Positions 1-64,000 of a stretch of DNA of 64,000 bases are shown one piece after another. The position numbers were made by a program, and so were the translations under genes. Position 1 is the first letter of the stretch; every line of letters starts with the position of its first letter. Origin of the DNA: Lepraria neglecta (taxonomy: Eukaryota > Ascomycota > Lecanoromycetes > Lecanorales > Stereocaulaceae); the NCBI GenBank assembly GCA_033220425.1, contig CM065649.1:2790001-2854000 (forward strand), given 5' to 3'. The notes below the pieces were generated by a model. The model was given only the letters and a program-made list of their open reading frames with translations, was not told the DNA's origin and did not search any database.

Positions 1-963
1 CAATAGCATCCATTGCCAATCTCGCGTTGCTTCTGCTTCCGTTGGACCTCTTTGTTGAACTCTCTACCATTTTGAGATTTGTACGCGCCTCGTCTAGTGA
101 ACCACTCCTTGGCGGGGTCCCCAGAGCTCTTGAACTTGCAGGTTAGTTGTTCCCCAACCAGTCTCTGACGGCTTCTTTCCCATTTGAGGTATGGCTAGGT
201 GACCCAACGTGGGCATGTAAGCTATATAAGTCAATTTCGTACATAGGAACTATGTTTCAATAGATAAAGGTACCTGTGCTTTTCATCCTTATCAGTCCCT
301 TCACTCTTGTCTTGATTTTTGATTCACTTCGTGTCTCCATAGCGGCATTTCAGTCGGGCAAATCCAGCTGTCTCAACCAAGTCCTTTCTATCTCTACGCA
401 AGCAAGGCAATTTGTTCTCGTGCTTGGAAATTGCATAGATATTTGCAGCGGTGCGACGCGCATGCCCATCTTCCTCTACGCATTCATAGAACTTGACGAC
501 GTCAGATCCTCCAAGGAGGGTCATTGCCAGTGATCTGGCAAATTTGGTGGCCGAAAAACGGACAGGAGGTGAGCAAATGGTACAAGTTTCTTCTTCGAGC
601 ATTCCTCGTACAAAGATTCACCTCTAATCCTACTCATAGATTGAGATTCTTCAGTGAGAATCACTCTGGTTGTAGCAGCCACCTCATTTGTAGCCTTTAC
701 TCTCGCGTTATTACATGACGAAGTTTATACTATGACGCTGCGGAAATGTTAACGCCCTGATAGCCAGCTTATATACTGTAAACTGTGGAATTGTTGTATC
801 TGATCGCCTCTGAGGTTCCGTGTAGACGTATTTCGAGGTCTTCTAGAGCATCCTATTGGTCGTTGGCACACCAAGAAACCTAGAAATCAGGCCTCACGTT
901 CGAAGCACCTTTGAGAAGCCTTGTTGGATTTGTTAGATCGATAGGCTATAATGTTTGTTCCAT

Positions 964-1640
964 CTAAGAGATATAAGGTACGTAGTTATATAGCTGAGCA
1001 CCCTTGGTCAAAATGAGGGAACTTAGATAACTCTCGGAAGCTTGACTACTACTAAGTCCTCCTATCGCGCCGGTACCGATCGTATAGAACCATTTCGGCT
1101 GATTACCTGGGGATTTGCTCGAAGTCGATTTACTCAATCTCTGGACAGGGCCCCAGATGTCAGCAAAATTATCTGTATCTGTCAAAATGGATATTACGGA
1201 TGTATTACTAATGTTCTCACGTGCTAGATTTCTGATTTTAAGAATGTATCCATACATTGGAGTCGTATGCGGATGAATCGAGCAGCGCTTCCTGCGATAC
1301 ATATTGGCCGACAGCCAGAAGTGCGATTTAAGGCCGAGTAGTTTTCTGGTACTGAAACCAAATATGCTCCACAGCATGAAATCAAAGCCGGGTCCAAAAT
1401 TTTAGCAAGTACCGACCAGAAGCAATCAAGGACGAACAGAAAAGAGTCACATTCCATAGAAACGAAGTATTTGTTGCCTGGTAGGTCTTGGAATGGCAGC
1501 TCAGCCGGGAAGATGCCTTCAGTACCTTCAGTAGCAGAGACAGGAGCACAATTCCGAGTGAATTCCAACAATATAGCGGCAATGGAGGTATTTACGCGTT
1601 CAATTAGCTGGATAATCTTGTTCGACCTCACACTTCTCAA
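964..1640 (-). pseudogene. Fragment of an uncharacterised fungal gene
   Basis: Two overlapping minus-strand reading frames (964-1377 and 1224-1640) read like protein but sit in different frames, so the segment is broken or has an unseen intron. The upstream frame has a leucine/phenylalanine-rich stretch (LPFQDLPGNKYF). The downstream frame carries FADIWGPVQRL followed by KWFYTIGTGAIGG. A D-x-WGP block followed by a Y-x-I-x-x-G-x-I block also occurs in the large decayed gene at 16.6-18.6 kb, so this may be a distant paralogue. That link is an inference from a short motif. No function can be assigned. Nothing else was recognised between 1 and 2200. Confidence 0.3.
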
Positions 1641-2208
1641 GAGGACTATTCAGATATCTACTGGATAAACGCACTAAAGCTGTCTGTGCAAACTCTGCGT
1701 TGCTGCAATTCCTCGGTGGTTTGGTAGATGGTGATAAGATATTACGGCTCCTTACAAGGCCTTCGATACATCTTCGAGGCGAGCACCCCTGGCTGCGACA
1801 AAACAGTTTTCTTGTCGAGCTTTGGGGGAAATTTGATTAAAGTAGCGGCTTCGTGGGATTATAAGCTTCAAGGCATTCGCTACAGTGGGACTGTGGGTTA
1901 GTGTGTCTCATGATCAGATGCGGTTTCAGCCATGCGCCATGACCATGGGCCATAGCGAGAGATCCGTGCTTCCTGAGAGCACTATTTGTATGAGCATCCC
2001 ACCAGCAGTTGGCTCTTCAGTCGAGTTCATCTCTTTCAGAGCCATAGCAGTTCTTTCCCGCCCACCCGCACCTTATACATAGCCTATATATAGCCTATCT
2101 ACACTCCAGGTCTATGCCGCCTAGGCATGGGAGTTTTCTAGCGCTGGGGCACCTGTTGTGGCCTTTCTAGGCTTGCTAGCCCTGGCGTTGGACCGCCCAA
2201 TCATCTAT

Positions 2209-4015
2209 TTACATATCCACTTGTGCCGGTGTGTATAGCTTCAGGAGTGAGAACACTAACTCATTATTAAATATGCTCTGGGCAACGGAGACGGAGAAGG
2301 CGCCGCTGCTAAGCTGGAAGAATAGGATTGAGGCTGTGACGAGCGCGATGTCGGAGATGTCTGATAGAGCTTGGGCGGCTATGACGGGAACTTGGATGGC
2401 GATTCCAAGGCCTGTGCCGAAGATGATCTGGTAACCAATGTAGCGGCCAACGGAGGAGCCAATGTCAAGGCTATATATTAGGCCAGCGCCAACGGTGGCG
2501 AGGATGGAACCAAGGATGAGGAAAGGTTGGAAGTAACCGATTTTGCCGATTACCTGACCCGCCAGCATTGAGCCAATGCCTGGATAGGGATTGATTAGAA
2601 TACTGATCATTCATAACCTGGGCCCTTGAAATTTACCTGTGCTTAGAACAAGGGGAAGATTGCGAATTCCACTTGAAGTTGGCGATGCGTTATCGATCGC
2701 TTGGAAGTAGATGGGGAGATTGTATACTAGCAAGAAATTGGCGGAGTTGAGACTTGAACACATCAGCTTTCGTCGGTTTCCACCGAGTATGTGGAACGGC
2801 GTACAAGAAGATAAAGGCAGACAGGGCTGCAACGTTCCGTTGTTTTATGATTCGGCCCACGAGAAGCGCTCGGTCGTGCTGGAAATACTGGATCGCGACG
2901 AAGAGGATGCTCAAATGTTATCCACCCTACCAAGCACCCGATAACGTCTGCGGAGCTCCATGGCTTGGTCACACCACCCCACTGCAAGGCAAGTATGTAG
3001 CATATAAAGGCTGCAAGCAATACAATGGTCCCTGGCAGATCCATTTGCTGCAAGATCTCCTTGTTGGTTGCCGGAGCAGGCTTTACGAATGATGGCGTTT
3101 TGAAGAAAATGAGAAAGAGTCCCAGAGCGGCTCCGCCGATCGGGAGATTGATGTAGAAGCTGTATGGAGCTGTGAGCAAGAGGCCGTATTCGGAGGAAGA
3201 GATCTTTACGAACCACCATCGCCAACTAAGTCTGCCGGTTAAGACACCTCCAAGGAGTGGCCCAGCGACGCTTGCAATACTAAAGACTGCTCCGACAAGA
3301 CCAAGATAAGCAGCTTGTTTCGGAGGAGGAACAACGAAAGCCACTATGATGTAGACCCCACCTATCACGCCGGCTCCTCCCAGGCCGGTGATTGCCCGTC
3401 CTGCAATGAGGGTTTCACTGTTCTTTGCAACGCCTGTAGCCATATGAGTAATGAGCATTCCCATGTCGTAGACCTTGAACGTACCACATGCTAAGCTCCC
3501 CAGTTCGAATATCAGGACAGACATAAGGAATGACCATTTCAGAGGGAGGTATTTGTACGCTTTTCCCCAAGAAGATTGGAAAGAGGCGAGTGTCATAAAA
3601 GCCGAAGCGTACCAACCGACTTGATCTAGGCTATTGAATTGGTCCGTGATACGAGGGACAGCGGTGGCTACTATGGTCTTTTGCGAGCTTTAGAGACGAT
3701 TATTGAGAAGCTGTCGAGCAAATAACTTACCATGTCCAAAGCGACCTGAGAGGCGAATTATATATGTGCGCTTAAAACAAATTTCAGTGAGGGAGGGCAA
3801 TACAAGGAACATGCTCAAGAGAAGTGCCACCAGTACGATGAATAGCTTGAAGCCATGAAGATATTCCGGGGGTGCCTCATCATTCAGAGGTTCTGTGGAT
3901 TCCTTATCATCGCTTTGGACTGATTGTATCGCATTAGCTTCTGGATTGATGTCCTTTGGGTCTACTTGAGGCAGCGAGGTAAGGTCCCTTTCATTGGAGA
4001 GATTGGAGACTCCAT
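2209..4015 (-). pseudogene. MFS drug:H+ antiporter (DHA2, 14-TMS type), frameshifted
   Basis: A multidrug/toxin efflux permease of the major facilitator superfamily, expected in the plasma membrane. In order the pieces give YLHGFKLFIVLVALLLSMF, then after two short introns TIVATAVPRITDQFNSLDQ, the loop motif ITGLGGAGVIGG, FYINLPIGGAALGLF, and late helices around GIAIQVPVIAAQALS. Introns are needed at about 3.8, 3.7, 3.2, 2.8 and 2.6 kb, and each restores family sequence. Two breaks cannot be spliced away. The only sensible ATG (4013-4015) is out of frame with the long N-terminal tail. Near 2920 the frame shifts by one base inside a helix, between GCLVGW and ILFVAIQYF. The C-terminus stops early, lacking the last helix. 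The gene is therefore probably dead. It lies upstream of an oxidoreductase and an SDR, as in secondary-metabolite loci. Confidence 0.8.
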
Positions 4016-4299
4016 GAGTGATGAGAAATAGGTGATAGTCCTAGTGTCTTTCAAAAGATCACATAGATAGAGTTCTGCCGTCTATCGTCATACCACGAAG
4101 AGATCCTAGGGTTAGAACTAGAGATAGGTAGGCGATGAAGGACCTGCACTAGAAGGAGTAAAAGGACTAGGCTTAGTGCATTGAAGGAGATGTGCTAAGG
4201 TAGGCTTTCGAGTGATAAGTGATGGTTTGCCTGAGGTTTTCCCTACACAGCAAAGAAAGCGGACAATAGTTAATGCAACCGTAACCCTGTTTGCTGACA

Positions 4300-4334
4300 A
4301 ACGGCGGACGGAACGGCGGACGAACGGCGGACGA
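4300..4334. repeat. Short direct repeat, three copies of ACGGCGGACG
   Basis: The 10-mer ACGGCGGACG begins at 4301, 4313 and 4324, so the spacing is 11-12 bases. It lies in the 1.8-kb gap between the MFS relic and the FAD oxidoreductase. I saw no gene in that gap (4016-5859). This could be simple replication slippage or a regulatory cluster; nothing distinguishes them here. Confidence 0.55.
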
Positions 4335-5859
4335 GTTTCGCACCGATCTATATCAGCTGCTGGTGCATTGCATACACGCGCCGCTAAGGATCGGAATCCA
4401 AGTAGCAATATTCATGCAGTCAGCTTACTTACCTCCTGCATGGATAAGCAGGGGGTGTCGAAATAAATAGCCATCTAGATCCTAGAGGATTATCAGCTCG
4501 CAGACCGCCGATTAGTCGAGATACCTAAAGTAGGAGGCCTTCACATCGTGCGGGAACCACTAGGCCGCTCCTGAATCCTGATCTTCCTGAATGAGTAGGA
4601 TACTGCCCGATTAGTAGTTTCCCTGCAGGTGACAACGCCGCTGTAGGGTAAGGTTTCGAAAGGAATACACCCCCAGCTAGCTACTCGGCAAATCACCCGG
4701 GTTAGATAGCTGTATTCACTATTTTCCCATGTCTCGAGTGTATCGTCAGCATTATGTATCGAGCTGCATATCATCCCTGCACCGACTGCAGGTGTAGCAT
4801 CAACTCTTTTGTAATTGCTTTCACAGGTGACATGTCCTTCAATGCGATGCAAATCTGTCGACAAGATACAAGTCTTCTAGGTTTCATCTTCTTCGTCCCT
4901 GCAACCCTTCTCCTCCTCCCGCGTCCTAGCGACTATCGTGTGGGCGAGACATCCGCCACAAGTCTTACTAACCTAAGAATATCTTCTCTTCTCAGCCTCG
5001 TTGTGATCGAGGCTTTGCCTATCTCTCGGTCACTGCTTCCTCCAAGGCTCCACATGTCCCGCACCCACTGTCGTATCAGCAGCTGGCCCCCCCAGATTGA
5101 GTCTCCCAGTAGTAGGTGGCAGTCGTTGAGGGCTCTGGGCAATGCCATGTCTGATGCTATTGATGCAACCATCATACATCTTCTAAAGTGGGGACCGACG
5201 ATCACAGACCTAGACACATCGCTCATGATGTGAGAAACGTCGTATTCGGCAGCGCTGTATGCATAGCTATGCCTAGCTATGCTGTTATCGCCGCCGTTGT
5301 TGTTCCAGCCTGATGATTATGAGACCCTTCTGACTCATGGAGACGGACTGGAAGCACAAGAGGATAATCATAGAAGATCGAGGGCCATGACTGGCTTGCT
5401 CAAGATGCCGAGGACTTACGCCAGGATTGCTCTCGCGAACGGGAATGGCGGGTCCACAGTTGGCTTGCTCAAGAATGGGGATCTATGGCCACAATTGGGA
5501 TTAAGGACCATGACTAGCTTGTTCCACATTACGACGATCTACTGCGCCGCACAATAAATCGCCGTGATGCCACATGGCTTATGCAGGTACGGCATGTCAG
5601 ATCTAGATCTCACGTGGTTTCGATAGTCTGATCAACAGCTCTTCCTTTGCGAAGGTAGTATTGCCATCAAACAGCACTCACCAGGAAACTTCCAACGAAT
5701 GAGCGATGGATAATTGTCCCTTTGAGATGACAACAGCTGACTGAGGCACAGCAACGAACGGGAGTGCTGTGGAAGTAGCTACTATAAAGATGGTCCTGTC
5801 TTTGGTCGTTGCAATCATCACGAACGCTCTTTATCCCTGCCCTCTTTATTCTCGCTGCA

Positions 5860-7693
5860 ATGGCTTCTCTTTCCACTTTTCTTGCAGCCGCTCTCGCTTT
5901 TACTTTTTTCCCCGTCTCTCAAGGTGCTGCCGCTCCTCAACCTTCGTGCAGATGCCTTCCTGGCGATACTTGCTGGCCCAAGTCCCAGGAATGGACAACA
6001 TTGAATAATACGGTAGGAGGTCGACTTATCGCGACTAAGCCTTTGGCTGCTCCATGCTATGACCCCACTTACAATGCCGCTAAATGCGCCAATCTCAAAA
6101 ACCTGTAGGCGTTTCCAAACCTCCAGTAAGTCGTGTAACTGGTAGACTAGAAGTTATATCCTCTGATCTAGAAATTAGCGAGGAAGATCCATCCTCCATC
6201 ATGAATCCGTGGCAACAGAACGCCAGCTGTGACCCCTTTACAGCTGAGCAATCACCGTGTTTGCTTGGAAATTATGTCTCCTACTCGATCAAAGTGACTT
6301 CCTGGTAGGATGTTGCGGCTGGCATCCAATTTGCGCAGAAGCAGAATATCCGTCTTGTCGTGAAAAACACTGGGCATGAGTAAGTTGCTTCTACCGCTTG
6401 GTAATTGGAATAATCTAACATTGTCTTAGTTACCTAGGCAAATCCACTGGCAAAGGCGCACTGGGTCTTTGGACACACAATCTGAGGTCTTCACAGGTCA
6501 TCAAACAATACAAAAGTGCCTATTACAACGGCCCCGCACTCAAAGTAGAGGCAGGTGTTCTTGGCATTGAAGCTCAGCAAGCGGCTCACGCCGCTGGTTT
6601 ACGCGTCGTTGGGGGAAGTTGCCCATCTGTCGGTATCACGGGTGGCTATACCCAAGCGGGTGGTCATTCCGTATTGAGTTCGGAATATGGACTCGGCGCC
6701 GACCAGGTGCTTGAGTGGGAAGTTGTAACAGCGAATGGCGACCGTATTATCGCTATCCCTTCAAACAACGCTGATATGTACTGGGGCCTCAGCGGCGGTG
6801 GCCCAGGAACCTTCGGAGTCGTGATCTCAATGACCGTTAGGGCTTACCAAGATGGGGCAGTCGGTGGTGCAACGCTTTCTTTTGCCTCGGATGGAATCTC
6901 CAAAGATACTTACTAGAAAGCGATCGCCGCATGGCAGACGCAATTGCCAGCACTGGTCGACGGTGGTGCAACTGCCATCTACATCATGACACCCGAATCT
7001 TTCTCGATTGAACCGTTGAGAGCGCCCTGGAAATCCGAAGCGGAAGTGGATGCTCTGCTCCAACCATTCACGAAGAAACTGACAGAGCTCAATATCAGGT
7101 ACAGTCGTAACCTCAGCTCAGAAGCGACTTTCCTCGATCATTATGATAGATACTTCGGTCCTCTGCCTTACGGTGGCTATCCAACCGCGCAGCTTCTCGG
7201 TGGACGTCTCGTCCCTCGATCCGTCGTCGAGCAAAACAACGACGGTCTCACTGCCGTGGTCCGTGATATTACCGAAAACAGCTCATTCTACGTCGCAGCC
7301 ACAGCCCTTAGCGTCAACAACAGACCTAACAGAACACAGCCAATCTCATCCAACTCCGTCCTCCCAGCATGGCGCGACGCACTCCTGACGGTGCTCGTGC
7401 CATCACCATGGAATTTCACGCAGCCGAGATCCGTCGAGGAGCAGGCAGAAAACCAGCTGACAAACTCACTAATTCCCAAGCTTACGGCCGTGACGCCCAA
7501 TTCGGGGACGTATATGAACGAAGCGGATTTCCACCTTGTATCCTGGAAGCAGGATTTCTACGGCGTAAACTATGACAAGCTGAGGTCGATCAAGGCCAAG
7601 TATGATCCTGGTAGCCTCTTCTATACTGTCACCGCAGTGGGAAGCGATGCATGGAATGTGGCAGATGATGGGAGGATGTGTCGTGCACAATAG
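5860..7693 (+). pseudogene. Secreted FAD-linked oxidoreductase (BBE-like), three in-frame stops
   Basis: A berberine-bridge-enzyme-like flavoprotein oxidase of the VAO/PCMH superfamily. The ATG at 5860 opens a typical secretion signal (MASLSTFLAAALAF). The FAD domain has KNTGHDYLGKSTGKGALG, whose His is a flavin-attachment site in the family, and GGSCPSVGITGGYTQAGG, whose Cys is the second attachment site. The substrate domain and BBE tail (FYGVNYDKLRSIKAKYDPG) run to the natural stop at 7693. Two introns fit well: 6126-6178 and 6380-6429. Three premature stops lie in an otherwise intact frame: TAG at 6106-6108, TAG at 6306-6308 and TAG at 6914-6916. The third sits where the family usually has Trp (TGG); the other two suit Gln (CAG). 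All three fit C-to-T change in a CA context. The gene should be inactive unless the stops are read through. Confidence 0.9.
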
Positions 7694-8461
7694 GCTGGAA
7701 TTATAGAATTGGAGGAGTTTGGGAAGGGGTGTTTGTTCGGATCTGACTTGATTCTTCTTGGTTAATAGATTGAGCTTCACAGCGATATGGATAGGACGGT
7801 ACGTACCGCAAAGTGTAATATAGAGCAGTTGTTGCGAATCATTTCCATGTCACAGAAGGCAGATTCCACATCTCAATCTACCTCAATGAAACTTGCATAC
7901 AGTCCAAGACCACGGACAATGAATACAAGTCAACCATCATCAGAATTCCAGACAATAGGGGCAATGGTTGCGTCGCAGAATGTGGTAATATTACAGCTAG
8001 TAAAAGTAGAGTAACAATGGAATCGGGCGTACTTTACGCTCGTATCGTATTAGCGAGGGCACTCTGCAATCAGCATGCCTCGGTGTGAAATGGTGGCACA
8101 GTTGTTGGTCCACCGATCTGCAGGTGCATCCTGACGTATGGGAAAGTGAGATCGCCTTAGGATTTCTCACTGCAGACTTGGCTGCAGGTGGGATGCAGGT
8201 CCGATAGATTGGTACCTGAGGTAAGGTAATCGCGGTGAAGCTGAAGTTGGGTGTAGCTGCCTGGATTCCGTCCGATGCAGGGTCGTAGCCTTATGGATTT
8301 GGAAGCTTGGTAAGCAGTTACCGCGTGGACAGGGACAGTAGAAACAATTCTTCCTCGCCCTTCAACCTTCTCTCTTCAATCACACTCAACCAAAGCATAT
8401 GAACTTACAGTCTCTTCTTTGTGTCCTACCTTCTCAACTTTTTCGAAAAAATTCAGTCGAA

Positions 8462-9429
8462 ATGCCTGGTGGAAGCCCTACGTCCGTTCTCATCACGGGT
8501 GCCAATAGAGGTAAACACTTTGCAGTCTTCTCCAGTCCGCTTAAAACGAAGCTTCTCATTCTTACGACATCCAGGCATTGGCCTCGGCCTCGTCGAAACC
8601 TACCTCTCTCGACCCTCCACCACCGTCGTAGCCGCCGTCCGCGACCCCAAACATCCCTCCTCACAAAAGCTCTCCTCCCTCCACAAAGACCCCTCCAGCA
8701 AACTCCTTGTGGTGAAGATCGATAGCAAATCAGCAACCGACCCCGCCAACGCCGTGAGCCAAATCAAAACCCAAGGAGTCAACGCTCTCAACCTCGTCAT
8801 CGCCAACGCAGGCATCTGCAACGACCTCTCCCCTCTCGCTACCGCCGACCCCGCGGTCGTAAAGGAACATGTCGACGTGAATGGGTTTGGACCGCTATAC
8901 CTCTTCCAGGCCACGGTCCCACTCTTGCAGAAGAGCGAGGGAGCCAAGTTCGTGGGGATTGGAAGCCCATTGGGCAGTATTGGCGGTATGGACCAGCGCC
9001 CGTATCCCGCCACAGCATATGGAACCAGCAAGGCCGTTCAACATTGGATCGTCCGAAAGATCCATTATGAGCACCCGGAGCTAGTGGCCTTGGTCGTCGA
9101 TCCAGGGTAAGTTGTCCAGGCTATCCTCAAATCCAATGTCCCAGACCCAATCATGGAAGAGTTCAATCTGAATGGCTGACGCGATCGATGTACCAGATTC
9201 GTACAGACAGATATGGGCAATGCTGGCGCGAGGGCCATCGGCATGGAGAAAGCTTTCACAGAGACAAAGGATAGCGTCGCCGGTGTAGTGGCTCAGGTAT
9301 GTCCTCATTCCACGCATCGGTCCTAGTTCTCGGAGGAATGTACTGACGGAATGTAAGATCGATGCGGCTACTAAGGAGAAGGGATCGGGATCCTTTGCGA
9401 TATGGACCGGAGAGACTTTCCCATGGTAG
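8462..9429 (+). CDS. Short-chain dehydrogenase/reductase, ketoreductase (Nor-1-like)
   Basis: A classical SDR of about 250 residues, NAD(P)H-dependent, likely a cytosolic ketoreductase. Four exons join in frame: 8462-8510, 8575-9106, 9197-9296 and 9358-9429. The cofactor loop TGANRGIG is split by the first intron, which supports that junction. NAG lies at the fourth strand. The catalytic Ser is in GSPLGSIGG, followed by the YxxxK signature in AYGTSKA, and then DPGFVQTDMG, usual after the active site. The family resembles fungal Nor-1/aflatoxin-type ketoreductases; the actual substrate is unknown. It follows the dead oxidase by about 770 bp on the same strand and appears intact, unlike its two neighbours. 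The last intron ends in AAG, which is acceptable. Confidence 0.9.
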
Positions 9430-11670
9430 AGGGATAGAATGGGCTGTGAGCTGAGTCGTAAATGAAGGGCGTCAGAACTGTTGCACTACTAGTATGCTTT
9501 GCACATGATGTACTTAGCGGTAAATAGCCCAACATTCAAGACTTTCCCGAATATCATCTACATCCATCAAACTGCTTGATTCTCGAATGGCCGTTACGCC
9601 TTCTACACTCACGTCTTTTTCCCGTTCCTTGCACCGGGACTGTCTAGCTCTTACTGTATCTGTCCTGCCACTTCACTCCTACTGGAATGTATGACCAGCC
9701 AACTCTTCCTCCCAAAGCCACTCGCCATTCCCTATGTCCATCAAACCCATTACTACTAGCCTCCTGCTGCAGAGGAACCAAATGCGGCCGGTTTCCCGTC
9801 ACACATCTTGAAGGCTCTTATGCATTCTTGCTCCGTATCTAATTTTGGCGCCAACCTTAAGTACTGCTGATAAGGGTGAGGAGTGAAACCTAGACTCCTC
9901 AATTCGGGTGGGCTGCAATCGAACAGGTAAAGTATTGTGTCTGCCGCAAGTATCTTTTGCACAAGAATTGGGGCCCTTGACCGCTTGTTGTGTTCCGATC
10001 TCTGGGTGTAATCTTGAGCCTTATCATCGTTGCTCTGTGAGCTTTCTTCTTCCTCGCCTACATTTCCGTGATCTCTTGACGTTTTCCCGTTACCATCTCT
10101 TCTTGGGCCTATGTTCGTACCCCGTGCTCGTCGGGTTGTCCTTGGTTATCATATTGATCCTCCACCGAGGGTATGATCAGGGAAGCGTAGAGAGACCGGG
10201 AAGGCTGAGGGTGAAGATCGAGCTACGGGACCATAACTAGCAAAGCACAAGCTGTCTTCCTGGATGGCCTAAGTGAGGATTGATAGTGTGTCCGGGCAGG
10301 GAAGGAGAGGAAAGGAGAAGAAGAGGTGGAGTATTGAACTATATCGAGGTCAGTGTGTGTCTTCAATCGATGAACTAAGAGGTTAACTTGTATTGATAGT
10401 TTGTATGCATTATCAATATAATGCCTGCATATCTGTCAGATATCCGAGGGAGAGGTAGGCTGTCAGGCTCTACCCTCATTGGGCAGTCTTATTGAGCGTA
10501 TACAAAGACGATTGTAGATGCCGGTGCGTGTCCTTCTCCTATAGACGTGTGTCGTCCGTCGTTACCCCGTCGACCGTAATTACCTTGCCAGCCATCTCGA
10601 GGCTCGCCGTAAGGAACAAGCTCAGTAGAGTATCGATGAGGGAAGAAGGAGAGGAGAGGAGAAGGAAGAAATGTTTACTGCATTAAGGTCAGTGAGTGTC
10701 TATAATCGAGGCTTCAGCTGGCTGACTTACCTGGGAGAATCTTCGTCACTCACGTGGAGCATATCCCCTTCCTTGTACTCGGAGTGGCCGCGCTAGTACT
10801 AGAGGCCGAGTATGGTCTTGGTATAGGAACATTATAATTCTTGGAACGTCAATATAGATTGTAGTTTACATACTACCGCAATACTATAAATATATATAAA
10901 TAAACTATAATTAATGTGTCTTATAGGCTATATCTAGCTCTAAGTCAAAAGATTCGATTGTAGATATTGTAGTTATTGATTAGTAGTCGACATATTGAAT
11001 TGTAGGCAGTTGCGACCGCTGCGGTGCTTCGCAATGATCGAATATCTCGCCTGTACCACACTGGAATTTGGCGGATCGCACCCTTTTCCTACATAGTCCG
11101 GATGGTTTTAACACTTCTATAATAGGAACAGTCTATAAAGAGTAATAGTATTGGTATTTCTAGTATACTTATATGTGGATTCGCGCATGGCTTGCATGGT
11201 AGAATCTGATGTTCTAATACCAAAACCATGTTCGGCCCCTAGTACTAGCACGGCCACTACGAGTATAGTATGTTGTTGTCTTCGTCGAAGAGTTCATCAC
11301 TTTCGCATCCGATGTCGGATTTGTGATGAGTTCCATCACATAGTCTGCTTGTAGATGTAGCAGATAGGTCTCTGCGGTGCAGGTGAGGTTTTCTATTCTT
11401 GCCTCACGCAAGGAGAAAGTTGCTCTATTGCCGCTGCAAGGTGACGTAGCGTAAGCCTCACTTTTTCAATTCTGTCAGCCTTGTTTGAAGGTGGAGCAGT
11501 TCTTACCAAAGCCAAAAGCACATAGAAGTCGAGTGATTGTGCTTCGTTTTTCCATTCCCTCAGCCTTCTGATTGACTGATTCCTTAGGAGCAATCACTAG
11601 TTCCCCCTGTGGAAGTTTTCAACAACCAGGCTCTCCAGTGGCTTTGCCACCAGTCTTTAGCTTACGCAAA
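9430..11670. other. Gene-poor stretch with a degenerate duplicated segment
   Basis: No convincing gene was found. Two segments, about 10290-10395 and 10625-10735, look like diverged copies. Each has a GGAGAGGA-type purine run, then TTAAGGTCAGTG- or ATCGAGGTCAGTG-like sequence and a TCTTCAATCGA/TCTATAATCGA block, followed by a splice-like GGTTAACTT/GCTGACTTA. The region 10840-10990 is AT-rich with TATAAATATATATAAATA, as expected for eroded transposon or RIP-affected DNA. The short reading frame at 9908-10240 has no family features. Confidence 0.4.
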
Positions 11671-12970
11671 ATGGAAATATTATCTAGCGACGAAATACCG
11701 CGCATGGTGGCTCACTTGACCGCACTTCGTTCACTTACATTAAGCCAATGGGATCTTCTCAAGAGAAGGCAAGATTCGAATGCATCTCTGCATAGTATTG
11801 GAAATATTGCAAATGCCCTTCCACAGCTCTTAGACCGTCTTAGATTGAGGCTAGAGGATCCCACACCTGCAGCGGAGCTGCTCTCCTGTACCAGGATATT
11901 AAGTCGTCGATCTAGAATAAGGAGGAGATGCGAATCTTTGATAGGGGACATGATGGAGAAACTCATTGTTCGAGACGAGACCGTTAGCATTATGTGGTGG
12001 AATCTCTGGCGGTACCCCTTGCACTAAGCCTAAAGCGGTTAGCTTAGTATTTCGCACACGAAAAGTCTGTTTACTTTCTGCACGCGGCTTCATAGAGTTA
12101 GCAATAGCATGCAATGAACATGGTTCTTCTCATACGAACTCATTAGCAAGCACATATGCTAAAGGAGAACTAGTAGTGATACTAGACCCGCCTCACCGTA
12201 TCCCCAAGAAAGAGAATTGGCGTATGTTCTACTTACCATGCAGAATCTTGAGGAATCATGCTCGCTTTGCCTGGGAAGGAATTTAGCGTACGTCCTCATG
12301 ATCTGCGATTAAGAATCCATAAGTCTCTAATGAGTCTTCACCTAGTGGGCTCATGAAAGTTGTTGCCTATGATAACCCTTTGAGCGCTGTGATGGATGGT
12401 AGCGAAGACGTTGTGGATGCATTGATCGACCAAGACGCTATCAAAGACATCTCTGATGACGCAATCTATCGTCTTCTGAGTGTAGTCATATGCATGACTC
12501 ACCAAGGAGCAATGAATCTCTTGAAAAGGTTATAAAATCCAGATGAAACGCACCACACCTCTTGAAGATCGTATTGCAGAAGGATCCCGACGTTGTAGGA
12601 TGGTCGTTGATCCGTAAAAAGCTTGGATTAGTCGCCCAAGGTGAATACTCATGGCTTCTCGATCTACGTGACCTGTGTTGCAATGGCAGAAAACACTCAA
12701 TTGACTGACTAGCTAAGAGATAGGAATCTATGGAGTACTAATAGACATCTCTGTCTATTTGCTAACACTTCTGCCTGTGACTAGCGGAGAAGGACAATGG
12801 AATCGCATAAAGAGCAATCAGGCAACCAGATTGCAACAACCTGGGCAATACATTGAATGAGATCTTCGAGACCGCCCTAGAAGAAGCAACGACAAACTCT
12901 CATATCGACACCGGTCAAGCACAGCCGGCAAAAGATGACTTCAAGCTTGATACTGATTGGCATCTACTAA

Positions 12971-12978
12971 ACTGTGTT
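12971..12978. repeat. Left 8-bp target-site duplication (ACTGTGTT)
   Basis: ACTGTGTT at 12971-12978 is repeated exactly at 16219-16226, directly outside the terminal inverted repeats of the inserted element. An 8-bp duplication is the rule for hAT-superfamily insertions. Confidence 0.85.
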
Positions 12979-13442
12979 CAAGGTTGTTAATGGTCGACCG
13001 ACTATTTAAGGGCTTGGCAGTTTGGACCGACTAGTCGGCCGTTTTTCGCTTCGTAGACGGTCCAGTTTGGACTTCAAACTGGACTGCATTAGACGGTTTA
13101 ATATATACAGTCGACGGTTGAACTGTTGGTTTTGCGGAGGTGTGGCAAATTGTTGGATTAGGTTAGGCGTCTTACCTATAAAGGTTAGCGTTGTGTCCGG
13201 AACGGCTAGTAGCCCTAGCCCTAGACCCGGGGTTTACCCGCAAAATGTCAGGCCTGATGCACGCCGGTGTTGTTTAGGATACTTATGGACCCCGAGGGGT
13301 GTTTCTATGCACTTTTTTTGTGGTGTCGTCGTCGTATACCTCGTCGGCGGTGTTGGCAAATACACCGCATTTTTGACTTTCAATCTCCTAGTAAACTCGT
13401 ATTTGATTTGAGCTTGGCGCTACCCAATTTTGGTGAGATTTA

Positions 13443-13502
13443 GAAGTATTGACCTATGGCTCGGCAATACCCATGGCTCGGCACGCTAAACCCGATTAGG
13501 AA
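13443..13502 (+). repeat. Left terminal inverted repeat of the pogo element (60 bp)
   Basis: Bases 13443-13502 match the reverse complement of 16020-16079 without a mismatch. The match ends at base 61. Confidence 0.95.
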
Positions 13503-13689
13503 CCATATGCATTTCTCTCCACATTATCTATTACTCTACATCTATTACACTAAGCTATACATTGATTTAGAGCTTCAGTGAATGTTACCCTATACCCCCC
13601 TAGCCAGGGCGGACCCTTAATTGACTAATTAAACTAAAAAGAAGCACAGAAATTGTGATTAATGGCGAAGATAGATAGGGATTTTAACT

Positions 13690-13915
13690 GTCAATTCGAA
13701 TTCGATTCACGAGGTGTTGAGAGCTCTCAATCCTGATTGGCTTACGCCGATAAGTATTGAGGATCTGCGGATATGGCTACATCAGGTTGCTCAAGCTGAT
13801 TGGTCAATCCAACAGCTTGGATGGTTTCCTGATGCATCTGCCACGGCGGCTGCGTTGGGGAGCTGGTGCTGGCAGGGCGGATGCTGCTGCTGGAGCTGGT
13901 GCTGGAGCTGGTACT

Positions 13916-13955
<40 letters not shown>

Positions 13956-15890
13956 CTGGCGGGGCTGGTGCTGCTGGTGGAGCTGATTTTGCTGGCGGTG
14001 CTGTTGCTGGCGGAGCTGCTGCTAGTGCTGGCGGAGCTGCTGGAACTGGTACTGGCGGAGCTGGTGCTGCTGGCGGAGCTAGTGCTGCTGGTGGAGCTGA
14101 TGCTACTGGCGGTGCTGATGCTGGACTGGACAGATCGTGATCGCTGGTACTTGGTATCGTAGGTGGATAGCAGAAATCAATAGACCTCCCTGGCGTCGAT
14201 TTACGGCCTCTTCTATTGAGCTCTCTGACAGCCTTTAGCTGCCTGGTATTCGCCTTCTTTACACGTTTTGTATCCTCTCTTTCTTGCTATAGACGCTGTT
14301 TTTCTAAATCGGCTTGCTTATGCTCCGCGAGGAGTTCATCGTTTATAAGAATTGTACCAGGAAAGTAAGCTTACTTTCTATTAGTTTTGTTCTGTTTCCG
14401 CTTATTAAGCTCTTTAAGATGATTAGTAGTATAGTAATAAATTTGTGCATTGGATCGATAATAGGTTGCTGCTTTAGCAATCTTCTGGGTTCTTATATTG
14501 AATACCTTGAATATGCGGAGTAGCCTTTCTATAGCAGCATTATCGTAAGGTGTATCCGGCTATAGAATGTCGCTGATACTGTAAGTGATGCTATTGATCT
14601 GGATTTCTGGTGGTGTAGTAGGGCAGATAGAATAAGCGATTTAGAGGTTACCCTGGATCACTGGGTTTGAAGCATCCTCCTGTGTATTGGCTGTATAGTT
14701 AGGAAGCTTCTGGAGCACTTGTATTGGCTTAAAAGGAGCTAGACCTGATACCTCCTAGGCCTTTATAATGGTTAAAGTGGTAGTGACTTGCCGACAAGCA
14801 AGTATATAGAACTCTAAGAACTCTAATTTATCGATAGAGTAACTAGCTCCTAGTCTACTTGCTCGTTGAATATTCGATTTATAGATATTAGCGAGTAGTG
14901 TAAAGAAGCCAACATCCAGCGGCTATAGAAGATATGTACTGTGCGGTAGCAAGTAGAGTACGATAATCCTATTGGCTACAGCGAATTCGATAGCCTTAGT
15001 AGTAATATATGATGTATGGCCGTTAAAGATAAGTATTCGATATTTTTGGCCTAAATCGTTCCTGTATATCTGCTTTTAGAAGTACTGTAGCCACTCGAAG
15101 CCAATATTATTATCGGTCTATCCATTTATACTGGTACGTATAGACCATAATGGCTCTATCTTTTCAAGCTGATTAACCTATAAATATATAACTACTTTGC
15201 CTTTAAAGATAATCCAGGGAGGAAGGACCCGGCCATCCATTGAGATATAATCAATAGTAGTTACCTATTCACGATTGCCAGGTTAAGTCATTGTAGCTTC
15301 TTTGTTATACTTTGAAATAATAACTTGCATTTTGGCTATAACTCCTATCATGAAGCCTTTCTTATCTATATTCTATATATCTTGATCCTCAACGTCATAT
15401 ATGCTCCTAGCCTTTTGATATATATTGAACCAGTACTTAATGACTGCTGGATTCTCTGCCTGATGCTGTACTTTATTGAGAGGAGGAACAAATTTGGTTT
15501 TGAATTGAGGGTGTCGAGCAAGGAATTTGGCTAACCAGTGTACTCCGATAGGCTCTATGTCGTTCTTAGCTTCCAGTAGCTCTTTAGCTATACTAATAAG
15601 CTGTTGGATCGTTAACGGCCAGCCCTAGGCCTCCAGTCGCTTAATATAGCTGCAAAGTGCTTTTTCTTCTCCTTCTGTTAAACGCTGTCGAAATTTAACT
15701 ACCTCAGCATAAGGTATTTTACCGTTAACTCGATCGTTTAAGGTGCTTCTGGGTAGCCCATACTGCCTTACAACCTTGCTCAGCGAGTCGTTGTTAGTTA
15801 GTAATCGAAAATGTTGACAAGTAAGTTGGTATCGGAGTTCTTTGGGAAGCTCTTCTTGCTCGTCAGCTTCGTCTTGAGGGGGGAAGCTTT
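13690..15890 (-). pseudogene. Fot1/pogo DDE transposase, multiple stops
   Basis: Reading the minus strand from about 15890 gives a helix-turn-helix part (SLSKVVRQYGLPRSTLNDRV), a CENP-B-type part (GVHWLAKFLARHPQFKTKF) and then the DDE core (NIDKKGFMIGVI, ILIFNGHTSYITTKAIEF and PLDVGFF). In this family the second block is normally FDGHxS; here the Asp codon reads AAC (Asn), so a catalytic acid is lost. Stops interrupt the frame, for example TAG at 15373-15375 (normally Trp) and TAG at 14923-14925 (normally Gln, as LLQPLD). Further ones follow DNA positions where CAG is expected. The tail becomes an Ala/Pro repeat. All these changes are C-to-T or G-to-A in CA/TG context. Confidence 0.88.
13866..14130. 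repeat. Low-complexity GCTGGTGCTGGAGCTGG tract
   Basis: An imperfect 6-12 bp repeat of GCTGGN units. It reads as an Ala/Pro-rich tail on the minus strand (the transposase direction) and as Gly/Ala on the plus strand. The plus-strand reading frames across it are artefacts of composition. Confidence 0.85.
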
Positions 15891-16019
15891 ACTGGGCCCC
15901 GTAACAGGTATCTAGGGGAGTTCTTTAAGGCATTTGGGAGTACTGGGAGGGTGGTTGGGTGGTTGGGTGGTTTATGTGATAGATAAATAGTCGTTGTTGA
16001 CAAATTCAGAAGATTGCGA

Positions 16020-16079
16020 TTCCTAATCGGGTTTAGCGTGCCGAGCCATGGGTATTGCCGAGCCATAGGTCAATACTTC
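16020..16079 (-). repeat. Right terminal inverted repeat of the pogo element (60 bp)
   Basis: Mirror copy of 13443-13502, followed by the TA duplication at 16080-16081. Confidence 0.95.
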
Positions 16080-16218
16080 TACACCAAATCCAGGTGCTTT
16101 GCGGCTCCTTTTTAATACCTCCGCACTTAAACCGTCAAGACTATTAGTCGACTACTGGTTTTAAACAGATGAACCGTCTAACTTTCAAACTGGACGGTTT
16201 GGACCATTAACAACGTTG

Positions 16219-16226
16219 ACTGTGTT
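16219..16226. repeat. Right 8-bp target-site duplication (ACTGTGTT)
   Basis: Exact copy of 12971-12978. Directly downstream the host reading frame resumes with codons for PIGRPVADGSGTL. Confidence 0.85.
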
Positions 16227-18795
16227 CCTATAGGTCGTCCTGTTGCCGATGGTTCAGGTACTTTGGATCTTAACCATGACGAGGACAGCTGGACACAGTC
16301 TGCTTCCGACAACAGTGAACTTCAAAGGAGACTATGGACACAATGTGGGCTTGCTGGATCAGTACCAGGGTGCCAGATGGGCAAGCCGAGCTATAGCGCT
16401 GTGATAATCGAAGGGGCCAAGGCGTGGGTCTACTACAGTGACTTGGACGATCCGGATTCTCAGTGGAAGTAAGATGATCATTTTTGGGGGACTAAGAGAA
16501 TATGGTAGACTTTTTTTGACTAATTGGTTCGTTCTCTTGCTAATATTAAGGTAGGACTCGTCCAGACGCCCCGTTTTTGAGAGGCCTCATATGACGTCGT
16601 CCCTATCTGCTAGTGCTTCCAACTATAAATATCGGCCGACTCAGTCTGGTGAATCTAGCTCTGGCCGCCGAGAACATATGGTTCTTTACCTATTCAGCCG
16701 ACCGCAAGTTCGACCGATCAAACAGCTAACTGAGGCTACAACAAGGCTCTGTAAAGCAGCAGCGATAATTCAGAACAGCAGCATGAGCTGTAATGCATTC
16801 ACTGCCATGGTTTTTAGGCGAACCCTAGATGGTCAAAGGTCGGCAGTTGAGATGGTTAGCATTTCATTCAAAACGTTGAAGGATTTCAGCGACTCTGCCC
16901 TAGCTCTTTATCAAGAAACGAAAGATGGCAATACTGTGGGGCCCGCCATCGAAAGATATGCTGCTATCAGTAAGAGGCTTTTTTGCATATTTCAGTACCT
17001 CGAAGAGGAAGACCCGCTCGCTTACGATGATGTCCGAGGTATTGACGGGGACACTCATTGACTACAAGCTAGACATAGCCTGTCTCTTTTCACAGTTTCT
17101 AGGACTGGGCCTAATCTTCTATTCTCAGGTACACGTGCGCCCCTTACGGCCTTTCCTCCTGGGGGGTCCGTTGACTGAAATCGTACTCCGTGGTGGTCGA
17201 AAAAATTCCCTCGTTCTCGCCGCTAGGCTCCGAGATCTGACTTGCATGAGCGAAATGGTCGGTGGCCCAGTGTTCGTATTTGAGATCAAGACGAACCTAA
17301 ATTTGGACCCACCACCCATATCAGCACGAGCCGTAGATTTCCGCGGACGTGGAGCTGATATTATTGATACTTGGGGGCCTGGAATGCTTATTACTGAACC
17401 TGGGGATCCTTACGGAGAGCAGCTATACGGGATTGAGATAGCCGGCGGAGTCATCAGGCCTTCCGATTACGGTATTTTTTCACTGGCACCGGTATCTGCT
17501 TCCCTATGACAAAACTATGGAGACTTTCAGCTGTTGGGAAGACATTCGTATCGGAGCAGTCCACGCTCGACACCGCTGCCTAACGGATCCACAAAAACGC
17601 CGAAAACAATCTGAACAGTCACTATGCTATCCTGGCTCAGAGGCAGCTTATTGGCAGCTCGCTCAGAGGCAGATCGCCTTCCAGACTGGAAGCTATGCAA
17701 TCCTTCAAGTGGGTAACATCTACAACAGGAAGGTTGGCAGGACTGTGAAAAGAAGGATACTTGAGACATGGCCCATAATGCCTAACTTCCACGTGCTCGA
17801 GTTACCATTGGGGCTGCAGGTCAGCTTCTGCACAGGAATAGCCAGAAGAGTGCCTTTGCGTGAGCTTATCGAGGATTCACTGTTCGGACATGTCGACAAC
17901 CTAGGCATAGAGCAATGGGAAGGATTACAACAGAAAGCTCGGGCTGCGTTCAGAGGGTCGACTGATTTTGGAGAGTGGATCAAGGGACTCAAACCCCAAG
18001 AAAAGACCTGTCTTACCACAGTAGTCGGTTACCCGTTGCAGATCTTAGAGAACACAGGCTTGGACAGAGAGAGCAAGAGATTTTCAATACTGTGGCCACA
18101 ACCCTCGAGTGCAATTCACGGCATTGAAGTCCTCTGCGACTCCTCAAGGAACTCCTAGGCTCGTATATTGCGCGATTCCGAATGGTGCGCTACCTTCACC
18201 GCCGTGACTTCATTGTGCTTGGAGAGCGCCACCTATTGCTGTAGAGGCATAGATGGGAAGTCACACATTGGTCTCATTGGAGGACCATGCCTATCGACCG
18301 TCATAGGCCGCTATGTTCCGGCCGAAGCAGTGACATACAAACGCATAGCTGAAAGCTGGAAGCTCCAAGATGGCAAAAAGTATTGGATGGGCTCAATTGG
18401 GTCAGACATCCTAGTGGAAGATCGGAAGAAAGGGAGCTCGGATACACAGCTTGTGGTCAAAAGTAGCCGTTATCCTATGATGGTAGCACGAAGGCTTGGA
18501 TTTGAGATCCTTAGAGAGAGACAAGGCTGTGATTTTGAAGGGGAGGAAGTCCTTATGACGTGAGCTAGAACCATCTCTCAAAACCAGACGAGTTCTTGAT
18601 CCAGGCAAGTGCATCCATAGCATTCTCATCCTTTGCAGCCGATGAAAATGTGATGCCTTACGTACTATATTCGTAGCGCCATCGCGGAATTGACGAGTTT
18701 GTAATTAGAAGAAGAATGAATTCATAGAAAGGCTTCCTGCCGAATTGAAGAGGGACTATATCCACAATTTCAAAGGGGCATTTAATGAAACATCA

Positions 18796-20408
18796 TTAGG
18801 CCATGGCCTCCCTCCTCACACCGCCCTTCTCATCCCCATCACTACTCCCATTTTCCACGTCATCATGGCCCATAGCCTCCCTTCTATGCACCACAGCACT
18901 AACCGTATTCTTGCCCACCGCATCCGCCAAATCATTATCATGCGCCACGCCGAATCTATGTCCCAATTTCTCCGGCCCGATCAAAGCAAGGATGATCACG
19001 TAGATGAACACGCAGCCCATGAAGATACAAATGACTTTGCCGTAGTTGTAGCGTTTGGTTTTGCCGAGAGGTGGGAGGGGGAAGCGCTCGCCGATGGTAG
19101 ATTCGATGGTTGAGGAGGCGGAGGAGACGAGGTTGCCGAGTTGGTAGCTGGTACCGACGACGAAAGTGCGGAAGGAGCCGGGGGAGAGTTCCATTAGGTG
19201 GATAGGGATGACGCCCCAGGCGCCTTGGACGCAGAATTGTTCGAAGAATGCCGCGGCCATGATTTTCTTACTGCCCACGAATGTGTACGGGTAGATGAGT
19301 GCGCCGCCGATGATTGAGATGAAGATGATACTGAAGCGGCGGCCGAAGATCTGGGAGGAGTAGCCGATGACAGTGCCGCCAGTCATGGCGCCCAAGTTTG
19401 CAACGACTTGTGTTACGGTGACTGCGTTGGGGGAGAAGCCGTATTGGTTTTGGATCATTGTGGGATACAAGTCCTGGGAGCCGTGAGACATGAAGTTGAA
19501 TCCTGCCATTAGGAGGACGAGGTAGATGAGGAGGAGCCAGTGTTTCTTGAGCGCGACGCGGCCTTCAGAGAGGAAGGTATTTGTAACGCTACCGTTGGCT
19601 TTGCGGACAGCGTCTCGTTCTCTGTAGGATGCTGTCTCAGGGAGGCAGAGACGGAAGATGATGATGAGGACTGGTGGACATGCCCCAAACCAGTAGAGGG
19701 GCCGCCAGCCGTGGGATGTAGTATTGACAAGGCCACGGGCGAACGCTGCCGCGAGTAGGTAGCCGAATGCATAGCCTTGTTGTAGCATGCCTGAGATTAT
19801 ACCTCGTGCTGCTTCTGGGCAGTCTTCTAGGGCTGTGGCTGCTGCATTGCCGTATAGACCGCCCATGGCGATACCGAAGAGGGCACGGCAGGCAAGGAAT
19901 TGCTTGTAAGTTTGGCAGAAACCGGTGCCGAGTTCGAGGATTATGAAGAGGATGTTGTTGACGACGAAGGGCCATTTGCGGCCGTATCTGTCGGCTGCGA
20001 TACCTGGGATGAAAGTTAGTAATGGAGCAAAGCTGTCGACCTCTGGGAATTCCCACCAAAGATCACGCTTCCCACCGATCTGAACATGAGCACCAATGTG
20101 ATGCCCCAAGTGATCTGGGAATTGGCTTTGCCGAACTGCTTGGCCAGCTCTTCAACGGTGAGGGAGACGGTGAAAAAGTCGAAGGCATCCCATGACCAGC
20201 CCAGGAAGCCAACGAGGAAGAACATCCATTGTTGGAAATTGAGTAGGGCGATAAGCTTGAAGGGGTTCGCGACCTTGTGCATTGGCGGTTTGAGCGTAGG
20301 AATACGAGTAGCAATATATCTGCCTACACTCATCTTCTCCTCCTCTCTTTCATAGCGGGGCGACTCGTCACGCGAGTCGCGCAGCTTGTCATTGATCTGG
20401 TCCGACAT
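18796..20408 (-). CDS. Jen1-type monocarboxylate/H+ symporter (MFS)
   Basis: A 519-residue MFS permease with two exons (20057-20408 and 18796-20003; intron 20004-20056), joined at SVIFGI-AADRYGRK, the loop between helices 2 and 3. Helices follow in the usual 12-segment pattern with a long hydrophilic N-terminus. NFMSHGSQDLYPT at about residue 290 is the diagnostic motif of the Jen1 lactate/pyruvate and Jen2 dicarboxylate symporters, so transport of short-chain carboxylates across the plasma membrane is likely; which acid is uncertain. The C-terminal tail is Asp/Gly-rich and hydrophilic. The ATG at 20406-20408 is preceded by in-frame stops. The gene is divergent from the NAD(P)-binding gene at 21186, with 777 bp between them. 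Confidence 0.9.
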
Positions 20409-21185
20409 GTTGGCTGCTGGTCGGGTATCCTAGGGAGCGTAGAAGAAAAAGAAGGAGGCGTTGATATATAAGTGCGCAGCAGTCATCCCACTATGAGGCG
20501 GGGTCATGCCAAGAACCTCGTGATGGATTTTTAGCCAATTGCCGTGCAGCCTTAGTATTGTTACGATGCAGGGTGCCATTGGGCCAATTGATTTCTCTAC
20601 GGTAATAGAATGCATGTTGAGAGATTCTAGAACTTTTGAGGTCAGAAAACACGATTCGTAGGATGTCGCCGCACACTGTTAGCATTCACTCGTCATCTTC
20701 GAAAGCAACCTCGAGGATGTTCTCGAAGGTTGAGGCTCTCCACAAACAATTGCCATACGCCACTGCCGTGTCTTGGCTTCAATCCCTGCCGTGGTTGATC
20801 GGCGATCACTGGCAGATCTTAGGGTTTCAACGGCTGAGCCCTATAATGCCAAGGCGGTCTGATATTTTCTCCGTGTGCCACGTATTGAGAGTATTAGGCT
20901 CCCCGATTGGTTTGGAATCATCGACACTTTTGGCGTGAATGTCAGCTGTGTCTGAAATGCCAACAACAGGAAGGTCCGACCATGGCCCTGGAGCGGCAGC
21001 CTGGAGGTGGTACTATATAGCCGCAGTCAGCCCTCCACCGAAGTGCAGTCGTGGCACAACCTCTGAAGACGAGCAGCCCTTGTCAAAACAACTCGCCGAA
21101 CGACACATTCCTTCAACGATACATTCCTTCAACTCCCCAACTCTTTCTTCTACAACAGCTACCCTTTCCAAATCCATCAACAGCA
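20409..21185. promoter_or_regulatory. Shared divergent intergenic region
   Basis: These 777 bases separate two divergent start codons and must hold both promoters. A TATATA stretch at 20463-20468 precedes the transporter start by about 55 bp on its strand, and GGTACTATATAG lies near 21008 before the plus-strand gene. The sequence just before 21186 is pyrimidine-rich (CTCCCCAACTCTTTCTTCTA), typical of fungal leaders. No convincing coding sequence was seen in it. Confidence 0.45.
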
Positions 21186-22046
21186 ATGGCACCTACGCCA
21201 TCCAAACCTCTCATCGCCTTCTACGGCGCAACAGGCGGCTGTACCCTCGCAGCTGTGACGAACGCACTCAACGAAGGTTATGACTGCACAGCACGTAAGT
21301 CCCCTTTCCCTTCCAAGCCCGCACAAGTACCTCAGCTAAATTCCTTCCAGTGGCACGCACGCCCTCCAAACTCACCAACCTCCTCATCTCAAAGGGCGTC
21401 TCCCAATCCGCCATCGATTCCCACCTCACAATCTCCCAGGGCGACGTCCTGAACGTCGAAGATGTGAAGGGTCCTCTCACGCTCAAAGGCCGTCCTGCCG
21501 ATGTCATTATCTCTGGTATTGGAATCGTCAATGGTGGGGATTTGTTCTACGAGATCAAGCTGTGCGGTAATGCGGCATCAAACATCATTACGGCGCTTAA
21601 GGAGTTGAAACTCACCAAGAAGCCGGTCATGGTTGTGGTGAGCAGCACAGGCCTGACGCTTACGGGACCGAGGGACGTGCCGTTGTTATTCAAGCTGATG
21701 TATGACTACATGCTTGCAAATCCGTGAGTTCTTTCCTCACCTTTTGAATAAATTAGCTCTGATGCTAGCATCTCCCAGACACGCAGACAAGCGCCGCATG
21801 GAAGCCGCCATCACATCCGAATACAACAGCTCCAACAGCGTGATCAAAGGCTATGTCCTCGTTCGTCCTAGCCTCCTGACGAACGGCATGGCTTATGGGA
21901 AAGACTACATTCGAGTTGGTACTAATGATGCGCCTGCGGTTGGATATACGATCAGCAGAGACGATGTGGGATTGTGGATGTTTGAGAATCTGATTAAGGG
22001 GGACAACAGCAAGTACTTGGGTCAGGCGCCTAGTATAACTTACTAG
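21186..22046 (+). CDS. NAD(P)-binding (NmrA-like, atypical SDR) protein
   Basis: A 249-residue Rossmann-fold protein in three exons: 21186-21294, 21351-21723 and 21779-22046. The junctions yield CTA-LARTPSKL and ANP-HADKRR in frame. The N-terminus IAFYGATGG carries the glycine-rich dinucleotide loop. ADVIISGIGIVNGG and VVVSSTGL follow at strands 4 and 5, and YTISRDDVGLWMFENLI near the end is typical of the NmrA/NAD(P)-binding family. It lacks the YxxxK pair of classical SDRs. The family includes redox sensors and reductases; no substrate can be assigned. The start was chosen because the GATGG loop follows within 15 residues. Confidence 0.85.
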
Positions 22047-22299
22047 AGTCGCGATGCTGGGGAAAGGGATGACCGCATGAGCAAAAGAGCACGGTTTTGC
22101 TTGGAACAAAAATGCTGATGCCTCTGATTATCACTAGGGCAGGAAGCAGGCATAGGTACAGCATGCGTGTCATTTGTGTTAATATTGCAGAAGATCATTA
22201 GCCAATGCGCTAGTCCTAATTCATGTTTCCATTTCTCTCAGTATTGAGCTTCGCCTCATTTCTCACCGAGAGGATTTGCGCTTGGTATCTTTTGAATTG

Positions 22300-24115
22300 G
22301 AGAAAATTTGCGAGCGTGGGCTTGAAGGTACCGGGGAAACTGAGCGCTTTTTGCTCCTGTAGAACTTGAATCTTGATGTACTATTCTTCTTTGAGGTTTT
22401 ATTCTTTCTATTGTTCAGCGTCGTGCTGCAAGAGAGTGGAGCAGGGGCTTGCTTGTTCCGTGGTTGCACGCTCACTGCGTAATTTGAGTGGGAAACTACT
22501 TAAGCAGGGGCTTGAAGCTACCAGGAAAGCTGAGCGTTTTTGCTCTTGTGGAACTCTGACTATCACGGGTTTTCTGCTTTCTCTTGCTGAGCAGGGCTGC
22601 TTTTCCTGATGATTGTACATGTACGTCCTGGCTTTTGGTTCCTTGGTACATCTGCGCGTTCCTGCTCTGATGGCTCTGATATACACCTCCTACTTGAGGT
22701 TTCCTTTCTTTCTACTGCTGAGCGTCGTGGGCGCTGTGAGTGGAGTCGGGCGTGCTGTTCCTGTGGACTGGCGCTGTAGAAGTGCAAGGGCTGGCTCTGG
22801 TTCCACGATTTCTCTGACAAAAGGGTACCTTCTTGAATTTCCCCTATCTGACGTTTCTTATCTTCTGATGTCGGGCGTCGTGGGCACAGTGGCTGTTGGG
22901 ACTTGCTTTTTCCTGTGGTCTGGAGCTGGAACTATGCATGTGCTGGCTCATGTTCCGTGGTTCATCTTGCTCTGGTTATATACTAGTCCTACTTGACGTT
23001 TTCTACTTTCTCATGTTGGGGATCGCGGTCTACAAATGTAGAGTTGGGGCTTCTTTTTCTGTGGTTGGTGCTGGCTCCAGTCCTATGGTTTCTCTGCGCT
23101 TTCCTGCTCCAATAAGGGGCAGACCTTGGCGCACTAGTCCCACTTGAGGTTTTCTTTCTTTCTGGTGTTGGGCATCTTGGTCTAATCACAGGGTCATTTG
23201 CCTCAAAATGTTAGCGGCTATTCTCGAGAAATGAGCCGAGAAGTCGCCAAATCTTGGTGCTGCGGCAAGGGTGTTCTGCATCTCTTTGATCCATCAAGAT
23301 CCGGTTCTTAGGTACTATTCCTACTTGAGGTTTCCTTCTTTCTGACGTTGGACGTCGTGGTGAACAAGGGGTCCACTGAGTTGGATTTTTAGTGGTTGAA
23401 GCTGAAAAATTGCCACTGTCTTCGCTTGTTCTATTCCCACTTGAGATTTCCTTCTTTCTGGTGTTGAAAGTCGCGATGTGGTTGTGGTGTGATGATGGTG
23501 TGACCGATCGCTGCCACAATTTAGTGAAAAAATAGAAGGGGCTGGAGCTGGGCACTTGGCAAAGTGCAGGCTTGGGCTTGGTGAGACTGGACCGACGACT
23601 TATGGGTAGCTCATGTATTGGTGCACTGGACCTATTTGAGGTTATTCTTTTCTTGGTGTTGGGTGTCGTCGCCTGATCCGGACGCAATGAAGGCGAAATG
23701 GGGCCGGATGCGAGGGCATTGGAGCTGGCGAATTGCCGATACTTGCTGCTGGGGAGCTAGTAATCGTGGTTTACTTGCTCTTAAAGCTCGGTCAAAGATG
23801 CGTTAGTCTTACCTGAGGTTCCTGTCTTATGGGGGAAATGCCAAACCCTGGAGCTAGGAGTAGGGTTTCTTCTGCGGGGATTAGAGCTGGAAATTGGGGG
23901 AAACGTGGGTATGAGGAGCAGAGGACTTGAAAATCTGTGCTTTAGACTGTGTATATCTGAGATTTTGAAAGGATGATTTGATTCTATCACCTTGTCATCT
24001 TGTCTTATCACAACCTTCTGCGGCTCTTTGGTCTGGCTCTTGAAACACAATTACTCTTCTGCTTCAGACTTGGTTTAAGCATCGGTGTTGGGGAAACTCT
24101 TGCGAACTTTTTGTC
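22300..24115. repeat. Degenerate tandem array, about nine 115-195 bp units
   Basis: A core near ACTTGAGGTTTYCTTCTTTC recurs in one orientation at about 22391, 22692, 22846, 22991, 23142, 23323, 23439, 23634 and 23811, with a faint copy near 22564. Most copies are preceded by an ACTANTCC-like stretch and followed by GTTGGGCGTCGTGG. A second shared block (GGGCTTGAAGSTACC, then GAGCGTTTTTGCTC) is seen at 22312-22375 and 22500-22556, with an echo at 24090-24115. Spacers are G/T-rich (GCTGGAGCTGG, GGGGCTTG). Minus-strand reading frames across it repeat PTxERKKTSSG-like peptides but contain stops. I do not recognise the element. Confidence 0.75.
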
Positions 24116-24213
24116 CTTGTTTTGATGCTAGGGCTATGCACTGTTAGACATAACATAGTAGTCCTTTAGATGGATATCTAAAGAACTTGTCAGGGGTATA
24201 ACCGTCAATGACC

Positions 24214-25113
24214 TCATCGACAAGTAGAGCAGCTACGGCTGGAGCGGCTCGAGCTTGAAGAATCACATTTGCTCTCTCCACTGGCCCATGCTCCAAGAGA
24301 GTCGCCACTTCCACTCCCATTTCCACGATTGCCATGATTCCCACGATTTCCATGATGCCCATGATGCCCATGATGTCGATGGCGCGATCTAGAACGGTGC
24401 CTCCCTCCTCCATGTCCATGGTTTTTTTTGCCGTTATTAGTATCTGCCTTGAGTTTTTGGCGGGCGTCCTTAAGCTCATCAAGTGAACATTTCTGGAGGT
24501 CCTTTGGTGGTGCCTTCAGCTTCTGTTTACGGGCTTCGTCAGTGATCTTCTCGATAAGGTCTTTACGCTTTAATCCATTGGCCGTCTCGAAAATGAACCT
24601 CACGCCAGAATCCCTCGATATACCATCCCTGGAGTGTTTGCGACCTTCGTCATATGCCCACAAAGCTATGACGTCGGCGAGTTCCTTGGGACGACGGTCT
24701 ATTGTGGAAGGGACGACGTCTTTTTGCGAGTAGAGTTAGAGAAGCTCGTGTTGTACAGATAGGAGTACGTTACCGAGAGCTGAAGTGGGCAATGCACGAG
24801 TCCCGATACCGCTGAGCCCATCATAATTGTCATGCATTCTGTGGTACGGGAATCCAAACATGCCGCCATCACCAATGTCGTCCATGATGTAAGGGGGGTA
24901 GGGGGGATGCCCATGTCTACGAAAGCTGTGGGGTAGCATCTCATTCGTAAGAAATTGGCGGTGTCTTACTGCCCTGTACATTGAGCTTTCTGAGTCTGGC
25001 GAAGAGAAAGCGAAATCCTCAACTTGGAAGCTCTTTCGACAATCGGAACAACAAATTTCTTGCGGGATGTCCCGAGGGGTTTGGCAGCGGGGACAAGAGA
25101 CTTTGAATGGCAT
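24214..25113 (-). CDS. Orphan protein with N-terminal zinc-ribbon-like motif and His/Ser-rich tail
   Basis: Two exons (24774-25113 and 24214-24719; intron 24720-24773) join in frame at SAL-DVVPSTIDRRPK and give 281 residues. Residues 7-25 hold CPRC and CCSDC, a four-cysteine pattern suggesting one zinc-ribbon site. A central conserved-looking block (about 115-200; DSGVRFIFETANGLKRKDLI, then DEARKQKLKAPPKDL) is charged and helical. The tail is HGHGGGRHRSRSRHRH-like, then Ser-rich, ending SCSTCR. I do not recognise the family. Nucleic-acid or chromatin association would fit the composition but is only a guess. Confidence 0.65.
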
Positions 25114-26240
25114 TAATGTGTCTTTAGAGAGAATGTGTTGCTTCGTTCACAGAATTTTCGAGCTGATGGGATCCACAATATAGTAAGGGCCGATTGAGGT
25201 CAAACATCACGAAGATTTCCTACGTGTGCCTGGATGGGCAGCCTCCGTCAGGCAGCAGATAGCGACCAGAATATGAGAAGAGAAAACCAGTGACTTCTGC
25301 AAGTACCCGCCAACTATACGAAAATCATTTCCTTGGGATTCACGCAAATAAGAGGAACAAAGGTACAACAAAGGTCCAAGGCTAGTCACGGGACAGGTCC
25401 CTCCGAACAACTGTGTTATCAATCTCTGCCCCATGCTTGATAGACAACATCAATCTTCATAGGCGATGAGCTTGGAGGACGGTGTATTGATGCGCAGATA
25501 GAGTCCTTTACGGGTAACAACTCGTAGGCCGTGTTGCTGCTCCGAACGAATATGAGCCTGAGAAGAAGTCACGATAATAGTCGGGAATCCCAGAGATCGG
25601 AATCTAGATAGATGCTCTAGGATCCCAATCATTCTCAGCCGTGACAATGAGACGCCATATCATTGATTATGGGTTCAAAGATCAGCCTTGATTAGACTTG
25701 TGGTCTCTAGGCGATCGTTCATATTTTTGGTGGGCTTGTGGACAAGCCTTGCACGCCTTGGCGATGCCAGCTTCTAGGGCTCAATGGGAAGAGTTCTGAT
25801 GGTCTTGGGAGGGAGAAAGTTCCACCAAGAGAGCAAGAGTACGTAGATGTAAGGATTATGGATAGAAGGAGGTTACAAAGTATATTGTATTAGATAATTT
25901 CCATAGCGCGCAAGTGTCGTGTGCTTCTAGCAGTCTTGGGAGGCGCGATCTGGCGTAAATCTCAGGACGCTAGCCCTCGATCCGCGTCGAAGACCGCAAC
26001 TCCTTCTTTTCTCCTACTGGCTACGAGCAACACTGCACTCTCGACCACTTGCAATCTCACTCCTAAAAATTCCTGAACCCCTTTCATACATTGCAGAGCT
26101 ATCAAGCTCAAGCTACTAGCCCGCCAACGTCGAGCCGAGCAGCCACCTCGTAAGAGAATTTGATCACCAAACCTCTCAGCCAATCTCCTGTCCAGAAAGC
26201 TCCTCGAACATCACATTCGAGGACTTAACAGCACAAAATC
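25114..26240. other. Intergenic, no gene seen
   Basis: Contains short unrelated reading frames only. The last 250 bp before the GYF gene start are pyrimidine-rich on the coding strand, as expected for a promoter/leader. It lies between divergent genes, so it probably carries both promoters. Confidence 0.5.
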
Positions 26241-29200
26241 ATGCCTTCTCCATTTACGTCAAGCTTTGCGTCTGCTGCTGCAGGTAATACTAGCAATGAA
26301 GGAGTCAGCAATGGCCGGAACACTGGTAGTGGAGATTGGTACGTGACGCACCCGGGTAGAGGCAAAGCAGAATCTGCTCTATGGATGACTTTCCTATGAT
26401 ACATGGGTCCCATAAAGCTGACTGCTGCGTATATAGGTCACGAACTCGCACCAATGGCGCCACGCAGACCTTCCGTCGACCCTCCTTGGCAACTAGCTTC
26501 TCCCAGCGAGATGGTACCCAAGCGAACAGCAACCCCACACCTGCGAGCGGCAGCATCTACATTCCACCACACATGAACGCTAACTACCAATCCTCATACA
26601 ACCGTAATGGATCCTCTAACGAGAGCCGCTACTCCAAAGATCAACTACTAGATTTGTTCAGGGCACAGGAAAAATCTGGAGTCTCAAATGTCAATCTCAA
26701 TGATCTTTATGTGGATGGGTGGAACCCTAATTATACCAATGGTATAACCAACGGTGGATGGGGTAAAAGAGACGATCACAAGGATGCTACTGGACCTGAG
26801 ATCTGTTGGGACCATGAAGGCAGTGTCCATCCTCTGGCGCTGGCCGAGATGACAGAGGAGGAGAAAGAGGTAGCTCATTACTTCCTATTCGCCCTTAGCA
26901 AGGCTTTATTGATGAAATGTCTAGGCATTCGCTTCATCTGTCAATTCGCCACTCAAGCCTCCAACCCAAAATGCGAACAAGGATGGTACACCGAATAACA
27001 ATAATTTGAATCGCCGAACCTCAATCACTCAGAATGTCATGAACAACTCCCCATCTACCCGCCCTGGGGCCAGGAGACGTGAATCGGGTGGGGACCTGCT
27101 TCAAAACAGCAATCCATTGACTTCTCCAACGAACAGCAGGTTTTCCAAGGATGAGTCAAACATCTCTTCGCCCCCAACTTCCCTTCTCAGACGTAAAACA
27201 GATTTTAAAGACAGTTTCGGGCCCAGTCTAGAAGACAAAGACAGGGAGAATAGCAAACCGGGTATTGATACAGCTTCGTCATTCGGTTCGCTGAAGAGAT
27301 CAACTACAAATCCAGTCAGTGCTGGTCTAAACGGTCCTTCCTCTCCCTGGTCTGGTGCTCCACCATCCGCTGGATTTTCTCCTATGGGAGCGTTTGGTAA
27401 TTTTGCACTTGGTGGTACTACCGTTCAGATCCCGACAACTGGTGAAAAGAAGCCCGGATTTGGCAGCATGCGTGTTGAGAGCCGATTCAAAGGCTTAATG
27501 AATGCTAGAAGCTCTGAAGATTTAGGGTCCAAAGTGAAAGAGAAGGCGTCGTTGAGCAGTCTCGAAAGGCTGACTGAGACCAACGAACAAAACCAATCTC
27601 GCTGGGCCGGTAACAGTTCAGCGCAACCTCGTGGTATCAACGCCGACTTATATGGTGACGAGGGCGACTTTGGGGCAGGAAGCGCAGCACTTGGAGGCGG
27701 CGACGACGTCAGTCCCCCTCTTCCACAATCTTCTAGGTACCGAAATCCAGACCGCCAGACCTCGTATGATGAAATAGGATTCTCCTCCCTAGGACTATCA
27801 TCCGACATGCCTCCCTTCCGCGAGCTAATGCAGCGGCGCGATTACCCTTCGCAAGATCCACCGCAATCCCGACACCAGGGAATGGGACAGATGGACGAGC
27901 CCATGAGCCCTACAAGCACAAACCCATACCAAAGTCCAGAGGGCGAAAAGAGGAGGCCAGAAGATGTTGATATGGATGACTCTGACATGCACAGCATGCA
28001 GTATCATGGTGCTGGGCAATTTGGCAATGCTGCTCGGGGCTTCCAAAATGAGCTTACAGGTGACCGGAGTCAAACGTCAAGCACGGGAGCTACACGAGGA
28101 TTTCCAAGCTTAGGTAGCTTGGGGAACCTGAGTGGACTCGGCGGCGCAGGGCCATGGTCAGCAGCGCCAGGCGCCATAGGAACACCAAGCAGAGCGCAGC
28201 CCGGTTTCTCTGGAGGGTTTGGCGACTCTTTCGGGGCTCTGAATGATCTCACCTCTCCTCAAAGTGGCCTTGGCGGAGCGAACTTCTTTGGTGCTGGAGG
28301 AGCCGGCGCTGGACCAATTGGCAGAGGCAGCAAGCTGAGCTCTCTGCTCCCCAATGCGCTACAGGAACAAATGCGAGCAGAGAGGCAGGACCAAGGCTTT
28401 GGAGACGCCGGCGATGTCTTCCAACGAGATACTGGACACAACGCGCCTGGCTTTGGCTTGCGAGAGTCAGACAGTTCTTCCCGCCTTGCCCGAGGTGGCA
28501 TGGATGATCTATTTGGCAACGCAGAGAGCCGTACCAGAGGCTTGCAAGGACTCGCCTCACCCTTCGCCAATAATGATGCTGGCCAAATCACAACGAGCCA
28601 GCCGCCAATGTCAGCTGCTTCACAGACAGCATTTTCGGCGGGCGGGTCCAGTAGCAGCTACTTTGCCAGGACTCAAGATCAAGACGCTGCTTCCAATCAG
28701 ATGCCTGCTTCCCAACAACGCCAGATGGTGATGCCAGATCGCATGAGATGGGAATATCGAGACCCACAAGGCAACATTCAAGGGCCGTGGTCTGGACTTG
28801 AGATGCATGACTGGTATAAGGCTGGCTTCTTCTCGCCTGAGCTCCAAGTGAGAAAGGTGGAGGACAATGATTATGAGCCTCTGGCTCAATTAATCAGGCG
28901 CATCGGGAACTCGAGAGAACCATTCCTTGTCCCCCAGATCGGCATAGCCCATGGCTCATCAACTGCTATACCAAGCAGTACCACCGCCACATCAGGAGCC
29001 GCACCTGCTGCGACACCATCTGCAGCACAACCACCGTTTGCTAGTAGCTTCCCCAGCTTCGGTACTACGCTCTCAGCTGAACAACAGAATGCTTTGGAGA
29101 GGCGTAAACAAGAAGAGCAGTATCTGATGGCAAGGCAGAAAGAGCACCTGGCGCAAACACAACTCGCGATGAAACAACAGATGCAGCATATGCAAGGTGG

Positions 29201-31100
29201 ACAACTGCACCATCATTCAAGCGCGCATAGTTTGCAAAGCCAGCCGAGCTACGGCAGCATAACTTCCCCCATGGGTTACCAACCATCTCCGGCTCAAGGG
29301 CTCATCCAGCCTCCTGTCACTGGACCGCTCCCGGGCTTCTTCGAAACTTCGCTTCGCAACGCTGGCCCTTTAGGAGCTGGCGCTGACCCTTTGAGCTCTG
29401 TACGAGAGGAAGACCTACCCGGATTCATGGAACGCTTGAACATGGGACGTGGCGGCCAGCCGCCGTACAGCCAGGACGATCAGGCTCATCAACAGCAGGT
29501 AGCTGCCATTTTGCAGGAGAGAGCGCGGCAGCAACGAGAACAAGAGCAGTACGACCTGATGCAGCGGGGTGACGAGCAGCGAATCACCGCCGAGCGTCTC
29601 GAGCAGTATCACCAATTAAGAGCTCAAGAAGAGCCGCAACAGTATCAGCAGCCGGGCGCTATTGGCGGGCATGTCAATCGCCAGGCCTCCGAGCGAGACC
29701 TTTTGGGGCTGCAGCATCGAGAAGAGGCCGGTGCAGAGTACCAGGAACAAGCGCAGATGATGCGAGACGAACAGACACCGAAAGAGCCGCTCTCGCTATC
29801 TGAACAAGTCCAGAAGGCTGCTGCCACTCAACCCCAATCTCCATGGGCAAAGGTCGATACTGGTCTGCCACAACCATTTCCACCTCCTCAATCAACCTCA
29901 CCTATGCCAGCCCCTACGCCTCAGAGAAACCGACAGAGCGTTGCTGATGCCTTGAATGCAGAGTCTCAGTCTCCGTCGCGCACTGAGTCAGTCGGGACTC
30001 CCAGTGCTGCTGTCGCTCCATGGGCGAAAGAGCCCACTGAAGGCTCGAAAGGGCCTTCGCTCAAGGAGATCCAGGCGATGGAGGCTCGGAAGGCCGCCCA
30101 ACAAGAAGAGACAGCTGCCGCTGCTCGACGAGCTCTCGCTGAACAAGAACGTCTGAGTCAGCAGAACCAACCCATTGCACCAGCACCCGGCCTACCCTCG
30201 TCTGCAAATTGGGCAAGCAGCATCTCACCTACTATCCCTACCTCCACTGGCACTTCGGCATGGTCAAAACCTGCATCTGGTAAGCCCGCTGTTGCAACGC
30301 CTGTTGCGGGAGCGAAGAAGACGCTAGCCCAGATCCAGAAAGAGGAAAAGGCTCACAAGAATCGAGCAGCAGCCGCAGCAGCAGCCAATGCTGCCACCAA
30401 CGCTTCAATTGCTACAGCTACAATTGGTGGTAAACGCTATGCCGATTTAGCAAGCAAAGGACCAATTCCAACTCCTCTCCAGCCTACGAACGCTGCTTGG
30501 ACGACTGTCGGTGCTGGTGGCAAGGTCAAGACACCAACTGCTCCTGCTGCAGGCCTGAGCACGAGGACTACCAGTGGAGGCATCGTTCAGCCTTCAGCAT
30601 CGGTAGCAAAGCCTAAGCCAACGACCAGCACTGCTGCGAAGGGGCTTGGTAGCCAACAGCACGCCAATGAGGAGTTTCAGAAATGGACCAAGAGCGCTTT
30701 AAGCAAAGGTCTCAATTCCAATATCTCCGGTAAACATCTCTCTTCTCTATGCTAATTGTGATTGCTTGCTAACCCATATCAAGCTGACGCCTTCGTAACG
30801 GAGCTTTTACTACTTCCACCCGAGGCCGACATCATCTCCGACTCCATCTACGCCTCATCCCAGACTCTCGATGGTCGCCGCTTTGCAGAAGAGTTTGTCC
30901 GACGCCGTAAACTCGCTGACCGAGGCCTTGTGCCCGAGTCTTCTGGCAATCCTGGCTTTTCGAGCCCTAGCAACGCGAATGAAGGCAAGAGTGGCGGCGG
31001 GTGGAGTGAGGTCGCGAAGAAAGGCCCTGCCAATGTAAAGGAAGAGAGTAATTCCGCATTTAAGGTTGTTGGGGGGAAAAAGAAGGGTGGGAAGCGGTAG
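26241..31100 (+). CDS. GYF-domain protein (Smy2-like)
   Basis: A 1531-residue protein in four exons: 26241-26338, 26437-26869, 26982-30729 and 30784-31100. All junctions stay in frame (GDW-SRTRT, EEEKE-DGTPNN, NIS-ADAFVTE). The GYF domain is at about residues 763-820: WEYRDPQGNIQGPWSGLEM, then WYKAGFF, matching the W-x-Y-x-D-P-x-G-x-x-x-GPW pattern that binds proline-rich PPG-phi peptides. The N-terminal half is low-complexity Ser/Gly/Pro. Residues about 850-1010 are Gln/Glu-rich and likely coiled coil, and the end is basic (GGKKKGGKR). In yeast, GYF proteins of this kind (Smy2/Syh1) act in mRNA quality control and translation repression; a similar cytoplasmic role is inferred. GYF proteins of fungi are long and disordered, as here. 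Confidence 0.92.
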
Positions 31101-32397
31101 TTGTATTTGCTGCGAGTCAAATATCACCATGCAGAGGCGAACGTTTTTGTATGTCACATGGCATGTCAGGGGTAGATGTTATGGATAGATGAGATCAATA
31201 AAAACTGCCTCTGAAGCGGACGCCTTGTCCGATCAAATCTCATTACTGAAAATCACAACGCGCTTCTACAGGATCATGGGCTCGATATGATCTTTACGTT
31301 CCGTCAAATCCCGATCCCCTCTCCATGTGCCACTGGTACAGGTTCGGCGGGTGATTTCGCTCTGAATTGTCTCTTTGTTCTACCGTAAGGAAGGTCCGCA
31401 CCCTGAAGCCCTAGAACACTACCTCCTGCTGACCTCGTGACAAAATTACAGACTACAGAATTTTCTCGGCGTCTTAGGCTCTCACTGCGAGCTAGTCGAA
31501 ATTGATGCAGTATTGTGTGAGTCTGAGTAAGCCCGCAAATTCTCTCGTTGGTCCTATGGATAGTAGTCTAGGCAGAACGAGGATATTGCTTCCGAAAAAG
31601 CTATTCCCCCAGTGGTGGAGCTTGTGGATCTCTTGATTCTACTCTCGTCATGCAAATATGAGCTTTGAGGGGTCCTGATTCGGAGACATTTAGTCGCTGC
31701 CTGAATGTTGTCTCTGCAGGAAGATCCCAAGGCAAGTGGATGGCATACAGAGGAGATTAAAGAGCAAAATCTGAAGGCGAAACACTGATTGAGGCCAATC
31801 TAGGATATATGATTGATTTTACGGGCCATGTCTTCTCATGTTTACATTGCTGTATAAGAGTTCGATTTCCCGGCGGTTTTATGTTTGTGCCCCCATCTCG
31901 ATCAAAAGGTCTAGATGTTCTATGACTACATCATGCGTATCTTACTGTCTTCCATCCTGACAGCTTCTACAGCATCAATCGGCCTCTTTCTCTATCGATG
32001 TACGCCTCTATTTCCTCGCCATTAGAGTCAGGAGACCATCTGACCATACTTCCGGCTTCTCAACCTCACGCTGCTTCGCCGATATCGTCATTTTTCGCCT
32101 GTTGTATATTGGCAATCGCATCGGCAATATTTCGTCCACTAGAATACCGAAACATGAAGCGTTATGAATTCTCCCAAGGGCCATCGAATGTTCCGGTTTA
32201 CAAATTAACTTTGCCTGGAAACATATAGAAATTCAATTTCTCTTTCTTGTCTCATCGAAAACAGAGCTTTGAACAAATACGTACGCACTTCCATCCCTAT
32301 CTATCCTCAGCAAACCACGGACCTAATCGGCCCTCTTTTCCCAGCACCTCTTCAACAACCTTCGAATTCCTACTTACAAAGGAGCGGAACTAACACC
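31101..32397. other. Intergenic, no gene seen
   Basis: I found no gene in these 1.3 kb. Pyrimidine-rich leader-like sequence (CTCTTTCTCTATC and similar) at 31980-32340 precedes the orphan gene at 32398. Confidence 0.5.
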
Positions 32398-32763
32398 ATG
32401 ATCGACTACAACATGACTGTTCTACACACCCCTTCGACTAAACGCGTCAAAGCCAAATTACCAGACCGCTATCAAGACGCTTTTGACGATGAAGTAGCAC
32501 GCTGGGTTCAAGAAGGCCATACTCAGGACGAAATCGAAGCACATTATGTTACACACGGGCCTAAGGATCCCGAAGTGAACTCCTATGCTGGGCTACGAGA
32601 CGTCTCCCAGCCGATGCAAGATTCTTTGGCTGCAGCTCAGCGACGGACGCGTTGTGCGCATCGTCATGTTCGTCAATATGTCTCTAAGACGGAGAACACG
32701 GGGGTAGAGAGTGATGGCCACTCCAGTGTCGGCTCTTCTGACCCCTTATCTGGGTCTGATTGA
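32398..32763 (+). CDS. Small orphan protein, copy 1
   Basis: A 121-residue acidic/polar protein. The ATG at 32398 is the first in frame; upstream in-frame codons lack an ATG. The core (FDDEVARWVQEGHTQDEIEA, then HYVTHGPKDPE) matches the reading frame at 33968 at spaced positions: FDxEL, Q-x-G, Y, GP, E-Y. The Ser/Gly/Asp-rich tail (SSVGSSDPLSGSD) resembles the possible last exon of that copy. No signal peptide and no known domain. It is probably lineage-specific. Confidence 0.5.
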   Translation: MIDYNMTVLHTPSTKRVKAKLPDRYQDAFDDEVARWVQEGHTQDEIEAHYVTHGPKDPEVNSYAGLRDVSQPMQDSLAAAQRRTRCAHRHVRQYVSKTENTGVESDGHSSVGSSDPLSGSD

Positions 32764-33852
32764 AGCAGTAATTGTGGGATAGGGGCTAACTGTTTGCTAC
32801 CGGTGTGAGAGGGAAGAATAATACCCCGAGAAATAGTACTATGGGAAGATTAGATGGCTATCTTTCATGTCCAACTTCTATTGTAGCCATAGTATCTATC
32901 TCGTCTCGTCTCTTGTGTCTTAGCTGCAACATGATGTATGATCCATTTTTTTGGTTCCTTGTCTTCACCTTGTGTTATTGCATAGCCTGCTCGAGACCAT
33001 GCTCTCAATGACTAGTAACATGCAGAAAAGGCGATTTGAAGATTGCGGGCTTACTGGACAAGGCTAATGTTAACAAAGAAAAATCTATCTCAAAATCGGA
33101 AGTTTGCTAGATTGCTAGATTCGATTGTATCAGGTTTGAATCTGACGTCAGCCTCAAACCCGTTCCGCTTGTCATGTGCAAAACTTGGTAAGTCTTAAAA
33201 GAGTTCTTAGCCCTGGAATCTCGGTCTGAACAGATGCCTCTTGAAGCTTGAAGGTTCCTGCTCGTTGTGGACTTGTTGTGATACGCGGAACCAAGATTGT
33301 GGATTAATATTGGGAACTTCTTGCAAGAGCAGAGATGCAGTGGCTTCTCGGAATTTATTGGACGTAAGCAATGTTCCGATATTGAGTCACGGGTGATACG
33401 CAAATTTATGCTAAGCCTCTGAATGGGAAGATTCTAAGCTCGAGATTCCCGATACTAACGTAGCAAACTAGGTTTGCTTTACAACAATGCCTTTCCCTAG
33501 AATTTTCTTCGATATATATGGCATCGACTGCGCTCGCAAAAACATGGTGGCTCTATCCAAGAAGAAGAAGAAGAAATCTATACAACACATGGCTGTATAT
33601 AGTTTATGTTTGTGTATCGGGCTTCGGCGACATGTAGTACCTTACATAATTCGGTCTCTTTTCATATTGATGTGATTCTGCTTCTTGACAATGGAGCCAG
33701 TAAATCTTCGAATCAGAAGGTCTACTGATTATGCTACCAGCTTCGCATTCATAAAAGCCCTTCGCGGATCATTTCGCGATCGACCTGTTATATTTTAACC
33801 AGTATGTCTCGCCGATGGTTCGTTTCCCAGCAACACAGACGCCATGGCTACA

Positions 33853-33860
33853 TATATAAA
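33853..33860 (+). promoter_or_regulatory. TATA-like box upstream of orphan copy 2
   Basis: TATATAAA, followed by an A/C-rich leader (CCTACAATAATCGAACAAAC) that runs to the coding-like sequence at 33968. The same arrangement (TATAAA plus C/T- or A/C-rich leader) occurs at 37521 and 39103. Confidence 0.45.
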
Positions 33861-33949
33861 GGCCAAGCCAACCCAAAAATAATATTCCTACAATAATCGA
33901 ACAAACCACAACATAACAATCAGACGTTCCTCTTCATTCCAGGATTCAA

Positions 33950-34620
33950 AAATTACAACCAGAAAAATTGACGGAACATCCTCGTCATCCAATCGCTGAT
34001 GTATTACCGACGCACACCTTCAACCCGCCAGATCATGGCATCTCTCAACATTTGAGGTTCGATGCGGAGCTGGGTCAGCTCTACCAGCAAGGCTACGCAG
34101 AAGCCCAGGTGGAGCAGTACTATGCCCTTCGCCGTGGTCCACAGAGTTTCGATGCAGAATATCTCAATTACCACCCAACCGACCCACAAGAACGCCAGGC
34201 CCATCTCGAAGCCCAAGACTAACAAAGACGTGATCTTTACAACCGTCGCCGTCGCTAGGGTGATATGGACACTAAACAATTTGACTATGAGTCTCCAGCA
34301 GGAGGCAGGATAGTTAGGAGGGAACACTGCGACCATGATTTTTATTCTCGAGCTTCGATGAATTCTCTGCCACTCAATCGCCAACGCCTTAGCAGTGCGA
34401 ATGATCCCGCCAGAGACCTACACAGGGCAACAGTAAAAGTTTCCCTAGTGCTTTTCCCCCTACATGTACTGACAGATGTATAGACACACCCAGCACGAGC
34501 GGCACAGACAGCGGCTATACTGGCGATGCGGATACGGAGAGCAGTACCGACTCCTACTACACACTCGACGTGAGCTTGGGAAGTGGCAGAAGCGGTGATA
34601 GGTACGGCTCAGGATAATCT
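33950..34620 (+). pseudogene. Small orphan protein, copy 2, start uncertain
   Basis: The frame 33968-34222 encodes LRFDAELGQLYQQGYAEAQ, then EQYYALRRGPQS, clearly related to the protein at 32398. No in-frame ATG precedes it; the nearest initiator would be TTG at 33968 or lie in an upstream exon ending at TTCCAG (33943). A Ser/Asp-rich block (STSGTDSGYTGDADTESS) at about 34490-34605 could be its last exon, because the paralogue ends with similar composition. Both the start and the splice to that block are unproven, so the gene may be dead. Confidence 0.4.
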
Positions 34621-35735
34621 AATGATTCCACCTTGCGGAACCGATGTTACGGGCGGGATTCAGGACATCGACGTCGCTGACTTTTCTACTTGGATTGATT
34701 TTACCGACAGAGGCAGATATTGATTTGCGGCATTAGTTGTCGTGGCGTTTGAGCGAGTCGTTCTATGCAAGTCGGACAAGGACTAGGAGTAGCTGGTCAA
34801 TATTCAAACGATAGTACTACAGAGTACATCCACATTCTCTAAACCAAAATCTGGATTTCGACCCTAAGACTAGCCTGAGCTTGTCCGCAGATATCATCTC
34901 GCCAATTTACGGTAACCATGGTTTTCTTGTATCATTGTAGCTTTGCTGATCTCATTTTAGCGCCAGCAAGGTCTCTTGTGATACCACACGCCTTCCCGGT
35001 CCTTCGTTACCATCGGAGCTAGTCTGTCCTATCTGCAAAGCCTTGTCATCGTGATCTGGTGTATCAGGTCACACAATGAGTAATGAGTCTTCCAGAGATA
35101 TGCGAAACGGACCATTTACTTCTCCTTTAGGACTACGCCTCAGCCGACTAAAAGGAAGCCACTGCCTCATCTTGATGGTACGAAGAAAAAGTCCGATGTG
35201 ACCCATGATTTACACACGGGCAGTGGTACCGCCGTAGGTAATTGGCCTTCCTACAGAAACATCCATCAATCATGCTTACTTTCAGTGCAGGTGATCATCT
35301 CTTGATATTGGGATCCTCCTATGTTACAGGACTCGGCAACTTTCACGCTCGGGAAGGTCGAGACCCTGCCTCGTTTTCAGGCCAGGCGGGCTTTCTGTGA
35401 TACTGCACGCCTCCCAGAGCTCACCATTTCTTCCATGTTTTACCTGCATCGTTGCGTCATCTATCAGATGATATTGCCGACAGGTTGTAGTCATGCACTA
35501 GCTGTATGATCATCTCTGTCCATAAAACACACTTTTTTTCCCGTAACAGCTCTTAGATCTTCACATCCTACTTGTCAACACGTCAACAGCTTCATACAAC
35601 ACTGTCGTCATCAGCCACCAAATCCAAACAAAAGAAACACTCAAAGCGAAATGTAAGTATCTATGGCAGCATTTGTAGTTCCCATCCTAGACTGCAATAA
35701 AGAGTCCACGCTGACATCGCGATCAAAGTACCAAA

Positions 35736-36840
35736 ATGTCACCCAACAGTACGCCTCTACACGACGGCCCCCAATACCGGCGCTATCGCGCTAGCTTTCC
35801 CACCGAGGAAGAAAAAGAGGATGTGGACATCATGATTGAAAGGTTTGCTAGGCCAAACTACTACACCTCCGAAGACTTCGAGCTTTCTTTCGCGTGCCGG
35901 ATGGAGAAAGACGAGCTTATCCGGGCTCAAATACGGGGCAAGATTACTCTCGAGGAGTGTTTGAAATATCTAAGGAGATCACCCCCGTGTTCTAAGTGGA
36001 GGTGGCACTGTGGTACTAGTGCATACTGTTCCACGCGCTGAAATAGAAAAGTATTGGAAAGCCTCTGAAGAATATAATAAGACCAATGAAGAAGACGACG
36101 ACTCCGATCAAGCTCCCATTGAACCATTTACCGGGCCGGCCTACCAGCGTTTTCGTGCTACGCTTTCCACCGAAGCCGAAAAAGTGGAAACCCATCGTTT
36201 GGTTGCCAAAGAGCGCAATTTCTACTCGGATGAACAGATCGAGCAAAGCTTCACTACGCAGTGGAAAGCAGACGAAGACTTCAGAGCTGCCAAGAGTGGA
36301 GAATTCTCGTACAGGGAATGGGGCAAGAGAAGCCGAGATGAGGATAAATCCTCACCAAAGATGATGCCAATCAACATCATACGCACTGCCATTCCATGGG
36401 ACGAGTACATAGAATACGTCAAGCCTCACGAGAAATAAATACGCGGTCTAAGGCCTGAAGGAACTCCCCTCACTTCATTCGATGGGGAGAACTACCAACG
36501 CTTCCGCGCAACACTTGCTACCGAAGATGAGAAATTGGCAAGGGGTGAGGAGGCTGACAAGTTACTTGATGATCACACCGAGAGGGACGTCGACAGTATC
36601 TACCGCCAAGCTTGGAGGAAAGACCAGCTGTTCAGGGCTGCAAAAGATGGCGACATCAGTTACGAACAGTTCCTGGAGTATGATAAACCAAATGACGGCT
36701 AGTCCAAACGGCTCAACCGACCGCCTCCTCCTGCAGCCGTACATTACATGAGTCTGCCAAAGGTGCCATCTGCTATTCCTGAGGAGGAGTGCAAGAGATT
36801 TTACGAGGCTCATGAGAAAGACGGTGCTAGCAGATCATAG
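35736..36840 (+). pseudogene. Orphan gene built of three tandem repeats, decayed
   Basis: Three copies of an approximately 65-75 residue unit follow one another. Each starts G-x-x-Y-x-R-[FY]-R-A: GPQYRRYRASFPTEEEK at 35760, GPAYQRFRATLSTEAEK at 36136, and GENYQRFRATLATEDEK at 36484. Later in each unit comes a D-x-x-[FI]-RA-x-x-G block (RAAKSGEFSYREW, RAAKDGDISYEQF). A shorter fourth tail ends PEEECKRFYEAHEKDG at about 36770-36825. The first unit is separated from the second by a frame change near 35990 that no good intron repairs. TAA at 36436-36438 and TAG at 36700-36702 interrupt the second frame, with coding sense continuing after both. Both could be CAA/CAG hit by C-to-T. No known domain recognised. 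Confidence 0.6.
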
Positions 36841-37520
36841 GCAAGTCATGCAACTGCATTTCTCTAGGATGCTAACAGTGAGTACTTAGGCTACATCGAA
36901 CCACCAGGGTCAGCTTTTCATAAGACTTATGGCAATTAGCATATAGAGAGGATTTGAGGAGGGTGTAAGAATAGCTTCTTAGTCTCATGTTGCGGTATCC
37001 TGGAATTTGCTTTGGGAATCATGCGACAGTCTTCACCTACCATTTGAAATCAAATATTCCACACACACACTATTCTCTTCATTCTTGCTTTTCATTATCT
37101 CCTTGTAGAACGACTGCTAGGACGGTCGTACAGATGATGACTGCAGATGACTTTGGCTCCGAAACATCGGCTCCTTCGCCTCTTCAACTTTTGTGTTACT
37201 GAGGTACAAGAATCTCGGAGTATGATGTGACTATTATGTTCATACTGCAGATGACCTTACACGCACACGCCGAGAGAGTCCACTTCACCGCTTCCACCCC
37301 TGTGTCTCCGAAGTACAGGATTTATGTCCGGCCCCGAAACGAAACCTTCCCAGTGCATAGCCAATACTTTCACTTTCTTGCACCTGTATGATGGCTACAC
37401 GCCATCGGCAACTTTCTTTGGCAATGCGTGTTCGTGTCCTTGAGCCGTTGCTTCATCATCAGCTGGCCCATGCTGTCGTAATCTTGTTGCACTGTCCTCC
37501 GTACCCCTGCACCTCTGGGG

Positions 37521-37526
37521 TATAAA
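37521..37526 (+). promoter_or_regulatory. TATA box of the orphan gene at 37677
   Basis: TATAAA, followed by a long pyrimidine-rich leader (CCCTCTCCCTCCCTCC and beyond) and then an A/C-rich stretch directly before the ATG at 37677. This is the common architecture of strongly expressed fungal genes. Confidence 0.55.
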
Positions 37527-37676
37527 TTCCAATTTTCATCCCTCTCCCTCCCTCCATCCTTCTTCTTCATCACTCCAACGGATCAGACTTCAACATAAAC
37601 AGCAACTCACTCACAACTCTTCAACCACACTCCTCCCAAACACAGAGAATAAGAACTTCTTCTTCAAACGAGCAAT

Positions 37677-38572
37677 ATGTCACGACACGATCGCGCAGGC
37701 GGACGTCACCCCCCTCCTCGTCGCAACGACCCCAACGACAATAGCGATGACGACGTCCCGCGTCACTTGATTCCTCCGCGGTTCTGGACGGACCGAGAAT
37801 TCCGGAGGAGAATCATTAATGCGATCAATATGGAGCTCCATAACTACGAGGGACATTGTATGTACCACACCTCAGTCAGCCCACCAGACATTAACCGCAT
37901 TATAGATCATCTCGATGACTCCTTCTATAATTATACGGACATACGTGGTCGTGGCAGCCGTGTAAGGGATGAAGGTGCTGATCGTCCTACTCCTCCCGAG
38001 ATGGGGAGAATACTAGCTAGTCTCATTGCTCGACGCACATTATGTGAGTAGATGTCAGGTGTCTCACCACCGCTTGCTGACGAGTTCAGCGAATCAGGAT
38101 GCTTCTGCCGTGATGAAGATGTTTTGCGATGCAATTCGTGAGTTCTAGTGCCCCCTCTCTCGGCTACTCACATACTGACTACCGCGTAGCGGATGAGCAT
38201 CCTTTCTTCGCCAGATACGGACTTGGTACTGAAGGATCGGGTCCTCCTCCATACAGCGTGCGCGATTCTAGAAGCGATCGAAGCGGCCACCGTCATGGAG
38301 GTCATCGCGAGCACGGTAGATCACACCGCCATGGTCGACCTCATCCCGACTATCCCTTAACACGCACTTCTGGAGACGGCAACTCGAGCGACTCAGATGG
38401 GACTACGCTTTCCGAATGGGCGAGCGGACGCCCACATAACAGGTCGCATCGCTCTGGAGGAGGCCATCATAGTCATAGCTCTCGCCATCCGTCAAGACAC
38501 CATCGAGGACGAGATGAGTCTGATTCAGGCTCTGAGACCGATTCTTCCGTTGACTCTCGTAGACGCCGTTGA
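37677..38572 (+). CDS. Orphan protein with His/Arg/Ser-rich C-terminus
   Basis: Three exons (37677-38043, 38090-38137, 38190-38572) with short introns of 46 and 52 nt join in frame (RTL-SNQDASAVMK, CDAI-PDEHPFFARYG) to give 265 residues. The N-terminal half is folded-looking (RFWTDREFRRRIINAINMEL, then INRIIDHLDDSFYNY). The C-terminal half is disordered and rich in His, Arg, Gly and Ser (HRHGGHREHGRSHRHGRPH), ending in SVDSRRRR. No family recognised. The tail composition resembles that of the protein at 24214-25113, which may be convergence. The clean splice sites and well-formed promoter suggest it is expressed. Confidence 0.65.
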
Positions 38573-39911
38573 AGGGGCGATCCAGATAAGCGCTGGTGAG
38601 AGCCTTTGACTGTAAGGGAGCGTGCATGCAGAGAAAGGACTTGAGACTGGCTGCTGTTTTTCTCAAATTGAGGTTGTTGTGAGGATGGGATCGATTGGGC
38701 TTTCACAGAGACATCATGTTATTTATGCGAATGAATACTGGATAGACGTTAGTCATGCAAATGCAGACTGTGCCACAACAGGAACCAGATCGCAGACTTC
38801 CGTATTTACTAGAGGCTAAGGATTGAGAAATGGAAAGGGAGCTTCGTACAAATTTTCAGCACTCACGTGCACCAAGACCATGAGTAAGCGCCTGTGCCAA
38901 TGAAGTATGCCGGTCTCGGGACCCAATACTGTAACCGCCCATACCTGTGCAACGTTCCACGGCGCCTTATAATAGATTGCAGCCCGTGCATGACGTTCAT
39001 TCGGGGTGTGCAATCCTTGGTCCTACGGAATAAACGTACCTTGTGATGAGATGTGAGTTAGAATTCTGTCTTAGTTGTGGTACACTGTTTGGATCTCTGA
39101 ACTATAAAGCGGTTTTTTCTCCCCTCTTCCTCCTTCATCCAACATCTCCCTCCCATCAAAACTTAACTTTCAACTACACCACTCTCATCCATAAAGAAAA
39201 ACCAATACTTCTTCCATCAAACAACATATCACGAAACGACAGCCTAGAGACTCCACTCTGGTGCCGCCCAAGTAGCGAGGGCAAGTTCTTCGGGCATTCT
39301 CCTGATCACGAATGTCGTAAGTCCTACAAAACCCAGTAGACATCGCCAATTCTTGTGTAACGTAAGTCCGGAAATACTTGCATGCTACTCTCTACTTGTT
39401 TCTTCTCCGGATGTAGGGTTGCGAGACTGCAGTCAGGCGAGTAGTAGTAGTAGGGCAGTTTCGTTCATTCTCCCAGAAATGAGCGATACATGATCAAACG
39501 GGCTATCTCTTCAACCAGCCTTTATTGTTCCTATTGTTCAACGTTCCCTTACGCCTCTCATTAAACAAAACCGAGACGCAAAGGACGCAACGTGGATACT
39601 TTTACAGAACCCGAAGTGTAAGAAAGCAGACCCCTGAAGGAGGGTGAAGTCCAAAGATTACTATTTGCAAGATCTATCCATCTACTTTTAATGTCTTACG
39701 CTCACATGATGCATGTAAACGCCAAGGATTGAAAGAAGAGTACTCACATGTCTACATACCAAATCCCCTTACGCCTTCCCCGCTCTAGATCAACTCCAGG
39801 TTTTCTAAAGCCTCAAAGAGTGTATATGTGTATCCCGCTATAAAAAAGTCGTAAATCGTCGAGATCCATCATGCATGTCAAACAATCTAAGCCACCTCGC
39901 AAGAGTATCGA
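38573..39911. other. Intergenic with a promoter-like module but no gene
   Basis: TATAAA at 39103-39108 is followed by CTCCCCTCTTCCTCCTTCAT, AACTTTCAACTACACCACTC and an A/C-rich run to about 39230, the same architecture as the leader of the gene at 37677. No open reading frame of note follows. It may drive a noncoding transcript or be the remnant of a lost duplicate. Confidence 0.4.
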
Positions 39912-42900
39912 TTAGTGGTAGCTCCTCATAGCATCCTCATAGCCCGGTCCGCCCTTCAAATCCCTCTCAAAGGTCTCAGCCACATCAAGCACCTTGATAA
40001 TATGCTCCATGCTTAACGGCTTGCTTTCGTTGAGCGCGAGCGCCTGTGCCGTTCTCACTGCATTCTTAATCTGCCGGCCATTAAGGCTTCGTCTAGAAAG
40101 CCTCTCGTAGTCTTCGTCTGAGAAGTCTTTACATTCAATGCCTTCGATAGCTTTGACTTTGTTGAGGAAGGTCTTCCAGACGCTCATCTTCGCTTTGCCG
40201 GTGAGTTCGCCATAGCGTAAGGCAACGTGTATGCGGGATTGGAAGGCGGGGTCGAAGGTTTGGACGCGGTTGGTTGTGAGGAAGAGGATGCCTTGAAAGT
40301 ATTCCAGGAGGCGGAGGAAGATGGAGACGAGGGCGTTGCGGCCTACGTCTTGGGGCTGGCGTGCCTCTGCAAAGACTGTATTAGTGGTAATTCAGTGGAG
40401 CTTGTTAAGGGAATCATGCCTAAGAACACGTCGGCCTCATCAAGCAGCAACACTGCGCCCCATGAGTGTGCCACATCAAGTATCTTATTGAGCTCGGCCT
40501 CCAGCTGGTGTGGGTTTGTGCCAAGTTCCCCAACACTAACCATATAGAGCGGGCGTTTGAGTAACTCGGCGATGCCTTCCGCGGTGAGTGTTTTGCCTGT
40601 GCCAGGAGGTCCGTGAAGGACAGCTACAAGGCCGCGTCCTTTGCCTAAGGGGATGTTAGTATTAAAATAAATAGAAAAGATAAGAGCTAAGTGTAGTGCG
40701 CCTGACCTTGAATTACATCATCAATGTTGCGGCTTCCTTCAAAGGTATGGGATTGTACTAAAGCTTTGACGATAGCCTTCTGATTGTCTGGCAGCACAAG
40801 CGAGTCGTAAGCACCCTCATTCCAATCGATGTTATTGATGCTGGATACCGTGAGCTCAAGCCACAGCTTCTCACTGAAGGCGAATCCAAGCACAACAGGG
40901 CTGGCAATGAGAAATTCTTCTTCTGTAAACTCCCGCTTTTGTACTCCGTCTTGACCTGGAAGCTCATTGATATTTTCTTTTTGAACCGCATTACCCTCAG
41001 CGTCGACCTCGATCTCGACCAAGTGGTAGTCATTATCGTCGTCTTTGATCAATTTGTATTTCGTGATGGGCTTATCCGTCTCTGCGAATTGATCGCCAGG
41101 TTTCTGATTGAGTCCCTCTTCATCTGAGGAGCTCTCACAGTTGCAGCTCTCATCGTCACTATCCTCATCCTCTTCGTCGTCAAGAATATCAGGGTCTGCA
41201 GGCTTGACGGTTGAGATGGGGTAGTTGGGGTTTATGCGCCTATGTATTGCCGGGTCCACCATGACTCGACCATTGATATTGACCTTGATCACTTGTCTCT
41301 TCTTCTTGTAGAATGCCATGCCGTTGTGGAACTTGTACTTCATGCCCGCAAGCTCGACGAACTTTTTCCCTCGTTGTATCAACTCTTGCTTGAGCTTCTC
41401 TGATTCTCTATGATATTTTAGCGGGTAGCAGCCTAGAGTCGAGATCTTTCGTGGTCCAGTGAATTCCGGAACTTCGATCTCCATCTGGCCCATGCCGAAA
41501 GCCTTGCCATCGTACTCAAGGTAGCGTCCTTCGATATTGTGATATTTGCCTTTGACGAAAGACGAATGCTAAGACCACACAGTTAGCAGTCGTATAAAGC
41601 TCAGGAATCATTTCATCCATACCAAATTGGCGTATTCCATCTTGAACGCTCTCGGCTCATCAGTATTTCCGTATGTTGGACAATAAGCAATCTCATTGCT
41701 TTTGAATAATGCCCATAGGAGATCAAAGGTGATTGTGTTGTTTTCGAGTAGAGGGTAAAGGGTCTTCTTCGTCTCGGCATAGTCCTTATCAAGATACTTG
41801 ACCAACACCTTCACGTGCTTCACCTTTGTAGCTGCTGGTATCCTGCCCTTCTTTTTCTTCTCGGTTTTGCTCAGCTTCTTGAGCTCCTTCATGTAGGTAC
41901 GGATCTCTTCGAGGTAGAGGAATATCATATTAGGGTCTACCACAGGCGTCTCTTCCGCAAATGAGACGCCCTTGACTTCGTCCATGACATGCTTTAGAGC
42001 CTCTTTGAGAGCCTTGCTCTTGATATCGAGGACCGTATTGAGGTATTTGTTTTCCCAATCGAACTTTCGTCGGACCTGGAAGACGTATTGATCGTATTCG
42101 CCAACATCGGGGTCTTCAGCGGTTTCTTTGAGGACATAATTGTGTCTACTGCTATCCCATATTCTATCCACACGAACAAAAGCCGCTTTTGAGCCCCTGC
42201 GAAATGTAAGTGGGTTGGTCAGTTTAAAGTCAGCTTGTAAGACTTACCTCTTGCCTGGCTTCTTCTTGCTCTTCTTGGCTGCTTTGCTATCGATATCGCC
42301 ATTAAGGCCTGCCTCCCGTATTCGTTTCGTCGCTGTGAGCTCCCTGATGGAATCTTCGTCTGCCTCATCCTCATCATCCGACTCCTTAGCCTTCTTTGTG
42401 CGCTTCTTCTTCTTCTTCAGCGCCTTCTTCTTCCTGCTCTTCTTCTTCTCATTCTCATCCTCCGAAGAGCTTGACTCGTCATCGCTGTGTTCGGAGTCAG
42501 ATTCTACTGCTTTGGCCTTCCTTGCTTTAGTTTTCTTTTTCTCCTTCAACTTCTTTGCCTTTTTCGCCTTCGCCTTCCGCTTCTTCTTCTTCGCGACTTC
42601 GTCGTCTTCTGACAATGAATCTTCTGAGTCTTCTGAGCTGCTCGAGCTGGAGGTATCGTCGGAGGTATCGTCGCTGCTGGAGGAGTCCACCTCTTTGGCC
42701 TTTGACCGCTTCTTCGACTTCTTCTTCGAGCCTTTCTTGTGCTGCTTACAGGGCGCCTTCTTGACCTTGGAAGTTATGGTATCCTTCTCCTCGGGGGTGC
42801 TCTGTGCTGTGGATGAGCTATCAGGTATCGGTGGTGTTTTATCCCTGAGCTTCGAACCCTCAGACTCTGTGCCTTTGGGATCTGGCTTCGCCTTCGCTCC

Positions 42901-43083
42901 CTCCGCATGATCTTCTACCCCCGCGTCCTCCATATCGTCAATAGTCTGCGAGCTTCGGCTGCAAGTATACGGAGGGGTTGAGGAGGGTGTGTATTGTGGT
43001 GTCGCCGTAGCGCTATCTGAGGTATCACTAGTCTTTTTGAAGCGTGTAGGGTGTTTGCTAGAAGGTTCTGGCTTTTTGGACAT
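39912..43083 (-). CDS. AAA+ ATPase with long charged N-terminus
   Basis: Five exons (42248-43083, 41623-42196, 40707-41568, 40420-40644, 39912-40366) give 983 residues. Residues 1-280 are disordered: Ser/Asp runs alternating with Lys runs (KKKSKKRSKAKEVDSSSSDD). A middle domain follows (VFQVRRKFDWENKYLNTVL, LLENNTITFDLLWALFKSNE), of the type usually found before the ATPase in these fungal proteins. The AAA core has Walker A GPPGTGKT (about 769-776), Walker B VLLLDEADVFL (about 822-832) and sensor-1 ILFLTTNRV. DPAFQSRIHVALRY and a C-terminal helical lid follow. The fourth intron (40367-40419) begins GC rather than GT and splits the Glu after Walker B (FL-EARQPQ). Function in fungi is unknown. 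Confidence 0.9.
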
Positions 43084-43893
43084 GGAAAATAGTGCTCACG
43101 TGAGCATTCATCAAGATTCTTTCCAGTCGATATTGTAATTTAGGTAGATGTTTCCATGGGGTGATAAAGCGAGTGAAGGGGGCTTTGAGGGATGGCCAGA
43201 CAAGTAATACGTGCACATCGGATAGGGGCAAACGAAGGTGTGATCAGGCCGAGCATGGTGCAGCATCCGCGGGCAACGAGAGACGGTAACACAACAATCA
43301 GCGCTGGAGCGAGTGAGATTTGGCATTCGTGGGTTTTTTGAAGACGCTATTTCCATTTCGGCCAAGCGCGTGGCCAAAGTAGATCCTCAGCCGAAGTACC
43401 CAGCTGATGACAACCTGTTTGAGGCCGTGTGCAGCGTGCCACCCCTTGTTCTCGTGCTGTAGACCTGGATGTGTCGCTCTACATGGCCCTCTCTGCATCT
43501 CGATCAATGGGTACGCGGCCCACTGCCCGTGGGTGGGAGGGTGGGAGGAGAATAGAGAATTAACTGGTCCATCAAAAACCCGATGCGCTGGACCCTGGCA
43601 GGTGGTGGCCAAAAACTTCGAGGCAACCATGTTTGGTTCGTGCGGGAAGGCCCTCCAATTACTAGGCGTTCGCCTTCCGAAGGCTGGCTCAAAGGTTTCG
43701 ATAGTTCTTCGTCAATGAAATGCCATGATGTCGTCTATTGGCTGAGTTCGATCCTGTGCGCCATCGAGCTGGAAAACCGATGCGATTTGCTTCTATTTAT
43801 GTACTTATAGAGGGACTCTACCTTTTTGCCCCCTACTCACTATTGTCTGCCGCTACTGTCTACCGCTACTGTTCCTCTCTTGCCCGGGTTTCG

Positions 43894-45321
43894 TCATAGG
43901 CTGTCATTGCTTTTCCCACCTTCCAGATACTCTCCATTCTTGGCACGCATGCACAAAGTTTTCAGTATCTCCGCACCTTTGACAAAATCACCCATCTCAA
44001 GGTAGATCTGTCCGCTTAGCCGGGTCCAGAAAGCACCTGCATGAATGATTGCTGGCAGATAGATATCGTGCTTGTTCGCCAGTATCTCCGTCATCCAGAT
44101 TGCAACGGGGATCGTATCCTTCTCCGGGATCTCGCATGGGCCGTTTCCGATGGTCAAAGGTAATCTCACGTTCGTCATGGCACATCTTGTGAGCGTCTTC
44201 TCCGAGTTCTCCATTACGTCCGTCCCAAGGATCTCTGCAATTCGTCTTCCGGCTTCGTTTGAGATGCTCTCACAATATGCCATGATGTTCTCTTCTCCAC
44301 CACAGACCTCTCTTCGAAACTTCAAAGCTTCTTCAATGCACAGGTACGGGCTGACATCGATAGTCGCCACGAACTCGAAGAGCATTTCGAAACTACTCTT
44401 TTCGCTTTTCGCTGTCATCAGTGGGTTTACAATGGTCTTTGCTCCCTCTCGAGGCAGAGGCTCGAAGCCATGAGACGTTGGAAGAGACGTTCGGATAAGA
44501 TGCTGATTTTTTTTCCGAACACAAAATACTGCACAGCCTCTGGGTACGTACAGCCATCTGTGAGCCGCGGAGATCATGGATCAGCATTCGTCACGTGGGT
44601 AGCCCTGCAGCTGGAGTGAGATGACTCACTTATGGCAATTACTGGTAAAGAAATCTGGTCGAGCTGTGGCCAAGCCCAGCTCAATATGCCCAGCACCATG
44701 TGCTCCGTCCACCATACTCAGCACACCCTCCCTCTTACACACCTCCACTAATCGCTCCCATGGTACCCTGACACCCGGCATACTTGAGATAGTATCGAAG
44801 ATGGCGATCTTGACCTTCTTTCCTCCCAGCTTGGCAGCATTGATGGCGGTCTCGAACCTCAAAACCAGAACATGGTCGTCAATTGGGTAATTGACCGCGA
44901 GATTAACATTGTCCACGTCGGTCGTCTCAATCAAGTACTGAATCGTCTTCTCAATGGCTGCGTATACTGTGCTTAAATGCAGAACCACATCGCCCTTCTC
45001 ATACCTTAGGCTTCTTAACACGACATTGATGGCAGTGGTAGCATTGGGCACAAAGACGACTTCATCGACGGGGACACCCAGAAACTCTGCCATTGCGGAG
45101 CGGCTCTCGTCAAGCATCTTCGGATACTCATACCGAACGAAAGTATCAGGGCGGGCTTCAGAGAGCGCTTGAACTTCGCGGAAGCGATTTTGCACCGGTT
45201 TAGGGTAGGTGCCGAAGGAGCCATGGTTCAATGGCGTGTAGGTAGGTGCGAAGAGGAAGTGGGCGTCTCGCATAGGACGTCCGAAGGGACAAAGGGACGT
45301 GTCTGGACCGGCGTCTCCCAT
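43894..45321 (-). CDS. Class V PLP-dependent aminotransferase-like enzyme (isopenicillin-N-epimerase type)
   Basis: Two exons (44630-45321 and 43894-44557) encode 451 residues from the ATG at 45319-45321. An upstream in-frame ATG at 45430-45432 would add 37 residues. LNHGSFGTYPKPV opens the fold. VVFVPNATTAINVVLRSL is the PLP phosphate-binding region. MVDGAHGAGHIELGL has the Asp that pairs with the pyridine nitrogen, and SNCHKWLYVPRGCAVF carries the PLP lysine (about residue 231), split by the intron, which supports the junction. Such proteins act on amino acids as epimerases, lyases or desulfurases; the substrate here is unknown. It is divergent from the gene at 45948. Confidence 0.9.
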
Positions 45322-45947
45322 GTTGGAATGGAGGTTTTCGTGAACGGATTGTGTTGCGAAGAAGATTCGGCAAAGCAGCAAGGGAGGAGTCGATGCCGCT
45401 TCAGTGCAACTCGGAGCGCAGAGCTGCTTCACTTGGACTGTTTGGAATTATCTCTACCTAGACAGAAGGACACCTATCCAATATAAAATATTGTGACTCA
45501 ATCCCATCTTCCGAGTTCGGACATACTTCGAGTCCAAATATGCGGTTACAGGCGGCATTGGCATTTTATCTGACGTGTTTAACACACTCCATCCTCTGCA
45601 ACCTTTAGACCACTTCCTGACCTCGCAAAGCGGAAATGGATATGTACCGGTGCCAATGCTACTCTCAATGGCTGACCACAGACCACTCGAGACGATCTTC
45701 AGGATGTGGCGTTACGTCAGAGGTCCTTATCGATAAGGCCCAAGCACAATGGTGACGCGCTGCCAGCTTGTTCTGTCTATTGCATCATCTCCTTGACGCT
45801 GCACAATAGAATACCTGTATCTCTGCTCTTTCGGTACTATCAAATAATCCACCGAAACCACCATCAACACCACCAACACCACCACCCCTTCTCCTCCCTC
45901 CAAACCACGACCCATCCCTCTCCAACGCCCTTCCCCAAATCACAGAC

Positions 45948-46561
45948 ATGGCGCGCGCATACCAAGAAGCCCACATAGTCGAGAACCTCGCCTCGTCCAT
46001 GAAGCTCCTCCAAGCCCAGACCACCGAGCTTGCGAAGCTATGTGGTACTCATGAAGAGAGAATCAAGAATCTCACGACTGCCAATGCTGAGTTGGTCAAA
46101 AAGAACGCCACGCTGGAGACGCGGATGATGGCGAAGTACGCATGCTCTCCTCTCCTCCCATTCCTCTGCCCTTCACTACATCCCGCTCTCTACTTTCTCA
46201 ATCCCCTCTCCGCGCCCTCCAAATCATCCCACCAAAGCACCTACAAATGATTCCATTCGCTAACCTTCGCTCCTCCAGCGAACACAACAACACCGCCCGC
46301 CTCCAAAACTCGCACCTCCCCCCTCTCTCCCACACGCCCCTCGTCCCCCTCCACGACCTCGGCACCAACAGACCCATCCGGCATTTCCCCAAACATGAAA
46401 AAGACATCAAGATAATGAGTACCGCAGAAGTAATCCAAGTGCTTCAAGCCCTAGACATCAAGACAATGGGCATGAGCCAAGTGGAGAAGAAGCAGCAGTT
46501 GAGAGCGCAGACAGGATTGCCAGGGGAGAGTATTACTAAGGCTGAGGGGAGTGGGACATGA
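45948..46561 (+). CDS. Small coiled-coil protein, uncharacterised
   Basis: Two exons (45948-46135 and 46279-46561; intron 143 nt) give 156 residues with an in-frame junction in MMA-NEHNNTARLQ. Residues 8-62 have a heptad pattern (LASSMKLLQAQTTELAKLC, NLTTANAELVKKNATLETR) typical of a coiled coil. A Pro/Arg-rich middle follows, then a short helix (STAEVIQVLQALDI). The leader is CACCACC-rich. I do not recognise the family. The first ATG of the transcript-like region was taken as start. Confidence 0.65.
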
Positions 46562-47496
46562 GGAGGTGGGAAGGGGGTGGGAGTGGGATTTGTTGGGCTG
46601 GAGAGTAGGGCGCCGCTATCATGACCTTTACGACTTGGATTTGGCGCGGTGCGGTGGATACATATCAGGTAGGGCATTAGTGTATTGGATATACATATAT
46701 ATAAAGACGGTGCTAGATATGTTAGTTAGGTTGGTCTGTGATGCCTGTGGTTCCCTCCCCCGGGTCGGATACGTTGGCGTGGCTGTACCTTAGGATAGTG
46801 TTGTGTGGCATGTATTTCCTCCTTCAGGATGGTTACTTTCGTCATCATAGCTACTTCTCATAGGTCATCCGTAGGCAGAGCAACTGAGCTGCCGTTTAAA
46901 TCTTGCAAACACATATTCCAGACTTCATATTCCCAGCTACTTCACCCGTCATCGGGCCCACTACCTTCATAAGACAGATTCTAAACTCTACAGAAAGTCC
47001 AGATTGTTATACATTGCGAGTTCTGACGAGCTGCTTTTGTATGGGGTTTCTACTGAGTGGTATAAAGCTCCACAAAGACGGGCTTATACTCTTATCAAGC
47101 TTGAAAACCGCACACAGCACTAAAAATGAAGCCCAAAATGCCCGTCTGTTAGTACTTGATGGCATGATTGCATGTCACAGGCAGGAATTTGTACGACTTA
47201 AGCGTATCGTATGCATTTATCTCTGTCAACCTATGATAAGAAAGCTATGAATGCCAGCGTATCCGACCCAAGGGGAGGGAAGGAAACACAGGCAAACAAC
47301 ACTATTCTAACGCAAGATTTTGGTTTATCCACCGAACGAAAGTGCACTCAAGCTAGCATATCGACCATCATCATCCATCAATAATCCATATCATTTCCAT
47401 AGTAACCACCATCCATCCGACCAACATCCATATCATTTCCTCGCACCATGCTCAGTAAGCTTTCCTTAAGGCGGAGACAGCCTAGGAACGGGAGTT
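46562..47496. other. Intergenic between convergent genes, no gene seen
   Basis: The 3' ends of two convergent genes face each other here. TATACATATATATAAAG near 46690 is AT-rich and may lie in the 3' untranslated part of the upstream gene. CATCCATCCGACCAACATCC-like triplet-rich sequence occurs at 47380-47430. Confidence 0.4.
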
Positions 47497-48997
47497 CTAC
47501 TCCTCGTCGTCGTCCTTGGAACCGACACCGCCGAGCTTGGCCTTGGCGATTGCGGCGGCGAGCTTCTTCCCGTGTCCTTTATTGAGAGTGGTCTGACACT
47601 TCCTGGCTTCCTTTTGAAGGAAGGCGGTCGGGTAGTCATCGGTGAGGAAGTGGTGTTTCATGTAGCTAGCGATCAGGGACCACTTTTCATGGGAGAATTG
47701 CTTCTCCACCTGCTCCTTGGCGACCATGAGGAGAGCGTCCTGATGAGAGGAGGATTAGTGATGGCAGTGCAAGAACGAGGTAGGGTCGTTAACTTACATC
47801 ACCTTTCTTCAGGCGGGTCATGTTACACTTGATGCGCGTATAGCGGTTCGGAAGCGAGCTTGATGATTGTTAGCTAAAGGAATACCTCACCCTCACCTGA
47901 CCATACCTTGGTTGAGTCATGAAGCCAGTCTTTTCCTCCCAGGCTTCGCGGATTTCCTCCCAGGTTTTGCCAGCTTGCTTCATGGTCATGAGCATCTTAT
48001 CAGCATCATCCGCATCATCCCACGAGGTAGGAACAGGACGAGGGTCGGCAGTCGCGCCTTTTGGTGCCTGACGCTGACGCAGGGTCTCACGGGCAGTCAT
48101 GCTGGAGCTCCCACTGGACTTGCTCCCAGTGGATTTAGCAGGGGAAGCGGTTTTGCCGGGAGAAGTAGACTTAGTAGAGGAGCTAGATTTGTTGCTTGCA
48201 ATATTGGTATTGGTTTTGTCATTCACAGCTCCGAACTTGCTGGACAAGCGGGCAGTCTTGCCGGTTGGGGTTGCAGGCTCAGCAACAACAGCTTTGTCTT
48301 TGTCGGACTTGCCAGCACCATTGGCTTTCTTGGCATGAGAAGGAGCATGCTTCTTGACAGGATATTCAAACCCGGCTTTAGGAGTAGAGCTACGACGCTT
48401 CTGGGGACTAAGGCTCATCAAAGCCATAGCAGCTTTGTGAGTCTCGTCATCATCGGTCGCCTAGCAAAAGTCAGTCAAAAGGCTTTTGGCATCGAGTAAA
48501 TCGGTCTATGCGAGGAGGTGGTTATTCTTGTACAAAACGGAAACATATCAGGGTTGATATGAGGCTGTGGGCTTTGATGCATTGACATGAGAGAGATGAA
48601 GAAAAACGCACAGTGAGGGAGCGGTGTCGTAAGATCAACCCTGGAGCTGCAACAAGAATCGGTTGCAGAGATTGTCATGCACCACAAAACATTTCGATGG
48701 CTTGATGATTGAGGAAATGAAAGCAGGAAGGATGCGTGGCATTGAGATAAAAAAATCAGGTGGGTGATCGTGCGACTGGTGACTTACATTCTCGTCTCCA
48801 TGCAACTTTCCCTTCTTGTCGGACTTCTTATCTGTCTCCATCATAGCAGCGAGAACATGAGCACCATCGAAGATATCTGTGTCATATCCGGTATCCTCAA
48901 GAGCCTTCCCTTTGCCATTTGTTTTGACAGGGACCGGGATCTCACCGAGAAGCATTCGGTCCATTTCGGAAAGATTCTCGTCAAGGTCGTAGGACAT
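47497..48997 (-). CDS. Myb/SANT-like protein with low-complexity N-terminus
   Basis: Four exons (48788-48997, 47907-48460, 47798-47858, 47497-47739) give 355 residues. The last three junctions are secure (MTQP-SSLPNRYTRIK; RLKKGD-DALLMVAKEQ). The first intron would be 327 nt, long for this window, so an extra small exon may be hidden. Residues 70-205 are Ser/Thr/Lys-rich. The C-terminal part, WEEIREAWEEKTG, then SSLPNRYTRIKCNM and SHEKWSLIASYMKHH, has the spaced tryptophans and RY-x-R of fungal Myb-like proteins, suggesting DNA or chromatin binding. The protein ends in an acidic SKDDDEE. Role unknown. Confidence 0.75.
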
Positions 48998-51770
48998 TCC
49001 CCGTTGCGATGGGTAAGCTAATTAATTGGTGTATGTGTATTGTAATCGATGAAAAAAAGTGCCTTTCGATGAAAATCGAAAGATGGGGATGGTGTTTGGT
49101 GGTGGAAAGCAAGAGGAAGTGAGATTTGGAGGGGGGGATAGTGAGTCTTGGTTTGAAAACTCTGCTATCAGGGATCCAATTGTGCGGTTCACAGTATGGT
49201 TAATCTCCGGTTGCCACTTCTCCGCTCATCGTTGCAGGCCGGTGGTGACCTGTATAGGCCAAGGATATCTCTGAGAACGACAGGACAAGAGCGTCTTTGT
49301 GCATGCATCAGGCTATATGATGGGCATAGATGTCCCCAGAACAGTCTTTCGAAGCATACTGAAGCAGCTGACGGTAGCCATGGTAGAAGTTCAAGAGCTA
49401 GTTAGGAAATAACGGGGTGAGCGAACATTGCTTCCACAGGCACATAGCATTCTCAGTCCCTTCCGCTCCAGAGGCTCACGGGCATGTTGCATCTAGCTGA
49501 CGTTGATTATTTTGAACGGACTGCAAGTGCGTGTGGAGATCATGAGGCTATGAAAGGCTAAGAGAGGGTGCTTTGGGAAGTGGATTTGGTACACCAGGAC
49601 CAGCCGGGTACTTATCTGCAGTGGGAGAGGGGCATCCGGGCAAGTATCAGGGATGTAGCAAGCCTATCCATAGAAATTCCCATGGCTTGGAGCATCAATG
49701 CTCCCATACTTGTAGGCCACTCAGCCGGGTTGGAGCTGGCTTGGTTTACCTAGCTGGGAGGCATTTGGGAAGGCTGCATTGAATCATCAATCAATATAGG
49801 CATTGCTCAAGCCCCCCAACAACAGGCGGTTAGACGGGGGCCTTAAGACAGAACATAAATGCAACTCTAGGCAGGAAGAAAGGGAATGTAGAGGACGTGT
49901 TGGAGACTTGTAGTCGTGGATGAAGTGGCACAATTTTAGCGCGATGAGTAGCACGATGAGTCTTGGCATCGCCTCGTATGTTCTTCTTTTGGGCATTGAC
50001 CAATCGTCATAGATTTCATTTTCGCCTTTCGCGGGGAACAAGTGGCCAGGACCACGATTGGTTCGATGCTATCTACAAATTTCCCATGAAGGCCGAACAG
50101 TACTGCTGGGAGTATGGTGATGTCAGGGCTAGATACGCCCTTCTTGCGAGCCGGCCAAAGATACATTCATAGATTCGTTTATCTAACAGAGAAAGACTGC
50201 CATGATCTCCTACGATCTCCTGTGACCTCCTGCCACCGCCTAGACAGGCATTCAACCCCTTCCTTCCTACCTTCCTCCAAGTAAGATTACGCTGTCGCTC
50301 CACCCCGTCTTCAAATGGCGCCATGAGTCGTCTACCTGCTACATCCACATTGAAGTGCTTTGATAAGGAAAGGAAGAGCTGGGTTGATACATGGTTTTTT
50401 GCAAGGTAGATGTGCGCCCTTGTGACTTCTACGGGCGTACAATGGCTGCTAGGGGTTGCTTCGCCAGTGCTGGAGAGGCCACTCCGACTCTGTACAGGCT
50501 AAGCTCGGAGATGAAAAGCCGTGTGAGCTGGATAGTTGGCGGAGGCTTTACCTCGTCAGACTATACTCTGTCAAAATGGATGCAGCTGTCAGGGTTAAGG
50601 AATCTCTCTCGAGCTCTCGAACTTAGGATCGTGCCCCGAAATGTGGTCAATAGCTGGCCGAACAGCAAACGACATGGCCCAGGCATTGGGTTGGGGAGGT
50701 TGAATGGGAGGTTCCGGTCAATGGGCAGCACTTTGTGGACCCTCGGGAATGTACGAGTCACGGGTGCTCCGTGTGATGTTACAGGAGAGCATGGATGAGC
50801 GTGCAGTGCGTCGGGGTCTGCCTATCCAGATCTGAGCCGAGCCAAGTGCCCTTGACCCAGCAGTCAATCATCTGCTACGCAAGATGTAGCCCATATGAGA
50901 CGTAGAGCGTCCGTGGTCGTAGAGATAGCGACAGTAGAAAGATTCTAGATTTAGTAAAATGCTGTCTGGGACTATCTGATCTACGTCCACGTCCATCCAT
51001 CATCGTTCTGTGTGTGGTAAGTGCACCGAGACTGAAACAGTAGATGATATTCGGCGTGACTACCCCAAGTTTGACCTCAACCTTCAGCCCTCATCGCGGC
51101 CAGAGTTTACTTCTTCCAATGCATAGAGCTGTACTGGGCAAGCGAGTGCCTTCAAGCTGAATCAAAGAATGTTGTGGCCGGGTCCTCCATTGCCAAAAGT
51201 ACCATTCCATCCTTGCATCGCATGAACAGACACCGCACGTCAGACTTGAGAAGGCTTTAAGCGAAGAAAGCTATAAGCGAGGTTGTGGTGGAGTATCAGT
51301 GCTTTTTATTTTCATAAGGGCGATGCTCAGAGTACTCATTATGATCTTAGGGAAATTTTGGTCCTTGAGAAGCCACATCATAGAGCAGGAAGCCGACAGC
51401 ACAGCACATTATACGCAAGGATGTGTAGACCGTCAAGTCCCTTTCTCGCACCTTTGCTCATTGCAGCTTCCTTAGTCCGATGAAGCCTGTGATGCCCTCA
51501 CATATTGTTTTGGCATCTTGACTTAAGCTGGAATCAAACCATATGTAGACACAGCCATTGCGCACTGCCGTTATAGTATGGTCTTTGACTGGGAGAGATT
51601 CACGTCGTTAGGTGTATAGGTGGATGGGTATCGGACTCGAGGCCACCAAACGTGAGGCCAGTATTCGTTGTAGTCTTTGTTGGCCTCCAGTAAACGTATC
51701 TCCCAGCACCTTACCCAAAGCCCCTCTTCGATAAGCTCCTGATGTAGCGACCTGACACGCACAGCGCTTA
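48998..51770. other. Gene-poor stretch, nothing recognised
   Basis: Only short frames without family features occur here. The 135-codon frame at 50391 starts well but has no motif, no splice context and no repeat relation. Confidence 0.45.
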
Positions 51771-51779
51771 CTCCTTCAA

Positions 51780-52720
51780 CACAGCCACATCGGGCAATTT
51801 TCTGCGCTTCGAAAGCTGGGAAAGGGTCGCTTCTGAATCCGTCTCTAGACGCGGGTCGCAGCGAGGGTGCGGTCGAAAGTAGGCTGTGTAGCTTAGTTCA
51901 ACATACAAATACCGAAAGTCTCTTCTGTATGGATGCTGGAGAGTAAGGTATAGTGATCGAAGGGGGCGGAGTCATTGCTTTGAAGCGCGAGACAGGTGTG
52001 CGGATTTTTTCGAGTTTCTGTGATGGAGGTAGGCGCGAGTCGCAAAACATCGACAATGATCTTTTACAGATTAGCTTTTGTAGTTCAACGTATGATGTGT
52101 GGTTTTTGTGTGTGTTGTCCCAATTCTTCGCGGCTGTAAGAGGGCGTAGCCCTTTCCACGAAGCGAATCATGGAAGTACAGTTTTCCGAGTCGCTTGAAA
52201 CCCGCGATAGGGTTGCGGAGGGTAAACTTTGTAGTTGAGAGTGCGCTGTGTGTTCTTTATGGATTCTCATTCGAGATCCTGCGAGAGCTTCGATGGTGCA
52301 AGGAGGCGAAGTCAATGCTTCGAAGCGAGCGTTACGGTTGATGTCCTCAAAGCTCAGACGCGGATCGCATGTCATCGGCGAGGCCCTGCCAAAGGTCAAC
52401 TTCGTAGTTTAATGTTTGGTACGTTTCTGTTCTGCATACGTACTGTAATCTCTTAATGACCGAAGGAGGCGGAGTCCTCTCCATCAAGCGACTCATGCGC
52501 GCGTATGTCTTTAGGCTTTTGTCCTGTCTTCAATTCCAGCCGCGAGTCGCGTGACATCGAAGACAGTCTTTGTCGAGAGTTGACATCGTCCAAACTCAAT
52601 GTGTATACAATGTGGAATCTTGCGTGAATTTTTCTGGAGGTAGAAGAAGGCGGAGTCCTTTGAAGCGACTGCTATAGGCCAATCCCTAGTGCTTTGACTC
52701 CACATCGATATTGTAGGACC
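51780..52720. repeat. Degenerate tandem array, five units of 150-186 bp
   Basis: A core GGCGGAGTCnnnn(n)GAAGCGACTC recurs at about 51965, 52142, 52304, 52468 and 52649 (intervals 177, 162, 164, 181). A second core, CGCGAGTCGCnnGACATCGA, is interleaved at about 51848, 52034, 52187, 52359 and 52541 (intervals 186, 153, 172, 182). Two independent motifs keeping the same period show a true head-to-tail array rather than chance. Units also share TGTAGTTyAAyGTTTG-like sequence. There is no continuous reading frame. I do not recognise the element. Confidence 0.7.
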
Positions 52721-55700
52721 TTGCGGCTTCTCCATCTACTGAGAAGCTTCCAATCAAGGCAGCACGCATTGATATAATCCCGCATATGTTGTCTTCTCGT
52801 CCTCATGTTGTCCCATGTTTGTTCGCAAGTAGCATGTTGTATGAGTACTGGCGGTAAAGGGAGTCGCCATTAAGAGTTCGTCGTCCGAGGCTCTTTTAGT
52901 GCCAGTCCTCGAAATCATGCATTAGTTGGCGAGATGTGGGAAATGGGTACGTCTAGGGGTATGCTCCATGTTGGGCTACCTCGAAGAGCCACAGTAGCAA
53001 CGTGTTCATCATCTGGCGATATCACTTGGGCGTCCTCATTTCATCTCCCCCATCCTGATGTTGCTGTAGAGGATCTATTAAAAGGTCATTGGGGCCATTG
53101 AGATCGTCTGTCAAATTGAAGGAGAACTTCTCCACCACGACGAGGTCATTTGCAGGCCAGAACGCGTGTCGAGCGGGGAAAGAGCTCTGTTGTGAATTGA
53201 GACAATATACTGTTTCTACTCTCGTACGTTCTTGGCAAGTCCTCTAACACGTCCTGGTGTTAGAGAGGTTGGTGGATGCGACGGGGAGTGGAGGTAGCCA
53301 ACGGCGTAGTAGAAAAGAACACAGAGTAACGTTGAAGGGTATGACGACGATATGGCTGTGCCTTAATGCAATCTTGATCCTTGGAGAGAAAAGCAACTCT
53401 GACAGAACGCATGAGTCGGCTAGCGCCGGGAAAGGGTCATGCCAATCACAAATCAGATCACTCGAAGGGATTGTAACGTCCATTTTCAGTAAGAGGAACG
53501 ACACTGTTGGTGTCTCATTCGCAATCGCTTTAGCCCAAACGGTGTACTTGGACGAGCAGCGAGGCTGGAGACTTGTCAATGGTGAAACGATGCTTGATTG
53601 CAATAAAGATAAGCTCGTAGAAGTGGTGTGCTGTCAGCCCTAGGAGAAGCGCTTCCAATTCTGTGGTAGCTCACCATAGATTTTCTGTGGACTGAAACAT
53701 ATCCAATGGGAACTGCACTCATTAGTGATCGAAGCGCAGCCCCACCTGCAATTCGTAGGGCCGCCTCCATGGCGTCTTTTCGGGCAGAACTTACACTTTG
53801 GCCTCTTTGGTGCCATGTGGTCTGAAACGTAGCAACAAGACTACAAATCTGTGGAGATGAGAAAACGGGCAATCAATGGGATATGAAAGAACGTCAATAT
53901 AGTATTTTTAACATGTAACACCGAAGGAATATAAATTTCTAATGTTAGCGTGACTTACCGCGATCCACGGCGCCGATCGGGGGGGCCGAAATCTGCTCGC
54001 AAACACTTCTGAAACACGAAACAACTGTCCTCCATTGGATAGGAGTCGGAGTTGGTGATGACTAAAATAACCTCAAGCAACAAGGTCCACGCACTCGCAT
54101 GAGGCTCAACGATGATGGGGAAATTACAGGGACTAAAACGCGACCCGTGCCAGATGCTAGGATCATCGGATGGCGAGTTCAGGCCTCAGAGGGCGGGAAA
54201 AAGTGGTAGACGATATCATTGGTCACAAATGATGCGGAGAAAGTTGAGATCAATGCACGACATGGTAGTGAACGCCCATCGTGTTATGCAAGTAGATGAC
54301 TTTTGCTCCCAAGGTATTGGCAGAGAATACATCAGACGTGCAAATGTCAAGGTAATCAGTCGTTTCAAAAGGCGACGACATACAGTGATTCCGGAGGAGG
54401 ACAACGGAGATGTTGGATATCTTATAGGTGCGTCTAGAGCAAAGACGGACGATGAAGAAAGCAAAGAGTAGCAATAGCCTGTAGGCAAATTTTTGTGACT
54501 TGTTCCTTCTCGCTTCGGGATTTAAGGTTGAGGATCGTCCCGCTAAAGGAAGTCGCAGGGGGACATGTATTTTTGGCAGCGCCAAGAGCGACTAGTGTGT
54601 CCCCTTACATCCCTGCTTCCCATCTACTCGCAGATCTACCCGTGTGACCACTCGCATTCTCTGCATACACTAAGGAAACCCTCCCAAACTTGCCCACACT
54701 ACTCCCCGAATTGTCCGCCAACGGAAGCCCGATGATCCTCAAGGTCGCATTGACACTTCGGTACTATCGGTAGCGGTTCCTGGTGGCGGTCTACCGTCTA
54801 CTCGAAACAGACCAGGATGTGCTGGCCTTTGATCAATAGTCTGCCCTACTGGCCCTTCAATGGGCCACTCACGGGCCAGAACATGGTCCTTTGGAAGGTG
54901 GAATTTCCAGATCCAGATGTTTGGGTCGATCCTAATGGCTTTTGGGGAGGCAACGAAAGCAGTGAACAGTTGGCTGGCGTACTCCTAACAGTATGGTACT
55001 TGAAACAAGCTACATACACTCTGTTTCTCTTCCCTTTCCTTCCCGATTTCGCATGGTGTTTACGTTACGCTACCTCTGCTCCGCCTCAATCGCAAGCTTC
55101 ACCTTTAATTTTCACCCTGGCTCTCTCAATTGGATGTGTTTTGCGACCCACAAAGCCACCACAGCGTCGTAGAAGCAATGAACCTCCTGATCAGCAACTC
55201 TAGAGCTTCCAGCCCTGTCAACATATAACTATTCGTTGACCGTTCCGTCCCTTATGCCTATGGTTAAAAGTAATTGGGTTCCCAATATCATACGTACATA
55301 CAGGAAGATATACCCGCTGCATCCCACTTGGCGCTCTTTTAACTATTCTCCCGTCAAAGCCTCGCCAAAATCCTCCGAACCTTGAATCGATAACGAGACA
55401 ATTGGAATCAACGCTCAGGTACTGCCTTAGACTTTTTGGCTTTCAGAAGGAAAGGTCGGTTAATCGATCCCGGTGGCTGTCAAGGGATCACATCAATCAT
55501 TGCGGATCAAAGTTATATCATCCCTTGCTCACTTGCATCCAATGTCCTTCCCATGGCCTGTGCACCACTCTCCACAACCTCTACTGAATCATTTCCTTAT
55601 GATAGGTCTTCAACAGCATCCTAAAGAACTGTTGATAAGCGCTCGAAGGCGGAGCTAGATTGTCCGCCACACTCTCGTTCTTTATATATCAAGGTAAGCA

Positions 55701-55925
55701 GTTCCTGACCCCCTGCAACTACGCGGAATCACTCCCAATCCATCATGATTCTCATCCATGATTCAGATACTCTTATCTCGGGTTCGTTGTTCGTGTTCGG
55801 AGTGCTTCAGGTTCCCGAGACCTCCGCCCAATCAGGCACCGGAACGTATAGTGCGAACACACTTCCCACTGGAACGAACCGCCAAAAAACCGAAAGCGAA
55901 CACTACTTAACATCAATTTCCTGTT
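52721..55925. other. Gene-poor stretch upstream of the medA-like gene
   Basis: No supported gene. Frames at 53257-53643, 54112-54471 and 54817-55203 show no motifs and overlap other equally long frames. Since the next gene is a developmental regulator, part of this 3.2 kb may be its extended promoter; that is an inference from position only. Confidence 0.4.
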
Positions 55926-56324
55926 ATGGTCTCCGCCTCAGCTTCCAAACACAGTTTGCAAAGCGATTACGGTGCTGCGGGCAATCTCGTTCCTCCTTAC
56001 ATCCAAAAGCCTCCTAGCTCGTTTCCCCGACCATTACTTTCTCAACAATTACCATCCAACTCACAGCCAAGCTGGATTCACTCACCTATTCTGAGCTGGA
56101 AGTAAGTACAACAATTCATTCTACTGTTTTACTGGCGAGGACCAAGCAGATCCATTCCAAGGAATGCGCCAAGCGAAGGGCTCGAAACAACAACATCGTC
56201 ATCGCATGAGCACATCTGCGTTGGACGAGGACCTTCGCAAGCTATCATTCGTCTTTCCTGCTTTCTGCTAGCACTGGACACAGTGCTACAGCTGTGCGAC
56301 CTAGTAATACATGGCTCAAACTGA
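55926..56324 (+). promoter_or_regulatory. Long leader with a possible spliced upstream ORF
   Basis: An ATG at 55926 opens a Ser/Pro/Gln-rich frame (NLVPPYIQKPPSSFPRPLLS) that reaches a good donor (GTAAGTACA at 56102). Splicing to the acceptor at 56149 keeps it open to TGA at 56322-56324, overlapping the regulator's start codon (56311) in another frame by 14 bases. It would encode 116 residues. Other acceptors I tested do not put it in frame with the main protein: the one that has the right phase (56210) meets TAG at 56269. It may instead be an unrecognised true N-terminal exon. Confidence 0.4.
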
Positions 56325-58995
56325 CTCAATGACTTCACAAACGGATGCTAACGATCTAAAGCCACAGACTCGCAACTCTCCTGTCATCGTTGGCGACCAC
56401 TACGAGCTGGCAGAGACTGTGGCCGCAGGATACGGTGGCGAGCTTCTCGGCGGCCTGCTAGCCAAGCCCGACAGCCAGCCGGCTCTGCTGTCTATGTCAG
56501 GATACGAGAAGTTTCAAAATGCCGACTTGAATGGTACGTTCTTTCCAACCTGAGGCAGGCTTTTCTGCCCAAACCCAGCCTTAGCAGGCATCTTCGTGCT
56601 CATGCCTCGCGGCGGCAAGCATTCGAGGCATTTTAGGCTGACGCCAGCCTGACAGATTACGATGGCAGAAGACCATCACAGAGCTATGCTACTCTCGCCG
56701 ACTACAATGCTAGCCGGCCTACACAAGAGTCAATGTACCTGACATATGCTTTGCCCGGGACTGCCGACCCGGAGTTGCAGCCTCCTTCAACGGCGTATGA
56801 TCGAAATGCAGATCAGCTGGCCTACGGAGCTAGCTCCATAGACCAGCCCCGTGCTCCATATGAGGCAACGAACTCAGCCTACAGCGGCTGCCAAGCTGGA
56901 AAGCTTCCGGAGATTTCGTCTTACAATCCGCCGCGAGGCTCCAAAGACTCCCATGTCTTCATCTACCTGGACTCAAGTACCGATTTGCTTGTACCTTCAC
57001 CACTAATTGCAAGCTTGATGTTCGCGACACGCCAAGTCCCTGCCACGCTTACTCGCCTTGAGAACCGCGAGAAAGATGTTTACTACAAATACGTGGTAGA
57101 TGCGCGCGCTCCATCGTTTGCAGAGACAGGCTCGCCCAATGCACGAATCTCGTTACGACTCCAACTTCAGGAGCAATCCGGAGTCGATGCAGGGTTAATA
57201 AATGTCGGTCCGTGGCTGTATGAGGATAGTAGACAGATCGAAACTCGAACTTTGCCATATGCTAGCCGCAAAAGGAAAATGACTGGGGAGTCGCCAGAGC
57301 TATCCCATTCGGCCAAGAGAGGAACAACACCGCAACAGCAGACCGACGAGCCACAACAGTATGGCTCATATGGATATGCACAGGGGACAAACTTGGCATA
57401 CCACCAAGGCTTGCACTCCATCGACCTGAGCTCGATGCAGAGGAAGCTCACACCTTACGGGAGATCTCAAAGCCAACAATTACTTCAAGATGACACTTCA
57501 TCCATCTCATCGCACACTTATCCGGGGAGTGTAGCTTCATCGCATTATGTTATGAGGCCTCCCTCAACTCAGACCTCAGCGTGGAGTCCATACATTATGA
57601 GCTATCAGTCAGGGAGGAGTCCGGCGTTGAGCACCCAATCCTTTTCAACTTCAGCCACCTCTCCGAATCCAGTAAATCCTCCTCTTGTACGCTCATCAAC
57701 CTTGCAAACACCATCCGGCTCGGCATCCGCCTCTGGAGCTTCATCATCAGATGGAAACTTCAATCCTTACGCTCACTATACCAATAAAGCGATCATCAAG
57801 ATTCGTGGAGACCTCAACACCATGCAAGATGGCTGGAGTGCCGATGAGCGGGCAGCCAAGCGACGACTGGTTCTTTTCCGAGGCGAGCAGCGTGGAAGCA
57901 CCATCAACACCTACTTCAAGTCTATCAAACCAGACGAGCGGCCTTCTCCTCACGCAGTAAGAGAACGCCGAGTCAGCTGCATCTACTGGGAAGAGCGGGA
58001 AGAGTGCTTCGTCACAAGCGTGGACACCATCGCTCTCCTGGAGACATTAGTTGGCGCACGCTTCACGGTGGAGGAAAAGAATCGCATTCGTCGCAATCTC
58101 GAAACCCACCATCCGTTGACAGTGTCAAAAGGCAAACCGGACACGGAGAACTTCTTCAAAGTCATTATGGGATTCCCAAACCCAAAGCCCCGAAATATCG
58201 AGAAAGACGTCAAGGTGTTCCCATGGCCAATCTTAGCGCAAGCTTTAAGGAAGGTCATCAGCAAATATGTAAGTCTTCCCGTCTCACCCTTCATCCAGCA
58301 TTACTTACGGCCCGCAGTCTGCAAGCTTTGCATCAACAGCTGGCCCCCCTACAACCTCCCGCCCTCCAAGCTACGCACGAGCCCAGTCGGAACAAATCTC
58401 TGAGCCCTACTTCTCCTCAGGTTCCTCTACAACCTCAACTACCTACACACAAACCCTCAAATCAGCTACCCTCTCGCCGCCCACTGTCACACCACACGGT
58501 CTACCCCAATATTCGCAAGCATCACCGCTATCCTACACCGTGCCCACGCTAGCGAGTCAATACCCCAATCACGATGCCGCAAGACCCTTAGTCTCAAACT
58601 CAGCCTATAATACCCAAATCTCCTTCCCGGAGCTCTCGCACGCCTACACCAGCTCTTCAATCGGTCGCCGTCGCTCTAGCGAGGCGGGAATCGGAACGCT
58701 AGGATCGAGTCCATATACCACGACCACGAGACCTCGCGCCAATACTTCCTTCGCAAACCTGTACGCCACGCAGAATGCCACCAACGCCGGTGACTGGCAG
58801 CTGCCTACAGTCGGACAGCCAATTCGCGGCTCCTGGGACTTCTCGTCATATCTTCAGCCAGATTCTGGCTCCATCAGCCAAGACTACAGACGTGGATCGA
58901 TGGTGAAAGCGGAGCAGGGCGCTGCGGCTGGGTACCAGCAGGAAGAGGCAGACCAAACGGCGTCGCAAGCTACTATTACGTCGGGTACCACATGA
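56311..58995 (+). CDS. medA: Medusa-type developmental regulator (MedA/Ren1/Acr1 family)
   Basis: Three exons (56311-56533, 56656-58268, 58318-58995) give 837 residues; junctions are DLN-DYDGRRPS and ISKY-SASFASTAG. A first conserved block (about residues 175-225; STDLLVPSPLIASLMFATRQ) is followed by Gln/Ser-rich sequence. The main block (about 455-612) holds IRGDLNTMQDGWSADERAAK, then CIYWEEREECFVTSVDTIAL, FTVEEKNRIRRNLE and VIMGFPNPKPRNIEKDVKVF. I know this order from MedA of Aspergillus and Ren1/Acr1 of Fusarium/Magnaporthe, which control conidiophore and spore development and adherence. It is thought to act in the nucleus. The C-terminus is Ser/Thr-rich. The symbol is by family resemblance, not by orthology test. 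Confidence 0.88.
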
Positions 58996-60465
58996 CAGTA
59001 TACAAGTGCGGATTATGTTGCGCAAAGAATCGATGACTCCTCGATTCCCATTTTCTTTGGGATGAGGGTGTGCTTGTCGCCTCATAGGATCATCTGCATT
59101 GGTCATGCGCCACACTTTTTGGTCGCGCTAACCGCATCCGGCCACCACCATCACCACACCACATTTTCCAAACAATTTACATCTGCATTTAGGTGGCATT
59201 GATTTTGCTTCTTACTATCGCGAACACAAGGTTTTTGTATTTGCTTTCTCGATGTTGCTTCCATTGCATAAGCGATTGGTGTTTTGTGCTGGAGCTTGGC
59301 AATTAGATTCTGCTTCTTACTGGCTGGAGCTTGGGAGGGAAGGCATATATCATAGCATTTAGATGCAATGTCATTCGCTTATCTAGATACCTCCTGCGCC
59401 CTGCTTCTGGTCGTGTTGTTCGTGTTTTCGACATGAGGCTCTTGCACTTAAGCTTTGACCAATTGTTGGAAAGGCTCATGCAGCAAGAGAACGCGCCAAG
59501 GTACATGCTGTGGTAGCCTCGTCATCACCTCCAACAATCTGGGTGCCTACTCCATGCGGTTTCCTAGCTTCCAGGCTACATCTCGAATGCGGCGCCCTGA
59601 AACGCTTGGGGTTCTAAATATAGCATCACCAACTTCTTGACTCCAGGGATCCTCAAACATGGTGCTCTGCACTAGAGACGGCCACTGTCAGCCTGATGAT
59701 TTTTCGACCTTCTTGGTCTTGCATGACCCATGACACCTTGAGTAGCTCTCAAGCTAGAGAAGTCTCGGCAACGCACTGAATTAGACTAGAGCTAGCCAAA
59801 CCGCGGTCTCGAACATCTGATTGATACTTTGCAGATCCTTCGATGAGCACTCGCCATAGGCATCCACACGGGCGAGCTGGGCACATCTACTTCCATTTAT
59901 ACAATTCATCCCGCTCCCTTCTTGTGTATTTCGGCTTGTATCCGCTATCGTGCCAGCAACTGCTACGGGAATGGCAGGGTATCAGTTTCGTATTTTTCAG
60001 ATCTACTGAAAGGCTTAGCAACTAACAGCTGTACCAGAGATTTGATCTTACATCTGCCGTCTTTTCCACCAGCAATAAATCGATGGAACTCGAGAAGAAA
60101 TCGTTACCACTGCGGGGTAAGTACAACGGCGATCTACAGGTCAAGCATCATCGATTATGAGCCCTTGGAGTAAATGAAGGCCAGGCCATACTCGGCTACT
60201 ATTCAGGCATCAGCCAATGCTATCGTCGGGCACCGAGACCTCAGAGACTATCTTGACACTGGACAATGTGACGAATCATTTTGCGGAAGATGTTGTGCAT
60301 TTGTCTGACTTGTTGTGTACATCTTCCACCTGTGAGCAGCTTCGCATGAATGGCAAGAGAATTAAATACGTCGCGAGGATTAGGAGAGTAATCGCTTTTG
60401 ATATTTGCTCTTACCCTGCAAGCAGTTGCTCACTTCCAAGATTCACCACCCTTTCCCTAGCAGCC
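58996..60465. other. Intergenic, nothing recognised
   Basis: Between the 3' end of the medA-like gene and the 3' end of a minus-strand relic. Short frames only. No repeat or RNA gene was seen. Confidence 0.45.
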
Positions 60466-61940
60466 TCAATCATTGTTGACATCTCCACCATCCTCTTCAG
60501 GATAGAAAGTGGCGCGAACAGCTCGTTGTCGCCTTGAAGCCTTCGCACCCATCGATTTCTTAATGCTCTGTACAGTCCGAGTTGCTTTGTCATTTTTGGA
60601 ACGAGTACACCAAGTCACACTCGCGACCACGACTGGCGGCGTGCTGCTGGAGTTTTGGTCAAAAGTAGCTTCGCTTCCAGCAGGCGTAATGGGACTCCTG
60701 AGTGGGCTGAGGTGTTCATCAAAGGCTGGGACATACTGTGTGGCAGGTGCTTTGGAAGATTCGGCTGCGTGATCATTCGCTTGTGGGCTCTTTGCATTCA
60801 GGGTGAGACCCGAGAAGACAATAGTGCGTGGAGGGATGCTAGGACCGGCTACCATGGTCCCCGGAACAACTGTCGATCCGGTCCAATGTGGCTTAGGCCT
60901 AGGTCAGTCTTCTGCATGGCGCGGTAAACAGGAGAGAGGTCACACTTGGGAGTTGTGACAGTACCGTGAGGGTCTGTGCGTGCTAAAGGCTTTTCTTGTT
61001 GAGGACTATCCGATGCAGCTGCAGGCTGTGCCTCGGTCATTTGCTGCTTTACTCTCCCTTGACGAACGTATTCTGCGAAAGGCATATTCGTTACAGCTAT
61101 AAGCTGTGCATTGAATATTTGCTGCTTTGTTCTCACATGATGAATAAAGACTGCGTAAGTGATACCATCACAATCATGGTCGGCATCGTGTCTGCTCTCA
61201 CTACCTTGATGAGGCTCGCGGCTAGATTGGCCATTATCGATGCGATCTTCGCCACGAACTGAACAAGAATCGAGATTGCGAGCGGGAGAACCGAGGCCGT
61301 CATCTAGCTCTGACTCTACTTTCTTGCCGGTGCGGGCAGTGCGAGCACCATAATCGCATTGTGTTACAACAATGTTGGGGTCGATGTAATTCTCAGCCTC
61401 TGGCACAGCGTCGCCGGCTTCTTGACGCTCCTTCTGACGTATAGCTTGCAAGAGGCCCTTACGCTTAGCGTCAGCAGCCTTTCTGCGGGTGTCGAGATTG
61501 TGCTAATCGCCGGATAGACGGACAGGCTCATACTCGCCCACTTCACCATGAAGAGGTACCCGACCGTTCGGCCATAAGGGTTCTCCAGCACGAACGGAGC
61601 CAAACATGGCCACACCACATGCGGATCGACGCCACGCTTCGAGCTCGCCTTGCGAAGAGAACTGGCCCAAAGCATTGTCTACATTAGGGAAAGACGGATC
61701 ATAGCCCATTCTTGAACCTCTCGCGGCATGCGGGACCGTGTTCTCATCTGGTTGATTGTAGATACGAGACTAACAAGATCCAAAGGGATGACAGCCCCTG
61801 GGAACTTGACATGTTGGGCAAAGGTCGGTATGATCGGTGAAACACGAATTTTAAACAGCACGAGGGAGAGCCGGTCCCATACGAGGTCCCTCAAGCGCTC
61901 CAGGAGCTGGAACGCTATGCATTGCGCCATTCATGTACAT
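60466..61940 (-). pseudogene. Uncharacterised gene with three stops and a frameshift
   Basis: From the ATG at 61938-61940 one frame reads MYMNGAMHSVPAPG, a Cys-rich part (CFTDHTDLCPTCQ), GYDPSFPNVDNALGQFSSQ, DTRRKAADAKRKG and onward to about 60910. It is broken by TAA at codon 30 (61851-61853), TAG at codon 57 (61770-61772) and TAG at codon 146 (61503-61505). Near 60905 the sense moves one frame (KPHWTGSTVVPGTMVAGPS) and continues to the stop at 60466. All three stops can come from CAA or CAG by one C-to-T change. The Cys/His spacing might bind zinc. No family recognised. Confidence 0.55.
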
Positions 61941-61996
61941 CATTGGAGCAGGTCCATTTCTTCAACTTCTTCAACTATATAGCACTCATAAGCCAC

Positions 61997-62817
61997 TTAA
62001 CGCGCCTAAATAACTCACTATGCCTCGCAAGCGTACCTCTGACGATGTCGACCACGTCATCCCCGACCCCAAGCCCTTCAACGCCCCCAAAACGCGCCCC
62101 CCAGACCCCTGGCCGCTGCCAGACTACGAGCCCATGCATATTAGGCAACCATTCAGAACAGGCATCCATGACCTGCCTAGCAACGCCTCTATTAAGTCTC
62201 CTTTTGCGATATTCAGCCTAATCTTTGACGTTTCTATACTCAAAACGATTACTGAGCATACTAATAAGTACGCCTCGCTGCACCAGCCAAATCCTACCGA
62301 ATTTCCAAATCACCGCCCCTGGAAGCCTATAACTTAGAGGGAGCTCAGGGTTTATATAGGGAAAGCTACATCGAGAGTTCCGCACAGAGCTTATTATTGG
62401 CTTAAATAAGCACTCTGAGCGTCTGACTCAACCTACTGTCCGATCTAGACCCCTAAGCGACTAAATCCACCAAGCCCACTAAGCCGAGCACCAGCTAGTA
62501 CGCCTCTCTACTAAAGCTAAGCCTTGTAGAGTATATACTACAGCAGGGAGGAAGGTCAGGAGGTAAATTAGCAAGGCTATAAGCAAGCGGAAGACTCTTG
62601 AAGAGCTAGCACCAAATTTAGTGCTACAGGGTAATTTGGCGGGGAGGCGCAAAGAAAGATCACCAAGGTCTAGATTTAGCTGCAATACTTGCCACATCTA
62701 CCTGTATAACTATCAGACGTGTTGGAAGGACCATATAAGGCTTATTTATTGATTGGTGGACGGTGTAGTTTTACCTTTTCAACGAGGTGTTTACTTGGCA
62801 ATACAGGGGATATCTTA
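61997..62817 (+). mobile_element. piggyBac-like element remnant with internal deletion
   Basis: The frame 62020-62337 (MPRKRTSDDVDHVIPDPK, then FAIFSLIFDVSILKTITEHT and HRPWKPIT) matches the N-terminal part of fungal piggyBac-derived transposases. After a stop, ELRVYIG and RAYYW continue the family sequence in degraded form. At 62681-62734 a cysteine-rich end (CNTCHIYLYNYQTCWKDH) resembles the C-terminal zinc finger of the family, so the DDD catalytic middle is deleted. TTAA, the piggyBac target, lies at 61997-62000 and 62814-62817. Both lie inside CCACTTAA in inverted orientation (61993-62000 and 62814-62821). The true ends are not proven. Confidence 0.7.
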
Positions 62818-62868
62818 AGTGGTATGATCACCTTAAGGCATGATAGTGGTAGATTAATCTCCTAGACG

Positions 62869-63282
62869 CTAATTGATATAGAATTTGAATTGATGGTAAA
62901 AGACGCTGCCGAGACCTGCGCGCATATGATGATCATAGCTACGGCCAGGGACTTGATATGCAAATGGGCTAAGGCCTGCTCGGCCAGGGATATGAATGTG
63001 GGCGGCGGGCGGTTGCTGGTGGAGTTCCTCTTTATAGAGTGGGGGAAACTGGTTCGTGTCCCATGTTCGGTGCACCATCATTGGCTCTGGATATATAGGA
63101 CCAGGACCTTGAAGAGGCGGCTACTGTCTATGCCGCTCTCGATCATGATGATCGCGAACAATCTGGGTATGATCATATGCTCGATGGCTTTCGAAAGACG
63201 TTGGAGAGTCTATCACACTTGGTGGCAGATGCCCCAGATATGAACCATAGCTGCCGTAGCTGCCATAGCTGCCGTACGTCAT
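62869..63282 (-). pseudogene. Small Tyr/Gly/Ser-repeat gene with one premature TAG
   Basis: From the ATG at 63280-63282 the frame reads MTYGSYGSYGSYGSYLGH, a GSY repeat (seen as CCATAGCTGCC units on the plus strand at 63245-63276). It then meets TAG at codon 54 (63121-63123) and goes on for 83 further codons (WDTNQFPPLYKEELHQQPP) to a stop at 62869. Bases before the stop are CAG-like (HRQ then TAG), so a Gln-to-stop change is plausible. A TATATA at 63553-63560 stands about 275 bp upstream on the minus strand. A hidden intron instead of decay is possible. Confidence 0.45.
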
Positions 63283-64000
63283 GGTGTGGTATTTTCAAGC
63301 GAGTGCTGTGTTGAATGTAGATGTCCCGTGACTAGAGGTGTCGAGTGTTGGGATCGCTTGCTTGATTGCTGCAGGTGGTTTTGAATTGAAAGAAAAGACA
63401 AGTCGGAGATGTTTCGAAGGAAAGTATCGCTCGGTAATGTGTTGGAGCAGAGAGTGTGGGTCTTGAAGATGTGTCGAGTGTTGGAGGGATTTTGGAATGA
63501 GGAATGAAGAGGGCAAGGATGATGAGAAAGGAGGAAGAATAGGGAGAAATTATGACCTTATATATCCGCCCATAGATGAGTTATGGGGAGCATGTGTTAT
63601 TTACCCCGCTATTGCTCCCAGCTGTCATGCAGTCATGCAGTCACTCAAATGACGTGCTGGAACTGGTGAAGCAGAGTCTATCTTGTGAAATAGCGGGGTA
63701 TTATGCTTCACCAATTCATTGCATAGCCAGCGTTGCAGAGAAGGTGAATGCTTCGCTGGAGTAAACAATCATTTATCTATGTCATATACTAGAAGCTCTA
63801 TTGAAATGCGAAAGCAAAAGAAAAAGGGCTTATATAGCTCTTATACATGTGGTCAAAGATTGTCTTTCAGGAAAGAGAGGATACCGACAAAAGCAAACGA
63901 GCGAACAAAAACGCAACAAGCATCGCTGGGTGCCAACGAAACAATCAGCAGACCCGGGCTACCCCATCTCTATATCTCCTGGCAATGATGTTCTTCTCGT
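63283..64000. other. Window edge, nothing recognised
   Basis: Contains the presumed promoter of the small relic at 62869-63282 and short frames only. Confidence 0.4.

Follow-up and report, generated by a model that had tools for sequence, protein, structure and literature searches.

The pogo-like transposon in this part of the genome of the lichen fungus Lepraria neglecta has been hit by real and strong repeat-induced point mutation (RIP), whereas the other broken genes around it are best read as a mixture of causes. We give this reading, a RIPed element among relics of varied origin, a probability of about 0.85. The window, the whole stretch of 64,000 nucleotides that was analysed, lies on the chromosome-scale contig C4. 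For this stretch, the original prediction listed twelve premature stops in six unlinked relics, all of them TAG or TAA, traced each to a single C:G-to-T:A change within CA and ascribed the series to RIP of duplicated copies. All twelve stop triplets are present, ten as TAG (6106, 6306, 6914, 14923, 15373, 18156, 36700, 61503, 61770 and 63121) and two as TAA (36436 and 61851). The chance of finding no TGA among twelve stops is low compared with six-frame triplets (p = 0.001), for a list that was picked by hand. Eight of the twelve could be checked against related sequence, and six of these (6106, 6306, 6914, 14923, 15373 and 18156) agree with the proposed CpA change. A single cause for all twelve stops was rejected, as DNA searches found no close copies of the single-copy genes, their RIP indices are ordinary and their changes are mixed.

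The strong case concerns a DNA transposon, named pogo-like in the original prediction, which is nested in an older element:

12978 to 16219, no strand assigned: outer element, MITE-like and non-autonomous, interrupted by the pogo-like element; its terminal inverted repeats are 18 nt long
13441 to 16081, minus strand: nested pogo-like DNA transposon of 2,641 bp, with terminal inverted repeats and copies elsewhere
14923 to 14925, minus strand: transposase-frame stop, a stop in 4 of 8 copies and a Gln codon in the other 4
15373 to 15375, minus strand: transposase-frame stop, a stop in 3 of 8 copies and a Trp codon in the other 5

The terminal inverted repeats of the pogo-like element are 62 bp long and 100% identical (13441-13502 and 16020-16081), and at least seven other long copies with 94-96% identity are found in the genome. 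Matches to Tc5-HTH and HTH_psq were obtained, both below the Pfam cut-off. In the alignment of the eight copies, transitions account for 286 of the 287 columns that vary. Where a column shows C/T or G/A, C or G was taken as ancestral; on this basis 238 of 378 CpA sites are polymorphic, compared with 43 of 204 CpG, 3 of 285 CpC and 0 of 390 CpT sites (Fisher p = 8e-107 for CpA against the rest); the C-to-T direction is inferred here from sequence context. The CpG changes, 19 of 161 where neighbours are uniform, may be ordinary deamination. Stops 14923 and 15373 are thus textbook cases of RIP, and the number of stops originally noted in this element was too low: the window copy has 13 (9 TAG and 4 TAA) in the transposase-frame stretch 13936-15888, which may extend beyond the true gene end. 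Summed over the eight copies, the same frame stretch contains 64 TAG, 42 TAA and only 2 TGA.

Sliding-window RIP indices (TpA/ApT and (CpA+TpG)/(ApC+GpT)) respond less clearly. By the strict 1-kb criterion, none of the 127 windows is positive, the pogo-like element included, and only a looser threshold in 500-bp windows flags 13001-13500, 14751-15250 and 15501-16250. The case for RIP therefore rests on the alignment. Six of the seven other copies have flanks with ordinary indices, while one (L010) sits in a RIP-like region. At the window copy the gene flanks are ordinary as well, but the boundary is not clean, since the adjoining MITE arms are RIP-like in composition (1.45/0.75 and 1.80/0.70). 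The inverted repeats of this outer element (12978-12995 and 16202-16219) are 94% identical and its arms match many genomic places. Compared with two copies, an arm gave conflicting results: transitions lay in CpA/TpA context in 0 of 7 cases against one copy and in 11 of 15 against the other.

Other repeats are less one-sided. The window also contains a dispersed repeat:

61956 to 62815, no strand assigned: old dispersed repeat with 27 other matched pieces of 69-93% identity

Transitions and transversions are mixed in the five copies compared; over 61956-62359, 14-28 of 27-47 transitions lie in CpA/TpA context beside 9-25 transversions. Two shorter repeats (163 and 183 bp), used as a control for a length threshold, carry too few changes to settle the matter: CpA context holds for 3 of 4 transitions in the one and for 4 of 8 in the other (5 and 4 copies, from about 20 of each listed).

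Candidate genes for the RIP and sexual machinery are present in the genome. These are a RID-type gene (L030, C4:1123940) with PF00145 in two halves and an LEQT motif, the EQT part of which we take to mark RID, a DIM-2-like gene (L028), a SPO11-type exon and a MAT1-2-type locus (L045) flanked by SLA2- and APN2-type genes. Another HMG-box locus (L043, C1:2769014) was set aside as MAT1-2, because L045 with its flanks fits better. The MAT alpha profile PF04769 gave no match, but controls were equally silent. A Lepraria neglecta genome, probably the same assembly, was reportedly described by Pfeffer et al. in 2023, with a MAT locus characterised according to the title. Among eight sampled 10-kb stretches, one (L062, C4:3500000-3510000) is heavily RIPed, with 14 of 19 windows positive. 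The likely course of events starts with a pogo-like transposon, nested in the older MITE, that spread until there were at least eight long copies. RIP would then have changed C before A to T on both strands of the duplicated DNA, and this conversion would have created TAG and TAA stops and almost no TGA. The agent would be a RID-type methyltransferase, presumably acting in sexual (premeiotic) cells.

This timing touches on the life cycle, as Lepraria is described as exclusively asexual in an excerpt of PMC10210240. In the genome of L. neglecta, however, RIP looks recent, because only one transversion occurs in about 21,000 bases of element copies. The likeliest reading is that sex is rare or was recently lost; we put even odds on L. 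neglecta still RIPing freshly transposed elements and thus having, or very recently having had, a hidden sexual cycle. It is rather improbable that the marks were inherited from a sexual ancestor predating the loss of sex in Lepraria, a reading offered for apparently asexual fungi in the consulted part of PMC7882544. The heavily RIPed stretch L062 could be old, and if all 43 CpG changes were background, the copies would be older than transversions alone suggest. Against this stand the single transversion and the three CpC changes in all eight copies; by contrast, a comparison of 242 codons with the nearest protein found gave 10 transversion-type residues. The copies also differ widely in load, with 16 to 184 derived and 0 to 51 private sites, and therefore many hits followed insertion. 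A similarly low probability is assigned to RIP-like CpA deamination active in vegetative, asexual cells. The same source, as far as excerpted, states that a link between RIP and non-sexual processes cannot be discounted, but it also agrees with model systems in which RIP is premeiotic. Retention of a MAT1-2-type locus and a SPO11-type exon argues weakly in the same direction, since MAT loci are retained in several supposedly asexual lichens, as reported in a portion of PMC6414310.

RIP could serve here as a clock for sex: where copies differ by little else than RIP-type changes, they would point to meiosis-linked activity in the recent past even if no fruit body is seen. If this is borne out, the long-term asexuality of dust lichens will become directly testable. 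Should RIP turn out to operate in asexual cells instead, it could run without sex, which would be important as well.

For the remaining relics the picture is different. The first is located near the left end of the window:

5860 to 7693, plus strand: FAD-linked (berberine-bridge type) oxidase pseudogene with FAD_binding_4 and BBE Pfam matches

It contains the in-frame stops 6106, 6306 and 6914 and two introns, and no frameshift was seen. Stop 6106 faces Trp in all 4 relatives extending there, 4 of 6 relatives have Gln opposite 6306 while the remaining two have Asp and Ala, and 6914 faces Trp in 12 of 14 (Tyr in the other 2). These comparisons were made at the protein level, as a search for DNA of the relatives in bacterial and viral collections gave none. 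A search of the 42-Mb genome with the first 1,341 bases (5860-7200) returned only 216 bp at 67% identity, and a protein paralogue is found in pieces with 40-48% identity. A TAG in this paralogue (C4:2735292-2735471) was considered as the mark of a second broken oxidase and dropped, as it reads as an intron acceptor.

The oxidase may have gone through ordinary pseudogene decay or through light RIP against a since-lost copy. In the latter case, besides the transposon only this gene would have received light RIP, at a time when it was duplicated, and the partner would have segregated away; we consider this possible but doubtful. Three CpA-type stops of three, with no frameshift, fit it better than long neutral decay: neutral spectra give this outcome with a probability of 0.07-0.22. 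Nonsense is possible at 41 of 248 CpA sites, so three stops imply about 18 hits, which would barely move the index. That index is ordinary (0.72/1.22, compared with 0.76/1.29 for the whole window), no present-day copy was found by the search above and the private changes are mixed (3 CpA, 2 CpC and 3 transversions). Without the stop, 2 of 4 private C-to-T changes are CpA-type (p = 0.15); with it, 3 of 5 (p = 0.043).

A functional oxidase, with its TAG codons corrected in the mRNA by A-to-I editing, is hardly credible. All three stops are TAG, two of them at conserved Trp positions, and the rest of the frame is open; editing would yield Trp, however, whereas 6306 is mostly Gln in relatives. A-to-I mRNA editing occurs in sexual tissue of some Sordariomycetes, and Lepraria is not seen fruiting. 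We know of no such editing in Lecanoromycetes.

Two further single-copy genes carry stops:

16221 to 18563, plus strand: remnant of an uncharacterised fungal gene adjoining the transposon, with relatives P0121-P0131
35700 to 36702, plus strand: uncharacterised lichen-fungus gene with relatives, public annotation OEA41_007951

Neither the 16.2-18.7 kb stretch nor the 36-kb gene has another DNA match in the 42-Mb genome. In the former, stop 18156 faces Trp in all 8 aligned relatives (11 hits), an apparent one-base frame change lies near 17480 (overlapping frames 16904-17509 and 17442-18158), and only 2 of 25 residue differences from P0121 are CpA-type. It is best read as an ordinary decaying gene. 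In the 36-kb gene, those relatives that extend to TAA 36436 have Tyr or His opposite it; this stop is thus not CpA-type and needs a transversion. TAG 36700 coincides with the end of the relative P0132 (88% identical), while the distant relatives P0134 and P0136 (62-63%) continue beyond it. This stop probably predates the split from P0132, and its origin by a CpA change is undecided.

The last four stops lie in putative frames:

60849 to 61979, minus strand: putative open-frame pieces with stops 61503, 61770 and 61851
62869 to 63281, minus strand: putative short open frame with a stop at 63121

At E 0.1 these pieces match nothing in Pfam, their coding-potential scores are too weak to tell whether they are genes, and a genome search with the largest 61-kb piece returned only itself.

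RIP thus stands for the pogo-like element, by its spectrum and its copies, and lacks support as the cause across six unlinked relics. That copies of all six were hit and the partners have since disappeared or are missing from the assembly is very unlikely. Such a history would be compatible with six of the eight checkable stops, with RIP operating in this genome and with an oxidase that has three stops and no frameshift seen. DNA searches, however, found no close copies of the three single-copy genes, and their indices (0.72-0.82/1.17-1.26) are ordinary. Their changes likewise speak against it, be it the mixed private changes of the oxidase, the few CpA-type differences and the frame change in the 18156 gene, the transversion required at 36436 or the end at 36700 common to a relative. 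Of the C-to-T changes that could create nonsense in these genes, 68-73% are CpA-type in any case, and on that count four CpA-type stops of four are unremarkable.

RIP itself is well known, lichens included. The process seen in the pogo-like copies resembles Neurospora-type RIP in consisting of transitions with a strong preference for CpA on both strands of a long multi-copy element, in its TAG and TAA nonsense codons and in the presence of a RID-type gene. It differs in that the genus has no known sexual stage and several copies are only lightly hit. Cladonia rangiformis and Lepraria neglecta belong to the same order. In the accessible sections of PMC12542154, C. rangiformis is likewise a lichen fungus with RID and DIM-2 homologues and RIPed islands, in which two DNA transposon families are far less RIPed than retrotransposons; according to its authors, RIP could mean frequent sex. 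Lepraria, in contrast, is described as exclusively asexual, and the spectrum of one element was resolved here site by site. Like the apparently asexual fungi treated in the excerpt of PMC7882544, L. neglecta bears the marks of RIP although no sexual stage is known, but the near absence of transversions between its copies suggests recent rather than ancestral RIP.

The pogo-like DNA transposon lies nested in a MITE-like element:

12978-16219, MITE-like element with 18-nt inverted repeats
13441-16081, inserted element of 2,641 bp with perfect 62-bp inverted repeats, which jumped into the MITE-like element

A genome search revealed at least seven other long copies of the inserted element with 94-96% identity, a lower bound from 40 scored of 75 first-look candidates. 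Eight copies, including that of the window, were aligned, four of them turned to a common orientation. Transitions account for 286 of the 287 variable columns, a transversion for the remaining one. Assuming that C or G is ancestral, polymorphism is found at 238 of 378 CpA, 43 of 204 CpG, 3 of 285 CpC and none of 390 CpT sites. The copies carry 16 to 184 derived and 0 to 51 private sites each. In one frame stretch of the element, 64 TAG, 42 TAA and 2 TGA stops were counted over all copies; the window copy accounts for 13. At 14923, four of the eight copies have the stop and the remaining ones a Gln codon; at 15373, three have the stop and the others a Trp codon. RIP indices are ordinary in the flanks of six of the seven other copies and in the genic flanks of the copy in the window; the adjoining MITE arms show RIP-like scores. 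From its spectrum and its target, the mutation of the pogo-like element is repeat-induced point mutation (RIP). Under the strict index criterion with 1-kb windows, all 127 windows across the stretch are negative, those of the element included, so RIP of the element would have gone unnoticed by the index alone.

The original prediction had joined twelve premature stops in six broken genes into one RIP series. All twelve triplets are present (10 TAG, 2 TAA). Of all stop triplets in the window, 44% are TGA, and the absence of TGA from this hand-picked list has p = 0.001 against the window. In three single-copy genes, 68-73% of C>T nonsense targets are of CpA type. RIP in the window was borne out by the transposon, but a series running through six genes is wrong.

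The 18156 stop stands opposite Trp in all eight aligned relatives. No other copy of its gene was found by genome search, 2 of its 25 residue differences from the related protein P0121 are CpA-type, and a comparison of frames revealed a frame change near 17480 within a run of T. In the 36-kb gene, which is 99% identical to P0133 (OEA41_007951, Lepraria neglecta) across the aligned part, the 36436 stop is opposite Tyr or His. The 36700 stop is also the end of the 88%-identical P0132; P0134 and P0136 continue beyond this point. The frames of stops 61503, 61770, 61851 and 63121 lie next to an old dispersed repeat, whose changes are mixed. In each of two other assemblies, relatives of the 16.2-18.6 kb gene and the 36-kb gene lie on contigs of the same length (P0121/P0135 and P0122/P0134; 4,677,656 and 132,579 bp), which suggests a conserved neighbourhood.

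The FAD-linked oxidase pseudogene (5860-7693) can be aligned in three exon pieces, and its nearest named relatives are from lichen fungi (Lecanora helva 79%, others 77%). Opposite its stops, relatives have Trp (4/4), Gln (4/6) and Trp (12/14). A genome search with the first 1,341 bases found no close DNA copy; a protein paralogue of 40-48% exists in pieces. The RIP index is 0.72/1.22. At eight residues the window alone departs from a nearly uniform column: three of the changes are CpA-type, including one stop itself, two are CpC-type and three are transversions. Under neutral spectra, three CpA-type stops without frameshift have a probability of 0.07-0.22, and only about 18 RIP hits are required for them. 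Light RIP of the oxidase is therefore possible.

The window occupies C4:2790001-2854000 in the 42.0-Mb genome (11 contigs) of Lepraria neglecta (Stereocaulaceae), which is a lichen fungus rather than a pathogen. In this genome, one of eight sampled 10-kb stretches is heavily RIPed (C4:3500000-3510000; 14 of 19 windows positive, GC 0.375, substrate index down to 0.25 per kb). No positive windows were found in the other seven or in two stretches beside MAT. The DNA methylase family gave six matches in four genes, among which we take one on C4 to be RID-type (LEQT motif, both domain halves) and a second to be DIM-2-like, by their motifs. L029 (C5:383638-384801), a second RID-like gene (LEETFGLTR), seems to change frame and to have a TAG stop close to its C-terminal end; it may be a decayed paralogue. 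A fourth family gene is also present. In the window, 10500-11250 has a raised index (1.16/0.84). No copy was found elsewhere among 40 scored of 121 candidates, and the sole listed repeat is an imperfect 57-bp inverted pair inside or just beside it. Two short dispersed repeats have many copies, 11982-12165 (~183 bp, 92-95% identity) and 12676-12838 (~163 bp, 96-99%), the latter hardly mutated despite its multi-copy state.

The eight element copies, about 21,000 bases, contain one transversion and three CpC changes, whereas 10 transversion-type residues separate a comparison gene from the nearest protein found, over 242 codons. On that comparison, RIP acted on the element long after the divergence of this gene from that protein. 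The 43 CpG changes can be read in two ways; if they are background, the copies are somewhat older.

The genome also contains a SPO11-type exon and a mating-type locus:

C1:917000-933000, MAT1-2-type locus (L045 with L052 and L053), HMG gene between SLA2- and APN2-type genes

L045 is of MAT1-2 type by its features, and its HMG box spans two frames (intron). The SLA2-type gene has an I/LWEQ domain, the APN2-type gene Exo_endo_phos and a sub-threshold GRF finger. The locus has reportedly been characterised already, going by the title of Pfeffer et al. 2023. A literature search on Lepraria that covered RIP, hidden sexuality and mating, but not that paper, turned up no report of RIP in the genus.

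One account describes an apparent complete loss of sexual reproduction in Lepraria (PMC10210240). A number of lichens regarded as asexual likewise retain MAT loci (PMC6414310), so by itself the locus proves little here. The stronger finding is that RIP seems to have been active recently in a lichen reputed to have no sex. In Cladonia rangiformis, strong RIP could mean frequent sex, as its authors put it (PMC12542154).
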